Below are positions 1-64,000 of a stretch of DNA of 64,000 nt, piece after piece. The DNA comes from Fistulifera solaris (taxonomy: Eukaryota > Bacillariophyta > Bacillariophyceae > Naviculales > Stauroneidaceae): positions 62,001 through 126,000 of the forward strand of contig AP026140.1 in NCBI GenBank assembly GCA_030295235.1, written 5' to 3'. The notes below the pieces were generated by a model. That model made no database searches, was not told the origin of the DNA, and worked only from the letters and a program-made list of their open reading frames with translations. The position numbers and the translations under genes are program-made. How positions within the stretch are numbered: position 1 is the stretch's first letter; every line of letters begins with the position of its first letter.

Positions 1-196
1 TTTGCGACAACCGTACAATGAACATCATGTAGAGCATGCGATCAGTACGTTTTCTACATGCAGGTGCACCCGATCGGCACGCGCCTCATCGGTTGTCCCG
101 GTTGTCACTCTTTTTACAAAAAGATACCGTGCCCTTCGCCAAGATCGAGCAAGACGATGATCGAGCATTCTTTGTTCAAGCTTGTTGAGGTACACC

Positions 197-1788
197 ATGA
201 AGTTTGGGCTTCTCTTTCTCGCACCCTTGTTGGTAACAGCGAATCAGTTCTTAGATGACCGTGGTAGAGCTCATGTGTTGCGGGATGAGCCTCGCGTCTT
301 TTGTTCGGCGACGACTGCCATTTCTTTGGTCCATCTAGGTAAAACTCGTTCTCTCTTTCCCTACTGCTCGTTGCCGTTTACTAAGCTAACCGCGTTGGTG
401 ATTATTTCGTAAACTACAGGGATGCCCACCGATTGGCTGGTGGCTACTTGGGGTTCACCTTTCAATCGCTTTTCCAATCTAGCCAAGGGCGAGAAATCTG
501 AGTACTTCACCATGGATATACAGCCCGACGATCTTGCAATCTTGCAGTCGAAACCTTCCGTCTCGAATCCAGATTGTCTGGACGGAACTCAGCCGGAGAA
601 TTTGTGTGATGAGATGGATGAAGCGAAGGTCAAAGCTCTTCAAGGAGTAACACTTATCATCGACGTTGTGGAAAACATTGGATCGGATCCCTTCCCTCTC
701 AACGCTTCTGTAGCATTGAATGTGCCCGTCGTAACCATCGATTCATCTTTTGATGGTGCTCTTAACTGTCTTCCGGATGCGGTGAACTACCTCGGTACCG
801 TTGACCAGAATTGTTACAAAAGATCCTACCTGGATGTCGTCAACCGTATTTATGATATGGCTGAATGGATGGGTATCGATACCCGTCACGATCGTGACTT
901 ACTTTGCAAAGCCACACAAAGATTTCAACAAGCAGCTAAACAGGCTCATGACAAAGGTATTCGGTTCTTGCTAGCTTCTATTCAGAATCAAGAATTTGAG
1001 GAAGGAAACATGCGCATGTATGTAACGAACCCTTGCATTTCAGTACAGCACGGACCATGGAAGAAATCGGTTTGCCCATCTTGTGGCCTGGTCTCTGCCA
1101 AGAAGAGATTTGCAAGTCGTTAGGAGAACTCCCTGCGGCGTATGAGCTTGTTCCGGCGAAGTTCTACTTCCCAGACTGCCCCGACGGTCAAATCGAAGCA
1201 AGCTGCGGCAAGAACACTTTGTATAAAGCGGACTTCTTGTTGCTAGAAGGATTCGGCTACCAGCAACTCGAAGACGACCCGGAAGCGTTCACGAATTTGT
1301 TTCCAGACCCAGCGCTTCTTGCCGGCCAATATATTGCCTTTCCTTTTGACGCGCATGTCTTCTCGCATCGCTCTCTTGCTGGCTGGTTGGAGGTTCTCAC
1401 CGAACGTATCCAGAAAGCCAAGCGTATTCACGAAGCCACTCCTTGTTCAGAAGCGCATGTAACCTCTCTACCACACCTCAACTACAAAGATGCGGAGCTT
1501 GGTGGTGGCGAGTACGCCTGCTGGAATCCTCAGTATCACAATTCTGAGTATGCCACTTGTCCTCCTGAAGAAGTAACCGAGGGTCTCTCGAATGGTGCAG
1601 TCGCGGGCGTGGCAGTTGGCGCCATTTTTGTTGGGGCCTTTCTCATGTTTGTTCTCATGAGATTCGTGTTGAATTATAGAACTGGCATCGACAAGAAGTT
1701 TCAAGAGGCTGAGGAAGAAGAAAAGGAGCTCGAGTCAAACACAAGCCAGGCGTCGCATGTGAATGATGCAGCTTGGAGGAGTGAATGA
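197..1788 (+). CDS. Periplasmic-binding-protein-like iron receptor (FBP1-like), type I membrane protein
   Basis: Exons 197-338 and 420-1788; the intron (GT 339, AG 419) joins in phase. The ATG at 197 begins a signal peptide (MKFGLLFLAPLLVTA). The ectodomain looks like a TroA-type two-lobed substrate-binding protein: an early lobe with a VATWG strand, a central VALNVPVVTID strand, a long helix around RDLLCKATQRF, and a second lobe with ARTMEEIGLPIL. A single membrane helix (GAVAGVAVGAIFVGAFLMF) near the C-terminus is followed by a short acidic/basic tail. In diatoms such TroA-like proteins (FBP1) bind ferric siderophores at the cell surface, and the nearby phytotransferrin supports an iron role. 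The frame changes at about 1030-1034 (one base apparently missing in CCCTT), with homologous sequence on both sides. About 503 residues. The fold assignment is moderate and the ligand is inferred. Confidence 0.6.
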
Positions 1789-1969
1789 GCAAGTGTTTGT
1801 CCGGAGTATTCTTTGTGTATTATTTGTTTTCTTTCGATGTCGTTCTAAGTAACTAAGCAATAACGTTTTCAAGATGTGATTTATTATTAGTTGATATTGT
1901 AGAATGTTGATTCCATGAACATAGTTATGATAGTGTGATTGTCAGTGCCGATGATTTGCAAAAATGCAC

Positions 1970-2449
1970 TTACAATCTCATTCCATCCGCCATAATAGAC
2001 GTCATATATTTAAAAACACGAGTCCAGTTTTCAGCATCTTCCGTTGTGAAGTCAGCTCCCATAATTGTTTCGACTGCGTAAATAGTAGCTCGACCCATCG
2101 AGGAAAGATCTTCCGGCTTGGCGCCGTAGGAAATGTGTCGCTGACCAAGATCCTTGAGAAAGTCCTCCAAGGAATCCAAATTCGGCCCAAGAAACTGAAC
2201 GACACAGTCCACCATATCCACAATCACAGGCGCATGAGTCTTGAATGATAAGTGTTCCTTGATATTTTCGACGCCTTCCATATCGAAGATCGCTGCGGCG
2301 CGAGGATTCAATTGAAAGAGTCGCTCAAAGATGAGTTCGCCTAATCGATCGACGTAGTCCTTATCTTTCAGCTTCACCTGGTCCCATGTACTCGATACAT
2401 TCATGGCGATGGTGTAGTCAATGCTTTCGATACGAGTAGCCGTTGTCAT
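1970..2449 (-). CDS. Single-domain globin
   Basis: 159 residues from the ATG at 2449. The protein reads as a three-over-three globin: an N-terminal A-helix region (STWDQVKLKDKDYVDRLGEL), FERLFQLNPRAAAIFD in the B/C region, SFKTHAPVIVDMVDCV as helix E with a candidate distal His, and LGQRHISYG with the proximal His at F8, followed by helices G and H (FTTEDAENWTRVFKYM). Length and spacing suit flavohaemoglobin-type or neuroglobin-like single-domain globins of algae. No reductase domain and no targeting peptide are visible, so it is probably cytosolic and may bind O2 or detoxify NO. It lies tail to tail with the iron receptor gene. The haem function is firm; the physiological role is not. Confidence 0.85.
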   Translation of the reverse strand: MTTATRIESIDYTIAMNVSSTWDQVKLKDKDYVDRLGELIFERLFQLNPRAAAIFDMEGVENIKEHLSFKTHAPVIVDMVDCVVQFLGPNLDSLEDFLKDLGQRHISYGAKPEDLSSMGRATIYAVETIMGADFTTEDAENWTRVFKYMTSIMADGMRL

Positions 2450-2665
2450 GGTGTCCTTAAATGTTGAACAAAGGGTTTGAAGGAGCTGAAAGAAAAAATA
2501 ATGAAAAGAAAGTGCGGCGTAGAGGTGCAAAGACCCTTTCGGCCCAAAAATTTGGCTGGCTGAGACCAAGATGCAAAATTGAATCTTGGATATTTCGGAA
2601 AAATTTACAGTTTTCTCTATAGTCTGGATTCTACGATACTGCCCCTCCACTATGTAAACGGACAT

Positions 2666-3532
2666 TCACGTTCAGATTTAGTTCTTCCGTGCTCCGTTTG
2701 GCGGTCATGCGACATTTCATGCTACAAAAATGTCTATTGTAAATCGGATGATCTTCGCAATGACCCCGGCATCAGTAGTAAATTGGATTGATTGTTTGCC
2801 ATGGACCTATCCGCTATCCCGAACTCCGCTAAAAAATGGTACAATAAAGTAGAGTAACCTCATGACATGTGACATGATAAACATCTGCGGATGCCTACGG
2901 CGAAAACAGCAGGCAACAGCAGGCGGGTCAAAAAAGCAATTGCCCCTACAGTGGTGTAAAGTGTACTATTCCCAAATATTTTATTCACAATAACGGAGAT
3001 AAGACACTTCGTGCTGACGGCTTAAGGGCTATAGCGAACCTTGGATGTCTTTGTCTTGGGCCTTTCCGGATGCAGGAGGGAAAGTTGATATGCCCACACC
3101 AAAACTTTAGCAACCAAGAACCAAAAGGAACTTCTTTGCGTTTCTCGTTTCTTTCAAGCTTAGTAACTGCAAGCGTTGCTTAATCTTCGCAACTCTCAAC
3201 CGCAATTATCAAACGGTCTATGATAGACAATAATAGAGAAGAGAGACTGCAGGAGGTCTGTTTCTCACTTGCCGCTGCTTGCTTAGCTGGTCTGGCAGAA
3301 TGTTTTTATTTTAAAAATTTCAATCCGAGGGCTACCTTTTTCTTTCGAGAATCAACTGAGCAGAATACAATGTTCTAGTGAATCTATTTACAGTACGCCT
3401 ACATAAATTCATTGTCACAGTATGAATCGCTCATTGGGACTAGGGAGGCTTCCTGCAGAAGGAATCTCTACGATTGGTCGTAAACCAACAAGAGCCAAGT
3501 CTTTGGGTCAAGCCTTTCTTATGATTCAATCA
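2666..3532. other. Intergenic stretch without a recognisable gene
   Basis: Upstream flank of the globin gene and downstream flank of the Cys-rich gene. Reading frames are short and none has a family signature. It is AT-rich, as expected of promoter and 3' flanking sequence. Confidence 0.5.
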
Positions 3533-4234
3533 TTAAAGGCTAGCCACGAAAGAAAGCAGGAAGAAGCATCCTGTCGCTGCTTTCACATAGAGCCCCTTCA
3601 CACTCGAAGTAGTCGTTGTTTCTCCTTCATGGGAATGATCATCGCAAACCAGTTGACTTTCCGTCGCCGTGGCGGAATTACAGACATGCATGGTGCAAAT
3701 GGATTCCATATCATGCAAACCTTCTTCGGCAGCTGTTGTCAAGGACTCATGGGGACAGTTGTCGTGAACTGCTACGAGAGTTAGAAAGTTGGTGCCACAC
3801 GCCTCGGAAGAGCAGTCGGTCAAACACCCGGCATCCAACATGGCACTGTAGGCGGTATCACCGCTTCCGTCATCACAGACAGGAATAGGACAGTCAGGAG
3901 CTCCTTCGGTTGCGGCGCGTTGGATCTCACAGGCTACGCAAACGGTGTCAAAGTCATGGAAGCCATCCTCAATTTCGGTCGGGACTTCACCCTCTTGACA
4001 ATAGTCGTGATGCGCCTGAACGATATAGTAATTCATAGTGCAGTCCTCGGTGCTGCAATCCGTAGCACAAGAAGATGTTTGCAACGCATTGAAAGCTGTC
4101 AGCATAGCCGCCGTATCCGTACAATCAATGGCAAACCCCAAATGCTCCGCTTCACAGGCGCAACTCTCGGCCGAAAGCACCGCAGAAAACTGAGAACTCA
4201 GAAGAAGGAAGATTGAAGCAGAAATAAACATCAT
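3533..4234 (-). CDS. Secreted Cys-rich two-repeat protein with C-terminal hydrophobic anchor, function unknown
   Basis: 233 residues from the ATG at 4234, chosen because it opens a clean signal peptide (MMFISASIFLLLSSQFSAVL then SA/ES). The mature part holds two diverged repeats sharing the plan C-x3-C-S-x-E-x-C, then an H-D-x-C step, then E-x-G-x-H-D and a C-x-x-x-x-C pair; examples are CATDCSTEDC with HHDYC and FHDFDTVC, and CLTDCSSEAC with VHDNC and LHDMESIC. A His-rich DDHSHEG precedes a C-terminal hydrophobic tail (GCFFLLSFVASL) typical of GPI-anchored or membrane-anchored wall proteins. The clustered Cys/His/Asp suggests disulphides or metal binding, which is inference. It is transcribed divergently from phytotransferrin, 501 bp away. 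I do not recognise a named family. Confidence 0.75.
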   Translation of the reverse strand: MMFISASIFLLLSSQFSAVLSAESCACEAEHLGFAIDCTDTAAMLTAFNALQTSSCATDCSTEDCTMNYYIVQAHHDYCQEGEVPTEIEDGFHDFDTVCVACEIQRAATEGAPDCPIPVCDDGSGDTAYSAMLDAGCLTDCSSEACGTNFLTLVAVHDNCPHESLTTAAEEGLHDMESICTMHVCNSATATESQLVCDDHSHEGETTTTSSVKGLYVKAATGCFFLLSFVASL

Positions 4235-4485
4235 GGTAGCACAGTTGAATCGTCTTGGTAAAGCGGTAAAAGGTATAAATGAGTCGAAAGATATGATCGA
4301 ATGAATAATCGATGCGAAAATTTGGCGTGCCTTCGTGCATCGTTTTGAGCCTAAACAGGCCATAATAATAGCCTGGATCCAAACTTTCGCAAGATCAAAC
4401 TTCATAGTCTAGAATGCAATGTTGCAAGTCCGCCTCTCTACGAAGTGTTTTCGATAGAGTAGGCAAGGCTATTTCGAGACTTGAG

Positions 4486-4493
4486 ACACGTGT
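4486..4493. promoter_or_regulatory. ACACGTGT palindrome in the divergent promoter
   Basis: A perfect 8-bp E/G-box palindrome lies in the 501-bp space between the start codons of the Cys-rich gene (minus) and phytotransferrin (plus). It is one base from ACACGTGC, the element I recall as reported for iron-starvation genes of Phaeodactylum. Binding by a bHLH or bZIP factor is inference. Confidence 0.4.
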
Positions 4494-4735
4494 GCTGTGG
4501 CCTAAACAAAACACTCACTAAAGGCCGCTTAACTCCCTTTCACTCCAACACTTCTTTATGGTCACCGTCGTCTCCCTCGATCTTTTGAAAAAAAGCCAAA
4601 TAGCTTTACCTGAGCCACAAAAAGGTTGTAAGAGCTTCTCATTATCAGTGACTCTACCGGTTGATTGATTTTCTATCCAGTCGATTGTTTTCAAGTGCTC
4701 CCTCTCGCTCACTTTTTTTTTATAAACAACAAATT

Positions 4736-6595
4736 ATGACTAGCAGCAGCAGCATCACCACAATTTGCTTTTGTTCCTTGTGTGCTCTGGCTGTCTCGTC
4801 TACCGTACAGGAACAACTGCCAACAACGCCACTTTCCCGTAGCTTGCAAGTTAAGAGCACGTTTGTCAATTTGTATGAAACGGTCACTACCGTTGACGCC
4901 TCCGTCGACAAGGACATTCGCGCCATTTTCTCAAAAACCAACTTGGGAACACAGGAGGCATTTGAAGAAGCCCGAACTCTGTATTCACAAGGAGCTTATG
5001 CTGGATCGTATGCGACGCTGCAGATTGACGCTTCCAGTTTGACAAAGGATCTAGTTGCTGGGACTGCAATCCAAGGAGTCTCGAGCAATCGTCCCAATCA
5101 GCCTGCGATGGGGTATGTCAAGGAAACTGCTCCAGCTGGGAGTACATCCATAACAGTACGGTACACGACGGATTGTTACGTCGGTGGACTCGGTACACCC
5201 ATCGTCGATCATTGTAAGCATACTATTGCAACATGCTTTTTGCTCGTGTGTGGATCCACCTGCCTCACGAAACACTGTTTCTCCTTTCGTTGCTATGAAT
5301 CAGGTCTCAAAGAATCGACTGGCGATCAAACATTTCAAATGGGCGAAAATGGTCAAGAACTAGCATACACGTACAGTCCGTTACAAGATACAAAAAATGC
5401 TTTGACCTTAGAGCTCCTGGGCCAAGGCAATTCATCGTCGCCCACCTACTCTGCGTTCTTTGATTACAGCGGGGCGTATGACTATGCCAACCAAGTTATG
5501 ATGGCGGCATTTCAAGGTTCCACAACAACGTTTCCGAATCAGCACACGAACATGGACTTTTCGAAGTTGGACCACGAAGGTCGAGCCGGTGAGTAATTTA
5601 TGTCCGACTTTTAGTTGCCGATCCTCAAGCTCACACGCTTTGTCGTCAATTGTAAATTCACAGCTGCCATTCGCTGGGGAATGGTTGGTATGAATATACA
5701 TTCGCATGTGCTGGAGAAATTACATCAAGCCACGGCGTCTTGCAAAGAGAACGAAAATGCCATTCATTACTGGGACGAGGCAGTCGGCTTCTATACGGGT
5801 TCCATTACCGATTTTCCTGGCGAAGAAGGATACCTTCTCTTTACTGTTGCTGAAATGGAATGCTCTTATTTTGGGACATGCAGTGAAGGCAGTATGGCTC
5901 GTGTGAATGAAGCAATCTTTGTGGCATTTCTCGAAGGCAAAGATATGTTGCAGAAGAAGCAATGTAACGAAGTCATCGAAGTTTCCCGGCAAATCAAATC
6001 GATGATGATGATTCCTCTCGTTCAACGCATCCTTCGTCATGCGTATGAACTGGATCTGCAAGAAAATCAACAAGCCAAAACTCAAGGTGACGCCGCTGCC
6101 TTCATGGCATCTTTGGCACCACATCTGTACAGCTGTCAACGATCGTCAGCACACATGTTGTGGAATGATCTCGCGCCGGGAAACGCCACAAAAGCAAGTT
6201 TCGAAGTTCTCAAATTCACTTTGGAGCGCACGTACGACTGTTTGGGTATCTCTTGTGAGGATGTTGGCGGTTTGTTGCACATTGATCCGACTGGCAGTGG
6301 ACTTTTGTACAATAAAGGCGCCGAGCCCTGTAATTACGTTCCGCCGGCAGCTGAATCACTGAATAAGACGGCAAGTACTACCCGTGCAGAAGAGAATGGT
6401 GATGACAGGAATCAAACCGCATCGACGATCGTCTTTGTGGCGCTAGGATTTTTAGTTGCTGCAATTCTCGCTGCGTTGGTTCGATATCGCTCGAAAAAGC
6501 CGACGAAAGTGTTGGCAATGGAACAAACAGCCGATGTGGCATCAAATGATAAGGAAGATGCGACCGTGGCGGTCGAAGTTGGAGAAATAGCTTGA
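4736..6595 (+). CDS. ISIP2A: Phytotransferrin (ISIP2A/FEA1 family), iron-starvation-induced iron(III) receptor
   Basis: Exons 4736-5213, 5304-5588 and 5664-6595, all GT..AG and in phase; 564 residues. A signal peptide (CFCSLCALAVSSTVQ) leads to the FEA1-type domain. Recognisable blocks are FVNLYETVTTVD near the N-terminus, a central YAN/QVMMAAFQG and GRAAAIRWGMVGMNIH region, then WDEAVGFYTGS, IKSMMMIPLVQRILRHAYEL and YDCLGISCEDVGGL. A membrane helix (IVFVALGFLVAAILAALV) is followed by a short cytosolic tail. Phytotransferrins bind Fe(III) together with carbonate at the diatom surface and deliver it by endocytosis; the family normally has this signal-domain-TM plan. No indel disrupts it. The first intron is 90 bp and has no stop in frame. 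The gene is divergent from the Cys-rich secreted protein. Confidence 0.9.
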
Positions 6596-7154
6596 ATGAT
6601 AAATAAAGAGAGCACTTCGTAGTGTCATAGCAATCATGCAGAGACTATCAGGTCCGTCGGAAAAGGCTGTGTTTATCCGTCATAATGATAATACAATAGA
6701 TCGTTTCGAATGATTCACCGATCGACGTATCACTGCATTACAAACTAGTTGAAAGAGTTGCGCATTTCGCCTTGGTCACCAGCAAGAAGGTGAGGGTTGA
6801 AAATAATGAGAGGTGTCGGAGATGTGGGGAGAAAATCAAGACGGAATCGGACGGTCGCGTTTTGCGCCACGACGAACCGTTACTCAGTCTCTCTATGTAC
6901 TCGTAATTTTGATGGATATTACTACACTAGATCACACACTACTATAGATAGTTAGACAATAGCTATTTTCAAAACAGAAAGTATCCTTGCAGTTGGACAT
7001 GAACCGGTTTTCAAAGAAAAGTGTGATCCAAAAGTCCACGGCACTTTTGCAAAAGATGAATGAAGCCAACAACGGAAGACAAGGCAACTCCGAGAAGTAG
7101 GGCAACCGAACAACAAACATCGTTTGAATAACATTTTAGAAGTCTCATTTCACC
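6596..7154. other. Intergenic stretch
   Basis: 3' flank of phytotransferrin and 5' flank of the next gene. No coding, RNA or repeat structure was seen. Confidence 0.5.
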
Positions 7155-8159
7155 ATGGATCAGCTACAACTCGAATATGTTCAAACAAATGAACGCTCGT
7201 CGTCGTTCACGAGAGCTTTTGAGAACGATACGTTGCAAGCTGCACAAGACGACACCGTCATGGTGTCATTGCTGCGTCGTACCGATTCGGAGGATCCTAT
7301 TGTCTCTCTCACTCCGCCGCCTTTGTACAAATTGACGAAACGAGGCGGTAGCATTGACACAACACCCGGAAGTGATCAAGTTGATAACTTTCGTCCGAGG
7401 CACTTTCTGTCAGAGAGAGGTGCCTTTACGCCGTTGATTCACGAAGGCGTGTCGTCGCCGACAACTCCTATCGAGCACGCAAGTGACTCTCTTTCACATC
7501 AACAAACCAGAATTTCCTCCATTTTCCATTCAAGGCGTGTATCGGTGTTGGAGGACGATGACGACGACGATGATGATTTCGACGACAATTACGTCGACCT
7601 TGAACACGACGGTGACATGTCCATCGCGATCCCGGCCGACATCGAAACGGAAACATCGCATGCTGAGGTATCTATTTCAAGCAATTTCTGTGGAGTAACA
7701 AGTGCAGAAGCCCACAACCTGACAGAATGCTGTGGTAGCTTCCGCGACAAGCTGATGTGTCTATTTGAAGCATCTACAACGTCAAAGGTCAATATTCACA
7801 AGACACAAGCAAAGGTTAGCGACGTCAAGCACTCAGAGAAAATTGAAGAGGCATTAGCCAGAGAAACAGCATCAGTTACTGAAGATGATTTTTCATGGAA
7901 TCAAGATAGCTTTCGAGATAGTAAACAGAATGAATTTAATCAGCGAGTTCAATCAAACGGGAATCCAGACGGCTGGCCAATGCATGTTGCTATCAAGGAC
8001 ACAGAAGATTCCACTGTGGCGTCTACTATGTCGGCCGAGTCGAGCGGAACAGCCGTTTCGAAGAGTCCACGCCGTTTGCGCCTGGCGCGTTTGCACCGAC
8101 AGCGAATGCAGCAGCATCAACACCGAGTTGAAAATCTACATCAGGTGTCTATCTTTTGA
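7155..8159 (+). CDS. Hypothetical acidic protein, intrinsically disordered
   Basis: 334 residues in one exon, with the start in a good context (CACCATGG). Composition is Ser/Thr/Asp-rich. A run of acidic residues (VLEDDDDDDDDFDDNYVD) lies near residue 130-150, and several SP/TP sites (SLTPPP, SPTTPIE, KSPRR) suggest phosphorylation. The C-terminus is basic and His/Gln-rich (RLRLARLHRQRMQQHQHR). There is no signal peptide and no membrane helix. I recognise no domain; a nuclear or cytosolic regulatory scaffold would fit, but that is a guess. The unbroken 1-kb frame, good start context and lack of overlap with other genes support it being real. Confidence 0.6.
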   Translation: MDQLQLEYVQTNERSSSFTRAFENDTLQAAQDDTVMVSLLRRTDSEDPIVSLTPPPLYKLTKRGGSIDTTPGSDQVDNFRPRHFLSERGAFTPLIHEGVSSPTTPIEHASDSLSHQQTRISSIFHSRRVSVLEDDDDDDDDFDDNYVDLEHDGDMSIAIPADIETETSHAEVSISSNFCGVTSAEAHNLTECCGSFRDKLMCLFEASTTSKVNIHKTQAKVSDVKHSEKIEEALARETASVTEDDFSWNQDSFRDSKQNEFNQRVQSNGNPDGWPMHVAIKDTEDSTVASTMSAESSGTAVSKSPRRLRLARLHRQRMQQHQHRVENLHQVSIF

Positions 8160-8387
8160 AAAGGCCGTGGATCTTGTCAGTGATAGGCTTTCTATGTGAA
8201 AGCAGCACGCATCTCTTGTTGCGCATCACATATGTTGGCGAACATATGTTTATCATGTATGTATCGTATTGAATGTATCAGCCTATAAATAATTTAGTTG
8301 TATGTTTCTACAAATGAGCGTATTCTGTTGCTACCCCCTTCGCTTTACTGTCAACCTTTGAAATATTGGTGAAAGATAGGGCATTTT

Positions 8388-8592
8388 ACGTCAAGATCAT
8401 TTTCTGTTGACCGCCTCATAACATTCGCTGGTGGGAAAGATGTACAGTACCCTTATGACGTTCTTCTGTGACGATAGCCTCGTGAATTCTAGATATTCAT
8501 TTTACTGTAGGCCCAAAGTGTATACTAATTTTTCCGTGACTGCGATCCAGTCATGACCGTGACGCAACGGCCGCCTGAAGCGAATGACGTCA
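8388..8592 (+). promoter_or_regulatory. Cluster of TGACGT/ACGTCA (CO2/cAMP-responsive type) elements
   Basis: Upstream of the plastid-targeted gene are ACGTCA (8388-8393), TGACGT (8456-8461), TGACGC (8560-8565) and the full palindrome TGACGTCA (8585-8592). Arrays of direct and inverted TGACGT plus TGACGC are known as CCREs in the Phaeodactylum PtCA1 promoter, bound by bZIP factors. Presence is seen directly; the response is inferred. Confidence 0.45.
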
Positions 8593-8767
8593 GGAATTCC
8601 AACGAATGACTGACGGCAGCGCACAAAAACTCGTCCGCGTCAGACGAGTTTCTCGCGAGGCATTTTCTGTTGCATCCGTTTGATGGAAGAACAAGAGTTG
8701 CCCAAGAATCTTTAGACTCTTTGCGTCAAAAGCGACCAGACAACTATTACTGTTGAGATAGAAAGCG

Positions 8768-9842
8768 ATGCGATTTCTTTTTGTGACACTTCTCGCGTGG
8801 CTGTCATCGACCGCTGTGGCTTTTGTGCCGCCGACGCAACGCGTTCCGACGGCACTCGCTACCGCCATGACGCCCCTGTTTCCGACTCAAGCCTGGGAAG
8901 GAAAGGAGTTTCGTGTTACGGAGTTGCAAGACATGTTTGCGGAAGCTATGCAGAACTTTCAGAACCTCATGGAAAGTCACTCAACCAGCTCTTTCGATTT
9001 TGACACGGACATGAAAATTGCGGCTTCCGTGGCTACAACGGTTCGGGGCAACGGCGTCGTGAGCAACGAAGAAATGTACCGTTACATTCAACAAGGAATC
9101 GATCAACTAGTTACGACGCTTGCGCAAGTCTTGGCTCAGCTAGATGGATTCAGTATTGAGCAAAAGATTGCGGCGGCTTTAGCGACGGTCGTGATTTCTT
9201 ATCCTGTCAGCTATCAATACTATCAATATGAGTTGGCGGAAGAAGAACGACTGGCGGCAGAAAAGAAAAGCGAAACTAGCCGAAAAGAAGAAAGCAGAAG
9301 CCTTGAAGGCAAAAGCGGAGAAGGCTAAAGCTGCCAAAGGAAAAGAACCCAAGCAATCAGTTTCGAAAATAGCAAAAGACACGGATGTCGTGGCTGACGT
9401 CGCTGCAGAGAAGCGACCAGCCAAGGGTCCCAAGGGAGCCAGTAAAGAACAACTCACCATGAAAGACGAAGTGCTAGCGCCGGTTCAAGAGGTTGCCACG
9501 GCACAAGCAACCGAATCTTCTAGTCCTCCCCCTCTTCCTGTAACCTCTCTCGAACGTACTGTTACTGTGCAAGTGCCCGCATCACCGCGTGTAGTGGAAT
9601 CGACAATGCCCGTCATGGGAAAACAATCCGAAGACGGAGGAATGGATGCGTATGCGAGAGCTTATGCGGCCATGCTGTCTCAGGTACAGGCCGTTCAAGT
9701 GGCAGAACCGGCCCCAGCCTCTCCGCTTGCTCAACCTGTGGCAACATTTACCACTGACCCTCCTGCTGTAGAAACATCGACACCTGTTCGTTCCGGTGGT
9801 GGTACTGCTAGTTACTTGGAAACACTGTCACGTTCCGCATAA
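8768..9842 (+). CDS. Plastid-targeted protein with Lys/Ala-rich coiled-coil, function unknown
   Basis: A signal peptide (MRFLFVTLLAWLSSTAVA) is cut before F-V-P-P, the A-F motif that sends diatom proteins into the complex plastid, and a Thr-rich transit region follows. A helical domain (DMKIAASVATTVRGNGVVSN to FSIEQKIAAALATVV) leads into a charged helix and a long repetitive KAK/AEK coiled coil, then a Pro/Val-rich tail ending SYLETLSRSA. The frame shifts once at the A-run 9266-9269: removing one A continues EKKAKLAEKKKAEALKAK without a break, so 357 residues are expected. No family is recognised. The promoter carries CO2-response-type elements, so a role around the pyrenoid or carbon concentration can be proposed but not shown. 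Confidence 0.65.
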
Positions 9843-9984
9843 ATAAGATAAGAAAAGGAGAAGCTGTGCGAGCGATTATCCTTTGCTGTATAAAACTGAT
9901 TGAACTTTAGTACGTCACAACCTTATCTGGTATGCCTTCAGTTATTTTGTGATCACGCGTGATTTGTGACGATTTCCCTTTTTA

Positions 9985-10660
9985 AAAAGAATGTAGAAAG
10001 CTTTCGTCTGGAAACGGCGTTTTTCAACAAACATCGTTTCTGAGTAAATTCCAGAAAATCTGGAAAGCGCGATCTCCTCATACAGAAATTCTGTTTTGGT
10101 CCAGAAATTTGGACCATGTGTTTTTATCTCACAGAAATTATGTGAACCTCAATTACCATTGGACCTCGTTGTTATAGATCATACAGTGCTTCCCCGCTAT
10201 TTCCAGCAAATCTGGAAACGGCGTTTTTCTACGAACATCGTTCCTGGGTAAATTCCAGAATTTCTGGAGAGCGCGATCTCCTTATACAGAAATTCTGTTT
10301 TGGTCCAGAAATTTTGCACAAGGGACCAGGGACCAGGGACCAGGTGTTTTCATCTCACAGAAATTATGTGCACCTCAATTCGTTTATTTATTGCCTTGCC
10401 TCAATTACCATTGGACCTCGTTGTTCTAGATCATACAGTGCTTCCCCGCTATTTCCAGCAAATCTGGAAATGGCGTTTTTCAACAAACATCGTTTCTGAG
10501 TACATTCCAGAAAATCTGGAAAGCGCGATCTCCTCATACAGAATCCTGTATATGCCCAGAAATTTTGCACCAGGGACCAGGTGTTTTCATTCACAGAAAT
10601 GTATTTTCGTTTTTCGTTCGTTGAACTCTTTGGTCATCGCTGGAAACTTGGCTGAAATCT
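9985..10660. repeat. Imperfect tandem repeats rich in short palindromes
   Basis: Three diverged copies of a 200-250-bp unit begin with GGAAACGGCGTTTTTC-like sequence near 10008, 10212 and 10464. Each carries short palindromes such as TCCAGAAAATCTGGA, CAGAAATTCTG and CCAGAATTTCTGG. A GGGACCAG triplication sits at 10322-10343. Reading frames crossing it have no protein signature. It lies upstream of the first RING gene. Confidence 0.7.
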
Positions 10661-10891
10661 GAAATAGTCAGAATCCCGTAAGAAAACGTGTTCCACGTTC
10701 CACGTTATTCCTTCGGATTTCGTATGTTCGGAGTACAAAATCGATTTCAATCGTGTGTGGCCCGCACGTTTCACATCATTTCACTTCCCATTCAAGCGAC
10801 AAAGCAAAATTCATTATTCACTTTTCCATCCGAAGCACTCTCGCTCGACTAAAGATAAAAATATAATTCTACCTCCCAATATTCATTTATC

Positions 10892-11521
10892 ATGGACGAC
10901 GTCTTGTCCAGCACACTCCATCTCTCTTATCTTGCCCCGAGAAGTGGCGCACCTCACATGCTTCTTCTGTGGATTGCGTGGGGGTCACTTATTATTTCGT
11001 GGACAATTGCTTGCATACGCGGGCCTTACACGAAGCTGGACGAGCGCTATACCGAGATCGAAAACAGACTCATTACAAAACGAGCTATGTCGCCACCGGA
11101 ATATCAAGACCAGCGGCAAAGCAAAGAGCATCGAGAATGTGCAATTTGTCAAAGTGCTTTTCAAGAAAATGATCTAGTCAGCTGGTTACCAGGGTGCTGT
11201 CACGTACATCATCACATGTGCATAAAGCGCTGGTTGCTCCAACATTTTAATTGCCCTACTTGTCGGCTTTCTCTTGACGAGTGTGAAGCGGTGTTATCAA
11301 CATCAGGCGGTCCAGATTACTTCTGTATTTATGATGGTTTGCGGCATGTATCACATGAAATTGAAGACGGCCGTACTTGTCGCATTTCATCCGAAGAGCT
11401 CAAACAATATCGCGATTATCCGATTGCTTTATCGGATAAAGGCATGGACCAGGAGGATCCCTGGGGTAATGCCGAACTATTACGATCATACGGGAGGCAC
11501 ATGCGTTTGCCGCCCGTTTGA
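10892..11521 (+). CDS. RING-H2 finger membrane protein, putative E3 ubiquitin ligase
   Basis: 209 residues. A single membrane helix (LLLWIAWGSLIISWTIACI, residues about 24-42) is followed by a cytosolic linker with IENRLITKRAMS and a RING-H2 finger: C-A-I-C, then C-C-H-V-H-H-H-M-C, then C-P-T-C, with W in the usual place (IKRWLL). All eight zinc ligands are present. The family transfers ubiquitin from an E2 to substrates, here probably at an internal membrane. The next gene is a diverged tandem paralogue with the same plan. Substrate unknown. Confidence 0.8.
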   Translation: MDDVLSSTLHLSYLAPRSGAPHMLLLWIAWGSLIISWTIACIRGPYTKLDERYTEIENRLITKRAMSPPEYQDQRQSKEHRECAICQSAFQENDLVSWLPGCCHVHHHMCIKRWLLQHFNCPTCRLSLDECEAVLSTSGGPDYFCIYDGLRHVSHEIEDGRTCRISSEELKQYRDYPIALSDKGMDQEDPWGNAELLRSYGRHMRLPPV

Positions 11522-11930
11522 GGAAGGGCTTGATACTTGCATTTGATTGACATTCATAAGGATATAGAATATACCATTATTCGTTTGATTTGGTGTTTCT
11601 AAATGTGGTCAGAGGTTAAAGGCTCGAGGCCATTATTTATTTTAACGCAGAAATGTAGCACAAAAGAACATGGTTCTCTGTTCTCTGTCACATCGGTTTA
11701 TCGTTTATCGGTTTACTACTTTGTAAAATAGAAACAAAGAACAGAAAGAACCGCACGCGAAAAATAATACGGAGTAATGAGAACCTTGATGAGAACACGG
11801 GTGTTGACGACCCCCTCCTTTTGCATTTGCTAACCATTGAAAAGATAAAATAGCATTGCAGGTCGCCATCGTAGATATCAACATTCATTTTAAACTAAAC
11901 TTCTTTGAAACGAGAAGTCTTATTCGAAAC

Positions 11931-12544
11931 ATGGATGATGTTGCGACGTCTCGTCCCGGTAATTCTACCGACTCGACGACAACAAGCGACGACAGTGAAG
12001 CAGCTTTGTTCTTCTTTTTGGCTTGATCGTGATATGGACGTTTATCATTGTTTTGTCCTTTTGCGCTGCCCGTTGCGGCTATCTGCAGTCATCCCAGGAA
12101 AGTGAACAGAACTGTCAGGCAATCGACGATCAGATTATTACCAAGCGAGCCGTCTCATTCGCGTTCACTTCCGAAGATGTGGAGGCAGGATGTGAAGCCA
12201 TCAAAGATACCCCAGAATGTACAATTTGCTTAAATTCATTTGAGGAACATGATATTGTCAGCTGGTCACAGAATCAAGCCTGTCGACACGTCTTTCATCA
12301 TACTTGCATAATACCGTGGTTGGCGAAAGATCCGCAATGCCCTTGTTGTCGTCAACCTTTCTTGGGCAATTCGTCGAATCGAGCCGCTACGACATTTTTC
12401 TCAGTTCATATGGGATTGGTTGATACTTGTAAGGCCACACCAGAGCAGAAAGATGCCTATCAAAAGCTTCTCGAATCGAGTGAGCTAATACGATGCAAGT
12501 CTAACACTCGACTGGGTAAGTTCGCCGAGAAGAATGGAGAGTGA
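11931..12544 (+). CDS. RING-H2 finger membrane protein, tandem paralogue, putative E3 ubiquitin ligase
   Basis: The ATG at 11931 opens a Ser/Thr-rich N-terminus (MDDVATSRPGNSTDSTTTSD) whose frame closes inside the membrane helix. One extra T in the T-run 12015-12019 restores FFFGLIVIWTFIIVLSFCAA and the rest of the gene, giving about 204 residues. The RING-H2 is complete: C-T-I-C, C-R-H-V-F-H-H-T-C, C-P-C-C, with PWL before the last pair. The DQIITKRAVS linker matches ENRLITKRAMS of the upstream gene, which supports tandem duplication. Without the corrected indel only the part from about 12000 would be read. Confidence 0.7.
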
Positions 12545-12819
12545 ACATCGTCGATTGTCGAACCAATTTTATACTACTTGAACATATTTTCGAATGAGCC
12601 GACCTCTACCTAGATAGCGTAACTAGAGGGTGCTCTCAATTCGCTCGACGTCACATTGTTCCGCAATCGCTGAAGCTTCACGTGCGCTACATTCGGCATT
12701 TGGCGAAGATCATTCGCCTGCGCGATCATACTGTTCTAAACGACGGCCTAGTATTTGCATGCTTTACGATTACTATTACAATTATTATCCTATTCCGACA
12801 AACTGTTATACCGCCTGAA

Positions 12820-13279
12820 TTAGTCCATTTCTTCGTCGACAAGAAGTGCGTATTCATTGTCTTCTAAGTATTTTTTCTCTTCTCTCATTTCCTCCTTGGT
12901 TATTGTCATTATTGAAAAAACCATCCCGGCAAGAGTGAATAAGGCCACCCCGGTCATGACAACAATAAATGTGTTGTCTTGAGAAAAAAGGCATTTGTGT
13001 GAGAGCTAGCGTATTGCAGCCAAGTGATGCCGTGAGGAAGAAGAGGTGTCGCTTGTGCGGGTCATCCGCCGAAGCTTTGAGCCATTCCAAGGCATTGAGT
13101 ATGAAGAATATTATGGAAATGATCAGTATTATGGAAAAGCAAAAGCAGTGGGTGTAGGCGAGCGTCGTATCTTCGTTCAAACACCGACAATTTGTCGCGT
13201 AACAAAGGACGAGAATTAGTGCGCCCACCGTAAAGCCGGCTCTACGATACGTTGCCTTGTTATTCTTTGCATCGATCAT
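12820..13279 (-). CDS. Four-helix membrane protein, function unknown
   Basis: About 152 residues from the ATG at 13279. Four hydrophobic segments are visible: AGFTVGALILVLCYATN, CFSIILIISIIFFILNALEW, LFFLTASLGCNTLALTQMPF and FIVVMTGVALFTLAGMVFSI, followed by an acidic tail (EEKKYLEDNEYALL...EEMD) ending at 12820. The fourth helix and tail are in another frame from the first three; removing one A from the run 12984-12989 (plus strand) joins them. The shape recalls small four-TM proteins such as MARVEL or claudin-like families, but no diagnostic motif is present. Confidence 0.5.
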
Positions 13280-15081
13280 TGCTTTACTTGTTGTTCAATA
13301 TCCTTCAGAATGAATGACAATGGATGAAAAGGCGTCGGAAAAGATTTTTAAGCTGCTCTTATTGTCTTTGACACGCGGTTGTCAACAAAACGTAGTGTCT
13401 TTCGTCTTTCACGAGTACTTAGTTCTTCACTTTCTTCCTCAAAAATCACAGGTCATAATGGTCATCATAGGTAATAGTCAGCCTACAGGATACAAGTTAC
13501 AAGTCTACACCCATGGAATTTTCAAGACAAGTAAAAAATAAAAAATAGAAAATACTTTCTAAGTCATAGTGGCGTAGTGACATAAAACATAGCTTTTCTA
13601 GAGTTTCTAGAGTGCTCGTGTACTGTACCTGTACCTGTACCAGGTACTGTGAGTATCAATCAAGATGATGATTATTCTTCATTCAAGCTTGCTTTTGCGA
13701 CGCCTCTTTTCTATGTGGTTCCGCTTTCGACGTTTCCCTCCTTTTGTTTTGATTACACAATAATCTAGCACAAGGAGTCAGTAATGACAAGAACTTATTA
13801 ACTCTCATAGAGCGAGCAGCGAAGCAGAAAGAAATACTCAGCAGACCTTCAGTTGAGGCTTCGAGCAAAGACGGAAGTGCAAACGAAGCTTTCGAATTTT
13901 CTTCCATTCCGAGGTCGCATGAAACACATTGGCAGCCTTCAATCGAGATGCCAGCAGCCTCAAAGAGTGAATAGCATTCCTTTCGGAATGATCAAATCGG
14001 TAGTGGAGGAGTCGTCGTTCAGAGTGTCTGAGGCGGTCTGAGTGTTTGTTGATCCTTGCTTTGGTTAGAAAGATCAAGCGAGGCAAGCGTCTAGGGTAAC
14101 TGTCCAGTGGGATGTAAAGAGCTGCATCGTGCTTTGTGGAAATGGCATATCTTTCAAAAGATCAAAGTAGCAAGACAGTAAGATGCATTTGAAGCAGCTG
14201 CCTATCTAAAGGTAAATTCACTGTGCAGTTCAGATTGAGAACGACACTTGGAGTAAATCATCGGTGACGACTATTGCGAGTGGGGCATCTCTGTCTGCTA
14301 CGCATTCGACATTTAAATAGCGTACGAAATCGTGCAGTCAAATCAATGAGATTCTACTAATTGGTGTCATGAGCAGCATACCGAAAGTTCTCTCCGTTCC
14401 ATCGGATCAATGAGTAGAAATACTTAAGAGGCTAATCTTTGTCGACAAGTTACCTTCGCAAGGAACCCAAGCTCCAACTCGAGAAATCTTAAACTTCCTT
14501 ACAACAATCAACCACTTGGTAAAGACCAAGAACGAGACTGCAATAAGATTCATACTGGCGATCTACTTATCACAGCAAGATTTGTAAGGAAGCAAGAAAC
14601 AAGGGCAATGTTTTCTTTTCACTTTCAAGCTGATATATGTTCCTTTGCTTTGATAGCAGCAAGGTATGATTTAAACGCGACATGACGAACTATTCAGAGT
14701 CCATGCTCCGTTTCAGAGAACGATTCGTTGAAGATTCACGTTTAGAAAAGAGCATCAAACACATCGCAATCGGCAAATCAACCGATTCACCTTGTTGTAT
14801 TGACAAAGGTAGAGTAAGCTTTTGATGATAAAAAATACATACATTTCCTTAATAGATTTACATTATTACGTTCTCGTGGTTATACAAGCCGATCACTCTG
14901 TTAACTTTGGTTGGTGTTATGTAAACAAGCACTGCGGCATAGTGTGAGACAGATCTCGCATGAATCTTTCTCTCCGGTAATCTGTGTTTCTCAGTCGTCG
15001 TATTTCTTGTAAACGAATCTGTTTAAATTCCTTCTCCTTTCTTAAAGGAATTTGTCGTCAAAATCGGTCTTCATTCGTCCC
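13280..15081. other. Long gene-poor stretch
   Basis: 1.8 kb without a reading frame I can support on either strand. There is a short GTACCTGTACC-type repeat at about 13620-13650. No tRNA, rRNA or transposon signature was seen. It may hold a non-coding transcript or decayed sequence. Confidence 0.5.
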
Positions 15082-15327
15082 TCACAAAGGAGATTCTTCC
15101 AAAAGAAGATGATGCTTTCCAGAGATTTGATCACAGTGATACTGATCGGGAGGTGTTCGATTCGTAGTTCTGGATTTTGAGTGGTAGTACATGGTCGGAT
15201 TGGGCGTTCTGGGTCCTCCGCCCATCACATTCGAAGCTACGATGGCCACAGGATCGAAGGAGACGCGATGTTTATCGGCTCTCATGCTGAGAGGAAGGTC
15301 GTTTGTATGAGCCGTCATGTTGCTCAT
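15082..15327 (-). CDS. Possible small protein (81 aa), uncertain
   Basis: An ATG-started frame with a HRVSFDPVAIVASN block and a PRTPNPTMYYHSKS block, not obviously low in complexity. Small diatom proteins with a VSF/VRF motif exist, but there is no clear family, signal or conserved context. It could equally be a chance frame in an otherwise empty region. Confidence 0.25.
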   Translation of the reverse strand: MSNMTAHTNDLPLSMRADKHRVSFDPVAIVASNVMGGGPRTPNPTMYYHSKSRTTNRTPPDQYHCDQISGKHHLLLEESPL

Positions 15328-15993
15328 TGCTTTGCGGTTTCAAAAAGAATGTGTTGTGAAAGTGAGCTCGACTAATCTTTTGGCTGATTTTGAAGGATCG
15401 TGCCGAACACGAAATGGGAAGACAGGAACAAAAGTATTCTCATCTACCTCGAAAAGGGAGGAAGACGAAAACAGAACAAACACACGGCACTTTGCGTCAT
15501 TTTTCTTTGCATGCGCGTTTCTGTTTGGAGCTGTTTTGTGTTTTGCCATACGCACGCTTTCGTCACACTAATAAATGCAGAATCCTTTCCGTAGATATTA
15601 CAGTTTCAGACACTGTGAATGTCACTTTGTCAAGTTTTCTGTAGACGACAGTTCGCTGATTCCGATGATGACTACTGACGTCTCTTTTTGTATGGGATAA
15701 CATGTACGGCATAAGACCGCGTCGATGCATCGTCGTTCTTCGTTGGAAACCTCGCATCTCGCATTCGTGAACTGTGAAAGAAATTCACGCGCGTCGCGCG
15801 ATCCTTTGAATACCGGATTGGTAACTGTTTGTCGCAGAAGACATTCAATCACTCTCCGAATTTGACGCTGTCAGAATTTTCGCAGCGCTTGTCACAAAAT
15901 CGCAGCAATAATTTCATAGGTTTGACTTGACGCTCCAGTCGTCACAAAAGTATGCGAAAGGAACAATTTGTGGCCTCCTAAGATAGGCAATAA
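15328..15993. other. Intergenic flank of the transporter gene
   Basis: Short frames only. A TGACGT element sits at 15676-15681, on the promoter side of the transporter. Confidence 0.4.
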
Positions 15994-17277
15994 ATGACAG
16001 AAGCGAAAGACTACGAGACGGAGCTCTCACCTTTGTTGCAACGTCGACAGTCACACACTTCGCTCAATGAAGAGTCACTCGCGAGCAACACAGAGACAAC
16101 AATCAATTTAATTAAAACTTGTATGGGTACAGGATGTCTCGCATTACCATTCGCGTGTCAACAAGGTGGTATTGTACTTTTTATCATCGGGTTATTTGCA
16201 GTGGGAGCTTGGAATGTTTATTCCGTCCACCGTTTAGTGCAATGTTTATCCTGTTTTCCCAAATCAAGACAGTTATCGGATGCTACAAGCAGTACTACCC
16301 GTATCAACTCCGCACAGGAACCCCAAATACCACCAGAAGGTATCGCTGTCATGAGTCAAGTGACTTGGATCGCATTCGGGCCGCTGGGAGTACAAGTACT
16401 CGATGGAATCATGATGGTATTGTTCTTTGGAGTGATTACGGCTTATTATTGTGCCGTTCTAACGTTTCTAGGCGATACACCGTTGTCGTTGGGAAGAATA
16501 TTTGATAGTGGATTGACATGCATCATTCTCACCGTTCTATCGCTAGTGCCGCATGTTGGTGCATTGAAATATGCCAGTGCGTTAGGAATGATCGTACTCT
16601 CCCCTGACCTTTGGTGTCATTTTCGTTTACGGATATTCCGGAAACAACAAGGAGGGTGCGACGTTGAATATGTGGCCTTCTTCCATCGATGGGCTGAGTC
16701 AATGGTTCGGTGTGATTGTCTTTGGATTTGGAATTGTTCCCATGACGTACAATTACCGATCCTCGATGCAAAGGCCAGAAGATATCGTGAAAGTTACATT
16801 GCATGCCATGTTTGGGACAGCTTGCTCGTATACTATCATCGGATGGGGTTTGTATGCACTGTTTCCTTCTTTACAAGGTGATGTGCTCAGTGAATTACCC
16901 CGACACGGAGTCTTTCCCATTGCCACTCGTTTAGCCATGGTCACAGTGGTCTTGATGACGGCACCCTTTTGATTGTACCATGTGCGGAGTTATTGGAAGG
17001 CAAATGGCAGCATGCGGGGCGATTATTCACTCGATTAACAATCTGCGGCGTTTCGTGTACACTGGCGATCCTCTTTCCGCATTTCGTTCAGGCTTTATCA
17101 CTTGTAGGGTCAACGTGCGTCGCTGCCGTTAGCTTTTGCGTGCCTGCGTTACTCCACTGGAAATTAGTAAGGGGACAATCGGAACAGGAGTATAAGCGTC
17201 TAGCCAAGGTTGATTTGTTCATGTTTATCCTGGGAATCGTTTTGACGGCCATCAGCACCTACGTTCTGCTTTCGTGA
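15994..17277 (+). CDS. Amino-acid transporter (AAAP/SLC38-like)
   Basis: About 427 residues, with 10-11 membrane helices. The start is typical of the family: an acidic, di-leucine-bearing N-tail (ELSPLLQRRQSH), then TINLIKTCMGTGCLALPFAC, the first helix with the unwound G-x-G that coordinates the amino group and Na+. Later landmarks are FGVIFVYGYSG, VIVFGFGIVPMTYNYRSSM and the last helices up to ISTYVLLS. It moves neutral amino acids by Na+ or H+ coupling across the plasma or vacuolar membrane. Two one-base breaks divide it into three frames: an extra C in 16601-16604 and a missing T in 16967-16970. Correcting both gives a full-length family member, so decay is unlikely. Confidence 0.75.
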
Positions 17278-18032
17278 ACATTGAGAGTAAGAAACAGAAC
17301 CGAGTCTCTACTAATCGACGTTTAGCCTACGGTCGTGATACAATCAAAGGCAGATTTGACCAGTAAAATCATGAACCAATGTGTCCGATAAAAGGCAGTT
17401 TCCATCAAGGAGGTTCTTGCAAATTGAAAGCCTAAACTAAACGCTTTTTTAGGCTGCAAACAAGCTCGGCTTGGTCTCTCTGAGTTGCTTTAGCAACTAC
17501 TTCAACCTAAGGGTCTAGCGGTCTAGCAGCCCTAGCTAGTTTGTTTTTCGCCATGTTGTTTAGTCTAGAGATGACCGATGACTCGACGAAAGGCAAAACA
17601 TCCAAGATCTAAGCATCAAAGTGCTCTTATGCCTCTTGGAGACTTGAGAAGCGAAACAGCAAGCAACGCCGGAACCCGCGGAAAGAAATACTTATTGGAT
17701 TGGACTTATGCGCAAAGGCGCCAAAGTCTGTTTTGACTATACACTGTGAAGGATAGTACGCCTATCAGCACTCGACACACGACACACATACACAGGTAAC
17801 TACTGTATTCAAGATAGTACATTTTGAGCACTGTTGAAAAGGCTGCATAAACTCCGCCTGCTTTTTCATGCGATGATGAGGCTGATTTTTTCGCCCACCA
17901 TAACCACACGCAAGCAAGAACGATGAAAGACGAAACATAAAACATAAACGAAGGAGCACCGGTTTATAATCAGAGCAACACAAAGGTGACATAAACTGGA
18001 TTCCATTTTAGAAAAAAAGAGATCGCGATATC
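17278..18032. other. Intergenic stretch
   Basis: No supported gene. Some hydrophobic minus-strand frames at 17706-17992 lack any family pattern and lie in the promoter of the following gene. Confidence 0.5.
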
Positions 18033-19262
18033 ATGAGCAGAGAAACTACGGAAAAGCCGTCGAGTCTTTGCAAGCGATTCCTCTCCAGCAATGCGGCGTT
18101 TATCATTGTGATCATACAAATTCTCATCTTATGTCGCTCCAACAAATGCGTTTTCGATACAGTAAGAGAGGAAAAGGACTTTTCGTTCCCGCTGCAACTT
18201 TCGGACGAGCACGAGCGTAGTGAGTCGCCTTCTAACTTGCTCTCGTCCGACGGTCACTCTGCTCTCTCTAATGCCGATAATGCGCAAAAGAAGAGTCGCG
18301 TGTTGATGGGGCTATTAGCCGCGGAATCACAAGATTTGAACGATTATGCAAGAGTGCAGCGTGAATTGTTTGCGCTGCACCCAAATGTGTGTTCGCTGCA
18401 GCAATTTCAGGAGACGCGATCATCGGCTTGTGAATTGCTTTATACGTTTGTGCTCGGAGCTAACGAGGACGGTCCTACGGAAATTGTAAATGAAACGGTG
18501 TCTGTTCTTACTTACAACACAAAGTCTATTTTAGGTGGGGATGACGTGATTCATCTTAATATTCGGTAAGTTGTTGTTCGACTTCGCATCGACACTCCTC
18601 AGGCTCGCATTCAACTCTTTCTCATGCGTGCTGTTGCTTTTTTGTGCAGAGAAAACATGAACGAAGGCAAAAGTCAAACGTGGTTTTACTATGCAAGTAC
18701 CATTGCGGATGCGTTGGGAATCGACTACGTTGGTAAGATCGATCTTGATACATTGCTGTATCTGGACAAACTTTTCGGCTTCAAAGAGATGCATTTGCCT
18801 CCAGCGCCATACAACAATCACATTCTGGTGGGTCAGCTAGTCGACAAAGATATGTGGAATATCGATTTGTACGGCAAACGGTTCCCGGGAAAGTTTTGGC
18901 CAAAAGAAAAGCTTGTCCTTGACCACTTGCAACCTCCCTATCACATGTACGCGCAAGGTGGATGCTACATTATGAGCACCGACTTGGTGAAGGGCGTCGT
19001 TCGCGTAGCCAATACTGTGCCCAAGGAGAACTATTTCGAGCAACATGAGGATCATGATGTCACGACGATGGCTTTTATTAGCACGGTGCTTAAAGACGAT
19101 CCGAATTATGCGGCAACGATGAGTCTGAAACAGATGACTACCCTTAGTTTATTTTGGAAGCATCCTGTGAAGAGGGATCATATACGATGGAGTCGGATTT
19201 GGAAAAATGAAATCAGGCGCATGGGCAGAAATGTGAACAATGTTGCATCGAAAACGTCATGA
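18033..19262 (+). CDS. GT31-like glycosyltransferase (beta-1,3-galactosyltransferase type)
   Basis: Exons 18033-18565 and 18650-19262; 381 residues. It is a type II membrane protein with a short basic N-tail, a signal-anchor (AAFIIVIIQILILC) and a luminal stem. The catalytic part shows GKIDLDTLLYL (a D-x-D metal/UDP-sugar site), YAQGGCYIMSTDLVKGV (the Gly-rich acceptor segment of GT31) and FEQHEDHDVTTMAF (the E-D-V motif). Such Golgi enzymes extend glycans on proteins or wall polysaccharides. An inverted paralogue lies 2.6 kb downstream beyond a pyruvyl transferase. Exon 2 is strongly conserved between the two, the stem is not. Donor and acceptor sugar are unknown. Confidence 0.65.
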
Positions 19263-19488
19263 GTGTGTGAGCGACTTTGGGCGTAACTTCAATGGTAACC
19301 AAACTGCTTGTATTGAATGATACTATGGTCCTCTTCAAATGATATCGCTAGAAAACCCGAGCGAGAGAAAGTTTTCAAAGATTGCAGCGTTTGTGAAACG
19401 ACCATCATCCCAGAAGCAGAACAAAGCGGAATGGGTTGTAATTTATTACATAGATCTAACCATTTAATACATAGGTCTAACCATTTAT

Positions 19489-20968
19489 TTATGGGTTGTA
19501 TTTATGAATAAAGCCGGTAGCGACCTGAACGGCCTCCTCTATAGTTTGTGCTTGAGCCCACATGGCAGTTTCTCCGTCTTTACATCCCTCCCAACTTTCA
19601 AAGGCGACCTCCAACGTACTTGAAATCTTTGCTGTAGCTTGGTCGATGTAGACAAAAGGAATACCTGACAGGTAGGACAGGATAGCGGCATGTAAACGAT
19701 CGCAGATCACGACCTTCCCCAACGAAAGCATCTGGATCGCCGACTCCGTGAATAAAAAAATCGTCCGAAGGCCACAATGCGAATCGAGTGTTCCAGTCAA
19801 AGACACCAAATCTTAAGTCATCCCCGCCTTCGAGGGCGTTCAGCATTGATCGAATATCATCATGGGACGATGATATTACTGACTCTTTATCGGTCCGTAG
19901 GAAGAATACGATATCCAGCTGTAATGCTTCTTTTTCCTTGGTTATCCTTCGTTCGTAAGGACCTAAATGAAACGCAATGTCGGGAACCAGTAGATTGGTA
20001 GCAAATGGGTATTCTTTCAGCGCCTCGTTGTAACCTTTTCGCTCACGCCACGAGAAGACCACTCGAGAAGCAGACTCCTGTTTGGCAATCTCCGTCTCTA
20101 AACTGGTAAGACCCAAGGCGGTAGCAATACCGTTTCGAATGCGTTTTGTATCTTCTTGTCGCAATTTGCCCGAGTAATAATGAAAACTAGATGGCATGGC
20201 CACGACCGTAAAATTGTTGCGGAGTAGTGGCTCGAAACTTGCCACGCGTTGCCGATGTGTGAAGTACCACAAGTCACCGAAATTGCCACCGCCGTGCCAT
20301 ATGGCAAATGTATTTCCAGTATTGTCTTGTTTCAAATAGTCTCGACAATTGATGTTCGCGAACCGCCCAGACTGAGCGTAACCACACGTATCCACGGAAG
20401 TGTCCGCATATCCTAAATGTTGAAGAAAACGTTGCTCCCCCTTGTAGAGCATACTGTCGCCGACGTTGGGATGGTAAGCAGGGTCCACTAATAGCACGGG
20501 CTTTCGATGTTCTGCAAATGTTTGGATGTGAGGATCTAGCAGCTGATGTGCTAACTCTCGAATTTTGACAATGCATTCGTGCCGTTTGCGGATGCCTGGA
20601 TGATCTGTATCAAACAGTTCAATCGCTTCAGGAGCAATGCTATCTTCGGGATTGATTCCTTGCGGAACTGTAAAATTAGAGAGAAGCGCGGCTATGTCAA
20701 TCTCGGATATCAGCCTGTCTTTTTCAACGAGAGTCGACGCGAACGACGCATCTTGCTGCTGCTGATTTTCCGCCTCCTCGTCTTGTTGTCGCTTTTCTTG
20801 TGGGAGGTGCGCCGAGGGTTCGTTCATGCCTTCTCTGTTGATCATTCCGAGAACCCCATCGACCATGATCGAGTAGCGAAAGTTAAAAAGCGTGACAAAG
20901 CCAACAAGAACCGCTACTATCATAACGAGCTGCGGGCGTTTCACCTTATTGTTGTCTGTTTTTATCAT
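19489..20968 (-). CDS. Polysaccharide pyruvyl transferase family protein
   Basis: About 492 residues, type II membrane topology: basic N-tail, anchor (LVMIVAVLVGFVTLFNF), acidic/Gln-rich stem. The domain shows KPVLLVDPAYHPNVGDSMLY at its start, IWHGGGNFGDLWY (the Gly-rich core), VVAMPSSFHYYSG and near the end LGKVVICDRLHAAILSYLSG with the D-R-L-H active-site segment. The family adds ketal-linked pyruvate to, or otherwise modifies, exopolysaccharides from PEP. One extra A in the run 19754-19760 (plus strand) breaks the frame between WPSDDF and LFTESAIQ. Flanking GT31-like genes suggest a shared Golgi pathway for cell-wall or mucilage glycan. Confidence 0.8.
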
Positions 20969-21044
20969 GATTGCCTAATTTAATTCAATGCATAAAATGC
21001 TAATCCATTATGGTACTTGTATATGTTCGAATGTTTTTCGTCTT

Positions 21045-21620
21045 CATGAATTTCTGGACCAGCCCAGATTTTCTGTGGAAATAATGAAATACACCTGGTC
21101 CAGAATTTCTGGACCAGCCCAGAATTTCTGTTTGAATGAATTCCATTTGGTCCAGAATTTCTGGACCAGCCCAGAATTTCTGAATGAATGAAATCCACTT
21201 GGTCCAGAATTTCTGAACCAGCCCAGAATTTCTGTATGAATGAAATCCACTTGGTCCAGAATTTCTGGACCTGCCCAGAATTTCTGTATGAATGAAATCC
21301 ACCAGCCTAAAATTTCTGTATGAATGAAATTCACGTGGTCCAGAATTTCTGGAAAAGCCCAGAATTTCTGTATGAATGAAATCCACGTGGTCAAAGATTT
21401 CTGGACCAGCCCAGATTTTCTGTATGAATGAAATCCACTTGGTCCAGAATTTCTGGACCAGCCCAGAATTTCTGTATGAATGAAATCCACTTTGCCCAGA
21501 ATTTCTGGACCAGCCCAAAATTTCTGTATGAATGAAATCCCACTTGGCCCAGAATTTCTGGACCAGCCCAACATTTCCGTATGAATGAAATCCACTTGGT
21601 CCAGAATCTCTGGACTACCT
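21045..21620. repeat. 52-bp satellite, about 11 copies, with a perfect palindrome in each unit
   Basis: Unit of 52 bp: TGTATGAATGAAATCCAC, TTGG, TCCAGAATTTCTGGA, CCAGCCCAGAATTTC. The central palindrome extends to 23 bp in the best copy (21095-21117). Because 52 is not a multiple of three and the unit lacks stops on the minus strand, long minus-strand frames cycle through the same peptide; they are not considered genes. Confidence 0.9.
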
Positions 21621-21909
21621 GGTAGTTAACTAAATAAAAATTGGCTTGCATCGATTTCTCGGATTCAAATTGGATGATATGGGGTTTATATTAGAAGCTT
21701 TTTAAAAAGGCACTCACATGCAACGACTCCAGTAGCTCCTCCGTCCCTAGTTGCTTTCGCCGAACTCTCTTTTGGAAAATTGGGCTGCAAATGATTGGCG
21801 ACTTATACACTTGTAGTCTAGTCGTCCATTTGCTGCCGCAAATCGTTAGGAAGTAGTAGTTTCATTCCAAATGCAGAACAGACTTGCAGAACCATCAATG
21901 CCGCGCTCA

Positions 21910-23133
21910 TTACGACACCATAGTCTGGACGATACGTTCCATTCGCTTCTTTTCATTTCGCCAAACAACAGACCAGCTCCTTCGCTGCCTCTTTACAGGA
22001 TGCTTCCAAAATAAACTAAGAGTCGTCATCTGTTTCAGACTCATTGTTGCAGCATAATTTGCATCGCCTTCAATCACCGTGCTAATGAAAGCCATTGTCG
22101 TGACATCATGATCCTCATGTTGCTCGAAATAGTTTTCCTTGGGCACAGTATTAGCTACGCGAACGATCCCCTTCACCAAGTCCGTGCTCAGGATGTAACA
22201 TCCGCCTTGTGCGTAAATATGATAACTGGGCTGCAAATGTTCGAGAACCAGTTTTTCTTTCTCCCAAAAATCAGTTACGAACCTCTTGCCATAATTTTGA
22301 ACGTTCCAGACATCCTTGTCGACTAGTTGACCCACCAAAATGTGATTGTTGTATGGCGCTGGGGGGAGATGCATTTCCTTGAAGCCGAAAAACTTGTCCA
22401 GATACAACATTGTATCCAGATCGATTTTTCCCACGTAGTCAATTCCCAACTCATCTGCAATTGTACTGGCATAATAGAACCACGTTTGACTTTTGCCTTC
22501 ATTCATGTTCTCTCTGCAAACGAAACAAGCAAAGTCAGTAAGAATGAGAAATAGACGTATCGCTCGTGGTTTTTATGCGAACCGCAATAAATCCCCTCTA
22601 CAAACAAGAACGCCAGGTAAAACGTACCGAATGTTGAGATGCGTCACATCGTCTCCCGTCAAACCCTTGCGGATGCTGCTGGCGAGAACCGGCATCGTGT
22701 CGTTTACAATTTCCGTAGGACCGTCCTCGTTTGCTCCGAGCACAAACGTATAAAGCAGTTCGCAAGCCGATGATCGCGTTTTCTGAAATTGTTGTAAGGA
22801 GCACACATTCGGATGCAGCGCAACGAGTTCGCGATGCACTCTTGCATAATCATACAAAAAGCGCGATTCTACAGCCATTAGTCCCATCAAAACACGACTT
22901 CTCGTTCGTCTCTCAGCAGAAATTTTCGATGTAAAGGTCCCTGAACTCAATTCGGTCGAACGGCTGAGCTCATTAACTGATTGAGGCTGAAACTTTGTGG
23001 CATTTATACCTGACCCGATATCGATCATGCATCTCGAAGAGCACCATAACACGAAAATCTGAACGAACAGAATGGCGAACGTCGCATTGCTAATTGCCGC
23101 AGATCTTTGGCTTTTGTTCGATGGCATTTCCAT
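21910..23133 (-). CDS. GT31-like glycosyltransferase, inverted paralogue
   Basis: Exons 23133-22628 and 22513-21910; 369 residues; the ATG at 23133 (MEMPSNKSQRSAA) is the first in frame. Signal-anchor ATFAILFVQIFVLWCSS. The catalytic exon is nearly the same as that of the gene at 18033: GKIDLDTMLYLDKFFGF, YAQGGCYILSTDLVKGI, FEQHEDHDVTTMAF. The intron sits at the identical codon (NI-R-EN), so the pair arose by duplication of an intron-bearing gene and one copy was inverted. The stem region and the C-terminal basic tail have diverged. Same enzymatic class and caveats as its paralogue. Confidence 0.65.
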
Positions 23134-23458
23134 GCTTACTTCAACAAGCACTTCAATTATCTATTATAAAACCATAGAGCGACGCAATTCTTGCTATTAC
23201 TTTCGTCTCAGGATGAGCATAACATAGTTTCATAACGTCTTTCGTTTCTGTTTTATTGTTTCTTTGTTTCATGCGTTTCATCGCATCGCGTCGTTTTTTC
23301 AATGCGCAGTCTGTCTGTCCTCCGCCGTTTGACCTGCTCGTCACGGCGCTTTATTATTGTCCGTTGAGTTTTGAAATTTGAAAATTCGAAAAGGGACTGA
23401 ACTGTTGGTCCAGACATGACCGACGGCTCATAATTATAGATGCCTCCTAACCATCAAG

Positions 23459-23956
23459 ATGGAAGAAAATGAGCAAGAAATAGCAATATCTTTCTCCAAC
23501 TATGAGGAGATTGAAGTCTCTACAGATTGCCTCACAAGCGAACAAGATGGAGGCACTGTAAAGAGAGTTCGCTTCGATAGCCAGGTTTGGGTCCATAAGC
23601 ATGCATTAATTCTTGGAGATAATCCAGCGGTGTCCGATGGAGTCCCTTTGCAATTGGCGTGGGAAGCGGAAGGCATGGAAGTTTGGGAGTTACAAGATAA
23701 CGATAAACGTCGTCGGATGCCACCCAAGTTATCAAGCTACGTACGAAAAGTGATTGCATCCGATCAAAGCTCGCGGAATTGTTTGGTGCAAGTCCGAGAG
23801 GAAGTACGCGCCATTCAAAAGTCTCGAAGGGAGTCGGCTCGGCCAAAAGTTTCCTTGTTTGATATATTCTTTGGCAGCAGCAAGCTTTACGTGACAAGTA
23901 AGAGTCACATGAAAAGCAAAGGACACAAGTCGCACATGTTCTTTAGTCGAATGTGA
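23459..23956 (+). CDS. Diatom LGDNP-motif family protein, function unknown
   Basis: 165 residues. After an acidic N-terminus comes KRVRFDSQVWVHKHALILGD followed by NPAVSDGVPLQLAWE. A VRF ... LGDNP ... G-x-P ... L-x-W pattern occurs in a large family of uncharacterised diatom proteins, as I remember it. The second half is basic and helical (VREEVRAIQKSRRESARPK) and ends with Lys/His/Ser-rich residues. No signal peptide or membrane segment. Function unknown; many members are environmentally regulated, but nothing here shows that. Confidence 0.6.
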   Translation: MEENEQEIAISFSNYEEIEVSTDCLTSEQDGGTVKRVRFDSQVWVHKHALILGDNPAVSDGVPLQLAWEAEGMEVWELQDNDKRRRMPPKLSSYVRKVIASDQSSRNCLVQVREEVRAIQKSRRESARPKVSLFDIFFGSSKLYVTSKSHMKSKGHKSHMFFSRM

Positions 23957-24666
23957 ATTATTGAATTGAGCAAAATGCGGAATGCTACCCTTGCTTGGTA
24001 ACACGCCGCACATACTTTAAACTGAGTTTATGGTTAGGCAAAGCTGAATAAGTTTATGATAAAAGATTTGGAAATGTGTAAAACTAGGCTACAACAAACC
24101 GCGAGTTGAAGATGATTACTGGTAGCGACAGGTGTTTTCGACCAAAATGCAATTATATTAACTGATGTTTTTTTAAAAGAGTATTATCATGTACTGTTAT
24201 TCCTTGCATTAAAATCCAATTGCGGTTATACCGGCTTATGAGAAGCAAGACAATCGAATACAAGATTGCTATGGTCGTCAGTCAAGATCCACGACGAAAA
24301 TGTGGCGAACATTTTCATAGAAAACCCCATCATTTTCGTCCGCAAATGTTTGAATTTGTATTTAAAGGCAGCTCTATAAAAACATGTTTTTTGCTATAAT
24401 AAGATTCTGGTGACGTGACATCACCGAGCATCAACGGAAACATGTGGCCTAAATGAATCTTCCTCTTTGTCAACGGTTTTTCTGCGAATCCTTTTGCACC
24501 TCCATCGTCACGTTTCGTATTTACTATCAAAGCAATAGTACTCGCTGTTGCAAAACCTCAACAAACAACAATCACCAGAACGATCATTTTCATTGTGATT
24601 CATTCATTCAGTTCGATCATCGTATTGTTGCACGTTTACTATTACTCAACACTTCTTTTAAACAAG
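23957..24666. other. Intergenic stretch and promoter of the TBC gene
   Basis: AT-rich, with no supported coding frame. The first in-frame ATG of the downstream gene is at 24667; sequence upstream of it (FSSIIVLLHVYYYSTLLLNK if read through) has no earlier ATG in that frame. Confidence 0.4.
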
Positions 24667-26453
24667 ATGATAGATGCGGAAGACACATCGTTTGAATGGT
24701 CGCTAGATGAAGCGAAATATACTTCTATTAAGCGTTGCCTCGAAAGTGATGTTGTCAATTTATGGAAGTTGCGTGAGATGGCTTGGGATAAAGGAGGGCT
24801 TCTCTGTCCGCAATTGCGTCAGAGAGCATGGCCGATCCTCTTTCAGTGCCATACATCGTTTCGTTCGACGCCGGAACCGCTTGCGGTAGATGTTGCTTCA
24901 AAGAATTTAGCGCAACTTCAATATGACACAACGAAAGTTGTCTGGAACATTCAAGAGCATTTGTTAGCCAGTCAGCGTGCTTCCAAGCAACTGGATACGG
25001 AATTGCTGTGCGCTAAATCACGCAGACGCCGTAGGGTTACCTTCATGGACGATGCAGACTCTCTGGATTTCTTTTCTCCTGGCTCGAAAGGACCTCGGGT
25101 GTCACCGACTTCGTCGCTCGATTCGCGTTCGAATTCTCCTACATCGATAGGTCCGGATGATGAGCTTTCTTTAGATGATCGATCGATTCTTTCGAGAGGA
25201 ACTGTCTTACCAGGTGTTCGTCCTCCGACGGCTCAAGAGCAACTGGTTCTGTACAATGCTGTCGCTGCGCTGCTGAGAACTCCGGGTGAACCCCACACAC
25301 ATTATGAAGATGACAATTATTATGTCTTCCGTGGTCTCGTCGATCTTGCCGCACTATTCATGATCAACATTGAGTCGCCTTCTTTGGCGTCTTTGTTGTT
25401 AAAACGAGTGAGTGTGTGGCATCTTCGAGATGCCTTACGTCGCGATCATTCGGTAGCGAATACAGCACTCTCGGCGGGCCTGGGAGTATTGCTGCAAGCC
25501 GTGGAACCGTCCTTGTATCAAACTGGAGTCTACCACCAATCTTCGCTCATTCATACCATGACGAGTTGGTTTACACGGGATATTATGGATGTTCGAGTGG
25601 TCTCCAGAGTTCTGGATGTACTTTTGGTCAGTCATCCGGTGACTGTGATCTATCTCATGGCGTCCATCTTGCACCATTCACGTGCACAGATCCTTGAAAC
25701 AGGGTGGCGACGTGAATGGGTGGCCGAAACGGTTACTGAAGATACCGTCGAAAGCATTATCAAAAAGGCGCTGCAGTATATGTAAGTTCTATCTTTTGTT
25801 GTCTTATTAGCATGCAAGGTCATGGTCTCACCAACCTTACCCATTTCATTTGACACAGGCGTGCATGCCCCATCCTTGACTTGGTTCAAGCCACTCGTCG
25901 AGTAGTGGAGAACCCTGACGCTGTAGTCATGTTGGAGGAGACCTTACCAGCCATTCCGGCTTCCACCCTTTCGGATTTTGCTGTTTGGAAAGTAAAAGAA
26001 AGCGACGAGCTGGCTTGTGAAGCAGAAGTTCATCCGTCGTTCTATCCGGCAGCCTCATTGGCGATGGGGTTACCGTTACCAGCCAACCGAAGTAAATGGG
26101 TCTTATTTCTTCTTTGTGTCATGGTTGCTTTGGTAGCGCTGCCTTTCTGTGCCTCTCCCACGGTGCCCACCGTCGATATTCCCAAAACATGCACAGATTC
26201 GCGTCGAGCCATGCATCGTGTTCTACCAAATAATTCCATGACGCGACAGAATAATAGTGTTCGGCCCACAATTTCAAATCGACTGGAAAATGCAGGATCC
26301 ATGTTGGAGACATTCAACTACACCGCGAAATATGGACTGCCGTACGTCTTCGTGCCGGTCAAAATAATAGTCGAAGTCAGGCGCACTGTTTCGCATTGGA
26401 TTGATATGCTTCGTGAAGCGTTTGGGGAAAACATCTATGTAGATTTGGAATAA
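24667..26453 (+). CDS. TBC-domain Rab GTPase-activating protein, TBC1D20/Gyp8-like, tail-anchored
   Basis: Exons 24667-25781 and 25859-26453, joined as AT|G; 569 residues. It opens with a TBC entry block (LREMAWDKGGLLCPQLRQRA, then WPILF). The domain is interrupted by a Ser/Pro-rich insert (residues about 115-195), then resumes with QEQLVLYNAVAALLR, YYVFRGLVDLAALFMI and LDVLLVSHPVTVIYLMASIL. A membrane helix near the end (KWVLFLLCVMVALVALPF) resembles the ER/Golgi anchor of TBC1D20 and yeast Gyp8, which act on Rab1/Ypt1. The catalytic IxxDxxR arginine is not obvious where expected, so activity should be checked. Confidence 0.7.
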
Positions 26454-26489
26454 TGAAGTGTAGCGTAACGTATTAATGTCGGGTTGTTG

Positions 26490-29190
26490 TTAAAGTACTA
26501 CAAACTGACTGCACACAATTCCACGGACTCTGTAGAAATCCTCGCAAAGTGGACCCTCCACGTGCAACTTTCCACTTTGTTGCTCTTTTCTTACCAAAAT
26601 GCCACCATTCACCACTAGCTGTGAATGTCCCTTCATTGTCTTGTAGTCCGCTTTCATCCCTTGAGCAATCAGTTCAGCCCTCAGATCCGTCAACAGAATT
26701 TCACCTTCACTAAGATACAACGAGGGACTGTCATCGGAGATTTGATCGACGCGTGGTGCCAGCACGAAACTGCCATCAAGCGCAACTTTCTGTCCAGTGG
26801 CCGCCAACTTTAGCTTGCTTACAGTACATGAACCTAATTTCGTTTCTTTGAATTCGACCGGTCCTGGTGGTTCCTCGCAAACTTCCCTTTCTTCTGGTAG
26901 CAAATAAGGTGTATCTACTAATCGGACCGCATATGCTGCGTGGCCCACGTGAACTTCTGTGGTTTCACCATCGCTCGGTGTTTCTACATTTGTGTCGCCT
27001 GAGGCAAAGTCATCGTCGCTTCCGCTAGAAGCGAAACTTCGTCCACTAAATACCCAGGTATTTCTTGGGTCGTTGCCGGACCTCCCAAAACGATGACTTG
27101 ACGTGGCTGGAGCGCTCGAACTGACTGCCTTGCCGCTTGTGCATCGACTCTCCCTTCCAAAGGTACGAACGACACTTCGGCTAGAACCTCAATTTTCCGA
27201 GAAACCGCGGTTACTTTCGTCGGTGCACGACCGTTACGACCACGAATAATTCCACTTCCTTCTGAGAGGTCTGCTGCTTCTAGTGCCTGTTCGTCCACAT
27301 CGTCCGCGCCATCATTATCTTCTTCTTCGGATACTTTTGCGGAGCTGCGTTTACTCTCGACACCGTAGCCGAAGCCTCTTCGAGCTACATCATCTCCAAT
27401 TCGACCACTGCTACCAGCGAATTTCAAAGGGTCAACGCCGGCGACGATATCGATAAAGCGTTCAGGCTGTACTGCGATTCCGTAATCGTCTTCAATTATT
27501 TCTCCCGAACGACCAATCGACTCACCAATTCCATACTTTGGTACGGAATCAGGTTGTCCGATACCAGCAACATCTTCCTGCAGGTCGAAGGTAACTGTGG
27601 AAAAGAAGGCTATCAGAAAATGACAAACATGCAAAAATGATATACGTGAGCAAATGGACTTACGATGCAAAGGCTTTGAGAATTTCAAAAAGAGAGTGGA
27701 ATCAAAGCGGCTTTTTCTTCTTCGGCCTTGAAGCTGTCGAAACATTTGAAACGGCTTTGACTTCTGGTTCGTCATCTCCAAGTCGCAATTGTCCTTTCGC
27801 CAGCTCCACTTCGCGTAACATGGCTCGCTTCTCCTCCTCCTTTTGTGCCATAATGCGAGCCTGCTCTTCACTTTCGAGAAAGCGCTTCAATTCTTCTCCC
27901 GTAAGCGGAGAACGCTGGGGAACACGTACATCTACCTTAATGGAATCGTCCATTTCTCGACCTTCTCGTTTGGCTTGCGTCCACGCGCTCATTAACTGAC
28001 CTGCCGCAGTCCAAGGCGAAGTTCTTTCTCCATCGTCCTCTTCGATAGGCATGCTACTTGTTGTGGAAGTCAACTCTTTTTGGTGTCGCAGATAGCACTG
28101 CGATGAATCCGTAAAGATGACAGCATTGTCTGGATTATCTGCCCATAGCAAGAAGACATCTCGCGAAGGTCCATGATCCAGTGTCAGACCAGATGCCACA
28201 ACACAAGTTGGGTTATTGTTTCTCTCCATAAAGCTCTGTAACTGCGCCGCTGATGTAAAGAAGTGCACTGCATTCAATCGAAGCGGATGACTTTGCTGTG
28301 TATCAAAGGCATGTCCCTGCCGATCGGACATCCATTCGAGTTGACAACGAGCGAATTCGGCCGTGTTCGGTACGAGAGGTCCCAACCACACAAGATTGTA
28401 TGTCTCACCCAAACGTTGCTTTTCCCAATGCTGCTGCAATATCAGTATGAGTTCAATGACACGACCCGAAGCATCCGCAGGCAACAAAACATTTCCGTCG
28501 CGTCGTAGCACCGCCAAAACTGATTCCACGAGTTCTCGTTCGGCTTGACTGGCCATCAGCGACGGCAACAAGGGCCTCCTTCCTTTGGTCAATAGATGAC
28601 ACTGCCGAAACGCAATACCACCAGGACGAGTAATCAAAGCATCTGGTTTTGATTGTTTCAATAGAGTAGACGAATCCAAATGCAGTTCCCTGGCCATATT
28701 GTAAGTAGCTGTAAAGAGCACGACCGTCTCATCAATCACACGCTGAAATGTGTAGAAAGCTCCTCCAACAACATGTCCCGCTCGTTGTGCCGTAATCGAT
28801 AAGTTCCCAATATGAATACTTTGCGAATATTTGATGCAAATAACAGCCGAAATAGCGGCATCGAGCTCTTCGAGCGTAAATGGCGGGCGAACTCCGTCCA
28901 TACTGAGTGCGGCGTGATGATCGTATAGCGTCATTTGACCCATTTTGACGGTAGGAAATGTCGCATAAATCGGAGCTGTACCTCGATACATCGGTAAGGC
29001 TCCCAGAGATTGCAGCGTGCTGTCGGTAATTAAGACACAGTCATGAGGGAGGGAGTTCTTCTTTCGGGGGAAGCGCACCCAGATTGCACAAAATGCGGCA
29101 ATCGGAAAACTCAATCAAAGTGCAATCCGGTTCTAACGCTTGGCCCTCTTCCGACCATCGGCTCCCTGAAAGAGGCGTTACTCGTAGCAT
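26490..29190 (-). CDS. CPSF2: Cleavage and polyadenylation specificity factor subunit 2 (CPSF100)
   Basis: Exons 29190-27664 and 27594-26490; about 876 residues. A metallo-beta-lactamase/beta-CASP protein lacking the zinc-binding set of CPSF73, as CPSF100 does. Landmarks: LGALPMYRGTAPIYATFPTV and KMGQMTLYDHH, GNLSITAQRAGHVVGG, RRDGNVLLPADASGRVIELI, QLEWMSDRQGH, VVASGLTLDHGPSRDVFLLW, then GEIIEDDYGIAVQPERF and RQVIVLGGPATTQE, with a C-terminal domain after VHVGHAAYAVRL. It acts in the nuclear pre-mRNA 3' processing complex. Three apparent indels: extra G in 29066-29070, extra T in 27712-27716 and one missing base somewhere in 26995-27040. An alternative explanation for the last is an 83-bp intron from GT in GGA-G|GTCCGG to the AG before GCGACAC, but that would remove conserved sequence. 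Confidence 0.85.
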
Positions 29191-29757
29191 GTTGATGTAT
29201 TAATGGTGAGTAAGTATTGCAATATAATTAATTTATGTGATGATTGGAGCAGCCCTTGCAATTTTTTGTGCGATAAATAATTATTTTTTCTGCCGACCCT
29301 ACTGACGACGGACGGTCCATAGGAGTACGGTCTCCAAAATGTGTGGTAACACTTACCTTACTGGATTACTGGATAAATAAAATAAAATAAAAATTGAGAG
29401 TTTAGCGTACTTTTATCCTATCCCTATGACAGAACCGAAACACAATCCGTCACTAGACAATCTAGATCACGCGGGTTGCCAAGTCATCACGAAGGCGATG
29501 AACAGGGGGGCTGCCATCTGATTCAGATTCGAGTTGTGGCCTGGTCCGTCGGCCGTGGATTACTGGATAAAAAAATGGCTAGAATTTACTATGCTTATAG
29601 GACTCAATCAATCGGCTATTTGCTATTTTTACTACTATTATTATTTTCAGACTCCCTCGAGATGATTCAAAATAAAGTGCATTAACATAGACCCATGTTG
29701 ACTCTTAAGCAGATTTCAAGAGCTTTTGAATCAAAACGCTTTTAAATCGAAAAGAAG
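29191..29757. other. Intergenic stretch
   Basis: AT-rich, upstream of CPSF2. A short phrase (GGATTACTGGATAAA) recurs at about 29362 and 29559. No gene supported. Confidence 0.4.
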
Positions 29758-30262
29758 CAACGTCTTGAATATCTACGTGCATTTCACGTAGGTCCCCGTA
29801 GGGAAGTTTATCGACAGAGGGGGAACCCGGATATGGTATATATTTGACATCCACCTTTCGAGAATGGTTGACTATGCAACGCCATAAAACCATAAACCAG
29901 CACCAACCATTCGCACTAATAAACGATATTCAATCATTATATCAAAATCAAACGAAGAAAACAGCGATGATACAACGCTTCGAAAGTTTACGTGGAATTC
30001 ACGTAGGCCACGTAGGAATTTTATCGATCTAGCTAGCCCTCAGAACTTATCGACTTTGGCCTTATCAATTTTCGAGTCCGACGGCGACAAATCTTATCGT
30101 TAGATTCCTCGGCACATTTTGCAAGAATCCATAAACAAGAATAATTGACATGCATTGAAATGCCAAAACATGAAAGGACAACAGATGCAATGCTGCGGAC
30201 TTCTACGTGCATTTTACGTAGGTCCCCGTAGGAAATTTATCGACAGAGGGAAATCCGGAGTT
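29758..30262. repeat. Array of three ~75-bp hairpin elements, ~215-bp spacing
   Basis: Copies at about 29758-29837, 29972-30032 and 30188-30262. Shared order: ACGCTTCGAA-like start, CTACGTG then loop then CACGTAG, GGTCCCCGTAGGGAA, TTTATCGACAGAGGG, and an ACCCGGATAT end. The middle copy is the most decayed. The starts are 214 and 216 bp apart. Confidence 0.8.
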
Positions 30263-30376
30263 GGTGAATGCAGTCGAATGGATGAGCTATAAATAATACT
30301 CCGTATAAACTTTTATCACGCACCTTCCATGATGAAGTTCATTATTATTTAGACGCTTGCTAATTATGATTTGTAC

Positions 30377-33300
30377 TCAACTGCTTTGGAACTTGATGAA
30401 ATAGGATGCCAAGTACGTCGGAAGATACTCGCACGGAAAGCTGGACCAGTAGCCTACTATTGCGGGGTCGCAGTCGTTGCTGTTGTGCACGTGTGGAAGG
30501 TCGAACGACAAGAAATAATCCGCGGCGTATTGGAACAATGGCATGAAAGCAAAGAGACAAACAATTGCAAGGAGCCAATTGAAAAACAAGAACTCCATGT
30601 CATCGATTGAAGCAGGTGTATCGTCCCACAGTTCAGCACACCAGTAGACAAACGCGTGCTTGCCAGATGACAAGGGCGTCATGACAACGCTTGATAACTC
30701 TTCAGGGGATACTTCAATGTAATGCAGCTCGTCGTGAACCCCAAAAAAGACGTCATGGCAGCAAGTTTGGAATAGTATCCAGCCATGGGTATAAAAAATT
30801 CTCCTCCGTCCATCGTTCCGAGTTGCGCATCGTCGTCGTCTGGAAAAGAAAAGCACCTAGCCGAAGAAGCCAACCGTCGAGTGTGGAGTGCGGAGGGTTT
30901 GGGGGTTCATATGTCGAAAGCACATCAGCAGTGGCTTCAACATGATCATCTTCATCGTGCACTCCGTAAAATACATCGTGGAGCGAGGGTAGATAAGCTT
31001 TCCAGGTCGACGGAAAAACAAGGTCCTCCGTTTTTGTGGACTGGAACTCAGGTTCACCAGTGTCAGTATCATGATAAACAACATCCACGGCATTATTGCC
31101 TGGCAAGAGAGGATGGCTCTTCGATGAGAAGAAGGAATATTCAGTGTAATAATCCAACTTTGTGGGCTTGAATACTGAATGTAAGCCACCATCGGTTGGG
31201 GATAGCTTTCGTCCTACCTGATTCTCATTGTGCAGTGAACAGTCCGACTTAGGTGCCAATGGGTTCAATTTCGGTGCGTTGATGGAAGGAGTTATCAGTC
31301 GAAATGCGTTGCCCTTCTGCGATGTAATAAAAGCGTTTCGACTACGCGCGTTCTTTTCTTTCTCGGCTGAGCTGTTTGGAAGGAGACCAGTGCTGAAATT
31401 GTTAGGCAATGGCTCTAGGGAAACGCGATTGGGCTTCGATTTTTGCTTACCTCCGTATGACAGTTTTGCTTTTGCATCCCTAGTAGGTGATACATTTTCC
31501 TGATCCTCTGTTTGACCTTGAACATCCGAGTCGTTCTCTCGCTCTCCAACGAAGGGCCGTTCGGGTGGCGGACTTAAATCCAAGAAGTTGTTGTCGCAGC
31601 AATCTTGATGGCTCAAGCACTCTGTCCCGGTGTCATTGCGTTTGAGAGATTGAGTAGTTGACCCGTCATGGATCGACATGTCACGTGCCGCCTTAATCGA
31701 TTGATTTATCGGACTCGATGAGGGACGTTGTTCTAGACCATCTAGCGATGCTGGATTAGAATTCGTATTTAGTGGGCAACGATCGCCGTCATTTTGGCCG
31801 CTTGCGTTTTCCGATTCGGGGCGGATCTTGTCGCCATTTTCAATGAAAGTGTCGCTCTGTTGCGTAATGGGCTCTGACGATGATTCCGCACTTCTCTGTT
31901 GAAGAGACTTCAAATGACATTCGAGATTTACTGAAGTCAGGGCAGCATGCCGTGGGCGCTTCGTAGCACTACCCAACGACGTCGAGGCCGACGCGATTGG
32001 ATTCACCGTTCGAGCGTTTCGGAAAGTGACTAGATATTCGAACGTGAGTGAGGCACTTGTGATGGCAAACAACACACTTCTACGCAGAAATGATACTTAC
32101 CATCCAATCCCACAACCTGGTTTGAAGCGTCGTGACAGAATACGTCGATGCGGTAGTCGGTCGAAGCATTTGCAATGTCGTCCACAAAGCAGCCCAGTAA
32201 ACCAATGCCTCCAGCAATACCTAATTTGTACGCCTGCGATGCGAATGTGCCTTCAATTTCTGTTTCCAGCTGAGGGATGGAAATCACCTTTGGCGGCAAA
32301 CCATTTTTCCAGTTAAGACTTTCCAATGTCTTACAGGCGACAGGCAGAGCCGACAAGCGACATTCATGAGCCGACGAGAACCCGTCAAAAGCAATCAACG
32401 ATAGCGTGAATACCATGGAAACCGAATCGTCGTCCAAGAAGACACCTTGGGACATTAAACTGGTGAAACGATGATGAGATGGATTTACCGTGGCTTTTGA
32501 ATATCCGCTCGACGAAGCAGACGATATATTCTGCACATCCTGATGACTTGAATGGCGAACAACCAAGCGTTTGTTCGACCAGTCCTCGCGTAGTAAATCG
32601 TAATCATCGTCGAGCCGACAGTTGTTGATATTCGACTGCATGTCCAGAGTCCATTTTCCGGGCATGGCTTCGAGGGGCATGAGCTCCAGCACGCGACCTT
32701 CTTTCGGCAAATTTTCGGTCCGACCTTCCACTATGGTTTGCTCGAGAAATGCAGTGCGATCTGCTGCATCGGGAACTGTATTGACTCCCTCGACAATGGC
32801 CCAATACTGTGACGGCGGAATCGTCAGCTCCACCGACAATCGCTCCAACATATCCCGTTTTCGACGACGCTGACCGGCAAAGGTGACTGCTTTACCTTCC
32901 GTCTTATCCACAACGCAGAGAGACTTTACGTTATCGACGTAGTCCGTGTCATTTGTATCGACCGGCATTTCGTTCGCTGTCGACGGCGTTCCCGGCGGGA
33001 CTGTCGGTGCCGCCTCGCCGCTGTTGCGTATCGTTTCCAAAGGCTCGTGATAGCTTTTCTGTGATTCTTTCTTTGTCGCTTTTCCTTTCGGAGCGTGTAC
33101 ATGCTGTTTCGCTCCTTTGACAGCATTGCTTTTCGAACGTTTCGCGGTACTGGAAGAACCGGCCGTTTTCGGCGCTTTCGCTCGCGATTGCTGCGCCGTG
33201 GGACGATTTTGAGTCATTTTATGCTTTTCTTTCCATTTTGCGTAAGCATTTTTGTATTGCACGGTGCTCTGGCGATTCCATTGCTCATAATACGTCAAAC

Positions 33301-33409
33301 TGTCATTGCGAAAAATGCGATCCCGTCCCTTCAACTCCGAACTGCATCGTTTCTTGTGCGGAGGGATCTTTGCATTTACAACATTCGTTGCAGTTTGAGC
33401 TGCTGTCAT
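30377..33409 (-). CDS. Large protein of unknown function with a duplicated HDVFxGVHDE motif
   Basis: Exons 33409-32101 and 32029-30377; 986 residues after one correction. The N-terminal half is basic and Lys/Ala/Ser-rich (KWKEKHKMTQNRPTAQQSRA), then globular stretches (YWAIVEGVNTVPDAADRTAF; YKLGIAGGIGLLGCFVDDIA). The second exon starts with a long Ser/Pro/Asn-rich disordered part. Two diverged copies of LHDVFYGVHDE/LHDVFFGVHDE with a following acidic-hydrophobic segment come near the end, then one membrane helix (FLFFNWLLAIVCLFAFMPLF). The frame break at 30757-30758 (one extra G on the plus strand) lies exactly between the last helix part and the second motif. No family recognised; the two halves could be two genes. 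Confidence 0.5.
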
Positions 33410-33739
33410 TTTGTTGTTGAGAAAAAGGCTTTGAAATAATGTAAAACGAATAATAGGACACCAACAAGTCCAATGTTGCTCGCTTTCGAGTTGTCTGCGA
33501 ACGATGATTGATTTTTGTGTGCCGGCAAACAGTGCGGAGAAAAGAAAAGATCGCGCCAAAATTGCGCAGTAGCATTTCTAGGAAAAAGGCGATACTAAGT
33601 CCCAGTGAGACGCGTATTTTGTTTTTTGTCGTTGCTTTCAAGACTCATTTTTGAAAAGGACGCGTTCTTTTTTACTATTACTCCGTAGTATATAATCATC
33701 GCATTCCGCCAAAATGACAAGAGTGTGGCATCGTATCTA

Positions 33740-34596
33740 ATGAAGAATGACAAGATGTTACGACGAATCAACTTTGCTTGGGTAATACTCTTCGGCTTGT
33801 TTTCATGTTCAAGATCAGCTATGGTTATCACCTTAGGTGACTCGTATGCGGCTGGAACAGGTGCGCAGGCATTGCGGAAGGAGTACGATGATACAACTTG
33901 CTACGTCGAAGATGACACAAGTCCTGGAGGAAAATATGCTTCCGCACGTGGTTTGAAGCACATTGTGGCAGCTTGTAGTGGTGACCTCGTCATTGATACT
34001 GTGGCGCAATGGGATGATTTGCAGCTACGTTATTCCAATGAAGCTACGGATCTTTGGGAAGGATCGGTTATTCTTGTGACTACCGGCGGAAATTCGCTCG
34101 AGTCGATTCGTGGTGACGACTTTGTAGAAGGTCTGATTCGCTGTTTGACTGTTCCGCGTTGTTACGAACCCCCAGAAAATCAGGTTGCGAACTATGATGC
34201 AGTGCAAGCCGAACTAGAGCAATTTTACTCTCAGTTAGCGGTACAAGCATATCGAGCGACAGTCCGAGTTATCGGATATCCGAAAGTATTCAATTCTAAC
34301 CGGCTTCGATGCTCGATTCCTGGGATAACAGTTCGGGAAGCCGACTTTTTGACAATATCGTAATTGGAATGAATGATCGGATTGTGACGGCCATCGACGC
34401 AGTAAAGTCAAGTTTTCCTGACTTCGACATACGGTTTGTCGATGTCACAAACTATTATACGAACGGTGCATGCTCGCCCTTCAAATCTCGCCAAGTACGA
34501 AATCTAAATGCGCGCTTTCCCCGTTCCAGTTTTCATCCCACACAAAATGGATACGATAAATCATATGGGGCTCTGCTAGATACAATGAATGGCTGA
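33740..34596 (+). CDS. Secreted SGNH/GDSL-type hydrolase, tandem copy 1
   Basis: About 285 residues. Signal peptide LRRINFAWVILFGLFSCSRS; the ATG at 33755 is an alternative start. Block I is VITLGDSYAAGTG with the nucleophile Ser in GDSY; a GGNS block carries the oxyanion Gly and Asn; the last block is SFHPTQNGY, with the catalytic His but Ser in place of the usual Asp. Conserved Cys residues (TTCYVED, AACSGD, GACSPF) suggest disulphides. Members cleave ester bonds of lipids or acetylated glycans; the substrate is unknown. One T seems missing in 34346-34350 between READ and FDNIVIGMNDRIV. The second copy has the same break at the same codon. Confidence 0.7.
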
Positions 34597-35062
34597 TTGC
34601 GGTAATTTGAGAAAGAGAGGTGGATTAGTAAGTCGAAAGCCAAAAAAAACACCACCGGTTCACCGTAAAGGGTTTCTTCATTTATGAGATATGTCACTTC
34701 ATTGACCGCCCAATTGAGCAGTTTTCCGGTGAAGAAAAGGCAAGTTTGTCGGTTGGTTTACAAATCTTCTGCGAGATCTTTCACGCTTTCAAGTCGCTCA
34801 TAGCAAAACGAGGGGCCGAACACTTTCCCGAGACTGACTTCTGTTTTCAGTCACGATTGCCGAAAGAAGCGAGGACTTACTTAATACTGTGAGCCACAAA
34901 GTACTAAGTGCCTGACCTAACGGCCATAACCCATAACATAACGGCCCTCTTCGATCGTCGTCATCGCGTAGAACGCACAATAATTTCGTCCTCTTTCTTT
35001 CATCGGAAACAAACAACAACACTTCTCTACCGAATATCGATTATTTCTGTCAGACGAAGCCG

Positions 35063-35909
35063 ATGTTATTCGCAGTACGGTCGCTTCTTGTTGCATTGTT
35101 GTGCTATGCCGCCGTTCCGCTAACGCAAGCAGCCTTAGTTGTGACGATCGGAGATTCGTATGCGGCTGGAACAGGCATTCATGCTTTGCGGAAGGAATAT
35201 GATGATACGTATTGTTACGTTGAGGTAGACACCATTCCTGGAGGAAAATACGCTTCCACGAGAGGACTGGAGCATGTTGTAACGGCGTGCGCGGGTGATA
35301 CGATTGATGCAACTGTAGCACAATGGAACGATTTGCAACTTCGCTACCCAGACGAAGTTGCCGATCTATGGGAAGGATCGGTGATTATTATTTCCACAGG
35401 AGGGAACTCCGCGCTCACGAGACGAGGCGAGAATTTCGAAGAAAGTTTAGCTAGAGTGTTAAGGACTCGACGATTTCACGAGGATGAATTGAACCAAGTA
35501 GGAAATTTAGGTGACGTGCAAACAGAGCTGGAAACATTTTATTCTCAACTGGCGGTCGAAGCGGCAGAAGCGACCGTTCGGGTGATGGGTTACCCTTTAT
35601 TTTCAATTCTAATCCACTGAAATGTTTCATCCCTGGAATCCGTGTCGCAGAAGCCAACTTTTTGACGAAACAGTGGTCGAATTGAATGAAGTCATTGTTG
35701 CGGCTATCGAAACAGTTAAGACCGCATTTCCTAGCTTTGACATCCGCTACGTCGATGTTGCTCCTTCTTACGGCAGCGGCGCTTGCTCTCCTTTCAAATT
35801 CCGCCATATAAGAGACATCAATGTTCGGGCTCCGGTTACCAGCTTCCATCCAACGCAAGGCGGATATGATAGAGCTTACGGGGCTTTTCTGCGGACGATG
35901 TTAATCTAA
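35063..35909 (+). CDS. Secreted SGNH/GDSL-type hydrolase, tandem copy 2
   Basis: About 282 residues, signal peptide SLLVALLCYAAVPLTQA. Same blocks as copy 1: VVTIGDSYAAGTGIHALRKE, STGGNSA, SFHPTQGGYDRAYGAF, and matching Cys positions. Two one-base losses, in C-run 35593-35595 (GYP-FIFNSN) and T-run 35659-35663 (EAN-FFDETVV), split the frame; both flanks align with copy 1. About 470 bp separate the two genes. Divergence between them is spread along the length, so the duplication is not very recent. Confidence 0.7.
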
Positions 35910-36159
35910 TTGGGTCGAAGTTACATAGGACGCTCTCCTACTAAAGGTGCTGCTCGTAAAAATGTTTGTAAATAGCGTATTCTTTAAGTGCTCTCATTTC
36001 GAATCAATTACTAGCAGCGATACTTTGACATAGTCTAGTCCAAGTAATTGGCTCTACATCTCAACATCTTGTCGCCATGTGGAATCAGCTCGTCTCATAG
36101 TCTGCTATCACATCCGCTCAGGGATCAAAATGGGGAACTTTAACGATGTTCAGAGCGGT

Positions 36160-36400
36160 TAATTAAAAGTGTTTTACTCTCAACCGGCGGCAGAAGCGGC
36201 GGAAGTGACTGTTCGTGTGATGGGATATCCTAAGATTTTCAATTCGAATCGCTTCAAATCGTTCATGCCAGGGATAACGGCCCGAGAAGCCAAAACTTTT
36301 GACGATCCCATCTAAAATGAATGATCGAATCGCTGCGAGCGTTGACACAGTACAATCCCGGTTTTTGACATTCATTTATTGACACTGTTGCGTTACAAGC
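36160..36400 (+). pseudogene. Decayed third copy of the SGNH hydrolase
   Basis: A fragment matching the middle of copies 1 and 2: VFYSQPAAEAAEVTVRVMGY, PKIFNSNRF, FMPGITAREAKTFDD, then a stop (TAA) and NDRI-like remains. It lacks the GDSY start and the His block. In this copy the EAKTFDD segment keeps one frame where both intact copies appear to lose a base. Confidence 0.75.
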
Positions 36401-36646
36401 ATGCTGTCGACACCCTGGAGCTGTGCATGCAAGATAAGTGTGCCGTTACTGGTCAACAACGATAATTTTGCAGGCGATGCCTAGAGATGATGAGAGCAGC
36501 TTGCGATAATGAGTCGGTCTCCGTCACCTGCACTAAAGACAATTAACGATATCCGCTCAGCGTCCTCAGTGTTGTGTTGGCATAAAACTTTGTTGCTCCC
36601 CGCAATGAAAGCCATGAAGATTTCGTGCCAAGCAAACTCTACACCC

Positions 36647-37994
36647 TCACCGAATCGCTTTCATCTGATCTTGATCATTTAGCAACTGGACAAGCTGTAG
36701 TAAAAGCAGCGAGATCATCGGTTTCGCCAAACGCATCCAATACTGTGGACCTTCTCCTTTCGCTTTGCTTTCCATGGTGTACCAGCAACCTCCACCAAAC
36801 ACCAGTGTCAATCCCACCATAGTCCCTCGCGTAACTGTCTCCCGAAACCACACAATCGCCATGACAATGGCGAACACGCGTTACCAGCATTGAGTAGAGA
36901 ATGTGTCAATGCCGAACAGTAGCCAAGAGTGATCATGGAAAGTGAATTGTACATTGGATGCCACGTCAAAATACCCCAATGGATGCCGTGGATTGTCGCA
37001 TCAAAAACATCCAAAGCGACGGGGAGTGATTGATGCAGGCCCAACAAGAGAAAGAGCATCATGGAAAACGCTACCATGAACCACGCCGATTGCCAAGAGA
37101 GTTTTGTGAATTGCATCAACGAAGTCTCGAGAACACCGGTTGACGGTGGACTGCTACTCGACGGTTGAGCCGAATTATTGCTGTGTTGTTGGCGTTGCAA
37201 CACATTCCGCGTCGAAAGGGTAAAACCGCTGAGCAGTGCAAAGGTTACGGCATGGACGTGTGGCTGGCTACTTTTGGATTGAATGAGCGAAATGGCCGCC
37301 CCGACCGTCAGGATCATGCTACTCGCGACTCCCATGGTAAGTAATTTGCGTTCGTCGGGCAAGAAAAGACGAGTCAATAAGAGAATTTCGAACGGTTCCA
37401 ACAATTTAATGATTTGTACCTGCGGGAAAGAACTTTGTGAGCGAGTTGGAAGATGTGAAGTCAACACTCTGAAACTTCGAAAAAGACTTACAAGAGAAGC
37501 AGAGCCGTACATATAACCCAGATTTGTACAGATGCTTCCGATTCCGTGCAACGCAGACGAAATGCTTTCGCGGAACTGAAATATAGTAAACACGGAACGG
37601 TCGGGGCTACGGAATGACCTCTGCGTTGAAATAATAGAGAGAAGAGCATGAAGCAGCAGAAGGACATAACCGACAAGTGCTCCGAGAAACAGTTGAAGCG
37701 TAGTGACAACCGAAGTGATTGCGGTGATGGTGAACAGTGAGTTCGTCATGAGATTTTCTTCTTTTGTACAAGGTCTTTTATGAAACCAGAAAAGCTTTGC
37801 ATGGAAATGCCATTCATTCCGTTCGTAGTATACCAAGCGGCGACCATAAGAAAGAAAGATGCATAATAGCGGATTTGAACAAGTCCTATTAGCCATATTG
37901 ACTGCACTTGCTCACTGTTGTGAACCAGCGGCAACGTTTCCTGTAATTTAATTCTACTTTGCGCACCCTCTCTCGGCGCTGTCAACGACGACAT
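36647..37994 (-). CDS. Nucleotide-sugar / triose-phosphate transporter (TPT/NST, DMT superfamily)
   Basis: Exons 37994-37492 and 37419-36647; about 425 residues, ten predicted helices. Family marks: the first helix ASFFLMVAAWYTTNGMNGIS, the LLEPFEILLLTRLFL helix with the L-E-P that matches A-L-E-P of TPTs, and the signature near the end HSLLNAGKRVFAIVMAIVWF (N-x-x-K-R) followed by a helix with GLTLVFGGGCWYT. It exchanges nucleotide sugars for NMP, or phosphorylated C3-C6 compounds for phosphate, in Golgi or plastid membranes. No plastid presequence is visible. Indels: one base missing in the T-run 37762-37765 and one in TT 36881-36882 (both plus-strand positions). Substrate not deducible. Confidence 0.75.
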
Positions 37995-38421
37995 GAGCGA
38001 ATGCAAAGTTTTTTCGAGAAGTTAAGCTGCCTGCGTGCCGCTGTCGTCGCTTTCCGAGCAAACTACTTCGATCACAAAGATGAGGATGAGATTTATTCGA
38101 CGATGAGGTTCATTCGCCTTTTATTCATTCAATATTGCAATATTCACCCGAGGGAAAAAATGACGAAAAAGATCCGCCAGATCGACTCACGATGGAAAAT
38201 GCAGTCGTGATAAAGGTAAAGTAGTTGAGGTAACACTTTGGGCCTGTATTGTACTCGGTGGTAAGCACGCACGCAAGATAATGATCCACAAACTATTCGA
38301 TGCAAAGAAATCGCTTGCTTTCTCCGACATGAATCTTTTGCGGCATGAAACGACAACAATCGATAACCGACATCGAATTGGTTATTAGTTATTATAAGGT
38401 ACGTGAATAAACGGAAAATGC

Positions 38422-38500
38422 GGTGCTTCGAATGTCTACGTAGCTTTTGCGTAGGCCTCGTAGGGAAACTTATCAACAGAGGGGCACCCGGATATAAAAA
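38422..38500. repeat. Solo copy of the ~75-bp hairpin element
   Basis: GTGCTTCGAATGTCTACGTA, loop, GCGTAGGCCTCGTAGGGAAA, then CTTATCAACAGAGGGG and CACCCGGATAT. Same order as the arrays at 29.8 and 42.4 kb; the stem changes (CTACG..CGTAG) remain paired. Confidence 0.75.
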
Positions 38501-38702
38501 AGTAGTATACACTTGGGTTCAGACAACAATGGGACACGGTAAGGCAACGAGTACGTCAGCAACGAGAAAAGGAAACGCGTTCCTTTTGCACGCCTGTGCA
38601 CGCGAACATCATGAAACGAAAAAGATGAAACCTAATTACCTTAAAGGTTTCTCCTAGTCTTATTAATTCATCAGTATTAAAGCATCCTTCTCCTTATAGC
38701 TC

Positions 38703-40363
38703 ATGAGGTTGACGGCTTTTACCGCCGCTGTAATACAAGCGCTTCCTGCTGTTCATTCGTTTGGAGTACACAGGAATTCCGCGTTCTCATCGTTTCGTCT
38801 GTATCAACAACCCGAATGGTCCGATTTTGACGACTTTGTGGGCGATGAAACGGCCAATTTGTCTTCGTTCTTTGCATCTCGGCCACCGGATAATTCGGCT
38901 TGCTCGACACGACAATTCTCGTTGGGTGCTGACCTCATTCTTTCTGATTTTGTCGGCAATATGGGCTTTGAAGAAGGTGCGTGTGTCCTGCATTGTGCTG
39001 TTGTCACCATTCCATTCAACCTCATTCCTACAAAAATGTTTCTTCTTACAACAAAGTAACGGACTGGGAATACTATTACCAAGATGACGATCAATCGAAT
39101 CGAAAAGTCGTACAACCGAATCCATTTGATAAATCGAAACCGAAACGAACACGAACGAGCAGTGGTTCGGTCGTACGCATCTTTCGTGCCGAATTTGTGG
39201 GACAACTGGGCGGGATATTGCGGGCACAAGGATTGGATCAGCGTTGTATCATTAAAGAGTTTAGTGGGAATTTGGCCTTGGAGTTGGCACAGAAAGAAAC
39301 GGAATCGCTGGGACGCGTGCAATCCTTACTTCTGGCGAAAGATAAGGCCTATCAACAAGGAGAATGGACGAAAATTGCCAGTGCTCGATCCGTACAGTTA
39401 CGTCAAGACAATGCAAACGTGGCTACTTTATTGCAAGAATTGAAACAATATCCCTTTGTGGGAATGCTGGGAGAAGTCAATTTGGCCGAACTCGACGATG
39501 AATGGGATCCAAATGAATTTTATCGTGCATTGGGAGTCAAGCCACCATCGCCCGATGCCATTTGGTTAGTGTACGAATACGCGGGACTCTCGACCATCCA
39601 GGCGTATGCCAAGCCGGCTGTAATCAAACGGTCAAAACTGCCTCCGTCACGGGGATTCTTTGGGAATGTCATTGAACCACCAGCTCTGCCGCCCTTTGCC
39701 GAACGAGCGGATTTCGTTGTAAAAGGCATTATCAAGGGTGCAATTGAGGCAGTGGCTCAACTGCACGAAGCTGGTTTAGTGCATCGTTCGATTGGACGGA
39801 CTAGCATTTACCTGTCCAGTACGACACAAGACAAAACGGAAGCAGTGTCTGTATTCAATACACGACGACAAATATTGCGCGTGAAAGTAGCGGACTTGGG
39901 GTTCTCGGGTCTGTACAAAGATTCAACACAAAGTGAAGAATTCTGTGCCCGGGCACGAACGTTTGGTTTGTCGTTCCGAAAAGGAGATAACAATGTTGCG
40001 ACGGCCAATTTCAGCATTGCCGAGGACATGCATGCCCTCGGATTTGTGATTCTAGCATTATTGTTAAACTCCTTGGCAGAACTACCAAATCCCAACTTTC
40101 AAATGCCCAATACTGACGAAGATACTTTACAACGTCTACTGGGAGAAATTTTCGAAAAAGACATGGATCAATTTCGAGAATATGTGGAAGCCGAAGATAT
40201 TTGGACCGACCTCGTTCAACTACTGGATGAAAACGATCGTGCCGGTTGGAAGGTGTTGGAAACGCTCATGCTAGCACGTGAAAAAGCTAGCAAGAACAAG
40301 GATACGCAACAATTGTTTTCCATCCGAGGTCTACTCAATAGCCCTTTTTCGCCTAATCGGTGA
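38703..40363 (+). CDS. Plastid-targeted protein-kinase-like protein, probable pseudokinase
   Basis: Exons 38703-38976 and 39057-40363; 526 residues. Signal peptide (LTAFTAAVIQALPAVHS) followed by F-G-V, an A/S-F-type plastid site. After an acidic region come VVRIFRAEFVGQLGG and CIIKEFSG (likely VAIK lysine strand), VYEYAG at the hinge, LHEAGLVHRSIGRTSIYL where the HRD loop should be, and VKVADLGFSGLY in place of DFG. The catalytic Asp of HRD and the following Asn are replaced (HRS, then S), while the D of D-L-G remains. Later GFVILALLLNSLAE fits helix F. So the fold is a kinase, catalysis is doubtful. Confidence 0.7.
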
Positions 40364-40556
40364 TCGAAAGAATAGAAAATGAGACGCTAACAATATTACT
40401 TGTTACTACTGGCTGATACCGATGCGACTGACGGGGGCTCCCATTTCAAATATTGAGGTAGACAGAGCAGCAGCTTTTTACTGTGGCATGCAGACTGGTT
40501 AGAAATATATTTTCCAAAATAGACAAAACATAAAATAGACAAGCAGTGCCGTCCAC

Positions 40557-42141
40557 TTACTCCTTTTTCATGTAATTACGAATGATGGATTGTTTGACGT
40601 AGATGACGTGTTGGCCTTTCCAAACCTAAATGTATCACAAAAATTGCAGGAGTTAAATTGAAAATGTCGACAAACCATGCACCGAGAAACCAAATTTTTG
40701 TCCTTACCTTTATCATATCGAGGTATTGTAACGTGGAAATGATATCTTCAGATCGAATTCCGGTTTCCGCGGATATCTGAGTGATATTCGTATCCACTGT
40801 CACGTCGTGATTGGCAAAGTAAAGCATCAGGACGTGTGTCCAGTAACTACGATAAGACAGTTTTCCCAGATCCGACAAAGGCTTTTCGGGAGAACCTGTC
40901 TTGTTTTCCAGCTTGGTCAATTCATAAGAAAGACTAATGATGAATTTTCCAAAACCGCACTTTTGATACTGTGGAAACGTCAAAATGCAAGCTAAATTGT
41001 ATCCCTCCGAGGAATTCTAGAGTTGATCAAAGAGGTACAGCGTTTCATTGTGAGCATGGGCGTGATTCAATAAAACATAGTTCTTTGGTGCCACCTTGAC
41101 CTACTTTTTTCTTTCGAGAAATATCCCACAATGTGTGCTCCTTCCGCATCCACTTTGGTGACGATGTAAAAGAGAAATGGTGTCGTTTCAAAGTACAACG
41201 TTTTGTGATCCAGAAACAATTTGGCCAAAAGGCACAGCTTTTGACAATACACCCGATGTTCCTTTCCATCAATTTCGTATACGGACACATCCTCGTGACG
41301 GTATATTTCTTTTCCGGGAGGATGACGATGCGCACAAACGTGATGTTTGTAGGTTTTGAAATTTTTCATATACGAGAGACAATATTCACAAACGTACAAG
41401 GTTTCCAAATCACAATACGCCGCGGGGAATGGACTGTAATACCATGTTTCGACTTGCCATTTCCCAATTACAATGGTTTCAATGTTTTTGACCTTGGTGG
41501 CCTCTTCGTGTTCACGTTCGAGTGTCGGATCTTCCCCATGCCAGTTGCCACCCGAAAGTAAATCTTTAGGTTCGGTTGTAGCGTCCGCCTCGTCATTTTC
41601 TCCATAAGATTGTTGATTGGCAGGGTGATAATTCGACATACTACTCCGACGACGAGACGGCCGACCGACAGCGCCAGTCGTAGAAGAAGACGTAGGATCG
41701 TTTTCGTCGGCCGCGTCCTCGGCGTGTCGTTGCAACGTATTCAGTTGAAATTTGTCTAGTGTAACCCATTCATCGAGACGTCTGTGATAGAAGAAAGAGT
41801 AGACAGGAAAATGTCCCGAACGCAAAGACACAGATAAGTAAAGAGCTAGCACACGAATCAAGAGCACAGAGCAACCACACGTACCGATCATGATTCATAT
41901 AATGAACGTAATACTCTACTTCATCGGCGGGGAGTGAATCTACATTAACGTCAGCTTCATTCTTTTTGTTAGCAGCCTTGCGCTTCCGATGATGAAGAGG
42001 TCTGCGATGAATGACTATTGCATCTAAATATTCTCCCTCCTCTTCACGCCATTGTACTTGACATCGGTCGTGAACTTGTAAAGGCGCCGTTAGAGTCGTT
42101 TCCGTCGTTTCTGTCACTGCTTCTGCTGCTGTATCGATCAT
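40557..42141 (-). CDS. MYST-family histone acetyltransferase (ESA1/TIP60-like)
   Basis: Exons 42141-41885, 41781-41105, 41016-40708 and 40625-40557; 436 residues. N-terminal chromo-barrel ([16 protein letters not shown]), Ser/Asp-rich linker, then the C2HC zinc finger ([19 protein letters not shown]) and the HAT core: [20 protein letters not shown] (family K-autoacetylation region), [20 protein letters not shown] (catalytic Glu vicinity), then [17 protein letters not shown] (acetyl-CoA loop Q-x-x-G-x-G) and SYWTHVLM. It acetylates histone H4/H2A in NuA4-type complexes. At the exon 2 end the A-run (plus T-run 41105-41110) is one base too long for phase; one fewer gives SKEK|NSSE, as in relatives. 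Confidence 0.9.
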
Positions 42142-42432
42142 CGTTAGGCTTGTGTCACTTATTTTGGACTAAATAAAGTATAGAGAAGGTATTAGAATGA
42201 AAACAATGGTGCAAAATGCGGTCAATGTGATGAATGGGAAGTAAATTTTATAGGTGCATCTAAATAAGTACACGGACCATGGACAGATTGTCGCTGACGC
42301 CGTCTATGGCCGAAAAATTTTACCGGCGTGATGATAATGCGATGCGGAAAACAGTCTCTCTTTGATAATCAACGCTTTCACCTTCATGGCAATCGGCTGC
42401 GCAATACATCAAAGTCAAACGCATACAAACTG

Positions 42433-42945
42433 CAACGCTTTGAATTTGAATGCCTACACGTTCTTTCACGTACCTTGTCGTAGGGAAATTTATCGGCAGA
42501 GGGACAACCCGGATATTGGGCACTTTCGATCACACCATTTTTCGCGTCTTTTCGACACCAAAGTCAATAATTGATTTGCCCAACATCGCTAACGCGAGCC
42601 ACGAAGCAATAATCGATTCTGATTTGACACGAAAACATGAAACAGTACAATAATACAACGCTTCCAGTGTCTACGCGTATTTTACGTAGCCGCTGTAGGA
42701 AATTTATCTCTGTAGGGGCACCCGGATATTGTGCTTTTCGACATCATCCAGTTATTGGATATACGGCACTCAGATGTCAACGTTTCCTTGTCCAACGTAT
42801 TTCCTTCGTATCCGGAAGTGATAAGCACCATCGATTTGAAAAAAAAACATTGATGGAAACGAATGATACGACGCTTCGAAAGTTTACGTAGGTTTCACGT
42901 AGCTTGTCGTACGGAAATTTACCGGCAGAGGGACAACTGGATAAA
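42433..42945. repeat. Second array of three ~75-bp hairpin elements, ~215-bp spacing
   Basis: Copies at about 42433-42517, 42654-42731 and 42868-42945, spaced 221 and 214 bp. All carry ACGCTT..., an inverted TACGT/ACGTA pair, GTAGGGAAATTTATC-like sequence, a CAGAGGG or GTAGGGG step and a CCGGATA-like end. Confidence 0.8.
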
Positions 42946-43063
42946 CTAAAACTTTTCGGACTATGCAAAACTGCAAAACAAGCGAAGTCCCGCCAAGCGT
43001 GACGAAACTAAATTGTCACTAGAAAGAGTGTTACCTAATTACAAACTCCAAACAACCCACTGA

Positions 43064-44275
43064 TCATTGCAAATTCAATTCGTGCGCCAATTCCTTGATA
43101 TCTTCGGCTTCATTCGGTTCCGGAATACCCGGTACCGGGCAGCACGAGACACCAATCGTATTTCGAGTGACCATCTCGGCCATTTGTTGCGCACGCAGTG
43201 GATCCGTCACCCACGTGTGATAGAACTCAAAGGGACATTCGGCTTCTCCTTTTTCTCCATCACCATTGGCATAAACACCCGTATATCCACGATGCGTCAA
43301 TTTGAACAACTGATTCTGGGACTGATCGTGCGCCCGCGCATCACGAATGCCCGAAATGGAGAGTTGTGCGTACTGAATGCCATTGATTTCCGTACCACAC
43401 TCGCCCAACGTTCGACCGTCAGCTCCAATGAGCGCCGAATGCCCAAAATACGTGTACACACCATCGAATCCGGCCGCATTCGCGACCGCCACGTAGACTT
43501 GATTGCACCATGCCATGCACTTGCTCACCATGACTTGCTGTTCCTTGGCGGGGTACATGTATCCCTGGGGACGAATGATGAGTTCGGCGCCCCGCATGGC
43601 ACAATCGCGCCAAATTTCGGGATAGTTGCCGTCGTCGCAAATAATCATGGAGACTTTCATGCCTTTGGGTCCTTCGACGACCGACGTACCCAAGTTTCCC
43701 GGCGTCCAGCCTTCAATCGGGGTCCACGGCAACAGTTTGCGATACTTTTGTACAATTTCTCCTTGATCATTGATCAATACACAGGTATTGTAGGGATTCT
43801 TGTTTGGATGGTCCTCGTGTTGTTCACCCGTGACCGAAAAGACGCCCCACACTCCGACTTCCCGACACGTTTCGCAAAAGAGATCGGTAACCGGACCGGG
43901 AATGGTACATGCCGTATCAAACATTTCTTGTCGATCGTACATGATTCCCATGGTCGAGTATTCGGGGAAGACGATAAGATCCATGCCCGGCAAACCCATC
44001 TTGGTGCCTTTGACGATTTCACACAGCTTCTTGGCATTTTCCATCACATCTTCGTTGGTGTGAAGACGGGGCATGGGGTACTGAAAGACACAGACACCGA
44101 CTGTGTCTGTTCGAATAAGGTAGTGAAAGAGAAAAGAAAAGCATTGTGAGTTACAGGAGTATCTGTGATAGTGCTCAGAGTCAACTGGGAAGGAAACGTA
44201 GTCGATTTCTTGTGAAAATTATCCGATTTCGCTGTACGTACCGGCCGAGCTTGAGATATCTCCATGACGCGACAT
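43064..44275 (-). CDS. Aliphatic amidase / formamidase (AmiE/AmiF type nitrilase-superfamily enzyme)
   Basis: Exons 44275-44242 ([11 protein letters not shown]) and 44100-43064; 356 residues, the length of bacterial AmiE. Catalytic triad of the nitrilase fold: Glu in [14 protein letters not shown], Lys in [14 protein letters not shown], Cys in [20 protein letters not shown]. Further conserved blocks: [40 protein letters not shown] and [13 protein letters not shown]. It hydrolyses short aliphatic amides, or formamide, to the acid and ammonia; useful for nitrogen scavenging. The sequence is far closer to bacterial enzymes than is usual for a eukaryotic gene, yet it carries a 141-bp spliceosomal intron. 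Probably cytosolic. Choice between AmiE and AmiF is open. Confidence 0.9.
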
Positions 44276-44574
44276 GTTTCTTCTTCAAAAGCTGTCTGTT
44301 TTTAAGAAGTTCAGCAACGAATACTACCTGGTAATGATAGATGTTTGCAAAAACGGGGTAAATGGATCGATGACGACGATCCTAAAAAAAAAGAATGAGA
44401 AAAAGAAAAAAGATTTTTGTGAGGAACGCAAAAGAAACTTCCGTCTTCGCGAAGGGAACTTGCCGCGCATGTTGCTCGCACCTCGCACTCGTCAAGGAAC
44501 CTGCCCAGTGAAAAACAAAACTTCCAGATTTTCTGGCTAGATCATCAAACCACCAGTACTCCGTACTTTCATTT

Positions 44575-45518
44575 TCACGTCGAAAATTCCGAGGATCGAA
44601 ACCTTGATTTTTCACTATGAAACGGAGTGTTGGTTTACGCCAGCCAAGACTGGATTGAAACAGTAATCTTGAACCGAACAACAAAGGGTTCCGTTTTGCG
44701 TCTCTTGCATCCGTCCATTGTCATTCAACTGCGAATATAATCATAATAACGGGTAAATAAGGTCACAACATTGATCATTCGGAACTATTTGTTAAAAGTT
44801 TCTTTTATATTCACGTCGAAAATTCCGAGGATCGAAACCTTGATTTTTCACTATGAAACGGAGTGTTGGTTTACGCCAGCCAAGACTGGATTGAAACAGT
44901 AGTCTTGAACCGAACAACCAAGGGTTCCGTTTTGCGTCTCTCGCATCCGTCCATTGTCATTCAACTGCGAATATAATCATAATAACGGGTAAAAAAAGTC
45001 GCAACAATGATTATTTGGAACTATTTGTTAAAAGTCTCTTTTATATTCACGTCGAAAATTCCGAGGATCGAAACCTTGATTTTTCACTATGAAACGGAGT
45101 GTTGGTTTACGCCAGCCAAGACTGGATTGAAACAGTAGTCTTGAACCGAACAACCAAGGGTTCCGTTTTGCGTCTCTCGCATACGTCCATTGTCATTCAA
45201 CTGCGAATATAATCATAATAACGGGTAAATAAGGTCACAACAATGATCATTCGGAACTATTTGTTAAAAGTCTCTTTTATATTCACGTCGAAAATTCCGA
45301 GGATCGAAACCTTGATTTTTCACTATGAAACGGAGTGTTGGTTTACGCCAGCCAAGACTGGATTGAAACAGTAGTCTTGAACCGAACAACAAAGGGTTCC
45401 GTTTTGCGTCTCTTGCATCCGTCCATTGTCATTCAACTGCGAATATAATCATAATAACGGGTAAATAAGGTCACAACAATGATCATTCGGAACTATTTAT
45501 TAAAAGTCTCTTTTATAT
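44575..45518. repeat. Tandem repeat, four nearly identical 236-bp units
   Basis: Units start at 44575, 44811, 45047 and 45283, each 236 bp, and a broken fifth starts at 45519. Differences are a few substitutions per unit, so expansion is recent. Each begins TCACGTCGAAAATTCCGAGG and includes AAACGGAGTGTTGGTTTACG. No reading frame passes through. The array is flanked at 44523 and 45545 by GATTTTCTGG/GAATTTCTGG palindromic sequence. Confidence 0.95.
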
Positions 45519-45539
45519 TCACGTCAAAAATGCGAGGAA

Positions 45540-46100
45540 ACATCGATTAAGGAATTTCTGGAACATGCACGATATCCTTTGTGACACAAAGCACCGATTC
45601 CATAGTTTCTGGACAAAACACAGAATTTCTGTATGACGCAAAATATGTTTTTTCAGAAAATCTGGAATTCCACAAATATATCAGTGTTTAACTCAAATTG
45701 ACCGAACAGCACCGATTCCAGAATTCCTGAAATAGGCACAAAATCTCTGCGTTACGAAAAATATCAATTCCAGTATTTCTGGAACATGTACGAAATCTCT
45801 GTGTCACACAAAACATCTTCCAGAATTTCTGGAAGCCCTACAGAGTTTCTGTATGATGCAAAACGCCGATGAATTACTGGAACGTGTCATTTATCATTGT
45901 GCGGCTCGAAACACCGATTCATTCATTCCAAACGTTCCTTACTGGTACAGAACATAGAGGCTGAGTGTTTGGTCTTTCACGTGCCCAGAAAAGCTGGAGT
46001 ATGGTGTCTAAACGTGCTCAGACAAACTGGGGATGTGTTTTCCGGTACCCAGAAAAACTGACTTAGTGTAGTTTTCACATACCCTGGAAATCTGGGAACC
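45540..46100. repeat. Palindrome-rich degenerate repeats (CCAGAATTTCTGG family)
   Basis: Irregularly spaced inverted motifs, for example TTCCAGAATTTCTGGAA at 45818-45834, GGAATTTCTGGAAC at 45549 and CAGTATTTCTGGAAC near 45771. From 46010 they change to CCCAGAAAAACTG / CCTGGAAATCTGGG forms that resemble the 50.85-kb repeats. Lies upstream of the phosphatase gene. Confidence 0.7.
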
Positions 46101-46265
46101 TTGTTTTGTTATAAACCTTACGTGCTGCAAACGTTTCCGCATCTCTCGTCACGCATAACGCCGACTGCAACATCATCATTGTTCTCTTTCACTCTCTTCA
46201 TCTCTCGAAACTAAAATTCTCTACACTTTGAGCCTTCTTCATTAATTTTTGCGCAATTCATCAGT

Positions 46266-47446
46266 ATGGTTCTACCGCTTCCATTGCTCGCCGTCGTCGG
46301 TGTCGCCGCATTGGCGATTGGCCTCGGAATTCTTCAAAGACAACAACAACAACCACCACTACGCATGGAACCAGGCGTTACGTATGTCATTGGAGATTTA
46401 CACGGTGATGCGGATTGTGGAAAATACTGGGTCGATCGATTGGGATTGATTGAAGATGATGTGTGGATGCAACCGAATGCGTCCTTGGTGTTTTTGGGCG
46501 ATTATGTCGATAAAGGACCCTTTTCTTTGCAAACGATTGAATTTGTCAAAAGCTTAACGGATCGATTTCCCGACAAAGTTACCGCATTGTTAGGAAATCA
46601 CGAATTGGAATTGTTACGCGATCGCAATGATGAGACCGTTGTCAAATATGTACACTTGGCGTATTCCGCGGTTCATCCGGAAGATTTTTGAACTACATTC
46701 ACGAACCCACCGAAGAAGATCGACAAATTATTGATGTCATTATCAATGCGAGTATCGAAATTTACTCACATCGCATGCAGCAACAAATGCTGGCGACTCC
46801 TGTAGCGCATGCGCATGCATACAATCGCAACAGTCTCTTTGAATTGTTTGCCGAAGAAGACCGGCCATATTTGCAACAAAAAATGGCTTCGTATCAACAA
46901 GCTTATTTGCAAACGTTTGCTTCCAACACGACACTCGGAAAATGGTTGGAGACAAGAAAGATTATTCACGTGGAGAATGGCGTAGTCTTTTGTCACGGAG
47001 GTTTGAGTGAAGGGATCGTGGATCAAATCCATCAAGTAGGAGGTGTCGAGGCATTCAATGAACTATTTCAACAAAATGCGGACGATCAAACAATTCACAA
47101 ATTCTTGCAAACACCCAAAGGAAAGGCCGTGTACAATATGTTAGTCTACCGAGGCAATCACCAACCCGAGGCGTGTCCGTCGTTGCAGCGCATCTTGGAA
47201 CAACTGAATGTCACCAAGCTGGCCGTGGGACACACACCGGGACAGAATGTTCGAACGCTGTGCGAAGAACAGTTCTGGGCCTTGGATTCATTGTTGGGTC
47301 GCTGGATTCGAACGTCCGGAAATCAATATTGTCCTGTAGAAGGTCGATCCTCACAAAATGGTCGATTTGTTTGTCCTCCTCTCACAAACTCTTGCATGGG
47401 ACAAGTGACACGATTTGCCAATGGAAAAGTCGACATTTTAACGTAA
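46266..47446 (+). CDS. Bacterial-like PPP-family phosphatase (Shelphs type), membrane-anchored
   Basis: About 393 residues. N-terminal hydrophobic anchor or signal (LPLLAVVGVAALAIGLGIL), then the metallophosphatase signature: GDLHGDAD (G-D-x-H-G), LGDYVDKGPFS (G-D-x-V-D-[KR]-G) and LLGNHELELLRD (G-N-H-E). The second half has VVFCHGGLS and LAVGHTPGQN, both metal-ligand His blocks. The GDYVDKGP form and the extended helical insert fit Shewanella-like phosphatases found in plants, algae and apicomplexans. The T-run 46685-46689 is one short: EDF closes by TGA whereas EDFLNYIHEPTEED continues with one more T. Substrate unknown. Confidence 0.8.
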
Positions 47447-48252
47447 CTATGTTTGAAGTTAACTGAAATGTGTGTAGTCTAATTGAACCGACACACCACC
47501 GTCTTCCCTATAGCTAGCTATAGCTAGGGCTGAACTTAGGTTGATTTTTCATCTTCTACTTGGCAACTGGCATCATAGTTTAAACATTGTGGCAATTCAA
47601 CATGATTCAAAGGATCATTTCAAAGGTTGAAAGAACGTATGAATGAAAAGTGACACGAGCCACGAACCAACTCTAGATTCGAACGACCTCGTTCAGTTCA
47701 GTCACGATTTAATTCACACGATCGGAGGGAGGCGGAGTGAATACCGCGAATTTTGAATTCATCCATGAGACTACATTATGGCTGCCACTGCGAAAGTGTC
47801 TGGAGTAAAGAGTGTACTATTTCTCTTTTTCTTCTTAAGTAGAAATAGCCTATTAATCGACTACATTCGGGAGTCACTTAGAGGCCCAAGCAGAAGCGGC
47901 TTTAACGATTTTGTCAATGAATTTGTTAGCCAGTGGCACGCTGGCTTGTTCGTTGGACCTCTTGGTCACGCATGTCGGTTTTCACGGGGAAAATAATTGT
48001 CGGGTTGATTCTCTCGTTGCGCAGCAAATGCTTGTTATTGCGCAGGAAGAAAAAAGGACAATCCGATATCGTTTGACGTTCTTTCTTGCAATAGACAATC
48101 CTTTGGACTTGAAAGTGTAACTCAAGTTCCATTTGCGGAAGAAAAAGTTGCAAAACGGAGATTCTTTTTACAGCGAAAAGCGCCAGAAACTTCGAACGCC
48201 TTCTTTGTTATTCACGTGACTCTTTGATTGCTTCGCATCTATATTTGAAAGA
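47447..48252. other. Intergenic stretch
   Basis: No supported gene. A 72-codon ATG frame at 47778 has a hydrophobic start but no family pattern and is treated as chance. Confidence 0.4.
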
Positions 48253-50196
48253 ATGTCATCACAACGTCGTCGTGACCGCAATTCACCTCGTAACACGGAT
48301 AATATGGTGTTTGAACCCTTCGATCCTTACGCCGCACCCATGACCATTTCCGTCGTGAACGATCCCCTCGAAGATGACGCCGCCGTAGCTCGTGCTTTAC
48401 AAGCGGAATACGAAGCCGAATACCGACGCAGTCAAAGTGCGTTGCGCAGTGATCACAGCGTTCCTTTGGGTCTCATTGTTTCGACAGCTCCGTACGAACC
48501 ATCAAGAGGATCACAACGTTCGAGCAGTCGTCCATCGGCTCGCGATACAGCCTTTCGGGGCGAAAGCGTACGAAGAGCCAATGAACTTAGCTCGGGACGC
48601 GCCGCCGAACGAAAGCAACAGGAACGAAGTCAGTCGAAAAGCCGTCGCTCGTCACAGGAACTGTCGGATGCGGAATACGCGCGGAAATTAGAACGAGAAA
48701 TGAGTCAAGCCAAAAAGAATCTCATTCGTCAAAACATGCCCAACGTCATTCCAGCAAAAGTCGTTCCTCACTACAAGACAAATCCGATGAAGAGTATGCT
48801 CGAAGATTAGCACGGGAACTAAATAAGCCACATGTGCTGGCGCCCGCGGCCGCGGCAGAAACGTTGAAACGATCTCAAACGCCGGCGACATCTCGTTCGA
48901 ATAGCGAAGATGACATTGCCATAGTGGAGGTGGCGATTATGACCGCCGATGATGAAGCGTATGCTCGTCGGGTCGAACAGGAACTTGCCGACGAACGTTT
49001 AGCCGAAACGATCCGCAGGCAAGAGCAACAGCGCATTGATCGGCAGCGTGCGAATACGTTACAACAGCGACAACAGCAACCCACATCTCGCAAATGTTGG
49101 TTTACACTCTTTCCAATATTGTTGATTATCGGAGCTGTTGGGGGTATCTTGTACTTTTTCTTATTCGGGGATGATGGATTACCGAACTGGATGCCGTGAG
49201 TTGTTTTATGATTGGATTGTCTATCCTGTGTTTGTTTATGTCATGGTCTTACCTATTTTTATCTCTGCCTCTTCAGATCACCAGAGGAGTTTGCGGAGGA
49301 AGATCCATTTGCCCAGAAAGGTCCTGATGAAGTCAATAAGTGGAGAACTTCTGACACTGGTCTTGAGCTGGAGGTTATGAATGCTTTGGACGATCTTTGG
49401 TTCCCTTACTTTTACTCTGCCGTTTCAGAGTGGGACGAAGGAAGTCCCGATGCCGTGACGCTCCGAACCACCCGAGTCGATGCGGACCCTGAATGCCGAA
49501 CCGTTCCGGGGGTGCTCAAAGTTTGCAACGGCAATTACGGCGAAACATCATGGCGAGGAATCAACAAACTTTTGCTGGAAAATGATGACATTTATGCCAG
49601 CGCGGCACGTATGAATGAATTCTACTTCCGTGGGGAGGATTCCGATCAGCGTCAGTACACCATGTGTCACGAGATTGGACACGGTCTGGGGTTACCGTAA
49701 GTGCGAGCGAGGCTTCCCGTGCTAAGATTTATGTTTTCCTGGTGCTAACGCTGCCTTGTCAATTTTTCTTTGCAGACACACGGATGAAAGCTTTGTCAAC
49801 AGAGACCTCGGCAACTGCATGGACTATACCAACCGTCCCGATGTCAATAAGCAACCTGATCGGAGCAACTATGTCTTTTTAGCGGAATTGTACGGTACAG
49901 TACCAGGCAGCCCACCTTATACCCCCGATGTTGACACCGACGGAACAGTCGAAGCCGAAGCACAAGTCAACAATGATTCTGAATCAGATCACAACAGCGA
50001 TGATCGTAGATTGCGTGGTAGTTCACATCGTATTTTGCGTTTCATCGAGCAAGTCGATGAAGAGATTGAACGCGGTCTTTCAGCCATACGATCACACAAT
50101 GATTGGACGCTGTTGCACAGCTCTGCATACGGAGAAGCTCACGAAAAGATACTGGACGATCAATTTAAAGTCCAAGTACACTTTCTTCTCCCTTGA
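48253..50196 (+). CDS. Single-pass membrane zinc metalloprotease (HExxHxxGxxH)
   Basis: Exons 48253-49195, 49277-49696 and 49776-50196; 594 residues after one correction. The cytosolic N-half is disordered with three copies of an EYARKL-type element (DAEYARKLERE, DEEYARRLARE, EAYARRVEQEL). A membrane helix (FTLFPILLIIGAVGGILYFF) precedes the luminal or extracellular protease: VLKVCNGNYGETSWRG, CHEIGHGLGLP|HTDE with all three zinc His, and the Met-turn-like CMDYTNRPDVN after it, then YVFLAELYG. This arrangement is metzincin-like. One base is missing near 48770-48775. The second intron cuts between the second and third zinc ligands. The physiological target is unknown. Confidence 0.75.
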
Positions 50197-50349
50197 GAAA
50201 CTTTACTTTTTTTCGTTTTTGTCCGGGTCGCACTAAGCAGAGTAAAGATACATTTATACAAACTCGTATTTCTTGCTCTGCTGTCGTGGTAGCTCTAATT
50301 ATAACGACTTGTGGATTAGTATGTTGTTTATATTCTTTTCACTTAAACA

Positions 50350-50670
50350 CTATTCATCGTCTTCGGCTGCCACAAAAGGATTCGCAATTTCCTCCGCCCC
50401 TTCTTGTGGCGCCACGAGCGACACTTGCGTTCCCCGAATTACTGCCATCCCCAACTTTCGTGTGCGATCCGTCGGCATTTGCGTCTCCGGATCTCTTATA
50501 TACTCAATGCAATCTTCTAAAACTAGATTCACAAGATCATCGTAGCCTTTGAGCGTCCCTTTCAACTCTCTGCCCCCGAGACATTTGACTTGTACAACAG
50601 TGTCCATCATTTTGGCCAATTCGAGAATCGATTCTTTGCGGTGTGAAGTTTTTTCGGCACTTGTACTCAT
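50350..50670 (-). CDS. LSM7: U6 snRNA-associated Sm-like protein LSm7
   Basis: 106 residues in one exon. Sm1 motif MDTVVQVKCLGGRELKGTLK followed by GYDDLVNLVLEDC; Sm2 motif LGMAVIRGTQVSLVAP (I-R-G). The N-terminal helix RKESILELAKMMD and the insertion EYIRDPETQMPTDRTRK between Sm1 and Sm2 are those of LSm7. It belongs to the LSm2-8 ring on U6 snRNA (nucleus) and LSm1-7 in mRNA decay. Divergent to the nocturnin-like gene across a repeat-bearing intergenic space. Confidence 0.95.
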   Translation of the reverse strand: MSTSAEKTSHRKESILELAKMMDTVVQVKCLGGRELKGTLKGYDDLVNLVLEDCIEYIRDPETQMPTDRTRKLGMAVIRGTQVSLVAPQEGAEEIANPFVAAEDDE

Positions 50671-50849
50671 ATTGTGTTGTTTGATTGATGTTTATTGGAT
50701 TGTGTTCTTTATTATGGTGTATAAAGGGAACAAAACGAAGAATAATGACGCCGCATAGCACTTCATTGTCATCGACGCGGCGGGGTCTCGTCGCTGTCGT
50801 TCATCTCTGTCGGTCGATGATTGTCGACATTCCATGTGCGTCTTTCACC

Positions 50850-51075
50850 TTCCCAGAAAATCTGGAGAAAGCTGTGGGGTCATGTACCCAGAAGATGTGG
50901 GCGAGTGCTATTTTCACGTACCCAGAAAATGTGGGAGAGTACTATTTTCACGTACCCAGAAAATGTGGGAGAGTGGTATTTTCACCCAGAGGGCGTGTGA
51001 TATTTTTACTTACCCAGAAAATGTGGGGGTGTGCTATTTTCACGCACCCGGAAAATGTGGGAGCGTGCTTTTCAA
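50850..51075. repeat. About six copies of a ~34-bp repeat
   Basis: Unit: ACCCAGAAAATGTGGGAGAG followed by TGCTATTTTCACGT. The CCCA...TGGG arms form a small inverted repeat. Copies are spaced 30-45 bp and vary by substitutions. Found between LSM7 (minus) and the nocturnin-like gene (plus). Confidence 0.8.
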
Positions 51076-51235
51076 TAGTCACACGAGGGCGCCTGCAACA
51101 AAATCTTTTTTCACAAAAAGTTGTTGTCGATCTATTCTTTGACATCCTTATTACAAGTACTTGCAGATGTAGTGTCAGTTGTCAGCATCAAGCAAGCTGC
51201 ACTAATATTATCATTCATTCGCTTGTATTTGATGA

Positions 51236-52735
51236 ATGATACGACGACAGAGACTTCCTGCCTTGTTTATAGATTTATGTATCATCGTTTGGTTGCTTCC
51301 CACTACCGGCCATAGTTTCGCTCATCCTCGTCGTCGTTTCTTTGGCTCCTTTCGGTATTACCGACCCTGGTCATTGAATTTGTTTCTTTCCAGTTATCCT
51401 CAAGAAGAAGAAGACAAAGAAAGCTTACAAGAACTACAACAAAAGTTTTCAAAGCCAAGTGCTTCAAAGAATCCTATCACTATTCGATCGAACGCTTGTC
51501 ACAACATGAACAGCTTCACTCCCGTCAAAGATCAATTCGGTCTTCCCGCTTGGCAGGATATATCCGAAAATCGATTCATTCGCATTGAATCGGAAGTTGT
51601 CTCTGATCATGCATTAACTACTACGGAGCAAGTTTGGAAACAAATTCGCAACGTTCGATCGACACAACAAGAATACGGTCCCTCGAATCTTCTTTCTCGG
51701 ACGTGGATCCCATCAACGCCATTGACTCCGACAACAGAAAACACATTTTCGGTGGCGCAATTCAATGCACTGGCTGAAGGGTTGTCTGCGGGGCCCAATG
51801 TCCCGACACCTTTTACGCCGTGCCTCGATGACGATACGCCCTCAAGCAACAACATCAACAGCAATAAGAATCCAGTCGAGATGTATGGAGGATTCACATC
51901 GATTCCTCATCCAGAACTTATCTTGGATTTCGAACTCCGAAAATGGCGTCTCTTGGAAGTTCTTCTGACATCGGATCAAGCCGACGATACAACTGTCAAG
52001 CCCTGTGACCTTTTGGCGGTGGAAGAAATGGATCGATTTTATGGTTTCTTTGCTCCAATGTTACGTCTGTTTGGTTATCATGGCGCCTTTTGTCCCAAAC
52101 GGCAATCTCCGGGCGTGAGTATGGGCTGGTACTCCGATGGTTGTGCCCTGTTCTGGAACCAACAAGTCTTTGAAGTCATCTCACAACGTCATCATGGATA
52201 TTCTGTTGGAAATCAAGTTGCCTTGCATGTTGTATTGAGGCATCAAAGTAGTAATAGATTGCTGGTGGTCGTTGTGACACATTTGAAAGCGAAATGCAGT
52301 GCCGCGAACGAAATGATACGCATGACACAATTACAAGAACTGTTGGTGCAAATAGAAGAGACAATAAAAGACGTCCCATCAAAGGTCCACGATTCCAATC
52401 AAATACCAGTTATTCTTTTGGGTGATTTTAATACGGATCCTCCGGCGACTTTCCCATCACAGGGCGCCTCTTCGTTGAATCAGCTGATAACAGCATCGAA
52501 TGGCTGTTTTCAGTCGCTTTATCCCTTGGACTCGTCAACGCATTATACAACATGGAAGGCACGGGGATCGGAGACAGTCAAGCGCATCATTGACTACATC
52601 TTTTACCGGGGTCCTGTGGAGCCCGTAGCTACCTTGGAAGTTCCTGAAGAAACGGAACTAGAGCCGACCAAACTGCCCGGACTGCGCTATCCTTCCGATC
52701 ACGTACTCATCGCTGGTCGATTTCATTTCCTTTGA
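51236..52735 (+). CDS. Nocturnin/CCR4-like EEP-family phosphatase, probably organelle-targeted
   Basis: 499 residues, one exon. N-terminal hydrophobic segment (LFIDLCIIVWLLPTTGHSFA) with S-F-A-H-P after it, compatible with secretory or plastid import. EEP-domain marks: VAQFNALAEGL, LLAVEEMDRFYGFFAPML (Mg-binding Glu), DGCALFWN, VVVTHLKAKCSAANEMIRMT, QIPVILLGDFNTDPPA (catalytic D-x-N) and RYPSDHVLIAGRF (S-D-H). The catalytic set is complete. Nocturnin dephosphorylates NADP(H); CCR4 relatives are deadenylases. The THLKAK-x6-R-x-x-Q pattern favours nocturnin. Low-complexity Asn/Ser insert at about residue 200. Confidence 0.8.
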   Translation: MIRRQRLPALFIDLCIIVWLLPTTGHSFAHPRRRFFGSFRYYRPWSLNLFLSSYPQEEEDKESLQELQQKFSKPSASKNPITIRSNACHNMNSFTPVKDQFGLPAWQDISENRFIRIESEVVSDHALTTTEQVWKQIRNVRSTQQEYGPSNLLSRTWIPSTPLTPTTENTFSVAQFNALAEGLSAGPNVPTPFTPCLDDDTPSSNNINSNKNPVEMYGGFTSIPHPELILDFELRKWRLLEVLLTSDQADDTTVKPCDLLAVEEMDRFYGFFAPMLRLFGYHGAFCPKRQSPGVSMGWYSDGCALFWNQQVFEVISQRHHGYSVGNQVALHVVLRHQSSNRLLVVVVTHLKAKCSAANEMIRMTQLQELLVQIEETIKDVPSKVHDSNQIPVILLGDFNTDPPATFPSQGASSLNQLITASNGCFQSLYPLDSSTHYTTWKARGSETVKRIIDYIFYRGPVEPVATLEVPEETELEPTKLPGLRYPSDHVLIAGRFHFL

Positions 52736-52988
52736 AATTTACTTGTAAGTAATATCATTGTAGAAGCATGTAGCTAGGAATAGCATGTTTTAAATGTACT
52801 TTAAATGTTGTTGCTCGAAGGGCAAGGATGTGAAAATCCGTAGTAATCAAGTTATTATGTTCAGCAGAAGAAGAGCTAATTTGACTTTCCCACCGAAAAA
52901 ATCAGCCCCTTCAAACTATTGCCAAAGGCTGAGTTTTCGGAAAGAGAAGGTTCACGTGCGTTTCTCATCAACAGTTCCTCTTTGACTA

Positions 52989-53270
52989 TCATTGAATGCC
53001 TCGCTTCTTCATTTCTGCTTTGGCTTCTTCAATTTCAGCCTCCAATTCCGTACTTGCGTTAGGTACATCATTGAAACTCATGACTCCCACTATCAGAACG
53101 GCCAGAAGATACAGTCCTACAGCCACAATGGCCCAGAAAGGCAGGAAATAAATGAACAACAGCATGGCATTGTTGTCGTCGTATTCGCTGCGCTTTTGCA
53201 ATGCCATGTACCAGATAGAAAGCAGGGCAACAGCGTACCCGATGAATAGTTGATAACGCAGTAAAGCCAT
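52989..53270 (-). CDS. DPM3: Dolichol-phosphate mannosyltransferase subunit 3 (DPM3)
   Basis: 93 residues, the family's length. Two membrane helices (LFIGYAVALLSIWYMAL; FIYFLPFWAIVAVGLYLLAV) and a cytosolic coiled tail with the DPM3 signature FNDVPNASTELEAEIEEAKA followed by EMKKRG. DPM3 tethers the catalytic DPM1 to the ER membrane for dolichol-P-mannose synthesis, feeding N-glycans, GPI anchors and O-mannose. Start ATG at 53270. Confidence 0.85.
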   Translation of the reverse strand: MALLRYQLFIGYAVALLSIWYMALQKRSEYDDNNAMLLFIYFLPFWAIVAVGLYLLAVLIVGVMSFNDVPNASTELEAEIEEAKAEMKKRGIQ

Positions 53271-54248
53271 GGTTAATTGTATCGAAAGGAAAGAAAGGAA
53301 GCAAAGTTGAAATGAATAATGTCACTTCCCTTCCATCATTGCCGCACAATACTCGCAATAACTTTTACCAGTACTTTCGCAAAGCCAAACTACGGTTCAT
53401 GACTGAATGCAGTCGTGGTAAAGTTGGATTACACTTTGGATTTATAGTCAAAACGGAATACACCGATCCGCAAAGAGTTTCGGCATGTGATTATGAGCCA
53501 AAACGACGCTAATGAAGGATACAGGATACTATGAGTCAAAACGACGCTGATAAAGGATGCAATACAACTAAAATAATAAGACGAACGCGAGCGATGACTC
53601 GAGAAGACGAACGGACTATAGACATTGCCGTCATGCACGAAAATTTAGGTGATTGATTATGATGATGATTCAAGTTTTATGGTTGAATGGCAAAGATAAT
53701 TAACCACCTTTTCTAAAAAATCAAAGATAACTTGTAAGTGGGGTGCATAATGATCAACACGTTATTTTTCATGTCGTTGCAACTTTTTAGCAAAGAGACA
53801 AAATAAGTGATGTCGGAAATTCTGTGTGACAGTCGAATGCATGTGACATGTGACATGTGCCAGATACCGTGAAACAACTTTGCTTGTGTATTTAGAGTTT
53901 ACAGCGATACCCAATCGTCCTTTGTGTACGGACAGAAGGAAAGGCGATAATTATGATTATATTTAGTTAGACGATGCAAACCGTAACCGTTTCAAAAAGC
54001 TTAATCAATTTTGCGGACGAATAAAATTCATAGCAAAATCTTCCCTATCTCCGCAAGTACTATCACCTAAAGTGGTGAAGGGGGCCTCCGATTTTGAAAT
54101 TTTAGCCGGTGAATCCGACGAATTGCGAACTGTTACCATCCAATCTAACGAAATCGGTGACATGCTTGTCAATCGCCTCACCATTTCAATCAAAAAATAG
54201 CCCGTTCGCTTGATACCGAGACCATACAAGAAACTACAACCACCAAGA
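53271..54248. other. Intergenic stretch with a short duplication
   Basis: A ~37-bp phrase with CAAAACGACGCT is repeated at about 53493 and 53531. The rest shows no supported gene; minus-strand frames at 54005-54355 overlap the cyclin's promoter and lack features. Confidence 0.4.
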
Positions 54249-55220
54249 ATGCAAGACCAATCACCCCTACTGAGCTTGCGAATGAGGTCGTCGGATTCGC
54301 AGTTTGTTCGGTTCGAAGTCGACCAAGATAGCTCAATGGACCAACTTGCCGTCATGATATCTCAAGATCGAGAATACCGCTGTCGAGACTATTTCGGACG
54401 ACGAAGCGCTGCGAAATCGATGCACACTCAATCACCGACTTCAACGCAGTTGGAGTTATTAGACGATACGCCCGACAGTATCTGCCGAGAGAAAATGGTC
54501 GATTGGAGCTATCGCGTTTGCGATCATTTTCACACCAAGCGCGAAATCGTAGCTTATGCGTTTTCCTTTCTGGATCGTTTCGTCGATCGGTGTCACTGTG
54601 ATCGAAAAGCGTTCAAATTGGCTGCCATGACGGCACTCTACTTGTCGACAAAAATATTCAATCAGCAACAAATGTCACTGGGCAGCATATCGGAGTTGAG
54701 CCGAGGAGAGTTCGCGACTCATCATATTGCGGAGATGGAGAGTATAATTCTGCAAACACTCAATTGGAAGATGAATCCTCCCATTGTACAAGCCTTTATT
54801 CGAGTGTTACTACCGGTGCTGGTCCAGGAAAGGAGTCCGCGCAGTATCCAAAACTTGTGCGACCGCGCCATTTTCTTTGCCGAATTAGCCGTCTTTGATT
54901 ACAGCTTGATTACCGAAGATCGTTACGTGCTAGCGATCGCGTGCATACTGAATGCGGTGGAGAGCATGGACGAGACTCTGTTACAACAGTCCAGTCCTTC
55001 CCAGCTGCTAATGAATTTACAATCTCAACATTGCCTCGATCCCGATATGGAAGCACTGGGACATTGTCAGGGGCGTCTGTGGATACTGTACGGTACTTCC
55101 GCTCAACTCAAAGAAGGTGATATTCTACCACTACACATTCGAAAAGGACTTGAAGTCGAATACTCGGGTGAATCGAAGGGGCACAGCGCTCATTCACCCA
55201 TTGGAGTCGGGCACTATTGA
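54249..55220 (+). CDS. Cyclin (diatom type, N-terminal cyclin box)
   Basis: 323 residues from the ATG at 54249 (MQDQSPLLSLRMRSS). Cyclin box: SICREKMVDWSYRVCDHFHT and KREIVAYAFSFLDRFVDR, then FKLAAMTALYLSTKIFNQQQ and LSRGEFATHHIAEMESIIL; the second fold follows with LAIACILNAVE. R-E-K-M-V-D-W is the MRAIL-helix equivalent, K and E for CDK contact are present. Diatoms have many such diatom-specific cyclins that tie the cell cycle to light and nutrients. A similar cyclin lies 3.3 kb downstream. Confidence 0.85.
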   Translation: MQDQSPLLSLRMRSSDSQFVRFEVDQDSSMDQLAVMISQDREYRCRDYFGRRSAAKSMHTQSPTSTQLELLDDTPDSICREKMVDWSYRVCDHFHTKREIVAYAFSFLDRFVDRCHCDRKAFKLAAMTALYLSTKIFNQQQMSLGSISELSRGEFATHHIAEMESIILQTLNWKMNPPIVQAFIRVLLPVLVQERSPRSIQNLCDRAIFFAELAVFDYSLITEDRYVLAIACILNAVESMDETLLQQSSPSQLLMNLQSQHCLDPDMEALGHCQGRLWILYGTSAQLKEGDILPLHIRKGLEVEYSGESKGHSAHSPIGVGHY

Positions 55221-55747
55221 TATTCTGGATAAACAGAATGAATCATGTCCTTTCTGCTTAACGACAGTCCAAAATCATAAATTATAGATCTTTTGTTCAT
55301 ATTTTTCAGGAACGGCAACACTAGAAAAATGATTTGAAGAGCCACGACTTTCATAAACGGCATTTCAAACAATTGTAATTCATTGCCAGACCAATACCAT
55401 TGCAATCAATATCTCTAGAGATAGCTGGGGCCAGACTGTTTCCCTATATGGTGACGTGTGACGTGGGCAAAGGGTGCGGAGATTCGTGCCATGCGTGAAT
55501 GAGTCGGTCCTGTGAATCTGGGACAAACACACACACGTGCGCGGCAGTACTGAATTCTACGGCCGGCGGGCTGTGTGTGTAATGCGTGACGCAGCAACGG
55601 AGAAGGATTTTGTGCGCCGCGAATAAAGGATCGCGTTTGCTGAGCCGCCGTCGATGCACGATGCGCGTTATTTATTGCATGTGTTGCAAACAATAGTTTG
55701 TCATTGCTTTCGTCTTTGTCTCTATTTCTTTGCTTCATTCATTCAAA
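55221..55747. other. Intergenic stretch
   Basis: Promoter of the Mpo1-like fusion gene. No coding signal; minus-strand frames at 55415-55738 are rich in CG/TG dinucleotide runs and show no domain. Confidence 0.4.
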
Positions 55748-57505
55748 ATGATAAAGAAAACAGACTCGTGGACGCTTCCGTCTATTTTCGGCTTCGAAAA
55801 GCGTACTTATCAGTACATTGCGTCCGAATTTCATCCCTTTCATCAGCACGAAGGAAATGTGTTGGCGCATCTTTTCACGACGAGTCTCGGTATTTGGGGA
55901 GCCATTCAGCTCGCGCGGGTTCTTGGTTTCGCATTTTTGCCTGTAGCGTACGGTATACTGGTGGCGGCTACCACTCCGCTGATGACGGCCTTTCTGCACT
56001 CGCTCTTCCTTTACGGCGCCTTTTTTACTTCAGTTCCGCTGGTATTCGGAATGACGTCCGAATGGCAAGTCTGTCTTTCAGCGATTGCCGTAGGATACGG
56101 TCTACAGGATGTAGCGCATTGGGCTTTTCAAGAAAAGACTTATATGCAGAGTTACATGGGAGAAAAGAAGCCTTGGATGTTGATCGTTCATTCGATTTGG
56201 TTGCTTCCGCTGGTGTTGGATAGTATGACCATGCGCTACTGGTTTCTGCCCAAAATTGTCAGTCGGAATCGTAACATTGTAACACAGGTAGCCAGTCGTG
56301 AAGCAGTCGAGAATTTGCGGAAATGGATACACGAAAACGTTCCCGAGACACCGGAAACCACACATGTCTGGCCGCACAAACAGGAAGCCACTTCCCAAGC
56401 AACGGCGGCTTTAGAACATGATCCGGCCATTCTGGAAGGTTTCCGTCGTGTTTTTGCCGCAAAACACTTTGATGTCCGCCCGGTGCAATCCATGAACGAG
56501 ATTTACGTTACGGCTGTTGGGGCCAAGAAAGAAATCAATTCGGATGCGGTATTCTATACTCCGCACACCGATGGGCCGTATTGGTTCTTGCCGTGTGCTT
56601 CCTTGTATCGTGTTTTGGTGGGAGTTACACCCAATCGCATGGTCCGCACTCGTTTTAATTTGCAGCATGAATCACGTGACAAGGTAGTCGATATGTACGA
56701 TGTATTGGGCTTTGACTACAGCCGTGAGTTGCACTGGATCGACCACGTGCCTGGTGCGGTCAACGATGAGCGACGATCTCTGTTGAAGCTGCATTTTATT
56801 GTTTATCCGAAAGGATGGCACTGGTACGGAGATTTATGTGCTACTCTGCAAACGAACTACAATACCTGGGCTCGCAACAACTTTTTGCGCACACTACGAC
56901 CAGAAGGCTGGTACGAATTTGGCTTGGCTTGGTGGATCTGGTTGACGACTTGGACCAATGCGATCTTTGAAGAACACGTCGGATGGAGTAACCTAGTGTA
57001 TTTGCTGGCTAGCTACGCGATGGGAGCGACTCCTTTCTTGATCCTGACTTCATTCCGTCATTATGTCGTCTACATTACGACTTTTGCGTTCCGTGAGCCA
57101 GATGTTGGCCATGGGTATTTGATGCGTGACGCCAAATTGTACAAAACCGTCAGCATGATGCACATTGCTCGTCGAATCTTACCGCTGGTCGCTATGCAGA
57201 ACGATTGGCCGGCCGTTCTGTTGGCGTTCGCTGGATTCGGCACGACGTTGGCGGCGACCGCTCGCTTGGGGATGGTTCGTACGTACTTTGGTACCGAGCT
57301 TGGTTTGGTGAAGCCAATGTGGATTTCCGGATTCCCCTATGGATATATTCCGCATCCCATGATTGTGGGACAGATCTTCGCTTTTTATGTGATTCTAGGA
57401 TGGTTTTGGCCGCGACTCACGCAAGAAGATGTTGCCTTGTTAGTCACTCACATGGGCTTTTATACCACGCACATGCTTCAAGAGATGTTTACCGGTAGCT
57501 ATTGA
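55748..57505 (+). CDS. Mpo1-like dioxygenase (DUF962) fused to a membrane methyltransferase-like C-terminus
   Basis: 585 residues, one uninterrupted exon. Residues about 25-165 match Mpo1/DUF962: FHPFHQHEGNVLAHLFTTSL and YGLQDVAHWAFQEK carry the conserved His residues of this Fe-dependent ER enzyme that shortens 2-hydroxy fatty acids (phytosphingosine breakdown). The middle, about 220-390, has FYTPHTDGPYWFLPCASLYR (an H-x-D) and IDHVPGAVNDERRSLLKLHF; I cannot assign it. The C-third is multi-pass and ends FPYGYIPHPMIVGQIFAFYV, like the HP-GG methyltransferase motif of PEMT/isoprenylcysteine methyltransferases, then THMGFYTTHMLQEMF. ER location is likely. Whether the C-part methylates lipids is inference. 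Confidence 0.65.
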   Translation: MIKKTDSWTLPSIFGFEKRTYQYIASEFHPFHQHEGNVLAHLFTTSLGIWGAIQLARVLGFAFLPVAYGILVAATTPLMTAFLHSLFLYGAFFTSVPLVFGMTSEWQVCLSAIAVGYGLQDVAHWAFQEKTYMQSYMGEKKPWMLIVHSIWLLPLVLDSMTMRYWFLPKIVSRNRNIVTQVASREAVENLRKWIHENVPETPETTHVWPHKQEATSQATAALEHDPAILEGFRRVFAAKHFDVRPVQSMNEIYVTAVGAKKEINSDAVFYTPHTDGPYWFLPCASLYRVLVGVTPNRMVRTRFNLQHESRDKVVDMYDVLGFDYSRELHWIDHVPGAVNDERRSLLKLHFIVYPKGWHWYGDLCATLQTNYNTWARNNFLRTLRPEGWYEFGLAWWIWLTTWTNAIFEEHVGWSNLVYLLASYAMGATPFLILTSFRHYVVYITTFAFREPDVGHGYLMRDAKLYKTVSMMHIARRILPLVAMQNDWPAVLLAFAGFGTTLAATARLGMVRTYFGTELGLVKPMWISGFPYGYIPHPMIVGQIFAFYVILGWFWPRLTQEDVALLVTHMGFYTTHMLQEMFTGSY

Positions 57506-58478
57506 AAATTGAAAACACATAACGCTCAATTTAAAAAGTAATGATAATATTCATTCCCTGGCTCAAAATATAAAGTAGATACGACCTACGATGCCTAATC
57601 AACCGACTATTGATTACAGAATTGTATGTCTGTTGCATTCGTCTTTGCTTTTGCGAGGTAAGATGTCTGCTAGCTCTTACGCTTTTTGCAGTCGGTAGTT
57701 AGTTATGCTTTATTTCACGATTCGTGACTTATTCGCGACTCTCTTCCTTTCTCTGACGCCACCCACCGCTCAAGCAGGATGGAAGGCCGTTTAATCATTT
57801 ACAATTACAAGGATTTGTAGTAAAAGTTATAAAGATAGAGAGCGTCGAGTCTCGCATTATTTGTTCGTATCCCTAGTTTTCTGCCGTACAGTATGACGAA
57901 CGACGAACTTTATGGACACGCGAGAGATGTCAAACCCAATCTCATTGGCTAAAAACACTCGGAGTATCGACTTCATCCAAGTGAAACGCATACTTTTGTG
58001 TACAGAATTAACCCACGTCTGATCATCGTCCGTTGATGATTCGTGTCGGTTCGTGTGTCCAGTATCTAGTTTGGTGTACGTCATCAAGAAACAAGTTCCC
58101 AAACCAAAAGCGAAGGCTGGAATTTGGCGACGTGAACGAGTTCCTTGTATGGTCATAAGTTGTAGTATCCGCTTTACTTAATGGAGGAGTCACGCTTGCA
58201 ACTTTTCTACTAATTCCTATATTACTCTAGCTTAGGAAGTAGGACATACGCGTCTGTCTCCCCTACAAAAATACACGTCGAAGTTTTGCAACACCACGAG
58301 ATCGAAACGCCAAACCGTGGCCACCTCCACCTCGAGTGGAGGAAAAATCTTCCGACTTTTCGCTCGTCCCCCCAATTGATTTCACTTTTTGTATCCTCGG
58401 CTCTCTCAAACGGTTCAATTATCGTCGATCAAATAACATCTTGCTGGACAAATCAACTATTCAAGCTGTCAATCAAAA
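57506..58478. other. Intergenic stretch
   Basis: Contains one possible small minus-strand frame (57857-58156), listed separately. No repeats or RNA genes seen. Confidence 0.4.
57857..58156 (-). CDS. Possible small protein (99 aa), uncertain
   Basis: ATG-started frame with basic N-end, a short hydrophobic stretch (IPAFAFGLGTCFLMTYTKLD) and a charged C-half. No family, no neighbour logic. Placed as a possibility only. Confidence 0.25.
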   Translation of the reverse strand: MTIQGTRSRRQIPAFAFGLGTCFLMTYTKLDTGHTNRHESSTDDDQTWVNSVHKSMRFTWMKSILRVFLANEIGFDISRVSIKFVVRHTVRQKTRDTNK

Positions 58479-59583
58479 ATGAACCCGGCAATGATTGATG
58501 TTGATGATGCGATCGATCGATTGATTGCCATGAGGCACCAAGAGGAAGTCAGTTATTCTTATCGAAAGTACCTTCCTCCGTTTCCTGCTGGATCCTTCGA
58601 TGGAAAATTAAACGTAACATGGCGAGAGAAGATCTGTCAGTGGAGCTATAACGTAGTAGACCAGTAAGTATCTACTTTCAGAGATTAGTTGTCTTCGTTG
58701 ATCGCCGACTTTACTCACATACTAAATCCTCCGATACAGTTTCGAACTATCGAGAGAAGTCGTTGCAGTAAGCATATCAATATTTGATCGCTTTCTAGCG
58801 ACTCAAGGAAACAAGTGCAACGGCGCGCTTGCTCTTTTAACGTCCCTAACGACATTACACATCGCCATCAAGCTCCACGAGAACAAGAAGATCAAGCTCA
58901 CTACTTTGGCAAACTTGAGCCGAGGCCAGTTCGGCCCGGAACATATCGAGGAAATGGAGAGACGAATACTGAATGCTGTCGGCTGGAAAGTTCATCCACC
59001 GACGCACTATTCTTTCATCTCAGACTTTCTGCTGCTTTTGCCTCAGGAAGCCAATCCTGTGGTCCGTAAAGAGTTGTTTGAACTCTCAAGGTACATTTCT
59101 GAGCTCGCTGTTTGCGACTCTTTCTTTGTTGATGTCAACAACTCCACAGTAGCTTTTGCAGCTCTGCTCTGTGTCATGGATGATATCAGTTATTCGAGGC
59201 TATCAGCGGGTTTGCGCGAGAAGATGTTGGTGGACATTTCTCTAAAAGTGGGCTTGAACCACTTTTCGCGCCCCGTTCAGGCTGCTCGTGAGCGTTTGAG
59301 AACAATGTTCATCAACAGCTCAGCGCATACGATGCTCGCGAGCTTCAACCAGAAAATGTACGACGCTACTTCCGATTCGCACTCCTTCGGGAATGCCTCG
59401 ATATCGTCCACTGGATCCAGTTCTCCGTCTCTTCCGAGCAGATCGCGCACCAATTCCTTCGACAGCAAGAGCAGCTATCGTTATTCTCCCTCACCACGAC
59501 GCCACTTTGTTGCCAGCGTCTCGCCTATGCGCCATGGCCGATCCCACATATCTTGCTCCCCCATTATGGCGGGCGTACAATGA
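58479..59583 (+). CDS. Cyclin (diatom type), second copy
   Basis: Exons 58479-58663 and 58740-59583, joined at DQ/HFELSREVVA; 342 residues. Cyclin box: WREKICQWSYNVVD, LSREVVAVSISIFDRFLATQ, LLTSLTTLHIAIKLHENKKI, and LANLSRGQFGPEHIEEMERR parallel to the LSRGEFATHHIAEME of the upstream cyclin. The box runs into ILNAVGWKVHPPT and a second helical set (AFAALLCVMDDI). The tail is Ser-rich with S-P sites (SPSPRRHF, SPMRHGR), probable CDK sites. The two cyclins are tandem but share only family-level identity. Confidence 0.85.
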
Positions 59584-60541
59584 TTCCTATGATAGAAACG
59601 CAACCACGCACACAACATACAGATACATTCCCTCATACATACTTACATTCTCTTACATTAAGAGACATTAGATTGAACACACGAGATCACAAATTGGTTA
59701 ACCAGTGATAATAGACTATTTTTTTCTATCTTGCTTACAACATAGACTGCTACATCATGAACTCTTTTAGCCTATTTGACCTTACCGCCAATTCCTCATC
59801 TACTTTTTTCCTTCCACGATCCTGTGGCGAGAGGAGCTTTACTAGAGATGAATCCTAGATACTGGATCGGGGCCCCTAGCTGCAAAGATCGAACGGTGCG
59901 CATGGACTGACGAGCAAACGAAAAGTTCCATCGGCAAGAGCAATAGCCCCGACGAGCACTGACGTAGATCTTCCAATGTCGACTGTCGACTCCGACTTTT
60001 CAGTAATTCCGGATTCCACGAACGAACATTGATCCGGTTGTGACTGTAGCGTGTGAAGTAGTCTCATCGCCGCTCGCCGCTACGATAGTCTTTCGTACAC
60101 TAGCCCGCTGCACTTTGCACTTGCAGTCTGGATTCAGGATGACGACATAGTTCTCATTTTGAGAAAGGAGGGAGGGGCGGAGGAGTGAGGATTGAGGATT
60201 GTTCGTCGTTGATCCGGTTGGATCAAAATCTTACGTCAGCATCGTCATTAGGTCATGAGTCATATTTGACTCTACTCATTAGAGTATACTTGTAATGCAC
60301 ACGGCTCTAAGGACGTATAAAAATGTAGGCTCGATAATGTATTTCCTGGATGACGTCATTTGTTTTCAATGTTCACGATCACGTCATCCATAATATTCAT
60401 TACCTGTACGACAAGTAATGCGGCATTCACGGAGGTCTTTTGGCAACAAAATTTCGTCCCATTTTTTATTTGTGTTCCACATCATCGATGACGAGTTTGA
60501 TAACAATTCAATCATCGTTGAACTAACTGCATTTCAACACA
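59584..60541. promoter_or_regulatory. Promoter region of the lipase gene with TGACGTCA elements
   Basis: Mostly featureless, but TGACGTCA at 60351-60358 and ACGTCA at 60233-60238 and 60381-60386 lie within 310 bp of the ATG. These match CO2/cAMP-type bZIP sites of diatoms. Response is inferred. Confidence 0.4.
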
Positions 60542-61975
60542 ATGGAGACGAGCGATTCCCTGTCTTACAAGTATATCAAGGGCAAACGACCTTTGGAAGT
60601 GTCTTCGGATTCGTCTTTCGAAAATGGAATAACCGAAACCTCTGACGCAGAAATTCATGTATCCGGGTCGAAGAAGCAAAAAATCGTTAGTTGCTTCGAT
60701 GAGGATCATGTCGCTTCTCGTACATTTTCCCATTTCAAGAATAGTAGATTAGGCGACGTGCTTGAAAGCTCTCACTCTAAAAACCAGAAACAAAATGTCT
60801 CATCGTTGCAATCATCGCGCCTATCCGATACAAATATAGAATCATCGAACAACCACCGAGAAATTAAAGTAACATTGAGCGCTCCTTCTTCTACCGTCAC
60901 ACCCTTTCCATCGACGTCAGATATGAAAGCACTGTCTGGTAGTAATTCAGAGTCGGTGATGGCATCATCATCTTCACCTGTCGAATTGGACTCCGCCATC
61001 ACACGTAAACTGACGGAGCGATGCGAATCTCAAACACCAGCGTACAAAATGCCTAAGATGACTCCCGTTTCGGTTACGCCTTCTCCATCTTCTGTCAATT
61101 TTAGAGAAGTGAAGGTGAATGTAAAGGATGCAGTGCGTATGGAATATCTTTCTGCCAAGAAAGAAGGCACGTCAGTGAGTTGCGCTGAGGATTCGTCGGC
61201 GACGGAATCTCGCTTAAAGTTGAAGGTTCAAACTGCTGAATCAAAGCAGCCCACAGGAAGAAATGGCGTCCGGCGAGTGCTCGTACTTCTCGTTTTGTTG
61301 CTGCTCGTTCTGTTCTTTTCCTTACGCTGGAATTCGAGACCAGTTCTGACGGGTGAAAATACCGTCTTCGTTCCTGGTGCGGGTTTTTCAGGCTTTTGGT
61401 ACACATTGGGAAAACTTCGAAGTATTCCTAGTCTATCGGAAAAGGAATTTTACTGTTATTCTTCGGGATGCTTGGCAGTTGTGACGATCTTGCGCAATTC
61501 GACGGTCAACGAAGTGTATGACAAGGCCAGAGCTGTTCAGATTCGATGGCAGGAGGGTCATCTTCACCGTTATGAAGTTGTAGCCTCCTTCGTCGATGAT
61601 CTATTGAGTGATGTTGCAGTTACAGAAACAACAAATGCTACGGATTTTGATCTAACATCTCTTCTATCGGTGAACATCATCACTTCCATTCACCGCGGAG
61701 GCCCCATTCTGGCTTCTGAAATTAGAAGAGCTGAGTCGCTCGACGAGCTGAAAACGATGCTTTTGCAAACGACATGGATTCCCTTTGCCGTGGGAGGTTC
61801 TTTGTGGCACGATAGTCATATGGATGGAGCTTTCACCGCGCACCAACACCCTTTGTGTGCTTTGGAAGTCGGATTACCTTGGAACTTTGACATGATTACG
61901 AATGCGGTGAACGTCAACCTCGGAAAAGATAAAGTGGAAAAGTTTTACAACATGGGTCTGGAACATGGGTTCTAA
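60542..61975 (+). CDS. Membrane-anchored patatin-like phospholipase
   Basis: 477 residues. Long Ser-rich N-half with basic nuclear-like stretches (GKRPLEV, GSKKQKI), then a membrane helix (VRRVLVLLVLLLLVLFFSL region). The lumenal part shows the patatin plan: VFVPGAGFSGFWYTLGKL (Gly-rich oxyanion hole), FYCYSSGCLAVV with the nucleophile Ser (G-x-S-x-G degenerated to C-Y-S-S-G), and DSHMDGAF where D-G-A is the second member of the Ser-Asp dyad. It would hydrolyse fatty acids from glycerolipids. An uninterrupted single exon. The altered nucleophile elbow makes activity uncertain. Confidence 0.7.
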   Translation: METSDSLSYKYIKGKRPLEVSSDSSFENGITETSDAEIHVSGSKKQKIVSCFDEDHVASRTFSHFKNSRLGDVLESSHSKNQKQNVSSLQSSRLSDTNIESSNNHREIKVTLSAPSSTVTPFPSTSDMKALSGSNSESVMASSSSPVELDSAITRKLTERCESQTPAYKMPKMTPVSVTPSPSSVNFREVKVNVKDAVRMEYLSAKKEGTSVSCAEDSSATESRLKLKVQTAESKQPTGRNGVRRVLVLLVLLLLVLFFSLRWNSRPVLTGENTVFVPGAGFSGFWYTLGKLRSIPSLSEKEFYCYSSGCLAVVTILRNSTVNEVYDKARAVQIRWQEGHLHRYEVVASFVDDLLSDVAVTETTNATDFDLTSLLSVNIITSIHRGGPILASEIRRAESLDELKTMLLQTTWIPFAVGGSLWHDSHMDGAFTAHQHPLCALEVGLPWNFDMITNAVNVNLGKDKVEKFYNMGLEHGF

Positions 61976-62034
61976 GGTTTTCGTTGGTGCTACATAGCGT
62001 CTCGGACAAGTGGCCAACGAAGCTTTCTTTATGG

Positions 62035-64000
62035 TTAAGAAGTAATTTCTAGTTCCTTCTCAGAAAGACGATCGAATGTCATTACCATTTCACAATGATC
62101 GGTGAGGGGAAACATATCAACTGGCGATGCCGAGGTAATGCGAAAAGCATTACCTGGGTACTTTTGGATGCTGGCTGACAAAGCAAAGTCGCGTCTTGCA
62201 CCAATGACCCGGTCGGGTTGCAGCTAACGTAAACAATCCTTTTGATTCTTCGGTTGGCCCTCAGTGTACGAAGTACCTCGTTGTGAAGACCCTCCCGCGC
62301 TGGATCGACAACAGCCACAAACTGCAAATTTTCCTCTTTCGCTTTGCCTATTTCCTTGCTAAGCACCTGCTCTGCTCGAGCGGCAACAAAAGCGACATCC
62401 CAGATCTTTGACGTATTGTCGCCTTCATTGTTCTCGTCGGTTCGCACTGTAAATCCATTTGCAACTGCGTTCATTTTTGCATCCTCAATTGCTAAAACAA
62501 CATACATGGATCAAGCGAATAAGAGGTTGTTGGGGAAAACTAAGCGTACATAACGTCACCGACGTACCTGGTTCACTGATATCGACGCCAACCACCTTTC
62601 CGACTGCACCTTCTTTCAGACAAGTAAGTCCGATGGTCCCTGTTCCGCAACATACGTCGAAAAGAAGCATATCTTTCGCCGACGGGGTCACTGCTTTTAC
62701 TCGATCCACTACCATTTGGTATAGTATTTCTGCCCCTTCTGTATTGACCTGGAAGAATGCACCGGGTGATATTTGGAAGTGGCATTGACCAAGTCGTTCT
62801 GTAAGAGTCTTCTTGCCAAAGACGTGCTAACGAATAAATGAAGACGCGATAAGTTAGATTGAACTCGAATAATTAATCATAAAATATCATCATCATTCAC
62901 TTACCTGTACAGGATGTTCGGGTGGAGGATTCGAGATTCCTCCAAATTCCTGAAAGAAAACGCTAGTGACTTTGATGGGTTCGTCATTGGGCAATTGAAG
63001 TTCAGCAGCGGTCAGTACGGATACTAACCGTGCCCGTTCGGCTTCGAAATGTTCCACGTAAGCGGATTCATCGCCCACTCCCCCCGATGGAGGAGTATGT
63101 TGGATGATGACCATACATTCACGCGTTCGCCGGGATGTCCGCAAAGTCATCACCCGCCAAAAACCAACATGATCTTTCACGTCATACGGCGGCAACGGAC
63201 TCGTCGCCAGAAACGCATCTACTAGATCTACTAACTGACACACTTCCGTGGGTATATTCTGACAAACGTGTGGGCGCGAAACCCCACCCGCCCAGCCAGT
63301 CACCATAAATCCGACGGCTGGAATTTTGGTCGGTTCTGTATCCTCTTTGTTCTCGTCGTCAAACTGGTATCGATACCCAAAGTTAAACTCGCATTTGTTT
63401 CTCAATGGAGTCGGTGCACTAACAATGTCCTCCACGAAAACGCTGCGATCTCCTTTGAGCCAGGAGTACAATTGTACCGTTTGTCGCTTCTTGTCTCGAT
63501 CCAGCTCTCTGTGTTGGCGTCAATCAGGACCATTATGAGCAATACTCGACCAAAATAAATAAATGAATTGCATGCTACGTACCGGAATCGCTTTTTAACG
63601 TTCGCGACAATTTTCATAGCACATCCCTTGATCATGTTCGTCATTTTCTTACTTTTCTGCTCGTCCGCTGACAACTGCCAGAGAGGGGTCACTTTGTTTT
63701 GAATCTCTTCTTCCGTGACAGGACGTCGGGCTGCTGTAGTACTTTCTTCAATGATCCGTTGTCGCTTGGAAGTCGGGGCCGAAGTGGGATCCGTATCTTC
63801 CGCAGCACCTCGTTTCTTCTTGTCGTCACTTTCTTCCGTTCCGGGCTTCGCTACCAGTTCAAATCCACGCTTGTTTTTCAACTTATTTTCATTAATGTAC
63901 TGAATCAATAACGGACACATTGATTCTTCTTTCATTGTTATGACAACAAAACTATCTTGTGGAGGTTTTCGGAACTTTTCAAAGTCGATCGCTTTGTCAG
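62035..64000 (-). CDS. tRNA (uracil-5-)-methyltransferase TRMT2A-like, 5' end outside the window
   Basis: Exons 64000(open)-63583, 63508-62905, 62826-62568 and 62491-62035; about 578 codons visible. The first exon remains open at the edge. A charged Lys/Asp/Ser linker precedes the catalytic part: NKCEFNFGYRYQ, VGFWRVMTLRTSRRTRECMV, FQISPGAFFQVNTEGAEILY, DVCCGTGTIGLTCLKEGA (SAM motif I), VVDPAREGLHNEVL and IVYVSCNPTGSLVQD with the catalytic Cys in S-C-N-P. The enzyme makes m5U54 in the T-loop of cytosolic tRNA (TrmA/Trm2 family). One T is missing in 62162-62165; the true end is YPGNAFRITSASPVDMFPLT through a stop at 62035. Confidence 0.85.

Follow-up and report, generated by a model that had tools for sequence, protein, structure and literature searches.

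The window analysed here is a stretch of 64,000 nucleotides of the diatom Fistulifera solaris (G000:C19:62001-126000), taken from an assembly of 61 contigs and 51.7 Mb. It carries, among others, genes for an Aa_trans transporter, a RING-finger protein, a polysaccharide pyruvyl transferase, a MYST acetyltransferase and a calcineurin-like phosphoesterase, as well as CPSF2-like and TRMT2A-like genes. DNA searches with three pieces of the window returned contig C19 itself and one further collinear copy, on contig C20, at 86-93% identity. Over 53,580 aligned bases the window and C20 are 86.7% identical, i.e. the two homoeologs differ by 13% of bases, a pattern that fits the allodiploid state described for F. 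solaris (PMC13276009). In a survey of diatom assemblies this species is entered with 62 sequences and 52 Mb, and the record cited there is 'Fsolaris_ONT_v03' (PMC12159174); judging by name and size, the assembly analysed here is apparently this nanopore assembly.

Several other features of the window were observed. Two related genes lie in opposite orientation at 18287-19175 and 21988-22907, as seen from inverted matches to their C20 counterparts, and one fragment of this pair matches Galactosyl_T. Two tandem genes with a weak GDSL-lipase match occupy 33761-34593 and 34937-35906; one and the same T-run break is common to this pair and to its two counterparts on C20. By eye, the intergenic region 9980-10620 contains repeats with several copies of short palindromic elements such as CCAGAAATTTGG.

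Reading frames were followed with a hidden Markov model (HMM) that combines codon usage with the substitution pattern between the C19 and C20 homoeologs (synonymous change), run blind to the sites listed by the first-pass annotation. It produced 21 same-strand transitions in the window, 17 of which fell close to listed sites (14 within 25 bases, those for 30757 and 62162 at 30 bases and that for 48770 at 65 bases). Three sites (12984, 37762 and 41105) were missed by the HMM and were confirmed by reading frames against C20; a break was thus found near all 20 of the listed sites (Table 1), bearing out the claim of about twenty one-base frame breaks. Three of the positions given for them were off by 19-58 bases, namely 29066 (corrected to 29047, GGG versus GG), 30757 (about 30793-30799) and 48770 (48712). 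The A6 run at 30757 itself does not differ between the window and C20, where it is in frame. The list is incomplete, with 63452 and 23916 as further, weaker candidates. Set against the 39,847 HMM-coding bases of the window, the 20 sites amount to about one break in every 2 kb of coding sequence.

Table 1. Frame breaks in the window, with the state of the homoeologous copy (C20) or paralog.
Position	Strand	Sequence and gene	Comparison
1028..1040	+	One base short; gene without Pfam match	HMM; tandem paralog L032 open, one base more
9260..9270	+	A run, one base extra; neither side matches Pfam	C20 intact
12010..12024	+	T5, RING-finger gene	Break common to C20
12984..12990	-	A6, one base extra	C20 has A5, open
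16594..16606	+	C4, Aa_trans transporter, one base extra	C20 intact
16963..16972	+	T4, same Aa_trans transporter as break 16601	Break common to C20
19754..19762	-	A7, polysaccharide pyruvyl transferase, one base extra	PS_pyruv_trans in both pieces; C20 intact
26987..27030	-	CPSF2-like gene, no run of at least 4	Break common to C20; unexplained
27710..27717	-	T5, CPSF2-like gene, one base extra	C20 has T4, open
29045..29076	-	GGG at 29047, CPSF2-like gene, one base extra	C20 intact
30787..30800	-	A6 (listed as 30757), one base short	C20 single open frame (by eye)
34342..34352	+	T5, GDSL-lipase-like gene (weak match)	Break common to C20
35585..35597	+	CCC, tandem GDSL-like gene, one base short	Window f1 to f0, C20 f2 to f2
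35655..35670	+	T5, tandem GDSL-like gene	Break common to C20
36878..36884	-	TT (C20: TTT)	C20 intact
37759..37768	-	T4, one base short	C20 intact
41103..41110	-	One base extra, MYST acetyltransferase exon end beside intron	C20 exon end in phase (by eye)
46683..46690	+	T5, calcineurin-like phosphoesterase, one base short	Metallophos on one side; C20 intact
48705..48718	+	A5 (listed as 48770), one base short	C20 intact
62160..62168	-	T4, TRMT2A-like gene	C20 has T5, open

As the first-pass annotation had stated, the breaks lie mostly in homopolymers: 18 of the 20 are in runs of at least three identical bases (coding background 16.0%), 15 in runs of at least four (5.0%) and 11 in runs of at least five (1.2%), with binomial tails of 6e-13, 4e-16 and 8e-17, respectively, which are optimistic since placement by hand can favour runs. 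When no break was placed by hand, a run of at least five was found within 12 nt of 9 of 17 HMM breaks, versus 6.5% of coding bases. No run of 10 or more occurs in 134 kb, which would fit under-counting but is not used as evidence here.

A local frame test on either side of the break was applied at all 20 sites (at 1030 in the window only); together with reading of the frames, it separated 15 private breaks from five shared with C20. Fourteen of the 20 sites are open in C20 and one (1030) is open in a paralog; 12 of the private calls come from the numeric test and three (1030, 30799 and 41105) from reading the frames. At eleven sites (9266, 12984, 16601, 19754, 27712, 29047, 36881, 37762, 46685, 48712 and 62162) the test directly gave a broken frame for the window and an open one for C20. 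The presence of 35659 in its flank makes site 35593 come out as shared, whereas a shorter flank shows it to be private. Site 30799 tests as shared with an intron border in its flank and is private by reading, the shorter numeric test not deciding the matter. At 41105 the numeric test gave an open window and a broken C20, with the stops on the intron side, and the extra base was called by reading. The counterpart of 1030 is missing from the C20 alignment, which lacks window 800-1106; the comparison there is with the tandem paralog of the gene, at C19:60269-61027 just outside the window. Relative to the intact copy, seven of the 15 private breaks (9266, 12984, 16601, 19754, 27712, 29047 and 41105) have an extra base and eight lack one.

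Short or unrecognised introns would also account for changes of frame, and the HMM did report frame changes at 32099, 38982 and 49690 which resemble ordinary introns, with donor-like GTAAGT or GTGCGT by eye, and which are common to C20 (the transition at 49205, which corresponds to no listed site, is a same-frame gap). Moreover, GTATGT and TTTCAG lie within 26 bases at site 1030, and site 41105 adjoins a real intron. However, 15 sites are colinear with the homoeolog or paralog save for a one-base difference, which an intron cannot produce; an intron would show as a whole GT..AG stretch lacking from the homologous copy. The 26-base candidate intron at 1030 was rejected, as the paralog shows one missing base instead. 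We consider the probability that introns explain the breaks to be practically negligible, although a small one might be conceivable at 27010.

For the reverse comparison, coding gaps of a length other than a multiple of three were considered; there are 51 of these, and 13 were tested. In seven of the 13 it is C20 that is broken and the window that is open (3943, 8878, 12364, 24789, 28881, 1138 and 1344), with the reservation that 1138 and 1344 lie in the divergent first gene and that 12364 and 24789 have one flank without an excess of synonymous change. At four gaps (46259, 47390, 63452 and 23916) it is the window that is broken and C20 that is open, each with one flank that is not clearly coding; 40258 is broken in both copies and 37426 is open in both. 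An uncorrected or incompletely corrected long-read assembly agrees with these results, given that the homoeolog or a paralog lacks 15 of the 20 breaks and that C20 has breaks of its own. The breaks are not a local matter. Five other homoeologous pairs, on other contigs (L001/L002, L003/L004, L005/L006, L022/L023 and L028/L029) were tested with a filter that removed gaps of a multiple of three and flanks that did not look coding. Ten of 140 gaps were kept, eight with one copy broken and two with both, and each pair has at least one break in one copy only; a few of these may be false, as two gaps passed on both strands. One of the two gaps broken in both copies has the T run of the dde gene in its flank.

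That most breaks are confined to one homoeolog, in an allodiploid species (PMC13276009), is also what would be expected of pseudogenes, i.e. of copies decaying since hybridisation, one homoeolog at a time. Against this, non-synonymous changes make up 0.415 of the codon differences in the segments with breaks versus 0.382 in the others, with an off-frame control of 0.868; by this measure, which covers codon differences alone, there is no relaxed purifying selection in the broken genes. In addition, the transporter, the pyruvyl transferase and the MYST gene still give good Pfam matches in the pieces flanking their breaks, and the chance that gene decay lies behind the breaks appears vanishingly small.

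The two parts of each broken gene had been said to match the same family, and this is so for three genes. In the transporter, positions 4-157, 171-289 and 324-409 of the Aa_trans model are matched in successive frames, divided by the breaks at 16601 and 16967; the pyruvyl transferase matches PS_pyruv_trans 1-168 and 243-277 in two pieces; and the MYST gene matches MOZ_SAS 1-75 and 74-178 in two exons with an intron between them. Pfam does not bear the claim out for the CPSF2-like gene, where one piece matches Lactamase_B_6 and Beta-Casp, another matches CPSF100_C and the middle piece matches nothing, or for the remaining broken genes, which have a Pfam match on at most one side, some below the Pfam cut-off. 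Such weak or single-side matches are to GDSL, tRNA_U5-meth_tr, EamA and Tetraspanin, that of the TRMT2A-like gene to tRNA_U5-meth_tr being weak, on one side only and below the cut-off. For genes matched on at most one side, it is the homoeolog or paralog that provides the evidence of a break.

The five shared breaks (12015, 16967, 27010, 34346 and 35659) all appear one base short, or two too long, from their frames. Four of them lie at T4-T5 runs whose position agrees between the homoeologs, and two of these T-run breaks recur in two tandem paralogs. This is what programmed or transcriptional slippage would predict, in which the breaks are real and a T run lets the ribosome or the RNA polymerase move back by one base. 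However, 15 of the 20 breaks are not conserved, and extra as well as missing bases occur. The fifth shared break, at 27010 in the CPSF2-like gene, has no run of at least four bases; a short inverted repeat found there (CGCTTC, five bases, GAAGCG) may or may not be relevant to it.

A comparison with independent sequence bears directly on the shared breaks. Of 25 guide and primer sequences published for F. solaris (PMC13276009), checked against apt and dde in this assembly, 24 match exactly, the copy-specific oligos each occurring in a single homoeolog and being mutually consistent. The mismatching oligo is the dde guide, printed with T6 for both homoeologs from the earlier assembly GCA_002217885.1, where this assembly has T5 on both contigs concerned, C7 and C8. 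In the C7 copy, VDE 2-124 is matched up to the run in one frame and VDE 129-226 after it in another; one added base would join the two, and the piece continued without a shift has no VDE match. Absence of a break from independent F. solaris sequence was thus found at dde on C7 and C8 only. The same homopolymer error in both homoeologs explains the shared class of breaks, and the dde run also argues against slippage, as T5 here is T6 in the independent assembly and the VDE frames need one more base. The miscount is not universal: the published G6 and A5 match the assembly exactly, and the idea that every T6 collapses to T5 was discarded because near 30757 neither copy has lost a base from its T6, which C20 reads in frame.

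The plastid contigs provided a second control. On contig C60, psaA and psaB are open, with 750 and 777 amino acids and no stops, while on contig C61 the psaA/psaB family is found in 11 pieces, eight with internal stops. An alignment of 5,034 columns shows 19 deletions, five insertions and a single substitution in C61 relative to C60. Among single bases 2 of 2,415 are affected, among runs of two 4 of 800, among runs of three none of 217 and among runs of four 2 of 60; the share then rises to 9 of 19 for runs of five and to all of the longer ones, three runs of six and one of seven. Three of the insertions adjoin no equal base, and four of the 24 events are crowded into 53 bases. Indels with hardly any substitution, at a rate that increases with run length, are what nanopore error produces, and a plastid loss on C61 with an intact copy beside it is a further point against slippage, which we regard as extremely unlikely. 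An old nuclear copy of plastid DNA should have more than one substitution. The psaA/psaB block also occurs twice on C60, inverted and nearly identical (113629-118049, plus strand; 190129-194549, minus strand), the indel-rich block on C61 being the third, which is probably a plastid misassembly and an uncorrected leftover contig.

The earlier attribution to long-read assembly error is strengthened by the dde run that is wrong against the published sequence, by the indel spectrum of C61 and by the ONT name of the record cited in the survey. With high confidence we therefore regard the breaks in this allodiploid species as consensus errors of one base each, made in its nanopore assembly, and we infer that each of the 20 sites in the window is such an error. 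The base caller and the consensus would miscount bases, chiefly in homopolymers, so that a base is dropped or added; where the true run is equal in both homoeologs, the same miscount would arise in both and yield a shared break. The genes would be intact in the organism itself. Because five breaks occur in both homoeologs, part of the error looks systematic and not random; the incomplete correction of the assembly apparently left errors of both kinds. The frame breaks are almost certainly an artefact of assembly, neither a real feature nor a new form of gene decoding.

Besides the runs kept at full length near 30757 and in the published oligos, two findings count against consensus error. One is the existence of the shared breaks, with 27010 outside homopolymers; we consider it very unlikely that these five, and above all 27010, are real, whether through a conserved frameshift or through an unrecognised small intron. 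The other is that the private nuclear breaks are balanced between extra and missing bases, whereas deletions predominate in the plastid contig, a difference which could be due to different polishing of the contigs. A literature search on Fistulifera solaris and homopolymer found no report of such errors in print. False truncations are to be expected in gene models, counts of gene loss and homoeolog comparisons based on this assembly, and where errors are shared, agreement of both homoeologs does not prove a break to be real.

The breaks resemble the systematic errors described for nanopore sequencing, for the most part indels in homopolymers with a resulting change of reading frame (PMC8011154), in that indels occur with few substitutions, increase with run length and frameshift many genes; they differ from that description in that some are present in both homoeologs and in that extra and missing bases are balanced in the nuclear window. 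Kastor (PMC12007338) addresses long-read errors that fragment genes, with frame shifts resembling pseudogenes as here, but is described as made for small genomes, and the present case is a nuclear contig of a diatom. With programmed -1 frameshifting, as generally known, the breaks have in common a T run at some sites; they differ from it in lacking, at all but the five shared sites, conservation between homologous genes.
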